Positions 1 to 22,713 of a stretch of 22,713 nt of DNA are shown here, one piece after another. Both the position numbers and the translations under genes were made by a program. The notes below the pieces were generated by a model. It was not told the DNA's origin and made no database searches. It was given only the letters and a program-made list of their open reading frames with translations. Positions within the stretch are counted from its first letter, which is position 1, and the number at the start of each line of letters is the position of its first letter. Source of the DNA: a virus; the IMG/VR virus record IMGVR_UViG_3300036766_000831, positions 1 to 22,713 of that record; one strand, given 5' to 3'.

Positions 1-285
1 TCGCATAAAAAGAAAGTGCTTATCAATCTTGCTTCAAATGAATATTCCGAAGTTCTTGACAGGAAAAATATAGATGCAGAAATTATCAATATCGATTTCA
101 AGGAGTTTAAAGGCGGCCAATATCAGATTTTTTTCGTATTTCTTAAGAGAGCCAGAGGCATGATGGCCAGGTATATCATTCAAAACAGGATTGATAAACC
201 AGAAGATGTTAAAGGATTTGACCTTGACCGTTATTCGTATAATGAGAAGCTTTCGACAAAGTCGGAATGGGTATTTACAAGATAA
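1..285 (+). CDS. yaaA: YaaA/UPF0246 family protein, 3' part (host gene)
   Basis: This is the C-terminal part of a YaaA (DUF328) family protein, which in other bacteria limits intracellular iron and oxidative damage under peroxide stress. The frame is open from base 1, so the gene starts outside the window and about 94 residues are visible. The signature is NLASNEYSEVLD, then FKEFKGGQYQ, then KRARGMMARYII, and a final FDLDRYSYNEKLSTKSEWVFTR; these match the conserved C-terminal segments of the family in order. It is the only clear + strand gene, and its flank is more GC-rich than the phage. It is therefore taken as chromosomal host sequence next to the prophage end. Nothing in the visible part suggests damage. 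Confidence 0.85.
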   Translation, partial: SHKKKVLINLASNEYSEVLDRKNIDAEIINIDFKEFKGGQYQIFFVFLKRARGMMARYIIQNRIDKPEDVKGFDLDRYSYNEKLSTKSEWVFTR

Positions 286-377
286 TTTAATAGTCATTCA
301 TCCGCCGCGGCGGAGTCATACAGTGGTCATACTTTTGTAAATACGGGCTTAAAGTGTTGATTATCAATAGCAATTAA

Positions 378-389
378 AAAGTAGTACAC
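378..389 (+). other. attL: Candidate attL core
   Basis: The 12-mer AAAGTAGTACAC here is repeated exactly and in the same orientation at 22625-22636, about 90 bp upstream of the integrase start. Direct repeats bracketing an integrase-bearing prophage are expected for attL and attR. The repeat is short and the sequence AT-rich, so this is a candidate only. The TAGTACA core recurs near both ends and could instead be integrase arm-site sequence. Confidence 0.4.
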
Positions 390-440
390 GTATTTAGTAC
401 AGTTTTTTCATTGACTATGCTTTGCAGCAGTTATTGCTTT

Positions 441-468
441 CGATGCGGGAATTCCCGCATCGTTTTTT
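441..468 (+). terminator. Rho-independent terminator (first of tandem pair)
   Basis: Positions 441-462 form a perfect palindrome (arm CGATGCGGG, loop AATT) followed by six T. It acts on + strand transcripts, for example read-through from yaaA, and would shield the oppositely oriented phage genes. There is no T-run on the - strand side. Confidence 0.75.
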
Positions 469-476
469 ATTGCCTT

Positions 477-502
477 CGATATGGGACCCATATCGTTTTT
501 TT
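477..502 (+). terminator. Rho-independent terminator (second of tandem pair)
   Basis: The dyad CGATATGGG-A-CCCATATCG (477-495) is followed by seven T. It repeats the design of the terminator just upstream: the flanking TTGCxTTCGAT and ATCGTTTTTT are the same, but the inner stem differs. The pair looks like a duplicated terminator with a diverged stem. Confidence 0.72.
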
Positions 503-584
503 AAAGTTAGTTGCAAATATACTGCATTATCCGTTTAACTGTAGTTAATCCTAATGAACCAAGGGGTAAATCTCCGTAAGACTT

Positions 585-615
585 AATATGCCGCTATGCA
601 TTTATGCATAGCGAA
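585..615. other. Strong hairpin at the end of the late operon
   Basis: CGCTATGCA-TTTA-TGCATAGCG is a perfect stem. On the - strand it extends outwards through TATGCC/GGCATA with a two-base bulge. It lies just after the stop of the holin-like gene. No T-tract follows on either strand, so it may be an mRNA 3' stabiliser rather than an intrinsic terminator. Its - strand leader TGCCTTCG matches the leader of the + strand terminator at 477. Confidence 0.5.
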
Positions 616-630
616 GGCATACCAAGGGTT

Positions 631-876
631 TTACCCGTGTTGAATCTGGTCTTGTTTAAACCCCTGTACAGGTATAGCTGGTTCTTTAGGAATTTGAAAT
701 AATGTAAGACCTTGCAGGGTTGCTACCAGTGTAGCAAGAATCCAAACAATTTGTTCCACCGGATTAAAGAATATATAGATAAACAAAAATATAGCTACTA
801 TATAACTAAGGACTCGTTTACTACTTAGTCCACTGTCAGCTAAGAATAAGTTTATTATAAATTGAGTAAGGTTCAT
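631..876 (-). CDS. Small two-helix membrane protein, holin-like
   Basis: 81 aa. Two hydrophobic segments at about residues 20-38 and 43-62 are joined by a short acidic/proline turn (NPVEQ). The C-terminus is polar, ending in GFKQDQIQHG. This size and topology match class II phage holins, which permeabilise the inner membrane at the end of infection. Its place as the last gene of the late operon, after the tail fibre, fits a lysis function. The start ATG (876-874) lies in the last copy of a five-fold 13-bp repeat. No endolysin is adjacent. Some Bacteroidota phages carry hydrophobic ORFs of unknown role at this position, so holin is an inference from topology and position only. Confidence 0.55.
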   Translation of the reverse strand: MNLTQFIINLFLADSGLSSKRVLSYIVAIFLFIYIFFNPVEQIVWILATLVATLQGLTLFQIPKEPAIPVQGFKQDQIQHG

Positions 877-935
877 ATTATAAGTTCATATTATAAGTTC
901 ATATTATAAGTTCATATTATAAGTTCATATTATAA
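871..935 (-). repeat. 13-bp tandem repeat, five perfect copies, each with an ATG
   Basis: The unit GTTCATATTATAA (+ strand) is repeated at 871-883, 884-896, 897-909, 910-922 and 923-935 with no mismatch. On the - strand each unit supplies ATG AAC. In the four upstream units this reads Met-Asn-Leu-stop, and each stop is followed after one base by the next ATG. Only the last unit opens into the 81-aa gene. The array fills the whole gap between the stop of the 72-aa gene (930-932) and the start of the 81-aa gene. Confidence 0.9.
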
Positions 936-1148
936 TAATTTTCTTGCTTCTAATCTTGCAAAGAATTTTGCAAATTTTTTCCTAGTACGAATATGTTTAA
1001 CCAACCATTCAAGAAATATTTTAATTAAAAAACCAACTGTTGCACCAATTGCAGCTAAAAGAATAGCTGTAATTAATTGTGAGGTAAAAACTGAACCAAT
1101 GACTCCACCTATAACAGGAAGATTTTCTTTTAATAAATCTAATATCAT
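930..1148 (-). CDS. Small membrane protein with basic C-terminus
   Basis: 72 aa. A hydrophobic stretch covers about residues 10-48, enough for one or two membrane spans with glycines (IGGVIG, AAIGATVGFL). It is followed by a strongly basic tail, KHIRTRKKFAKFFARLEARK. A short hydrophobic protein with a cationic end next to a second small membrane protein suggests a lysis cassette (holin/antiholin pair or pinholin-like) or a membrane-active peptide. I do not recognise a named family. The start is chosen at 1148; an AGTATTTATAA motif lies at 1172-1162, 13 nt upstream. The stop TAA is one base from the first ATG of the downstream 13-bp repeat array. Confidence 0.6.
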   Translation of the reverse strand: MILDLLKENLPVIGGVIGSVFTSQLITAILLAAIGATVGFLIKIFLEWLVKHIRTRKKFAKFFARLEARKLL

Positions 1149-1161
1149 AATTTTGTCTTTG

Positions 1162-1172
1162 TTATAAATACT
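1162..1172 (-). promoter_or_regulatory. AGTATTTATA motif before the 72-aa gene
   Basis: AGTATTTATAA on the - strand, 13 nt before the ATG at 1148. A second, similar copy (CTGTATTTATAAAAAA) lies at about 1222-1207, just beyond the fibre stop. These belong to the recurrent intergenic motif discussed in the findings; their function is unknown. Confidence 0.5.
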
Positions 1173-1233
1173 AATAAAAAGATATTAATAGTAAAATCTT
1201 GACTTAATTTTTTATAAATACAGCTATTATTTT

Positions 1234-3453
1234 TTACAATAATTCGATTGTTCTTACATCATTACCTAACGTATTATCAGTGCCGCTTAATTGATAACTA
1301 GCTTCAAAAACTGCTGAATTTGCTGTATTTGCTGTACCTGCTGTCCCTCCACTATCAAAACTTGAAGCAGTAATATTAACCATATTTTTAGGGGTACCAG
1401 TTCCAACCAATCCCACTATAAACTTATGTTGGCTAATTTGTGAACTAGCACTTAAATTTTCAATTTGCGAATCTAGTCTATAAGTATATGTTCCAACACC
1501 AATATTTCCCGTAATAGCATCGTACAACGTTGTACCACCAAATTTTATTCGAACTCGTATTGTTTGTGCCGAAGTGCCAACTATTATACTGCCAATATTT
1601 GTAATTCTTAAAACACCTTGAGACCCCATTACACCAGCAGGTACAGTAAAACTCATTACTGTATGTTCAGCACTACTATTTACGTAAGTATCTTGTGTTA
1701 TTTGATTATACAATACTTTTAAATGGTTTTGAACCCTGCCACTAATAGTCACAGAACCTGTGTTAACATTATTAAAATATCCAACCCCTATTCTATTCCC
1801 GCTGCCCCCAACGTTTGTGGTACTATCTCCATTCGTTGCTATTGGCAGTAATCCATAGGTGTCATCAAATTTCCAAGTACTAGTACATACATATCCTGTA
1901 AATACAGGATTTGAAATTGGTGCTGCTCCTGTAATATCTGCAACGGCTAATTTAGTTCCATTTATTTTATAACAACTACCAGCACTGATATTCATATTTC
2001 CAACCAGACATAAATTTACTGAACCACCCGTGAATTGACCTGTTAGTTGTGTTGGTGCAATTTTAACATCACAACTGCCAATACTGCCAATACCCCAATA
2101 ATTTGCAATTGCCCAATTACCTATATATTGAGCACGGTTATATGATTGAGTAATAAAACTTCCTGTATTATGTATGTCTCCGTAAACATCAACTTTATAG
2201 CTTGGTGTAACGCCAAAACCAACGTTACCTGTAAACACTGGACTATTTAATTTGGCGTAAGTACAAGCCAATGAACCACCTAAACAAAAACTATTTAGTG
2301 CTGTTATGCCAGTACTTGCACACGTTGCATAATTACTGTTATTTGCAGTAGCTACTGTTTGAATACTAATATTTGCAGTTGTAATTATTTCTGCTGTAGA
2401 CGTTACATGCGCTGGTAATCCATCAGGATTATTATACCTGACAATACTCAAATTATTTGCTACGTTGCCCGCCAGTCCTACGTAACCACTGCCAGCAGTA
2501 TTAAAAACCAGTTGTGCTGTATTATCATATGTAGGAGTATAAATTCTGGTTGCACAAACAGCAGTACCACCAACAGCTAGAAAACAATTAGGCACACAAC
2601 CACAAAGAGCTAACGAATTATTAGCTGTACTGGCAACTGTTGCACAAGCTACTGTATCGCAAGTCTGATATAGTTTATACCAAGTACCCCACGTTGTATT
2701 TTGTCCGCTGCGATGCCAAATACTGCCATTATCCGTGAATCCTAATTGATGACTTTTTCCACCTGTCCAATCAGTTGTATTTCCATATTGTCTAAATGTC
2801 ATTTCACCAAAATATGTACCTCCATCGTTAAGACTTTCGCAAGTATTTGTTTTAAAATCATATGTTACACATTGGTTAATAGTTTGCGGTGTTGTAATTG
2901 TATTGCGGGTATCATTTACATAAAGATAATTGCTATTACCAGCGTTTGTTGCTACTATTGAGCAGCAAACACATTTTGAACTATCCGGTGTGTTGTCAAC
3001 ACTACATAAGCCTATCATACCCTTTGAGATTCCGCAAACAGTTCCTGTAAACACTGGACTATTTAATTTGGCGTAAGTACAAGCCAATGAACCACCTAAA
3101 CAAAAACTATTAAGTGCAGTTATTCCAGTATTTGCACAGACTGCATATGTAGCATTTGCAGCACTACCAGCTATTTGAGCATAACAAACACTTTTACACG
3201 CATCACTTGTATTATCAACTAGATTTAAGCCAACAGTAGTTTTTGTAATTCCACTAACACCACCAGCAAAACATATTCCAGTTAATATTTTTTGTGTTGT
3301 ACTAGCACTTAATTTCAGATAATTACTAAGGTCAGCACCACTGCTGCTGCTGCTGCCAATAAATCCAATAGTAGTACCGTTATTATTAGGATATATCCTG
3401 CCATTTCTCGCAATTGCAGGAACTTGAATATTATACATATTAAGCGTTGACAT
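1234..3453 (-). CDS. Cysteine-rich tail fibre protein
   Basis: 739 aa. It is the large last gene of the tail module, where receptor-binding fibres usually sit. The sequence is low-complexity and rich in Gly, Ser, Thr, Asn and Ala. The fibre-type motif NSPVFTG occurs twice and the variant SNPVFTG once, each after a stretch ending TYAKL or AAPI; this motif is common in modular phage fibres. A block of about 33 residues (TGITALNSFCLGGSLACTYA... through PVFTG) is duplicated and still partly identical in DNA. There are 26 cysteines, all within residues 1-523; the last 216 residues have none and probably form a separate C-terminal domain. A Ser run near residue 35 is encoded by AGC repeats. There is no signal peptide. 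Upstream lies a variant of the common motif (ATTATTTATAAAATAT). Host-binding specificity cannot be inferred. Confidence 0.75.
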   Translation of the reverse strand: MSTLNMYNIQVPAIARNGRIYPNNNGTTIGFIGSSSSSGADLSNYLKLSASTTQKILTGICFAGGVSGITKTTVGLNLVDNTSDACKSVCYAQIAGSAANATYAVCANTGITALNSFCLGGSLACTYAKLNSPVFTGTVCGISKGMIGLCSVDNTPDSSKCVCCSIVATNAGNSNYLYVNDTRNTITTPQTINQCVTYDFKTNTCESLNDGGTYFGEMTFRQYGNTTDWTGGKSHQLGFTDNGSIWHRSGQNTTWGTWYKLYQTCDTVACATVASTANNSLALCGCVPNCFLAVGGTAVCATRIYTPTYDNTAQLVFNTAGSGYVGLAGNVANNLSIVRYNNPDGLPAHVTSTAEIITTANISIQTVATANNSNYATCASTGITALNSFCLGGSLACTYAKLNSPVFTGNVGFGVTPSYKVDVYGDIHNTGSFITQSYNRAQYIGNWAIANYWGIGSIGSCDVKIAPTQLTGQFTGGSVNLCLVGNMNISAGSCYKINGTKLAVADITGAAPISNPVFTGYVCTSTWKFDDTYGLLPIATNGDSTTNVGGSGNRIGVGYFNNVNTGSVTISGRVQNHLKVLYNQITQDTYVNSSAEHTVMSFTVPAGVMGSQGVLRITNIGSIIVGTSAQTIRVRIKFGGTTLYDAITGNIGVGTYTYRLDSQIENLSASSQISQHKFIVGLVGTGTPKNMVNITASSFDSGGTAGTANTANSAVFEASYQLSGTDNTLGNDVRTIELL
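2228..2295 (-). repeat. 68-bp perfect direct repeat inside the fibre gene, copy A
   Basis: Identical over 68 bp to 3044-3111, in the same orientation and frame. It encodes the block around NSFCLGGSLACTYAKLNSPV. Divergence starts sharply outside the block. Confidence 0.9.
3044..3111 (-). repeat. 68-bp perfect direct repeat inside the fibre gene, copy B
   Basis: Partner of 2228-2295. Similarity continues beyond the perfect block at protein level (CANTGITALNSF versus CASTGITALNSF). Recombination between the copies would remove 816 bp, which is 272 codons, in frame. Confidence 0.9.
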
Positions 3454-3504
3454 TTTGATATTTTATAAATAATTAGTTGATATAATGATATTATTTAATA
3501 TATT

Positions 3505-5535
3505 TTATAAATAATTAGGTGTTAAATTATCACTTACGGTTTCAATAAGTACTAGGTTATTGGTATTCATTGAATAATCAATTTTAATTCCAAGTGGCAC
3601 AAGTTTCAAGCCTGACAAATAATTATTGTATGTTACATAACCAATTTGAAAATTTAAAATGTTGCTATCAACTGTTAATTTTATTCTGGGATTTTGATAA
3701 TTACTAACAACACTGTTTAATAATAATTCTTCCAATTTGGCAGTTATTCCCGCACGTGTATGACTTTTTAAATTATTTATATTATCTGTGATTGCACCCA
3801 TTTGAACAGGATAATCAAAACTATTTGATCCCTGAATGACTTCAATTTTTTGACCCTCATTATTATTTTTTGCATCTAAATAACTTATATATTCGGTATC
3901 ACTTGCACTCTGAACATTTCCATTTTTGTCACTGATTTCACAAGACAAACCATTTATTCTGATATCCTGCAAATTAGCGGTTTTATCAACACCGTTTTTA
4001 TCAGTAACTAGAAACGCCTGTAATACCTGTATGTCTAGGGGTGCAATGAGAATATAATTTAATGGCACAAGCACATAATCTACATTTTTTTGTAAGGTAT
4101 TGCTGTAACTCCTATTATTTATCCAAGTATCTGCTATTGTATCATTAATATTATCATTATAATAATCTAATTTTAGTGTCGTAATATTGGTCGTTGTTGC
4201 ACTTGCACCCCAAATATCTAGTTTAAACTGACTACCACCACAACGAATATTTAAATATATGCTGGCTTTTTGTAGGTTTGAATATGATAATTCACTGGGG
4301 TCACCCTCTTTTAATTTTGTGCGAAAATATGCACTCATACTTATTTTTAAAAAATATATTGGATTGTTTGTATATAAATTAGAAAGTAAAAAGGGTTTGT
4401 TTTTGAAATTAAAACCAACAAAACTAAAACTACTAACGGGTAAAAATTTAACATAAATAAAACTACTTGCAGTATTTAAATTACCTATGCCCTGTAAACT
4501 TCGAAAAGCTCCATAGCCACCAGTTACAATTGATTTGCTGGCATTCCAAGTATATTCATCCCAGCCATAATTGGCATCTGTATTTTTATGTGTTGTACTG
4601 CCTATATTAGTAAAATCACTTGCACTAGCAGAAAAATTATTTAATGTGCTTAAATTATAAGCACTGTATTTTAGTGTTTGTTTATTAATGGCTGGTACAA
4701 GTTCCAAATTTTGATTATCACTAGTAAAACCAATTGTTGAAAGATCACCCAAATTTGTATTAATACTAACTGGTTGAACATAGGCATAACTTGTACTGTT
4801 ATATTCTTTAAAAGTGCAGGGACTGCTTAAAATACTATTATAATCATAGATAACAATATTACCATTGGCTTGCATTATCATTGCTCCATATGGCTTCAGA
4901 ATTGCTTCAAGTACCTGTCTGCAAGTCATTGGCTTCCCGTCTTCATCATAAAAATTTTCTTGTACCACGTAAGATTTATGAAAAATTGTTTCTCCACTAT
5001 TAATAGTTAGTTGTGGAGACGTTGTTGACAGTGCAACAAGTATAGAATTATATGGAAGTCCTACTTTATTCAATATTATTTTTAACAGGTTCCATTGACT
5101 AATTTGACCACTGTATTTATTTCCACTGCCATCAACAAAAAGTAATCTATTCAAAAGTGCAAACCCATCCGTACCAGTAAATTTAACGGGGTAATTTTTT
5201 AAACTACCAAAGTCTTCAGTATAAGTTTCAGAGTCTAAATATCCCAGCCAGCTTGGATACTGACTGCTATTTTTTATTAAACGTATTTGATATTTTTGAA
5301 TTTCATTTGAATATAAGCCTATAAATTGTCTATCTGTTTCTGAAATTAAATTCATATCACAACCAGAACCTCTAACGGCTTCAAATTTTTTTGATTCAGG
5401 ATAATCCACAACAAAAGGTACTTGGTCGCTAGTTATTTGTGTTGCACCACTTACACCAGTATGAAGGATTTGAATTTCATAACTGTCATTATTCAAACTT
5501 TTAAATGTGTAAAAATATTTTTTTGTCCAAGTCAT
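3505..5535 (-). CDS. Tail hub/baseplate-like protein after the tape measure
   Basis: 676 aa. It has no catalytic motif I recognise. Its position between the tape measure and the fibre is that of the distal tail/tail-hub protein in siphoviruses. The N-terminal part contains a segment of the type FxGYLDSETYTEDFG...YPVKFTGTDGFALLNRLLF (about residues 95-135). I associate this segment with the large post-tape-measure structural protein of Bacteroidota phages. The rest is beta-rich and polar, with no membrane segment. The start ATG overlaps the tape measure stop (TAATG), so translation is probably coupled. The stop TAA lies inside a TTATTTATAA copy of the intergenic motif that precedes the fibre gene. 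Confidence 0.6.
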   Translation of the reverse strand: MTWTKKYFYTFKSLNNDSYEIQILHTGVSGATQITSDQVPFVVDYPESKKFEAVRGSGCDMNLISETDRQFIGLYSNEIQKYQIRLIKNSSQYPSWLGYLDSETYTEDFGSLKNYPVKFTGTDGFALLNRLLFVDGSGNKYSGQISQWNLLKIILNKVGLPYNSILVALSTTSPQLTINSGETIFHKSYVVQENFYDEDGKPMTCRQVLEAILKPYGAMIMQANGNIVIYDYNSILSSPCTFKEYNSTSYAYVQPVSINTNLGDLSTIGFTSDNQNLELVPAINKQTLKYSAYNLSTLNNFSASASDFTNIGSTTHKNTDANYGWDEYTWNASKSIVTGGYGAFRSLQGIGNLNTASSFIYVKFLPVSSFSFVGFNFKNKPFLLSNLYTNNPIYFLKISMSAYFRTKLKEGDPSELSYSNLQKASIYLNIRCGGSQFKLDIWGASATTTNITTLKLDYYNDNINDTIADTWINNRSYSNTLQKNVDYVLVPLNYILIAPLDIQVLQAFLVTDKNGVDKTANLQDIRINGLSCEISDKNGNVQSASDTEYISYLDAKNNNEGQKIEVIQGSNSFDYPVQMGAITDNINNLKSHTRAGITAKLEELLLNSVVSNYQNPRIKLTVDSNILNFQIGYVTYNNYLSGLKLVPLGIKIDYSMNTNNLVLIETVSDNLTPNYL

Positions 5536-7187
5536 TATGATATTCTATTAAGTCTATTGTTATAATTATTTAATACACCCACAAGTTTAGTACCTTCAAT
5601 TTCAAATCTTACTTGTCCACCAGAACCACCTAATAAATTTTTACTTTGTGAATTGCTGAATACTTGTGAACCACTTGGTAAATTAACTAATTCAGCACCC
5701 CTTTCACCAACTATAGATAAACCACCAGCAGAAATACCACCACCAGCAAATTTAGGTAAGCTGGCAAAAAGTGCTGTTACTGCTGTTATTCCTGCTGCTG
5801 CTAATGCTATACCAGCTAATCCACCAGTTGCAGCACTTGCAGGACTTTTAAAAGCGTTTATTATAGCTGTTGCCAATGATTCAGCTAATAAGCCAGTAAT
5901 TACTTTACGTATTCCATCTAACATAGACATTATCATATCTTTGAAACTAAATTTACCACCTTCAGCCATTGCTATAAATGCATCACCAATGCCATTAATA
6001 GCCTTTTCAAAATCTTTCGCAAGTAATTTACTTTCTTTAAAATTTGCTTTGATATTATCAAACCAAGAATTACTCTTTGTTTTATCTCCTAAATCTTTAT
6101 TAATATCTGGTTTTGCTAAATTTGATACTTCAGTATCTAAACTAATTGGTTTACCAGTTGTTTTAATTTCTTTCTGTTCCTGTTTTCCTCTGTTATTAGC
6201 TTCTTTTTGTGCTGTTTCAATAGCTAGTAAATTTTCTAATTCTAAATCTAGTTTTTCTTTAACTAAATCTCGTTGCTTAAGAACTTCAGCAGTAATTGTT
6301 TTTTGCTTTTTGTGGGTTGCAGATATTGCGTCACTATATTCAGCTTCAATTAAATTTCTCTTAGCAATTAAACCATTATATTCTTTAGCTAAAACATCAT
6401 TATGTATTACATCAAACAAACCACCATGACTTAATAAATATATTTTTTCTTCTAAATAAATATCAGCCAATTTCATATCACGAATTTCTTTCATTTTTAC
6501 CTGATATTCTTTAAGATATTTTAGTCTTTGTTGTGCTGTATAGCTTTCTGAATCTGTTGCTTTTTCCCATAATTGAGACGCTTCACGACTTAAGCTAGCT
6601 AATTCTCTTTCTTCAGTAACTTGTTCTTTTCGTTGTGCTTTAAGTGCTTCACTTAATTCTCTTGCACGGTCAATATTATTTTTAAGTCTGTCACCAAAAC
6701 TAGAAAATGCTTTACCGGCACTTTCAGCAGCACCCGAAAAATCACCCTTAAATAATTTAATAATTGCTTCACCAAGCATTTTCAAAGTACCAAGAATTGT
6801 TTTAATAATTGCACCTACAAAATTTATTGCTTTGGTAAAAATATCTGTACCCTCATTTGTTTTTTTAAACCATGTTATTAAAGATATAATAGCTGTAATG
6901 ATTGCAAATAAAGGTATAGCTATCATTGCAGTTTTTAACAGTCCTAGTACCGGTAACATATTTTTTGCAGCACCCGCAACACCACCAAAACCACCAGTAA
7001 TTTTTTGAAGCCCAGAAAATTGTTCCATTATCGGTGCAGCAAGGGTTTCAAAACTGCTTTTAATACTTGCAGTTGCGTTTTGTGCAGCATCTTTTAATAT
7101 TTTTGTATCCTTTTTAGCTTGGTCAATACCTTTAGTAAAACCAGCAGCATTAAGAGTAAGTGTTGTTAATAATGAAAAATTACCCAT
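5535..7187 (-). CDS. Tail tape measure protein
   Basis: 550 aa. It sets tail length and is ejected with the DNA. It follows the G/GT chaperone pair, the standard synteny. The N-terminus NAAGFTKGIDQAKKDTKILKD is a typical tape-measure start. A hydrophobic region at about residues 70-150 (LGLLKTAMIAIPLFAIITAI and following) is followed by a long charged coiled coil (about 165-350). The C-terminus has an Ala-rich hydrophobic stretch, then GGGISAGGLSIVGERGAELV and LPSGSQVFSN, which matches the conserved tape-measure end. At the usual figure of about 0.15 nm per residue the tail would be near 80 nm, on the short side. The start at 7187 is preceded by AGTATTTATATAAAAATATT. The stop overlaps the next start by one base. 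Confidence 0.88.
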   Translation of the reverse strand: MGNFSLLTTLTLNAAGFTKGIDQAKKDTKILKDAAQNATASIKSSFETLAAPIMEQFSGLQKITGGFGGVAGAAKNMLPVLGLLKTAMIAIPLFAIITAIISLITWFKKTNEGTDIFTKAINFVGAIIKTILGTLKMLGEAIIKLFKGDFSGAAESAGKAFSSFGDRLKNNIDRARELSEALKAQRKEQVTEERELASLSREASQLWEKATDSESYTAQQRLKYLKEYQVKMKEIRDMKLADIYLEEKIYLLSHGGLFDVIHNDVLAKEYNGLIAKRNLIEAEYSDAISATHKKQKTITAEVLKQRDLVKEKLDLELENLLAIETAQKEANNRGKQEQKEIKTTGKPISLDTEVSNLAKPDINKDLGDKTKSNSWFDNIKANFKESKLLAKDFEKAINGIGDAFIAMAEGGKFSFKDMIMSMLDGIRKVITGLLAESLATAIINAFKSPASAATGGLAGIALAAAGITAVTALFASLPKFAGGGISAGGLSIVGERGAELVNLPSGSQVFSNSQSKNLLGGSGGQVRFEIEGTKLVGVLNNYNNRLNRIS

Positions 7188-7198
7188 ATAATATTTTT

Positions 7199-7209
7199 AT
7201 ATAAATACT
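7199..7209 (-). promoter_or_regulatory. AGTATTTATA motif before the tape measure gene
   Basis: AGTATTTATATAAAAATATT on the - strand, ending three bases before the ATG. The same 20-mer precedes the tail chaperone gene, so this extended version is conserved between two genes. Confidence 0.55.
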
Positions 7210-7220
7210 GATACTAATAT

Positions 7221-7837
7221 TTATTCAAGTTTGTCAGCTATAGATAAAGCATATTTTAACACTTCTTTTTTCTGTTGTTCCAGTTGTTCAGGTGTTAAAT
7301 CTTCGTGTTCAATTTCATCCCATTTAAATTTAATAATATCCTGCGGTTTTGATATTTTTGAAAAACAACTGGCTTGAATATATGCAATAAATCTTACCTG
7401 TTCCCAAGTATTTTTATAATTAATATTATAAGCATTTAATAAAGATTCCAATTGAATTGAATCCAATTCATCTAAAAAATATTCAGGTGATATATTGCAG
7501 TTTATAACAACAATACCAAATAATTCTTTAATACTTATACTTTTTTCAGTGCTTTTTTTTTGGGTAAATCTTTAGCTTCTGATTGTAAATAATCACTAAA
7601 ATTTGCTAGTGATTTCTGATTATTATCTAATAAATCAATAAATTCATCAAAGCTGTAGATAAATGTTTCTTTATTACATGCCTTAAGAATACAATAAAAC
7701 AATGTTAATAAATCATTAGTTGTTTCTTTCATTTCATTAGCACTTCTACTGGTCATTTCTTCAAATAACATAAGGCTTCGAAATGTTTGTTTAATTAAAA
7801 ATTCTTGTTCGTTAAATTTGATTTTAATTTCATTCAT
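7221..7837 (-). CDS. Tail assembly chaperone GT, predicted -1 frameshift product
   Basis: This is the predicted long form of the chaperone. Residues 1-95 are shared with the short form. A -1 slip on A AAA AAA (7559-7553) then leads into a frame that is open for 110 more codons to the TAA at 7221, giving about 205 aa. The extension begins STEKSISIKELFGIVVIN and contains NTWEQVRFIAYIQA...KPQDIIKFKWDE, which resembles the T domain that bridges the chaperone to the tape measure. The extension has no ATG start of its own; the first possible internal initiator is a TTG at 7466. The frame is uninterrupted from the slip site onwards. The position just before the tape measure is the classical one for this recoding. 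Confidence 0.8.
7535..7837 (-). CDS. Tail assembly chaperone G (short form)
   Basis: 100 aa. The start is chosen at the ATG at 7837 (MNEIKIKFNEQEF); the frame extends a few codons further only by way of a TTG. It binds the tape measure protein during tail assembly and is not expected in the virion. It is acidic to neutral and helical, and ends KDLPKKKALKKV, where the Lys codons form a nine-A slippery run. The genes before it (major tail protein) and after it (tape measure) make the assignment firm despite little sequence signature. An AGTATTTATATAAAAATATT motif lies directly upstream. Confidence 0.78.
   Translation of the reverse strand: MNEIKIKFNEQEFLIKQTFRSLMLFEEMTSRSANEMKETTNDLLTLFYCILKACNKETFIYSFDEFIDLLDNNQKSLANFSDYLQSEAKDLPKKKALKKV
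7553..7561 (-). promoter_or_regulatory. Programmed -1 frameshift slippery site
   Basis: Nine consecutive A on the - strand. In the zero frame they read AAA AAA AAA after CCC, so the heptamer A AAA AAA is in the correct register for simultaneous -1 slippage, with GCA downstream. The -1 frame is open onwards and the zero frame stops five codons later (TAA 7537-7535). I see no obvious downstream stem-loop; A-runs can be efficient without one. Confidence 0.78.
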
Positions 7838-7850
7838 ATAAATATTTTTA

Positions 7851-7860
7851 TATAAATACT
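7851..7860 (-). promoter_or_regulatory. AGTATTTATA motif before the chaperone gene
   Basis: AGTATTTATATAAAAATATT then TAT before the ATG at 7837. It is identical over 20 bases to the element before the tape measure gene. Confidence 0.55.
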
Positions 7861-7950
7861 TCAAAAATTTGAAAAGGATAAAAAAATAATGGTTGAACAG
7901 TATGTACTATCCAACCATAACTATAAAACTAAATAAACCGAACTTAAAAA

Positions 7951-8400
7951 TTACGGTGTTAATACTACTGCACCACTACCACAAAGTTTAATACTTGTGG
8001 TTGCATTATCTCCTTTATTTGAGGTTATTGACATATTTGTTATTAATCCTTTACCAGTTAATTGTACTCCACAAGCTGACCAGCTTGGAGATGTACCGCA
8101 AGATTGACTCAAAACTATGTTAACTGTGCAACCCTTTGAATAATTATTCCACAATGGTTTAAAATCACTTGTTAAACCAGTGGTATTGAATGCTAATAAT
8201 GCTTCAGCACTTGCATTAAAACTATAAATACCTGCAAGTACTTCCTCAAATCCGGCACTATCTTTACTTGTTACATTTCTAACGCTCATTGAACTTTCCC
8301 AACTTGCAGAATTACTGTAAGCAATAGGGCATTTAGTAGTACCACTACCAACAAATAACATAATACTATTACCACTTTGAACTTTTGTTAAATCTGACAT
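7951..8400 (-). CDS. Major tail protein (tail tube)
   Basis: 149 aa, beta-rich and Ser/Thr-rich, beginning MSDLTKVQSGNSIMLFVGSG. Length, composition and location (just before the chaperones, just after the tail terminator) fit the tail tube protein. The segment ASWESSMSVRNVTSKDSAGFEEVLAGIYSF resembles tail tube proteins of Bacteroidota prophages, in which a residue patch like SKDSxGWxE recurs. It has five cysteines (KCPIAY, GCTVN, SCGTS, ACGVQ, LCGSG), high for a tube protein and matching the cysteine-rich fibre. The 5' gap is long (about 80 nt) with an AGTATTTATAAG motif at 8449-8438. Confidence 0.72.
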   Translation of the reverse strand: MSDLTKVQSGNSIMLFVGSGTTKCPIAYSNSASWESSMSVRNVTSKDSAGFEEVLAGIYSFNASAEALLAFNTTGLTSDFKPLWNNYSKGCTVNIVLSQSCGTSPSWSACGVQLTGKGLITNMSITSNKGDNATTSIKLCGSGAVVLTP

Positions 8401-8437
8401 ATTAATATTTTTTTAAATTTTCTTATTAAATTATTTT

Positions 8438-8449
8438 CTTATAAATACT
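8438..8449 (-). promoter_or_regulatory. AGTATTTATA motif before the major tail gene
   Basis: AGTATTTATAAG followed by AAAATAA on the - strand, about 37 nt from the ATG at 8400. This spacing is longer than at most other copies, which argues against a simple ribosome-binding role. Confidence 0.45.
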
Positions 8450-8476
8450 TGGAATTATTTTATACACATATTTATT

Positions 8477-8839
8477 TTATGTGGTTGCAAATTCAAAAAA
8501 CAGTGTTTGTATGTAAATATTTCCATCGGTATTCTCACTGGCATTAGTTAAAACAGCATTCAGGATTTCAACACCATTAAAAACACCTGTTTTACTTTCA
8601 AGTTTATTTCTAACCTTTTCAGCTAAATCTATACTGGTTTCATAATCAGTTGACATAATATCAATTTGTACACTTGTACGGTTTAAACTGCATCCATCTC
8701 GTGTGTATTCAGGTGTTATACCACTTCTTTTATAAACAATATAGTTAGTATTACCACTTATTGCCATTAATGGACTAATTGAGGTAATACCCGTAATACC
8801 TGATAAAGAATGATTTATATATTTTCCTATACTTAACAT
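8477..8839 (-). CDS. Tail terminator/completion protein (DUF3168-like)
   Basis: 120 aa. The pattern ISPLMAISGNTNYIVYKRSG...RTSVQIDIMSTDYETSIDLAEKVRNKLE matches the tail-completion family (gpU/gp11-like; DUF3168), in which an input value, a Y-x-V-Y strand and an IDI-x-S-x-x-Y strand are followed by an amphipathic helix. It caps the tail tube and joins it to the head. It lies between the gp10-like protein and the tail tube gene, the expected HK97 order. The gap to the upstream gene is short (14 nt) and lacks the AGTATTTATA motif. Confidence 0.7.
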   Translation of the reverse strand: MLSIGKYINHSLSGITGITSISPLMAISGNTNYIVYKRSGITPEYTRDGCSLNRTSVQIDIMSTDYETSIDLAEKVRNKLESKTGVFNGVEILNAVLTNASENTDGNIYIQTLFFEFATT

Positions 8840-8853
8840 GTTATAGTTATGTT

Positions 8854-9324
8854 TTATTTATTAAATTTTGCCAGTACTTTATTCATAACATCAATAAATA
8901 CTTGTTCTATATTTTTTAACATCTGTGGTTCTGCTGAATCAACTGCCCTAGTGAAAAATTTTGTAGCTTTCATTTTACCTGTTTTGTGTACCTTTTTTTC
9001 TATGCCAAAAAATCCCTTTTTTTTCTTACTTATATATTGTCTTTCTTTTGTTCCATCTTCAAACCAAGGTGCTAAATAACCACTATAGGGTTTAAATTTT
9101 CTTGCACCAATTAAAGCTGTACTGCCTTCAGTTGTTAATTTAACACCTATACTTTTTTTAACTCTATTACTATTAATATTTTCTTGTGCTTGTTTAATTA
9201 AAGGCTTACTTGCTTCAGCAAATCCTTTCTTCATAATTTCTTTTTGAACATTATCATTCAATTCTGATAGCATTTTTTGAAATTCAGCGAAACCCTGTAT
9301 GTTTATATTTACATTATCAACCAT
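8854..9324 (-). CDS. HK97 gp10-like head-tail component
   Basis: 156 aa. It starts MVDNVNINIQGFAEFQKMLSELNDNVQKEIMKKGFAEASKPLIKQAQENI, the typical N-terminus of the HK97-gp10 family: a beta strand, then two helices with a conserved A-x-x-P. The middle holds a GARKFKPYSGYLAPWFEDGTKER segment with the family-type W/F-x-E/H-G-T. The family is a minor virion component of the neck. It sits between the head-tail adaptor and the tail terminator. Confidence 0.78.
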   Translation of the reverse strand: MVDNVNINIQGFAEFQKMLSELNDNVQKEIMKKGFAEASKPLIKQAQENINSNRVKKSIGVKLTTEGSTALIGARKFKPYSGYLAPWFEDGTKERQYISKKKKGFFGIEKKVHKTGKMKATKFFTRAVDSAEPQMLKNIEQVFIDVMNKVLAKFNK

Positions 9325-9347
9325 AATAAATTATTTACCATTATATT

Positions 9348-9668
9348 TTATTGTTGTTGTAATTCTGCTGTAATAACAATACTGTCTTTAAAACCAACTT
9401 CTTTAATATTTAAAATACTGTAAAATTTTTGGTTAAATACTATTCTATGGGTTTCGTCAAAATCTTTTCTGTAACGTATTTGAAATTGTACCGACTGACT
9501 AGCAAACATTTCATAATTATTGATATTCTTATTACCACCAATATAGGTAACATAAGCAGGTAAGGTTTTAAAATCAGTAAATGTTATATCCTGATTTGTA
9601 CCATAAGCATTACCCGTTAATGTTGGTTTTTGAAGTGTTATTTTATGTCTTAAAAGTCCTGCTTTCAT
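9348..9668 (-). CDS. Head-tail adaptor / head closure protein
   Basis: 106 aa. MKAGLLRHKITLQKPT...YGTNQDITFTDFKTLPAYVTYIGG and IRYRKDFDETHRIVFNQKFYSILNI are the hallmark patterns of the phage head-tail joining family (PF05521, SPP1 gp16-like): an RHKITLQ strand, then R-Y-R, then a F-Y-x-I strand. It closes the portal channel after packaging. The start overlaps the upstream stop (TAATG), so translation is coupled to the connector gene. Confidence 0.82.
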   Translation of the reverse strand: MKAGLLRHKITLQKPTLTGNAYGTNQDITFTDFKTLPAYVTYIGGNKNINNYEMFASQSVQFQIRYRKDFDETHRIVFNQKFYSILNIKEVGFKDSIVITAELQQQ

Positions 9669-9997
9669 TAGTATTTACTGCCATAATTAATTTCACCTGC
9701 AAGTAATTTTTCAAACACGTCTTTAACACCGTACATTTGATTTGGACTTATACTTTCCCTGTTATTATAAAGTGTTCCTGCATAACTCAGCATTGCTTGT
9801 TTAACTCTATAAGGTAAAATTTGTAAAGTTGTACCACTCGTATAACCACTCGTATAACCGCTAGAATACCTATTTAAAATATCAAAAACATATTCTTCTA
9901 CTACTGGAATAATATTTGTTATATAGTTTACTGCTTCAGTATTTCCAGTGTCTTCATGGATTTGATTTAAAACATCATTTATAGTTATAAAACTCAT
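9668..9997 (-). CDS. Head-tail connector protein (gp6-like)
   Basis: 109 aa. The helical pattern INDVLNQIHEDTGNTEAVNYITNIIPVVEEYVFDILNR and then LPYRVKQAMLSYAGTLYNNRESI is typical of HK97 gp6/DUF3199-like connectors, which form a ring under the portal. A short internal repeat SGYTSGYTSG is encoded by a duplicated CGTATAACCACT-type block near 9838-9862. It is the first gene after the capsid terminator, and an AGTATTTATATAAAAAAG motif lies directly upstream of the ATG. Confidence 0.78.
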   Translation of the reverse strand: MSFITINDVLNQIHEDTGNTEAVNYITNIIPVVEEYVFDILNRYSSGYTSGYTSGTTLQILPYRVKQAMLSYAGTLYNNRESISPNQMYGVKDVFEKLLAGEINYGSKY

Positions 9998-10001
9998 ATT
10001 C

Positions 10002-10018
10002 TTTTTTATATAAATACT
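10002..10018 (-). promoter_or_regulatory. AGTATTTATA motif before the connector gene
   Basis: AGTATTTATATAAAAAAG then AAT before the ATG at 9997. It lies just downstream of the capsid terminator, so here the element precedes the first gene of a possibly separate transcript. Confidence 0.55.
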
Positions 10019-10027
10019 CTGAAATAA

Positions 10028-10052
10028 AAAAAGAGGTATTAAACCTCTTTTT
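10028..10052 (-). terminator. Intrinsic terminator after the capsid gene
   Basis: AAAAAGAGGT and ACCTCTTTTT form a 10-bp stem with a five-base loop. On the - strand seven T follow, and on the + strand five T. It lies about 40 bp past the capsid stop and could uncouple the abundant capsid message from the tail genes. Confidence 0.78.
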
Positions 10053-10089
10053 AAATTATATAATCTGAAATTATTTTTATTTATTTCTT

Positions 10090-11394
10090 TTATTTCATAC
10101 TGCCTTTTGCAAAACTTGCACTACGTAATACACCCATATCCTGAGCTAAATTTATATGCAATCTAACTGCGTTGAAACTCGCCCTTGTATAGGGGTCTAC
10201 CAAAATACTTAGTGCCCCAAGGCTTTCAGGCGTACTACCAAACCATGCTTGAATATATTTTGACCAGTCCCCAAATACGATACCGTATTCATTGGTTGCT
10301 GTTGCTAAATTTTTAGGCATTGCACTTGTAGTGTAATATTTATAACCGCCTAAATCCTGACCGTTCAAAATAGGCACGGTTGCTGTACTAAATGCAGGTA
10401 CTGCTTTTAAAATATATGCTAATTGTGGATGTAAGAAGAAAGATAAACTACCTTCAAGTGCGTCACTGCTGTCAACTGCTGCAATCATAGAATTTACTTT
10501 TGCTGCTGTAGCACCACTGGTTACAGTAAAAGCACTTACTGCAAGACCTGTGAAAAATCCATCTGGCTTATAGGTAACATGTGAATGTTTGCCCAATGCT
10601 GCTGTAATAATTGCTTTGTTAATTGCATTAACAATTGAGTTCATTATGATTGCTTCGTTAGCAGGATTTTCCTGAACTAAAAGAGTTTTAGAAATATCAA
10701 CAAATCCTCTGATATATTTTGGAGCAAGCGTTAAAGCTGTACTATTTGTTGGTGTTACTGCACTTTCTTCAATGTTTTCACCGTTTACATAGTCGATACT
10801 AATTGCTGACTGTGAAGGAAAACTAATATTTGAACTAGCAAATATAACCTGTGAACCTGCCTGTAAAAGCGGATTTCTGCTATAAAGTGGTGCAAGCAAA
10901 TCGAATACATCTGTTTTTACTGCTGCGTTTGAAGCTGCTGCAAGTACTGTACGTCTTTCAGTTTCACCAAGTCCAAAAAGGTCTGCATATGCTCTGTTTG
11001 TACTCATTGGCAGTACTATTTGTCCCTGAATATTTAATCCATTACTCATAAATGCACGGTTACCTATTTCCATAGCACGTAATTCAGAATCTTGGAAATT
11101 TTTTTGTCCTACAACAGCATTAATTGCACGGTAGAAACTAAATTTTTTGTCGTTCATATTTCTTTTAATTATTGTTATATTCTTATTTTCTGTTTGTACT
11201 TCAGCATTTCTTTTATCTGCTTCAGTAATATCTTTTATTTGTTTGTCAATGTCTTCAATTACTGCACGTAATTCAGTGATTTTCTTTTCTTCTGTTTCAT
11301 CTAATTTACGTGTTTCAGCTTTGCCTTTATTAATAACTGCTTCTATCTGATCAGTTATAACACTTCTTTTATTGTTTAATTCTATCAAAGTCAT
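10090..11394 (-). CDS. Major capsid protein, HK97 fold
   Basis: 434 aa. The N-terminal ~80 residues form a charged coiled coil (LDETEEKKITELRAVIEDIDKQIKDI), the delta/scaffold domain removed by the prohead protease. The mature part has the HK97 signatures: GLGETERRTVLAAASN, then PSQSAISIDYVNGENIEESAVTPTNST in the E-loop region, then KYIRGFVDISKTLLVQ. It continues with INAAL-type helices, a HPQLAYILKAV segment and VFGDWSKYIQAWFGS. It ends with the conserved PYTRASFNAVRLHINLAQDMGVL. Upstream is the protease, downstream a terminator. The start at 11394 is preceded by AGTATTTATAATAAATTT. Confidence 0.92.
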   Translation of the reverse strand: MTLIELNNKRSVITDQIEAVINKGKAETRKLDETEEKKITELRAVIEDIDKQIKDITEADKRNAEVQTENKNITIIKRNMNDKKFSFYRAINAVVGQKNFQDSELRAMEIGNRAFMSNGLNIQGQIVLPMSTNRAYADLFGLGETERRTVLAAASNAAVKTDVFDLLAPLYSRNPLLQAGSQVIFASSNISFPSQSAISIDYVNGENIEESAVTPTNSTALTLAPKYIRGFVDISKTLLVQENPANEAIIMNSIVNAINKAIITAALGKHSHVTYKPDGFFTGLAVSAFTVTSGATAAKVNSMIAAVDSSDALEGSLSFFLHPQLAYILKAVPAFSTATVPILNGQDLGGYKYYTTSAMPKNLATATNEYGIVFGDWSKYIQAWFGSTPESLGALSILVDPYTRASFNAVRLHINLAQDMGVLRSASFAKGSMK

Positions 11395-11400
11395 ATTGTA

Positions 11401-11418
11401 AAATTTATTATAAATACT
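11401..11418 (-). promoter_or_regulatory. AGTATTTATA motif before the capsid gene
   Basis: AGTATTTATAATAAATTT on the - strand, then TACAAT before the ATG at 11394. Confidence 0.55.
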
Positions 11419-11456
11419 TATTATTATTTTTTGAGTGATATATATATGTAATCAAT

Positions 11457-12083
11457 TTATTTTTTAATTGATTCTAATAAATACTCATATGGTTTATAAT
11501 ATTCATTAATTTCTTCAAGTCTACGAATTTCCTGTAATTCCTGTTCTTTAAAATCTTCTAAACCCCTTGTAGATACAGAAGTTTGTAAATAGGCAGGATT
11601 TACCACGATAGAAAAATCAAAAAGTGAAGTAAAATTTCTTATCTCACGTAAATATGTTCCATCACTTCGTTTACTCCATGTATCGTTTCCTTTTTGTGGT
11701 TCAAGTGTAAACCCAAATGAACAATATTCGAGGTCACCAGCCTCAATAGCTGATTTAACTTCTTGTGCAAGTGCTGAATTAGCACGGGGTTTAAAGCTAA
11801 AGTGAACACCTCGTTCATCTTTAAAAATTTTCAATGTGCCAGCACCACGTTTATACTTCGCAAGTACACCATTGTCCTGATTATGATTATAAAACATAGT
11901 AATTTCAGAATTTGATAGTAATGATTCTGAAACTGCTTCAGATTTTATTATTTCTCTGAATTGTCCACCGAGTAAACGACTTTCTTGATTGAATATAATA
12001 GCTGTACCGTCAATTGTTCCAGTATCAGGATTAGCACGCAATTCAGCGTTAAAATATCTAATTTCTTTTTTAAGGTCTTCCAT
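11457..12083 (-). CDS. Prohead protease (HK97 family, S78/U35)
   Basis: 208 aa, the normal length. It has the family layout: IRYFNAELRANPDTGTIDGTAIIFNQES, then FREIIKSEAV, then the catalytic His in FYNHNQDNGVLAKY (about residue 76), then VHFSFKPRAN. The nucleophile Ser is in EYCSFGF (about residue 133), and FDFSIVVNPAYLQTSV follows. It cleaves the capsid delta domain and matures the prohead. It lies between portal and capsid. The ATG at 12083 is preceded by a TGTATTTATAAAAAAG motif. Confidence 0.9.
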   Translation of the reverse strand: MEDLKKEIRYFNAELRANPDTGTIDGTAIIFNQESRLLGGQFREIIKSEAVSESLLSNSEITMFYNHNQDNGVLAKYKRGAGTLKIFKDERGVHFSFKPRANSALAQEVKSAIEAGDLEYCSFGFTLEPQKGNDTWSKRSDGTYLREIRNFTSLFDFSIVVNPAYLQTSVSTRGLEDFKEQELQEIRRLEEINEYYKPYEYLLESIKK

Positions 12084-12091
12084 AATTATAC

Positions 12092-12107
12092 TTTTTTATA
12101 AATACAT
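12092..12107 (-). promoter_or_regulatory. GTATTTATA motif before the protease gene
   Basis: ATGTATTTATAAAAAAG on the - strand. It starts a few bases after the portal stop and ends about 8 nt before the protease ATG. Confidence 0.5.
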
Positions 12108-12111
12108 ACCA

Positions 12112-13362
12112 TTATTTTTTTAAGTTATTATCCTTATTGGCATTAATTACAACAGGATATTTTAAATTCTGTTGTTGTACTGTGATATAGTTTTCGTCAC
12201 CACCTTCAGCATAGACACTACCAATTTTTTTACGTACATCATTTACGCTGAATAAGCCATTCTGTAAACCTTTGGTGTAATAATCCATTTGCTCGGTGTT
12301 GTTCATTTTAATAAGGTCTTGCAAATCCCATTCTAATAAAATTTTTCTTCTGTCTTTAGGTAATATTAATTTTGTTGCAAAAGCATTTTGAATTTTTTGA
12401 AGCAATGGCTGTAATGTAGTGTTTAAATATTCCAATTGCATAGCTTCAATATTACCAGCTAACTGCTTTCCGTTATCATATAAAAATACAGGACTAATAT
12501 TTAGCCAGCGTGAAACCTCGGTAATATTCCACATGCGAGACTCTATTAACTGAGCCTCTTTTGGACTTACACCCGTTGTATGTACCGTCATACCATATGG
12601 AACAATTGGTATATCTTTTTTGCCTGTTAAGATATTATATGCAGCACGCCAACGACTTTGTATCTGTACTACTTGTTCATCACTGGGATTGCTTTCGCTT
12701 TGAATATAAACATTTGAATTAGCACCATTTTTAAGAAATTCACTACTGTGAACCTCGGCATTGTATATGCTTTCCATGCTCATTCTACTATATTGTAATG
12801 TAGAAATTCCAATTTCAGGGTCATCAGGGTCAGGAAAATTAATAATATGGACTATATTACTGTCATCTATAAGGCTATCAAATCCACTTATTTTCCATTT
12901 TTTTTGTCCGTCAATATAGATTTTACTTATAGTATTTGAGTGTATTAATTGTAATTCCTGAACATCATAAAAATTCAGTGGATTTCTTAGTATATATACA
13001 TAGAAATTACCGTTGTTGTACATATTACATACTGCGGTTTTCCAAAAATTATATTTATCCGTTCTGGCATTTGGACAAATAGTAAGCAGGTCAAATGCAG
13101 GTATATAATTTTCACTTTTGAATCCCTGTTCATCTACACTATATACTTTCAAGTCTAAGGTTGCTATACTATCTGATATTTTATTTAAACCGCACCAATA
13201 AGCACTAAGAGTTAAATTTTTACGGGTTTCAAAATTACTTGTGTAAGGAATACCAAGACCCGAAATTAAAGACAGTGGTGCAACACTAAATATGTCACGC
13301 TTTTCAAGTACTGATATTTTTTGTTCTAAAACTTTTATCTTTTTGTTTCCGAAAATTGCCAT
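12112..13362 (-). CDS. Portal protein, HK97 family
   Basis: 416 aa, the standard length. N-terminal residues include LTLSAYWCGLNKISDSIATLDLKVYS, the usual first conserved helix of Phage_portal (PF04860). Then come NFWKTAVCNMYNNGNFYVYILR, HIINFPDPDDPEIGISTLQYSRMSME and SEFLKNGANSNVYI. ESRMWNITEVSRWLNISPVFLYD and the conserved GNIEAMQLEYLNTTLQPLLQKIQNAF clip/stem region follow. It forms the dodecameric ring through which DNA is packaged. It lies between TerL and the protease. The start is at 13362 with an AAGTATTTATGAAAAAG element upstream. Confidence 0.92.
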   Translation of the reverse strand: MAIFGNKKIKVLEQKISVLEKRDIFSVAPLSLISGLGIPYTSNFETRKNLTLSAYWCGLNKISDSIATLDLKVYSVDEQGFKSENYIPAFDLLTICPNARTDKYNFWKTAVCNMYNNGNFYVYILRNPLNFYDVQELQLIHSNTISKIYIDGQKKWKISGFDSLIDDSNIVHIINFPDPDDPEIGISTLQYSRMSMESIYNAEVHSSEFLKNGANSNVYIQSESNPSDEQVVQIQSRWRAAYNILTGKKDIPIVPYGMTVHTTGVSPKEAQLIESRMWNITEVSRWLNISPVFLYDNGKQLAGNIEAMQLEYLNTTLQPLLQKIQNAFATKLILPKDRRKILLEWDLQDLIKMNNTEQMDYYTKGLQNGLFSVNDVRKKIGSVYAEGGDENYITVQQQNLKYPVVINANKDNNLKK

Positions 13363-13367
13363 AAATC

Positions 13368-13383
13368 TTTTTCATAAATACTT
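13368..13383 (-). promoter_or_regulatory. AGTATTTAT motif before the portal gene
   Basis: AAGTATTTATGAAAAAG on the - strand, ending 5 nt before the ATG. The usual TATA end is TATG here. Confidence 0.5.
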
Positions 13384-13414
13384 CTAATGATTTTTTATTG
13401 TTTATAATATTATT

Positions 13415-15031
13415 TTAGAAAATACGGTTTGAATATTTAGGCATACTTAACCAGCAATTCAAAGCTGTTAGTATGGATATTACACCGTCAATTTTATCCT
13501 TGCTCAGTGCCTTGTCAGGCTTAACGCAACCAGTGGAATTGTGCCTTAATTCGCTATTTGCGAAACACCAGCGAGTTATTTTATTATTATCTAAAATGAT
13601 TTGTGAAGCAAGCATTAAACGCTCAAACTCTAATGTACCAGCAGTAAATTTATCTATAGCTTGTGGTACATGTGTGCAACGATATCCACGACTTTTTAAT
13701 TCTGCTATAAACTGACTTGCAAAATGGTCGTCATAACCAATATTGGTTATATTCAGTTTATTTTCTTTTCTAATTTTTTCAATATCTTCTATAATTGTTG
13801 GATAGTCCACGTGATTACCTGCTTGCAGTGTTATATAACCTTGCTTGTGCCAATTTTGATATGTTGTTTGGTCAATACGACTATTGATATTAGTAAGCGG
13901 GAGGTAATATTTATTTATATAGTGAAAATTCCCATCAATTTCAAACTGAAACGTTATACTTGTAAGGTCTGAAACACTGCTCAAATCGATTCCTAATATA
14001 CAATCCATGCCCTGATAATAGTCAAAACTGAGGTTTTTGCTGGCGTTTAGAATGTATGAATCTGGAATCCATGTCTTAAGTACGTCACACCACGTGTTAA
14101 AATTCCACGTTTTTATTTGAGTTTCAAGACTTTTATTATTATCCACTGATTGTACAGCTTTTCTAAGATTCTCTACAGGTATTAAAAAATTTAAAGACGG
14201 GTTAGACTTAATCCAAACGTCTTCATTTCTAAAATTATCTTCAGGGTCTAACGTGTAAATCAATACCAATGTATTTTCACTTTTTTTTAATCCTGCCAGT
14301 ATTTCTTCACCCGTGTGATATAATTCATAAAATGGCAATTGCTTATTAAATCCAGCGGTGCTACTAACAAAAAAAAATTTATTAATTAAATCACTTTGAG
14401 CCGTTTGTAAATTTTGGTACATATCCCAATTTCGGAATTCAAAAAATTCATCAAGGTAAACCGCCAGTGGCCCTAGTCCTGCCTTACTTTTCGACTCATT
14501 TGAAATGCATTTTAAAACATTATTTCGATATTCAATAGTATTATGTTTTCGACTTATATTTTCTTCTTCTGAGTCAAGATTTATACAAAAATTTGTGATT
14601 GCTTTAAAAATAACATCGCTGGCTTGTTCTCTTGAATTGCTTGCCACAACAGATAAATTACCAGTGCCTTCAAAAATTGTTATGTACAAAAGTGTGCCAA
14701 CAATTAAAGCGGTTTTGCCATTTTTCTTAGAAACGCTCAGGAATATATCAGTAAAACGTCTGGTATTACTGGTTTTCCAATACCAGCCAAAAATTTGACA
14801 AATAAAAAATTTCTCCCAAGGGAGAAGGTCAAAGTATTTGCCAGCGTGCCTGTCTTTTGTATGCTGTAAGCAGCTAAAAAAATTGAATACATGCTGTACT
14901 TTATCAGTATTAAAGTAAAAAAGTGGATTTTTTTGGTCATTTTCAAACCTCTGAACCGCCTGTTTTAACTGCGAACAGCTTATTATTTCACCATTTTTGA
15001 CCTGTTTAATATAATTATATACGTCTTGCAT
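13415..15031 (-). CDS. terL: Terminase large subunit
   Basis: 538 aa. This is the Terminase_1 (HK97-like) ATPase-nuclease that pumps and cuts DNA. The N-terminal region has FFSCLQHTKDRHAGKYFDLLPWEKFFICQIFGW. The Walker A-like loop is SVSKKNGKTALIVG (about residue 104). Walker B is LAVYLDEFFEFR (about 187), followed by the coupling motif FVSSTAGFN. The RNase H-like nuclease starts at GIDLSSVSDLTSI (first Asp about residue 345), with IGYDDHFA and the last acidic DKIDGVISIL. All motifs look intact. The start follows the TerS stop after 7 nt. Confidence 0.93.
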   Translation of the reverse strand: MQDVYNYIKQVKNGEIISCSQLKQAVQRFENDQKNPLFYFNTDKVQHVFNFFSCLQHTKDRHAGKYFDLLPWEKFFICQIFGWYWKTSNTRRFTDIFLSVSKKNGKTALIVGTLLYITIFEGTGNLSVVASNSREQASDVIFKAITNFCINLDSEEENISRKHNTIEYRNNVLKCISNESKSKAGLGPLAVYLDEFFEFRNWDMYQNLQTAQSDLINKFFFVSSTAGFNKQLPFYELYHTGEEILAGLKKSENTLVLIYTLDPEDNFRNEDVWIKSNPSLNFLIPVENLRKAVQSVDNNKSLETQIKTWNFNTWCDVLKTWIPDSYILNASKNLSFDYYQGMDCILGIDLSSVSDLTSITFQFEIDGNFHYINKYYLPLTNINSRIDQTTYQNWHKQGYITLQAGNHVDYPTIIEDIEKIRKENKLNITNIGYDDHFASQFIAELKSRGYRCTHVPQAIDKFTAGTLEFERLMLASQIILDNNKITRWCFANSELRHNSTGCVKPDKALSKDKIDGVISILTALNCWLSMPKYSNRIF

Positions 15032-15038
15032 CTAATAT

Positions 15039-15398
15039 TTAGGCACATTTTTTTATCATTTTTTCAAATGGTGTACTACTTTTTTTATTATTTTTTGCTG
15101 TCTTTATGCTTTGTCGGCTCTTGGGATTGAGATATAATGAATCAATCAGTTTAAAAAGTTGCTTTTGTAATTCCAGTTGCACATTTACATATGGATTTAT
15201 TTTGAATTGCTTGTTCTCATTAAAGTCTAGTGATTCTAACACCGTACCCATACGATTTACTTCTTTACATGCATTTAAGTACTGTTCGTAAGTATTACCA
15301 AGTATTAGCAATGTCATTTCATCCTTACTCTTGTAAAGATTTTCTGCCTGTAAATAATCACGGATTTCAGAGATTAATATTTTTGTTGTTTTCTTCAC
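15039..15398 (-). CDS. terS: Terminase small subunit (P27-like)
   Basis: 119 aa with a GTG start at 15398. The helical protein has YEQYLNACKEVNRMGTVLE, then INPYVNVQLELQKQLFKLIDSLYLNPKSRQSI, the pattern of P27-family small terminases: a Y/N-x-A segment, N-P, and a closing L-x-P-x-S-R. It recognises phage DNA and recruits TerL. It is the first gene of the packaging module and is followed directly by TerL. The C-terminal tail is basic. Confidence 0.82.
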   Translation of the reverse strand: MKKTTKILISEIRDYLQAENLYKSKDEMTLLILGNTYEQYLNACKEVNRMGTVLESLDFNENKQFKINPYVNVQLELQKQLFKLIDSLYLNPKSRQSIKTAKNNKKSSTPFEKMIKKCA

Positions 15399-15413
15399 GA
15401 TTACTAATTTTTA

Positions 15414-15755
15414 TTATATTTTCTTATTTTCTTCATTCATCATAAATACATAATCACTGCAAATCGTGTTTGTTAATTTTACTATATTACAATTTGGTAC
15501 GCTGGTATAAATTTTTTTTAGTTCCCGCATTAAGATTGGACTAAAAAGAAATTCCACTTTTATTTTTTTCTCGTGGGTGTCACCATATTCAAAAATCCAT
15601 CTATTTTTATAAAGGCGTTTCTTTTTTATGTTGTTCAAGATGACACCGTAAGAAATATTAAATTCATCACTGCACATATTGATATTATCAAAAATAATTC
15701 TGGTATTATTTAAGGTGTCATTGACAATTATAAATTCAGTAATGTTTTTTTTCAT
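15414..15755 (-). CDS. Unknown protein, 113 aa
   Basis: I do not recognise it. It is a soluble, basic protein beginning MKKNITEFIIVNDTLNNTRIIFDNI. The middle (SDEFNISYGVILNNIKKKRLYKNRWIFEYGD) resembles the DNA-binding modules of phage homing-type proteins (NUMOD-like, with a K-x-x-x-x-Y-K-N-x-W-I/K-F ending). That likeness is weak. The start overlaps the stop of the upstream 92-aa gene (ATGA-type overlap), indicating translational coupling. It sits just before terS. Confidence 0.6.
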   Translation of the reverse strand: MKKNITEFIIVNDTLNNTRIIFDNINMCSDEFNISYGVILNNIKKKRLYKNRWIFEYGDTHEKKIKVEFLFSPILMRELKKIYTSVPNCNIVKLTNTICSDYVFMMNEENKKI

Positions 15756-16030
15756 TTAGATATTTTTAGTTTTTCTCTTTCAGCATCTAATATTTTTTTT
15801 ACTTCTACATTAGCACTCTTAAGTGATTGAGAAAATACTTTAATAACATTTTCTGTTATTAGTTTATCTACGTCATCAATATTATTTGATAATAACAAAT
15901 ATTCGTCAACGTCCATAGTACACCATATTTTGAAAGGAATTTTAATACTTTTATTACGGGTCTCTATGTTATCATTTACGTAATCGTAATGTCTAATTTT
16001 TAATTCTGGTATTAATTTTTCTTCGTTCAT
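15752..16030 (-). CDS. Unknown protein, 92 aa
   Basis: No family recognised. It is acidic/basic mixed with no membrane segment. It has an ordered N-terminus (PELKIRHYDYVNDNIETRNKSIKIPFKIW) and a helical second half (DDVDKLITENVIKVFSQSLKSANVEVKKILDAERE). It ends in TGA overlapping the next ATG, which shows that TGA works as a stop in this phage. It is part of the small-gene run leading into terS. Confidence 0.55.
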   Translation of the reverse strand: MNEEKLIPELKIRHYDYVNDNIETRNKSIKIPFKIWCTMDVDEYLLLSNNIDDVDKLITENVIKVFSQSLKSANVEVKKILDAEREKLKISK

Positions 16031-16129
16031 TTTCTTAATTTTTATTACTTAATATTATTTTTTAGGTTTTTTACTTTAGAAAAAATAAGATTTGCGCAAG
16101 CGAAGACAGGGCGAGGTTTCAAGGGTTGT

Positions 16130-16405
16130 TCAGAGTTCCTGACCTATACCCCCCTTGGTATCACTGTCTTTCAGTTGATTGTGAATAGATGTGCGGTTGT
16201 TGGCATTACGTGTATAATTATATCTTATCTTACCTGCTAGCATGTCTTCTTTTCTCCTAATAATTTCAAGTACTTCAGATTTTAATTTCTTCTTATACTC
16301 ATTGATGTCAAAGTGTGTAAGGTCTGCACGTTCTGCATTATCAACAGCATTACGGTTGTCTATCATTTCTTTCTGTTCTTCCGGTGTTGGTTGTGTTGTG
16401 TCCAT
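16130..16405 (-). CDS. Unknown protein, 91 aa
   Basis: No family recognised. It is highly charged and probably helical, with a Pro/Gln-rich start (MDTTQPTPEEQKEMIDNRN), a central KKKLKSEVLEIIRRKEDMLAG, and an Asn-rich, Gly-rich end. It stops at TGA. About 100 bp of non-coding sequence follows (16031-16129), including a more GC-rich patch near 16093-16115. Upstream is an AT-only stretch with TTATAATTTA repeats. Confidence 0.5.
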   Translation of the reverse strand: MDTTQPTPEEQKEMIDNRNAVDNAERADLTHFDINEYKKKLKSEVLEIIRRKEDMLAGKIRYNYTRNANNRTSIHNQLKDSDTKGGIGQEL

Positions 16406-16461
16406 TGTGTTATTAGTATTTTATAATTTATTATAATTATTTATAATTTATTTTATAGGTA

Positions 16462-16974
16462 TTACCAAAACATTTCGGGTATACTACTTACAACGCCATG
16501 CTGTTTTAAATGGCACTGTAGGCAAAGGCTTTCCATGTTGGTAATATCTGTTGCTAACTGCATTCTATTGTTATGGTCTTTGCCTGTCATAATGGGTACT
16601 ACGTGATGAATCTCGTGAACAGGCACTATTACGCCTAGCTTCTCACAGCGTTCGCATATGGGGTTAATTCTTATTTTATATTGTCTGGCTTTGCGGTACT
16701 TGTTGTAATAAATTTGGTCGTTGTTCATTGCTCGTTTTTTGTTATTACTTTGATAAATGTTCAGGTAGTACAAATAAATATATTCTAGTAATTCCAACAT
16801 GCTAATATTATTTTGCTCGCATATTGTCTTCAATTGATAATAAATATTATATTCTATTCCAATTCTTTTTTTTATTCCGGCTTTTCTGCTTCTATTATAA
16901 GCATGTGTTTCTTTATTGAGGTCATATGCATCGAACAGATAATCCAGTAATACCATATTTTCTATGTGATTCAT
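16462..16974 (-). CDS. HNH endonuclease
   Basis: 170 aa from the ATG at 16974 (MNHIENMVLL), which follows the upstream stop by one base; a longer frame to 17034 overlaps that gene and is less likely. The C-terminal half carries the HNH fold: CERCEKLG (first CxxC), HEIHHVVPI (catalytic HH), an Asn-containing HNNRMQLATDITNMESLC, and CLQCHLKQHG (second CxxC, final His). HNH proteins near terminases often aid DNA packaging or cleavage; homing nicking activity is the alternative. The N-terminal ~37 residues recur in a chimeric remnant at 17399-17750. An eight-A run encodes GIKKR. Confidence 0.85.
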   Translation of the reverse strand: MNHIENMVLLDYLFDAYDLNKETHAYNRSRKAGIKKRIGIEYNIYYQLKTICEQNNISMLELLEYIYLYYLNIYQSNNKKRAMNNDQIYYNKYRKARQYKIRINPICERCEKLGVIVPVHEIHHVVPIMTGKDHNNRMQLATDITNMESLCLQCHLKQHGVVSSIPEMFW

Positions 16975-16975
16975 T

Positions 16976-17167
16976 TTATTTCGGCTGGTATTTTTGAATG
17001 TAATAACCGTTATTTTTACTGTATTCAATGGCATAAATTATACGGTCTGACTTAATGATAAATTGACCAGCATTGACATATAAAATGCCTTGTATGTCCT
17101 GCTGTACTTGACGTAATTCGTCATATGCTGTCATTAGGTCGGGGTAAAATTCTTGTTCTTTTTTCAT
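16976..17167 (-). CDS. Unknown small protein, 63 aa
   Basis: The sequence is MKKEQEFYPDLMTAYDELRQ, continuing to GQFIIKSDRIIYAIEYSKNNGYYIQKYQPK. It is soluble, with a helical first half and beta-like second half. No known family. The tight junction with the HNH gene (stop, one base, ATG) supports it as a real gene in the same operon. Confidence 0.55.
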   Translation of the reverse strand: MKKEQEFYPDLMTAYDELRQVQQDIQGILYVNAGQFIIKSDRIIYAIEYSKNNGYYIQKYQPK

Positions 17168-17197
17168 AGTATCTGTTATTAACTTTTGTTGATTTTC

Positions 17198-17365
17198 TTA
17201 TTTGATATTGGCTACGTAATTTTCTACATATGTAGTTTTTACTAGCTCTGCGTGATTTCCAGCCTTACGCACTTCATTATTTTTTTCAATTTCTTTCAAG
17301 TTTTCCTGATTAGACTTTTTGAATTTTTCTATAAATTCTTTGACTTTGTTTGCTTGGGTTTCCAT
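17198..17365 (-). CDS. Unknown small protein, 55 aa
   Basis: A short frame from the ATG at 17365 to the TAA at 17198. It is highly charged and probably a single long helix (QANKVKEFIEKFKKSNQ, then LKEIEKNNEVRKAGNHAELV), ending YVENYVANIK. It fits between the chimeric remnant and the 63-aa gene with short gaps. An AGTATTTATAATAAAAAA motif lies 34 nt upstream at 17399-17409. No function can be assigned. Confidence 0.5.
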   Translation of the reverse strand: METQANKVKEFIEKFKKSNQENLKEIEKNNEVRKAGNHAELVKTTYVENYVANIK

Positions 17366-17398
17366 GTTGGTTAAAAATTATTAGCTGCTTATTTTTTA

Positions 17399-17750
17399 TT
17401 ATAAATACTCTTGGTTTTCCGAAAATCCTGAAGACCGATTAATAAAATCATAATATCTACAGTTTAGTTGTTCCTGCCTGTAGTCCTTCATTAAGTCACA
17501 GTAGTTGGGGTTAAAACAAAGACTGGCAAACCATTTATTTACTACTGCACTGTCACCATAGGTTGTATATTTTTGAGCAATGCAGAAAAAATATAGTACC
17601 TCAGATGTAATAGCCTTGAATCGATTTGTTACATTTCTTTTTTTTTATTCCAGTTCGTTTGCATCGATTGTATGCGTGGCTCACTTTGTTCAAATCATAC
17701 AAATCAAAGACGTAATCCAACAGCACCATATTTTCAATTAAGTCATTCAT
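17399..17750 (-). pseudogene. Frameshifted chimera: HNH N-terminus joined to nuclease C-terminus
   Basis: From the ATG at 17750, which overlaps the stop of the upstream nuclease gene, the frame reads MNDLIENMVLLDYVFDLYDL, then NKVSHAYNRCKRTGIKK. This closely matches the first 37 residues of the HNH protein at 16974. After a nine-A run (17638-17646) the frame stops within about ten codons (TGA). In the +1 frame the sequence continues NRFKAITSEVLYFFC...NKWFASLCF...DLMKDYRQ to the TAA at 17399. That part matches residues 122-187 of the neighbouring nuclease-like protein. The HNH gene has eight A at the same place, so one inserted A explains the break. The HNH catalytic half and the nuclease catalytic half are both missing. 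Confidence 0.8.
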
Positions 17751-18306
17751 AATGATTTAAATATTCTGCGTATCTCCAATTTTGTAGTTTCTGCCTATAA
17801 TCTTGCATCAGGTCACCATAATCGTGGTTATAAATTAGAGATGCAAACCACTTGTTAACTATCTTTGAGTCTCCGTAAGTGCAGTACTTTTGAGGCACGC
17901 AGAAAAAATAAAGTACTTCAGATGTAATAATTTTGAATCTATTTGATAAATTAAATTCAATGTAGCCATCGCAAAAATAAATCGCATAGAGGCACTGAAT
18001 AGCATTTCCACTATAGGTCCAAATATCTCGGAAATGTTTTAGCTTTTTTTGTTCAATCCATGTTGAACCACTATACTTGGTAATACTTTCAGTTCTTTCT
18101 TTTAATTCTATGCGGTAAATTAAAGCCACACCATCATTTGTTGAAAATCCGGTGCAATCAATATCGTGAGATGAGTCGATATTACACGTTGTTATTTTTG
18201 CAAACCTATTTTGATTTTCTTTTATCCACCTGTCACGAATTTTATTTTCTTGCCTGTTAATTCGGTCTTGTGTAATTCGGTCTTGTTTTTCTATTGTTGT
18301 TGTCAT
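17743..18306 (-). CDS. Possible PD-(D/E)XK nuclease-like protein
   Basis: 187 aa. The segment HDIDCTGFSTNDGVALIYRIELKER (about residues 47-71) has the spacing and hydrophobic strand of a PD-(D/E)XK core: an Asp, about 18 residues, then E-x-K in IELKER. This suggests a nuclease or resolvase, though only one motif supports it. The N-terminus is very polar and helical (EKQDRITQDRINRQENKIRDRW). The C-terminal third is Tyr/Phe/Cys-rich and is the part duplicated in the chimera just downstream. It ends in TGA overlapping the chimera start by 8 nt. Upstream, a GTATTTATTG variant motif lies at 18342-18333. Alternative: an uncharacterised phage-specific protein. Confidence 0.5.
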   Translation of the reverse strand: MTTTIEKQDRITQDRINRQENKIRDRWIKENQNRFAKITTCNIDSSHDIDCTGFSTNDGVALIYRIELKERTESITKYSGSTWIEQKKLKHFRDIWTYSGNAIQCLYAIYFCDGYIEFNLSNRFKIITSEVLYFFCVPQKYCTYGDSKIVNKWFASLIYNHDYGDLMQDYRQKLQNWRYAEYLNHYE

Positions 18307-18400
18307 TATTCTAATGTCTTTATTAATATTTTCAATAAATACAAAATCGAACAGGCAAAAGAACTGATTTTGACATATTTATTTTTACATAAGGTGTTGA

Positions 18401-18460
18401 ATTATAACTATTTATAAAATATTATAATTAATTATAACTATTTATAAAATATTATAATAC
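18401..18460. repeat. 30-bp AT-only tandem repeat, two copies
   Basis: Units at 18401-18430 and 18431-18460 differ only in the last two bases. Each begins ATTATAACTATTTATAAAAT, so it contains a TATTTATAAAA core in the + orientation, opposite to the genes. It could be a protein-binding or DNA-unwinding element upstream of the nuclease operon. Confidence 0.75.
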
Positions 18461-18574
18461 CACAGATATTTATTTTTGATTGAGGCATAAAAATGGCGGG
18501 CGGCTTCTATCAACATCTGGCTTCGCCAATCAGTTGGGTAATATGATCATTTTAAGGTGGTATTTTAAAAGATA

Positions 18575-18603
18575 ATGGCCACTAAGCTATAACTAGTGGC
18601 CAT
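18575..18603. terminator. Strong hairpin after the rep gene
   Basis: ATGGCCACTA and TAGTGGCCAT form a perfect 10-bp stem with a nine-base loop, about 60 bp past the rep stop. On the - strand only TATCTTTT follows, a weak T-tract, so intrinsic termination is plausible but not certain. Confidence 0.5.
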
Positions 18604-18664
18604 ATCAAATAAAATTGAAAATAGAGGGTTTAGATTGATTATTTAAATTGATTAATTAAATTAA

Positions 18665-19894
18665 TTATTGTTGAGGTATAACTTCAAAAGATTCTTGTTT
18701 AGCTTTTTCAAGATTATTTTTAACTACTTCTTTAAATTTGATATTTTTTTGAATTAGTTCTATGACTTTATTAATATCTATTATTTTCAATATTAATGGA
18801 TTTTCATAAATCCATTTATTTAAATCAGCTTTGGATATTGTATTGGTTATTTTATTTTGAAAAATTATAAAAAAATAAATATATAAAACTCCTTCAAATT
18901 GATTTGGTATTAATCTTGTTTTAGGATATTGGTTGAAGTATTCTATGTAGAGATAATTTACATAGTTTTGTTGATTAGCTTGACTAAATAATTGAGAAGG
19001 TGTTTTGAGATATTCATTTAGAAGTTCATTAATTTGGATTGTAGTAAAACTTTCAATTTTATTTTGTTGGGTTTTATCTTCAATTTTTAATCCATCAATT
19101 TTGGAATTATTATTTTCAATCTTATCTTGTTGGATTTTATCTTCAATTTTTATACCCTCTTCTTTTTTAACATCAGAAGCTAAAATTATATCTGGAAATT
19201 CAACCTGATTTTTTGTAGTGTCTATAAAACTATTAGATTTACAAATATTATTTTTATCTAAATTATAATTAACACTTGAAATATCTTTATTAGTCTTATT
19301 ACTATTAGTCTTATTAGATGACATTTTATTGCTATATGCCTCATCACTATTGGTGTTTGCTGAATTTTCAAGTGAAGTATGTTTGACTTCACTTACTGAA
19401 GTATGTTTGACTTCACTTTCACTTAAATCATTTTCAAGTGAAGTATGTTTGACTTCACTAAGTGAAGTATGTTTGACTTCACTAAAATCATTTATTTTAT
19501 TGCTATATGCCTCATCACTATTGGTGTTTGCTGAATTTTCACGATATGCTTTTACCTTGGAAATTGATTTATTAATTTTATCTATCTTGAAATCTGAAAC
19601 ATTAAGGCATAAATTCAAAGCATATTTATTGTTAATGAATACCAGAATTTTTCTCTTTTCAAGGCTTGAAAAGATTTTATCAATATTTTTTTTATGAGTG
19701 CCAAACTTTTCAGCAATTCGATTTCTGTTGTATTTGAAACTAGAACCTTTTTGTTTTATATATAAAATTAATCGCAGTTCATTGTAGGTGAGGTAATGCA
19801 TCAATTCGTTAATAAAAGAGTTTGGAATCATTGTAAATTCTTGTTTTGTTTCTGTTGTTTTACTAATAGTAAAATCAAACTTATTAACTTTCAT
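18665..19894 (-). CDS. Replication initiator with winged-helix domain and internal origin
   Basis: 409 aa. Residues about 20-95 (FTMIPNSFINELMHYLTYNELRLILYIKQKG...NRIAEKFGTHKKNIDKIFSSLEKRKIL) form a helix-turn-helix/winged-helix domain of the phage/plasmid replication type: a typical IPN start, then an N-E-L-R-L segment and a recognition helix. Residues 119-190 are repetitive: SEVKHTS occurs four times, framed by two copies of ENSANTNSDEAYSNK. At DNA level these are four palindromic iterons, so the gene probably contains its own origin as lambda O does. The rest is a polar, repeat-containing linker (KIEDKIQQDKIE type) and a helical C-terminal domain (about 280-405). It starts three bases after the stop of the upstream gene. 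Confidence 0.72.
   Translation of the reverse strand: MKVNKFDFTISKTTETKQEFTMIPNSFINELMHYLTYNELRLILYIKQKGSSFKYNRNRIAEKFGTHKKNIDKIFSSLEKRKILVFINNKYALNLCLNVSDFKIDKINKSISKVKAYRENSANTNSDEAYSNKINDFSEVKHTSLSEVKHTSLENDLSESEVKHTSVSEVKHTSLENSANTNSDEAYSNKMSSNKTNSNKTNKDISSVNYNLDKNNICKSNSFIDTTKNQVEFPDIILASDVKKEEGIKIEDKIQQDKIENNNSKIDGLKIEDKTQQNKIESFTTIQINELLNEYLKTPSQLFSQANQQNYVNYLYIEYFNQYPKTRLIPNQFEGVLYIYFFIIFQNKITNTISKADLNKWIYENPLILKIIDINKVIELIQKNIKFKEVVKNNLEKAKQESFEVIPQQ
19323..19370 (-). repeat. 48-bp direct repeat flanking the iterons, copy A
   Basis: Identical over 48 bp to 19494-19541, in the same orientation and frame, and bordering the iteron cluster. It encodes ENSANTNSDEAYSNK. Confidence 0.9.
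19371..19483 (-). repeat. Four 23-bp palindromic iterons, candidate replication origin
   Basis: AGTGAAGT-N7-ACTTCACT occurs at 19371-19393, 19395-19417 (one mismatch, ACTG), 19437-19459 and 19461-19483, always with the spacer ATGTTTG. The start-to-start spacing is 24, 42 and 24 bp, so all copies are in the same codon frame. The arrangement (dyad iterons inside the initiator gene) matches the lambda/lambdoid origin design. Confidence 0.8.
19494..19541 (-). repeat. 48-bp direct repeat flanking the iterons, copy B
   Basis: Partner of 19323-19370. Together they bracket the four iterons, so the whole 19323-19541 block looks as if it was built by nested duplication. Confidence 0.9.
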
Positions 19895-19897
19895 AAT

Positions 19898-20086
19898 TTA
19901 ACCTTTTTTATTTTCATTTATTTTTTGCTGTTTATTTTTTTCAACATAATCATTGTATAATAATTCATATTCTTTAAGGTGTAAAGAAATAAAATTATCT
20001 TCCGTTTCTGTAACTGGTACACCAAGAAAAAAAAAGTTATTTAATATCCTCATTTTTTCATCAGTACTTAAATTTCTAATTATCAT
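19898..20086 (-). CDS. Unknown small protein, 62 aa
   Basis: The start is chosen at the ATG at 20086 (MIIRNLSTDEKMRILNNFFF), one base after the stop of the ribbon-helix-helix gene; a longer frame to 20113 would overlap it. It is charged, ending DYVEKNKQQKINENKKG. No family recognised. It lies between the ribbon-helix-helix protein and the replication initiator in what looks like a single operon. Confidence 0.55.
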   Translation of the reverse strand: MIIRNLSTDEKMRILNNFFFLGVPVTETEDNFISLHLKEYELLYNDYVEKNKQQKINENKKG

Positions 20087-20087
20087 T

Positions 20088-20297
20088 TTACTTACTTTCT
20101 TCTTTACTTTCATTCTTATTTTTTTCTTCTGCTCTTTTAAGTTCTATTTGAAGTTGTGCATTATTTAGTATTAAATGTCCAATTACATCACTAATACTTA
20201 CATTATATGCATCTGCAATAAATCTTATTTGTTGCTCTTTTTCTGCTGATACTCTTACTATCAGTGCTTTTCTTTTTCTACTAATTTTTTCAATCAT
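20088..20297 (-). CDS. Ribbon-helix-helix DNA-binding protein
   Basis: 69 aa. KALIVRVSAEKEQQIRFIADAYNVSISDVIGHLIL has the beta-strand/helix/helix pattern of the RHH/CopG-Arc class: alternating hydrophobics in the strand, then a helix with QIRFIADAYNV, then S-x-S-D-V in the second helix. The C-terminus is a charged helix. Such proteins act as dimeric repressors or as replication/mobilisation accessories. It is the only obvious candidate regulator in the window besides the integrase, and it lies directly upstream of the initiator gene. Confidence 0.65.
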   Translation of the reverse strand: MIEKISRKRKALIVRVSAEKEQQIRFIADAYNVSISDVIGHLILNNAQLQIELKRAEEKNKNESKEESK

Positions 20298-20312
20298 CGT
20301 CTTAAATTTTAA

Positions 20313-20540
20313 TTACTTACTGTTATTTTTATAGTTTTCATTTAAACTATCATAATTTTCACCTTCTCTTTTAATAAAATTTTCATATTTATTTACTAAA
20401 GAAACAAGTGTATTATATTGTTTATTAGTTAATTTTCTTCAATAAATATTATTTACAAAATCCTTTTCCCAAGAATTAAGTTTATTTAATTTAATTAGTT
20501 TTACTGCATCTTCTTTGTACTGTTCTTCATTAGTTGTCAT
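20313..20540 (-). pseudogene. Small ORF interrupted by an in-frame TGA
   Basis: From the ATG at 20540 the frame reads MTTNEEQYKEDAVKLIKLNK, then LNSWEKDFVNNIY. It meets TGA at 20441-20439 (codon 34) and then continues as RKLTNKQYNTLVSLVNKYEN...NKNNS-type sequence to the TAA at 20313. The combined 75-codon frame has the WEKDFxxxI...LTxKQxxxL pattern seen in small phage replication-related proteins, and codon use looks alike on both sides. The TGA therefore looks like a recent nonsense change, a sequencing error or a read-through site. TGA is a normal stop elsewhere in this phage. Confidence 0.6.
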
Positions 20541-20665
20541 TGTCTTAATTTTTAAATTTTACTTTCTTATTTTTTTGTCCGGGGTTTCTTATTTTGTTCC
20601 TGACATAAATAAATACTACAAAGTTTTAAAAAAGACTCACTTTTTAGTTATTTATTTTCATATCA

Positions 20666-20691
20666 CAAATATATAATCAATTTTTTGCAAA
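20666..20691 (-). promoter_or_regulatory. Candidate early promoter with TAnnTTTG -7 box
   Basis: TATATTTG (20673-20666) matches the Bacteroidota -7 consensus TAnnTTTG exactly. TTTG at 20691-20688 is a possible -33 element, but the 14-nt gap is shorter than usual. It would transcribe the interrupted ORF, the RHH gene and rep. Confidence 0.4.
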
Positions 20692-20794
20692 GCCTAGACA
20701 TTTTATCTGGTTTTATGAAAATCAGATTTGCCAATAATAATAATCTGTTCAAGACCTTAAATTATAGATTTAATTAAAACAAGCCAATACAGGT

Positions 20795-20828
20795 AAAAAT
20801 AAAAGCAGAGTAATTCTGCTTTATTTTT
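20795..20828. terminator. Bidirectional terminator
   Basis: AGCAGA and TCTGCT with loop GTAAT form the stem, extended by A/T pairs. T-rich runs follow on both strands (TTTATTTTTG on +, TTTTATTTTT on -). It separates the early operon from the sequences to its right. Confidence 0.65.
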
Positions 20829-20840
20829 GTTTTTTGCTAA

Positions 20841-20860
20841 CTTGTCCAGTCTTGTCCAGT
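20841..20860 (+). repeat. 10-bp tandem repeat CTTGTCCAGT, two copies
   Basis: Two perfect copies, the second running into AGTATTTATA (20858-20867) on the + strand. It could be an operator or recombinase-binding pair; its function is unknown. Confidence 0.7.
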
Positions 20861-20880
20861 ATTTATAGTTACTAATAATA

Positions 20881-20958
20881 ATGCCATTTTTATTCCTTGA
20901 ATATCCTAATTCAGGGTTTTATATGCAGGATAAGTCTACTCCTGCATATTTTTTTTAA
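20881..20958 (+). CDS. Possible 25-aa + strand mini-ORF
   Basis: ATG at 20881 reads MPFLFLEYPNSGFYMQDKST, then PAYFF and TAA. It is 14 nt downstream of the only + strand AGTATTTATA copy, the same geometry as the - strand phage genes. The terminator hairpin lies in its 3' end. Length alone gives little support, so this rests on the motif and terminator. Confidence 0.25.
   Translation: MPFLFLEYPNSGFYMQDKSTPAYFF
20921..20956 (+). terminator. Rho-independent terminator on the + strand
   Basis: ATATGCAGGA and TCCTGCATAT form a perfect 10-bp stem (nine-base loop) followed by seven T. It implies a + strand transcript through this control region, opposite to all phage genes. Confidence 0.75.
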
Positions 20959-21003
20959 AATTTTTATACCTATACCTATATATATGGTATATGGTATTAA
21001 AAT

Positions 21004-21038
21004 AAAAAACCCCCTGTAGATGTTCACTGAGGGTTTTT
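21004..21038 (-). terminator. Integrase terminator
   Basis: AAAAACCC and GGGTTTTT pair around an 18-base loop. On the - strand six T follow the stem. It lies about 90 bp past the integrase stop. Confidence 0.65.
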
Positions 21039-21125
21039 AACTTAAAAATGGGTGGTGTTATAGTGTCACCTGCATTGAGATCGTTGAAATTTCAGCTTCT
21101 AATGCATCGACTTTTTTATAATTTT

Positions 21126-22535
21126 TTATAAAACTGCAAATGTTCTACAAATTTCTTCAAATCGGTATTTTCTGTCAGTCTTCACGTATAGCTTAAGTAT
21201 TTCATAACTGCTTTGACCAGCAATACTCAATATTGTATGAAAATCGACCTTATTCATTACCATCATACTAAGTGCAGTATCCCTTAAATTATGACTAGTC
21301 AATAATTTGCTTTTGTTTTCTGTAAATTCTACGCCTGTCTTATTGGTGGGTTTCTTTGTGATTTCTATTTCTTTCAACTTTGCTTTTCTAAATGCTTGTT
21401 TACAAATTTCCTTAATTTTAATATTATATGTGCTTTTGTTAATCAATAGGTGTGCCGTATCATATTCATACTTTTTTAGTATGGCTGTACATAATGGCAT
21501 TAATGGTATTTCGATTTGATTATCTGTTTTTGTATGTTGTGTTTTTTGTGGTGATATTACCAAGAAATTATCATCTACCATATTTTTTACTATTCTTGTA
21601 ACATCACTAAATCTAAGTGCTGTATGAATCTGTAAAATCATGAGGTCATAATACTGCTGTTGGTCTACTGTTGGTTTATAATTTTTTAGTGCTTGTATTT
21701 CTTCTGTATTCAATGGTACAGGCTTAGTAAAACTTTTTTTTACACCCTTCCAGTTTTTTTGTTTAAAATTATCACTAAGATTTATGTTAAGTTCTGAACG
21801 TCTGGCATAGAAGTGATTCAGGAAAGCTATAAGTAATTCAAACGTACTGAAAATGGTATTTTTTGCTAAGTCAGCATCAAATAAGTATTGTCGGAAATTA
21901 TCTGCAAATACTGTATTTACGTCTTCAAAAAAATATCTTTTACCATTTTGAGTTTGAAAACCTAGTAGCCTATTTTTTAAGCTGTGAAAATTGGCTATAG
22001 TTCCAATGGCTGTAGTTCCACTTGCAATACGATGATTAATATATTGCTGGCAATATTCTGTTAGGTCTTTGCTGTACTTCTTTTCTGCTGGTTGCAATAC
22101 CTTTAATAATTGCTTATATTTTTCAACCGTTGGTAGGTTCGAGGGATTATTTTGTTCTTGACAAGCTGCAAGTATTTCGGCTTTCGTTTTGCCAATGATT
22201 TCATTCTTTATTATATAATCACTGTCACCTTTCAGAATTTCTTCTTTTACCTTACTCCAATGGTTTGGTAGTACCCAAACCCCTGTAGAAATTCTGGTAG
22301 GTTTACTGGCTGTGGTTACACCATCAAAATGTTTAGCAACCAATTTATCTATACGTTGCATAACTTGGATATAGATTTTAACCATGCCTTCTTTATTAGG
22401 TTGTTTGGCCAGTACAATAGTTTTTACCTTAAGATTTTGTACCTTTACGGCTTCACTTAAATGATATTTATTATCATCTCCAAGTGTCATTTTTACTGCT
22501 GTTGCAGTTGTTAAAACGGTCTTTGAATTTGTCAT
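21126..22535 (-). CDS. int: Tyrosine integrase, Bacteroidota phage type
   Basis: 469 aa from the ATG at 22535 (MTNSKTVLTT); an 11-codon longer frame exists but overlaps the TAGTACA sites. The N-terminal arm-binding domain has a long strand region and TRISTGVWVLPNHWSKVKEE, typical of Bacteroidota integrases, followed by a SAM-like core-binding domain (about 150-260). Catalytic residues (numbered from 22535) are Arg308 in HTALRFSDV, Lys in SPQKTQHTK, His415 and Arg418 in SHNLRDTA, and Tyr450 in LKLYVKTDRKYR. The usual second His/Trp (G-H-S-S) is Gln441 in AGQSS. It catalyses site-specific integration and excision at att sites. The gene is next to candidate attR. Confidence 0.9.
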   Translation of the reverse strand: MTNSKTVLTTATAVKMTLGDDNKYHLSEAVKVQNLKVKTIVLAKQPNKEGMVKIYIQVMQRIDKLVAKHFDGVTTASKPTRISTGVWVLPNHWSKVKEEILKGDSDYIIKNEIIGKTKAEILAACQEQNNPSNLPTVEKYKQLLKVLQPAEKKYSKDLTEYCQQYINHRIASGTTAIGTIANFHSLKNRLLGFQTQNGKRYFFEDVNTVFADNFRQYLFDADLAKNTIFSTFELLIAFLNHFYARRSELNINLSDNFKQKNWKGVKKSFTKPVPLNTEEIQALKNYKPTVDQQQYYDLMILQIHTALRFSDVTRIVKNMVDDNFLVISPQKTQHTKTDNQIEIPLMPLCTAILKKYEYDTAHLLINKSTYNIKIKEICKQAFRKAKLKEIEITKKPTNKTGVEFTENKSKLLTSHNLRDTALSMMVMNKVDFHTILSIAGQSSYEILKLYVKTDRKYRFEEICRTFAVL

Positions 22536-22713
22536 TTTAGTACAGTTTTTGGTAAGACATTTGAACACTGCAAGTATAGTACATTTCAGGGTAATTAGTA
22601 GTACAAAAACAGGGTATTTTGACCAAAGTAGTACACTTAGTCAGTATTGATAGTCAAGCACTTAACTAAATATTTTAATTGTCTTACAATGGTAAATTCC
22701 AATCAACTAAATT
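22536..22713. other. Integrase upstream region with TAGTACA repeats
   Basis: Four TAGTACA copies in the same orientation lie at 22538-22544, 22577-22583, 22599-22605 and 22629-22635. The first touches the integrase start. They may be integrase arm sites or an operator controlling int. A TATTGATAGTCAA element at 22645-22657 mirrors the one at the left end. Sequence beyond about 22640 may be host. Confidence 0.5.
22625..22636 (+). other. attR: Candidate attR core
   Basis: Exact copy of the 12-mer at 378-389, about 90 bp upstream of the integrase start. If both are att cores, the prophage is about 22.25 kb. Confidence 0.4.

Follow-up and report, generated by a model that had tools for sequence, protein, structure and literature searches.

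Stoperators of mycobacteriophage L5 are asymmetric, intergenic sites in one orientation at which a repressor stops transcription, and the late promoters of the satellite P4 are activated by P2. Late promoters of phage T4 consist of an eight-base box from -13 to -6 and an AT-rich start region, with no -35 element (PMC2988020). In cluster K mycobacteriophages, start-associated sequences form a short asymmetric repeat just before many start codons of one phage (PMC3203893). Bacteroidota do without Shine-Dalgarno sequences, and their promoters have the -7 consensus TAnnTTTG (PMC6847099).

The DNA analysed here (the window), 22.7 kb long, is an entire IMG/VR virus record and represents a temperate siphophage with genes for integrase, replication, terminase, portal, protease, capsid, connectors, tail and fibre, nearly all on the minus strand. 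Its flanking host gene is at best 53% identical to genes among 395 Bacteroidota genomes, so that the host genus is not assignable. Scans of the window for RNA families and tRNAs gave no matches. An earlier note on this DNA had described a recurrent motif before start codons and knew of no described system of this form, a statement that was too strong, as T4 late promoters are a described form. Judging from the sequence, A-GTATTTAT-nnn-AAA is very probably the -10 box of a phage late promoter.

Results

The recurrent motif proved to be real. GTATTTAT occurs 18 times in the window against 3.72 +/- 2.08 copies expected, a number reached in none of 100 shuffles, and 16 of the 18 copies lie on the minus (coding) strand. 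With up to one mismatch, AGTATTTATA was found 30 times (9.2 expected). The 60 nt upstream of curated window starts, where start codons were taken from simple ORF calls, contain 11 copies of GTATTTAT, and the best of 167 other permutations of its letters reached three in the same regions, these being the same site shifted by one. All 13 positions listed in the earlier note exist, with 12107 corrected to 12106. The repeat AGTATTTAT belongs to the longer unit given above: AAA stands at a fixed place after GTATTTAT in 11 of the 12 intergenic minus-strand copies of the window and in none of the four clearly intragenic ones (8224, 8894, 11477, 15442). The copies at 20617 (minus) and 20858 (plus), although present as claimed, are probably not functional, because they are without AAA and neither precedes a real long gene. 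The plus-strand stretch at 20858-20956 carries AGTATTTATA without AAA, followed by a 25-codon ORF that ends in a strong terminator hairpin with eight T, and is possibly a small RNA or peptide unit.

Seven putative late promoter boxes, all on the minus strand, precede head and tail genes: portal (13368-13382, AGTATTTAT-gaa-AAA, with orthologous copies in the relatives L003 and L004), prohead protease (12092-12106, where the first letter is T and not A), major capsid (11404-11418), head-tail adaptor Ad1 (10004-10018), major tail protein (8435-8449), the gene starting at 7837 (7846-7860) and tape measure (7195-7209), all seven being placed by motif counts and alignment of orthologous sites. Motif counts also place four minus-strand boxes elsewhere: a pair before the holin-like gene (930-1148) at 1158-1172 and, distally, 1208-1222, one 35 nt before the gene starting at 17365 (17395-17409), and one 28 nt before the gene starting at 18306 (18329-18343). 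The fibre gene is preceded on the same strand by the variant TTATTTAT twice, as the earlier note had seen, at 3465-3472 and, distally, at 3507-3514; the L003 site orthologous to the former (19639) reads GTATTTAT and lies 4 nt before its ATG. Where genes overlap or abut the motif is absent, as had been observed, and L003 and L004 are without it at the same overlapping genes. The minus-strand box TATATTTG at 20673-20666 is of the host type, matching the TAnnTTTG consensus (PMC6847099), and probably serves as promoter of the early operon.

Further repeats were observed in the window. The replication gene (a weak Phage_rep_O match) contains, at 19370-19485, about five near-palindromic 24-bp units AAGTGAAGTATGTTTGACTTCACT in tandem, which are probably origin iterons like those of lambda O. 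At 871-935, in the interval that separates the holin-like gene from the small membrane protein gene after it, the 13-bp sequence GTTCATATTATAA stands in five perfect tandem copies, and a perfect 30-bp direct repeat occurs in two copies (18400-18458) in the gap before the gene that starts at 18306. The ORF at 16462-17034 appears to encode a small ribbon-helix-helix-like protein fused to an HNH endonuclease, which are two separate genes in L003 and L004.

Terminase relatives at 55-60% identity comprise L003, L004 and the fragments L005, L006 and L027; a terminase scan of genome contigs returned only distant relatives without the motif. These relatives keep the box before the genes for portal, protease, capsid, Ad1 connector and tail tube, before the one that comes next, and before tape measure. 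Across these seven orthologous sites in three phages, the core is identical in 168 of 168 pairwise comparisons and the AAA in 63 of 63, whereas the distal flanks, anchored on the box, show 0.32-0.33 identity. The earlier note would have given up the motif had relatives lost it within conserved flanks, and the opposite was found. In the pooled upstream regions of the siphophages GTATTTAT occurs in 23 of 47 (0 antisense, 0.0 in shuffles). TAnnTTTG occurs in none of the 47, in agreement with the view that the box is not this promoter element.

The host promoters themselves were compared in the gene-upstream regions of eight Bacteroidota genomes, of which 60-140 kb each was scanned. TAnnTTTG was found 116 times in sense and 27 times in antisense orientation (19 expected); TATTTAT was found 13 times sense and 23 times antisense (24 expected), so that the box, unlike TAnnTTTG, is not a common upstream motif in these genomes. 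Perhaps the box is read by an alternative sigma factor of the host that several phages exploit. This would explain why unrelated phages with and without gp55 use it, but it is unlikely given the lack of enrichment in these eight partial genomes, in which a small regulon could have been missed, and given that the T4-like users described below encode a sigma of their own.

In window, L003 and L004 an intrinsic terminator follows both the capsid gene and the tail-tube gene, and the stem sequences are unrelated from phage to phage. In the window these terminators lie on the minus strand at 10028-10052 after the major capsid gene (folding energy -11.5 kcal/mol with z -3.6; L003 and L004 have equivalents) and at 7889-7918 after the major tail protein gene (-16.2 kcal/mol, z -5.8). 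As terminator-like sites over the whole window are not above chance (9 found, 7.4 expected), it is position, stem strength and recurrence in relatives that argue for these two. The order is the same in all three phages, namely capsid or tail-tube gene, terminator, box directly after, and next gene, and a box in this place should start a new transcript. The window capsid terminator ends about 10 nt before the Ad1 box, so that any -35 element would fall in its stem; terminator stems thus occupy the -35 region at MCP/Ad1. No -35 or -33 consensus was present upstream of the box in 35 siphophage copies or in 108 pooled ones. The A-rich, single-stranded context of the window boxes, with no predicted structure, would also suit an mRNA processing site at which a long late transcript is cut so that each gene receives its own 5' end. 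As cutting leaves unexplained both expression after strong terminators and, in T4-like contigs, the boxes that follow tRNA genes and terminators, we consider it very improbable.

Spacing to the start codon turned out to be tighter than the 3-40 nt of the earlier note. The box ends 11-15 nt before the ATG of portal, protease, MCP, Ad1, the post-MTP gene, TMP and the holin-like gene, and 28-40 nt before that of three other window genes. At loci selected by a gp55-like protein, gaps of 4-6 nt (n=23) and 11-17 nt (n=70) are separated by almost empty values of 7-10 nt (n=3), and this bimodal spacing is repeated in loci found by the pattern. In F. johnsoniae, promoter geometry runs from T-12 to G-5 (PMC6847099), which applied to the box puts the ATG at +1 for a gap of 5. 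The 4-6 nt class would thus fit leaderless transcripts and the 11-17 nt class leaders of 6-12 nt. Gaps of 11-17 nt are equally suited to a translation signal, and one could imagine that the box enhances translation starts on the mRNA, recognized by the ribosome or a phage RNA-binding protein in place of the Shine-Dalgarno sequence that Bacteroidota do not have (PMC6847099), a role proposed for the start-associated sequences of mycobacteriophages. The second class at 4-6 nt with almost nothing at 7-10, several copies at 28-65 nt from the ATG and the conserved terminators just upstream speak against this, as do the missing motif in hosts of the same phylum and the overlapping or abutting genes of the same operons, which manage without a box; such a role seems quite improbable to us.

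The same box was found in T4-like phages of Bacteroidota. Among the matches listed in an IMG/VR scan with AGTATTTATnnnAAAATn(3-9)ATG were many large contigs whose terminase, portal, sheath, tube and baseplate genes are T4-like, and there the box precedes those genes, often after terminators or tRNA genes. Families matched by genes that follow the box are portal, head protease, baseplate, terminase and homing endonuclease; helicases, primase, dUTPase and nucleotide kinase are among the genes that have no box. Upstream of the genes of vB_FspM_immuto, a cultured Flavobacterium phage, no 7-mer is more enriched than TATTTAT, which stands before terL, portal, sheath, tube, hub and fibre genes. The same enrichment was seen in Microcystis phage Mel-JY01, whose Microcystis host label may be wrong. 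Mel-JY01 also carries an annotated ribosomal protein S21 gene (L151:22183-22410), which may bear on translation start choice in Bacteroidota. The box is absent from five other cultured Bacteroidota phages (11b, 6H, phi38:1, P12002L and Bacuni_F1). Frequencies of the box, first A, spacer and AAA are nearly the same, position by position, in the siphophages and in the G-type T4-like contigs, a set whose motif and AAA frequencies are inflated as it was collected by the motif pattern itself. Immuto, the siphophage relatives and the gp55-selected set are free of this bias, and in loci chosen only by their gp55-like protein TATTTAT occurs in 119 of 407 upstream regions (20 expected).

This distribution also bears on the idea of a repressor array like the L5 stoperators, in which a prophage repressor would bind the asymmetric sites and block stray transcription. 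One orientation, short intergenic sites and the small ribbon-helix-helix protein (20088-20297) of this temperate phage agree with such an array. The motif is, however, frequent in T4-like phages, in which a prophage repressor would not be expected, the early operon that holds the ribbon-helix-helix gene has no AAA-type box, and sites just after terminators are placed for expression, which leaves this reading with hardly any probability.

T4 gp55 belongs to family phrog_234, which gave weak matches in five T4-like records, and the gp55-like protein of the immuto type is present in more than 500 IMG/VR stretches. Its fold was predicted with pLDDT 74, and nearly all of the 50 structural matches listed were sigma factors, with Z of 7.0-10.2 on a scale where helical folds easily reach middling values; alignments mostly covered sigma domain 2 (about 77-104 residues, 2.4-4.2 A). 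Because its profile found no sigma match among PDB sequences, the assignment draws on this fold and on the weak phrog_234 matches, from which immuto and related contigs are predicted to encode a gp55-like protein with a sigma domain-2 fold. In two T4-like phages a small gene with a box in front stands right after the gp55-like gene (L157:2063-2428 and L154:2221-2571), and its position suggests a gp33-like co-activator.

In the window, L003 and L004, a search of 1108 ORFs for gp55 with phrog_234 and our own profiles at full sensitivity found nothing above noise, while positive controls were found. Two conserved siphophage proteins were considered as members of the gp55-like family and rejected, as profile comparison gave no match. 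A 113-aa protein is encoded on the minus strand just upstream of the small terminase gene (15414-15755) and conserved in window, L003 and L004. Its best PDB matches are the DNA-binding regions of homing endonucleases (1u3e, E 0.037; 1i3j, E 0.28), and it is predicted to have a helix-turn-helix of this type followed by a strand-helix-helix, ribbon-helix-helix-like end. It is a candidate regulator and, as reading factor of the box, a candidate and nothing more.

Discussion

Of the four roles that had been offered for the motif, that of a phage-specific promoter element is strongly supported, and translation enhancer, processing site and stoperator fit less well because of the terminators just upstream, the 4-6 nt spacing class, the missing host motif and the sharing of the motif with T4-like sigma carriers. 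As a late promoter, the box would be read by host RNA polymerase under the direction of a specificity factor that is not the housekeeping sigma, and transcription would start about 6 nt after the last T of the box, within the AAA or at its end. Late genes, singly or in groups, would then be transcribed separately with a leader of about 10 A-rich nucleotides or none, the terminators after capsid and tail-tube genes would make the next promoter necessary, and the early genes would be driven by the host TAnnTTTG promoter. We infer all three central points, initiation at the box, the start nucleotide and a non-housekeeping reader, from sequence.

The reader in the siphophages could be a small, so far unrecognised protein of their own, an alternative sigma of the host, or the sigma that a T4-like phage brings in on co-infection. 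In the last case the siphophage would behave like a satellite, as P4 does towards P2. The near-identical box, first A, spacer and AAA frequencies in both phage groups, the lack of a recognised sigma in the siphophages, the absence of the box from the other Bacteroidota phages that were checked and the small genome, a 20-kb prophage in which no lysin gene was recognised and whose lysis genes may be diverged or missing, would agree with such dependence. Nevertheless it seems unlikely, as the phage has head, tail, packaging and replication genes of its own, the T4-like contigs had been picked out by this very pattern, and a diverged small factor could escape sequence searches. More broadly, we tentatively consider it possible that head and tail genes of a temperate siphophage without a late sigma factor stand under the late dialect of lytic T4-like phages and are fully expressed only on T4-like infection, which would make it a capsid-bearing parasite or counter-attacker, or else that the box is read by a minimal specificity factor of a new kind, with 15414-15755 as candidate and no kinship to known sigmas.

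The box renders a late-gene map readable from sequence in a very large group of Bacteroidota phages, most of them uncultured, and transcript starts, leader lengths and late gene content become callable. It indicates T4-style late transcription in Bacteroidota with its own box and its own gp55-like sigma, a combination of which no description was found in open-access papers; a search of these for GTATTTAT or TATTTATA as phage late promoters likewise returned nothing relevant. How a small phage without a gp55-like sigma uses the same promoters is a testable question.

Compared with known systems, the box resembles the Bacteroidota housekeeping promoter TAnnTTTG (sigma-ABfr) in TAnnT and in its place relative to the presumed start, but has A for T, no terminal G and no -33 element. 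The start-associated sequences of cluster K contain a Shine-Dalgarno sequence and precede non-structural genes, whereas the window box precedes late structural genes and follows terminators; moreover, GTATTTAT has no G-rich core of the Shine-Dalgarno type, and instead of a constant 3-7 nt it stands 11-15 nt from most starts and 28-40 nt from others. While L5 stoperators stop transcription, the window sites appear to restart it after terminators. With P4 and P2 the possible likeness is that one element reads the late signals of another, a dependence that is hypothetical here, and in contrast to P4 the window phage has its own head and tail genes.

The closest likeness is to the T4 late promoters (TATAAATA, gp55/gp33/gp45), with which the box shares a single eight-base element without -35, many single copies before late structural genes on either strand, and use by phages with a gp55-type sigma, namely the T4-like users here. 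It differs in its fixed AAA and in its letters, GTATTTAT or, in phages like immuto, A/C-TATTTATA, which are close to the reverse complement of the T4 box; TATAAATA itself occurs in sense in two of 47 siphophage upstream regions (2.3 in shuffles). A phage-encoded sigma of the gp55 family, present in the T4-like box users and immuto, was not found in the window, L003 or L004. Taken together, the small temperate siphophage appears from its sequence to use a Bacteroidota dialect of the T4 late promoter, and what is new here is the spelling of the box and its presence in a siphophage without gp55.
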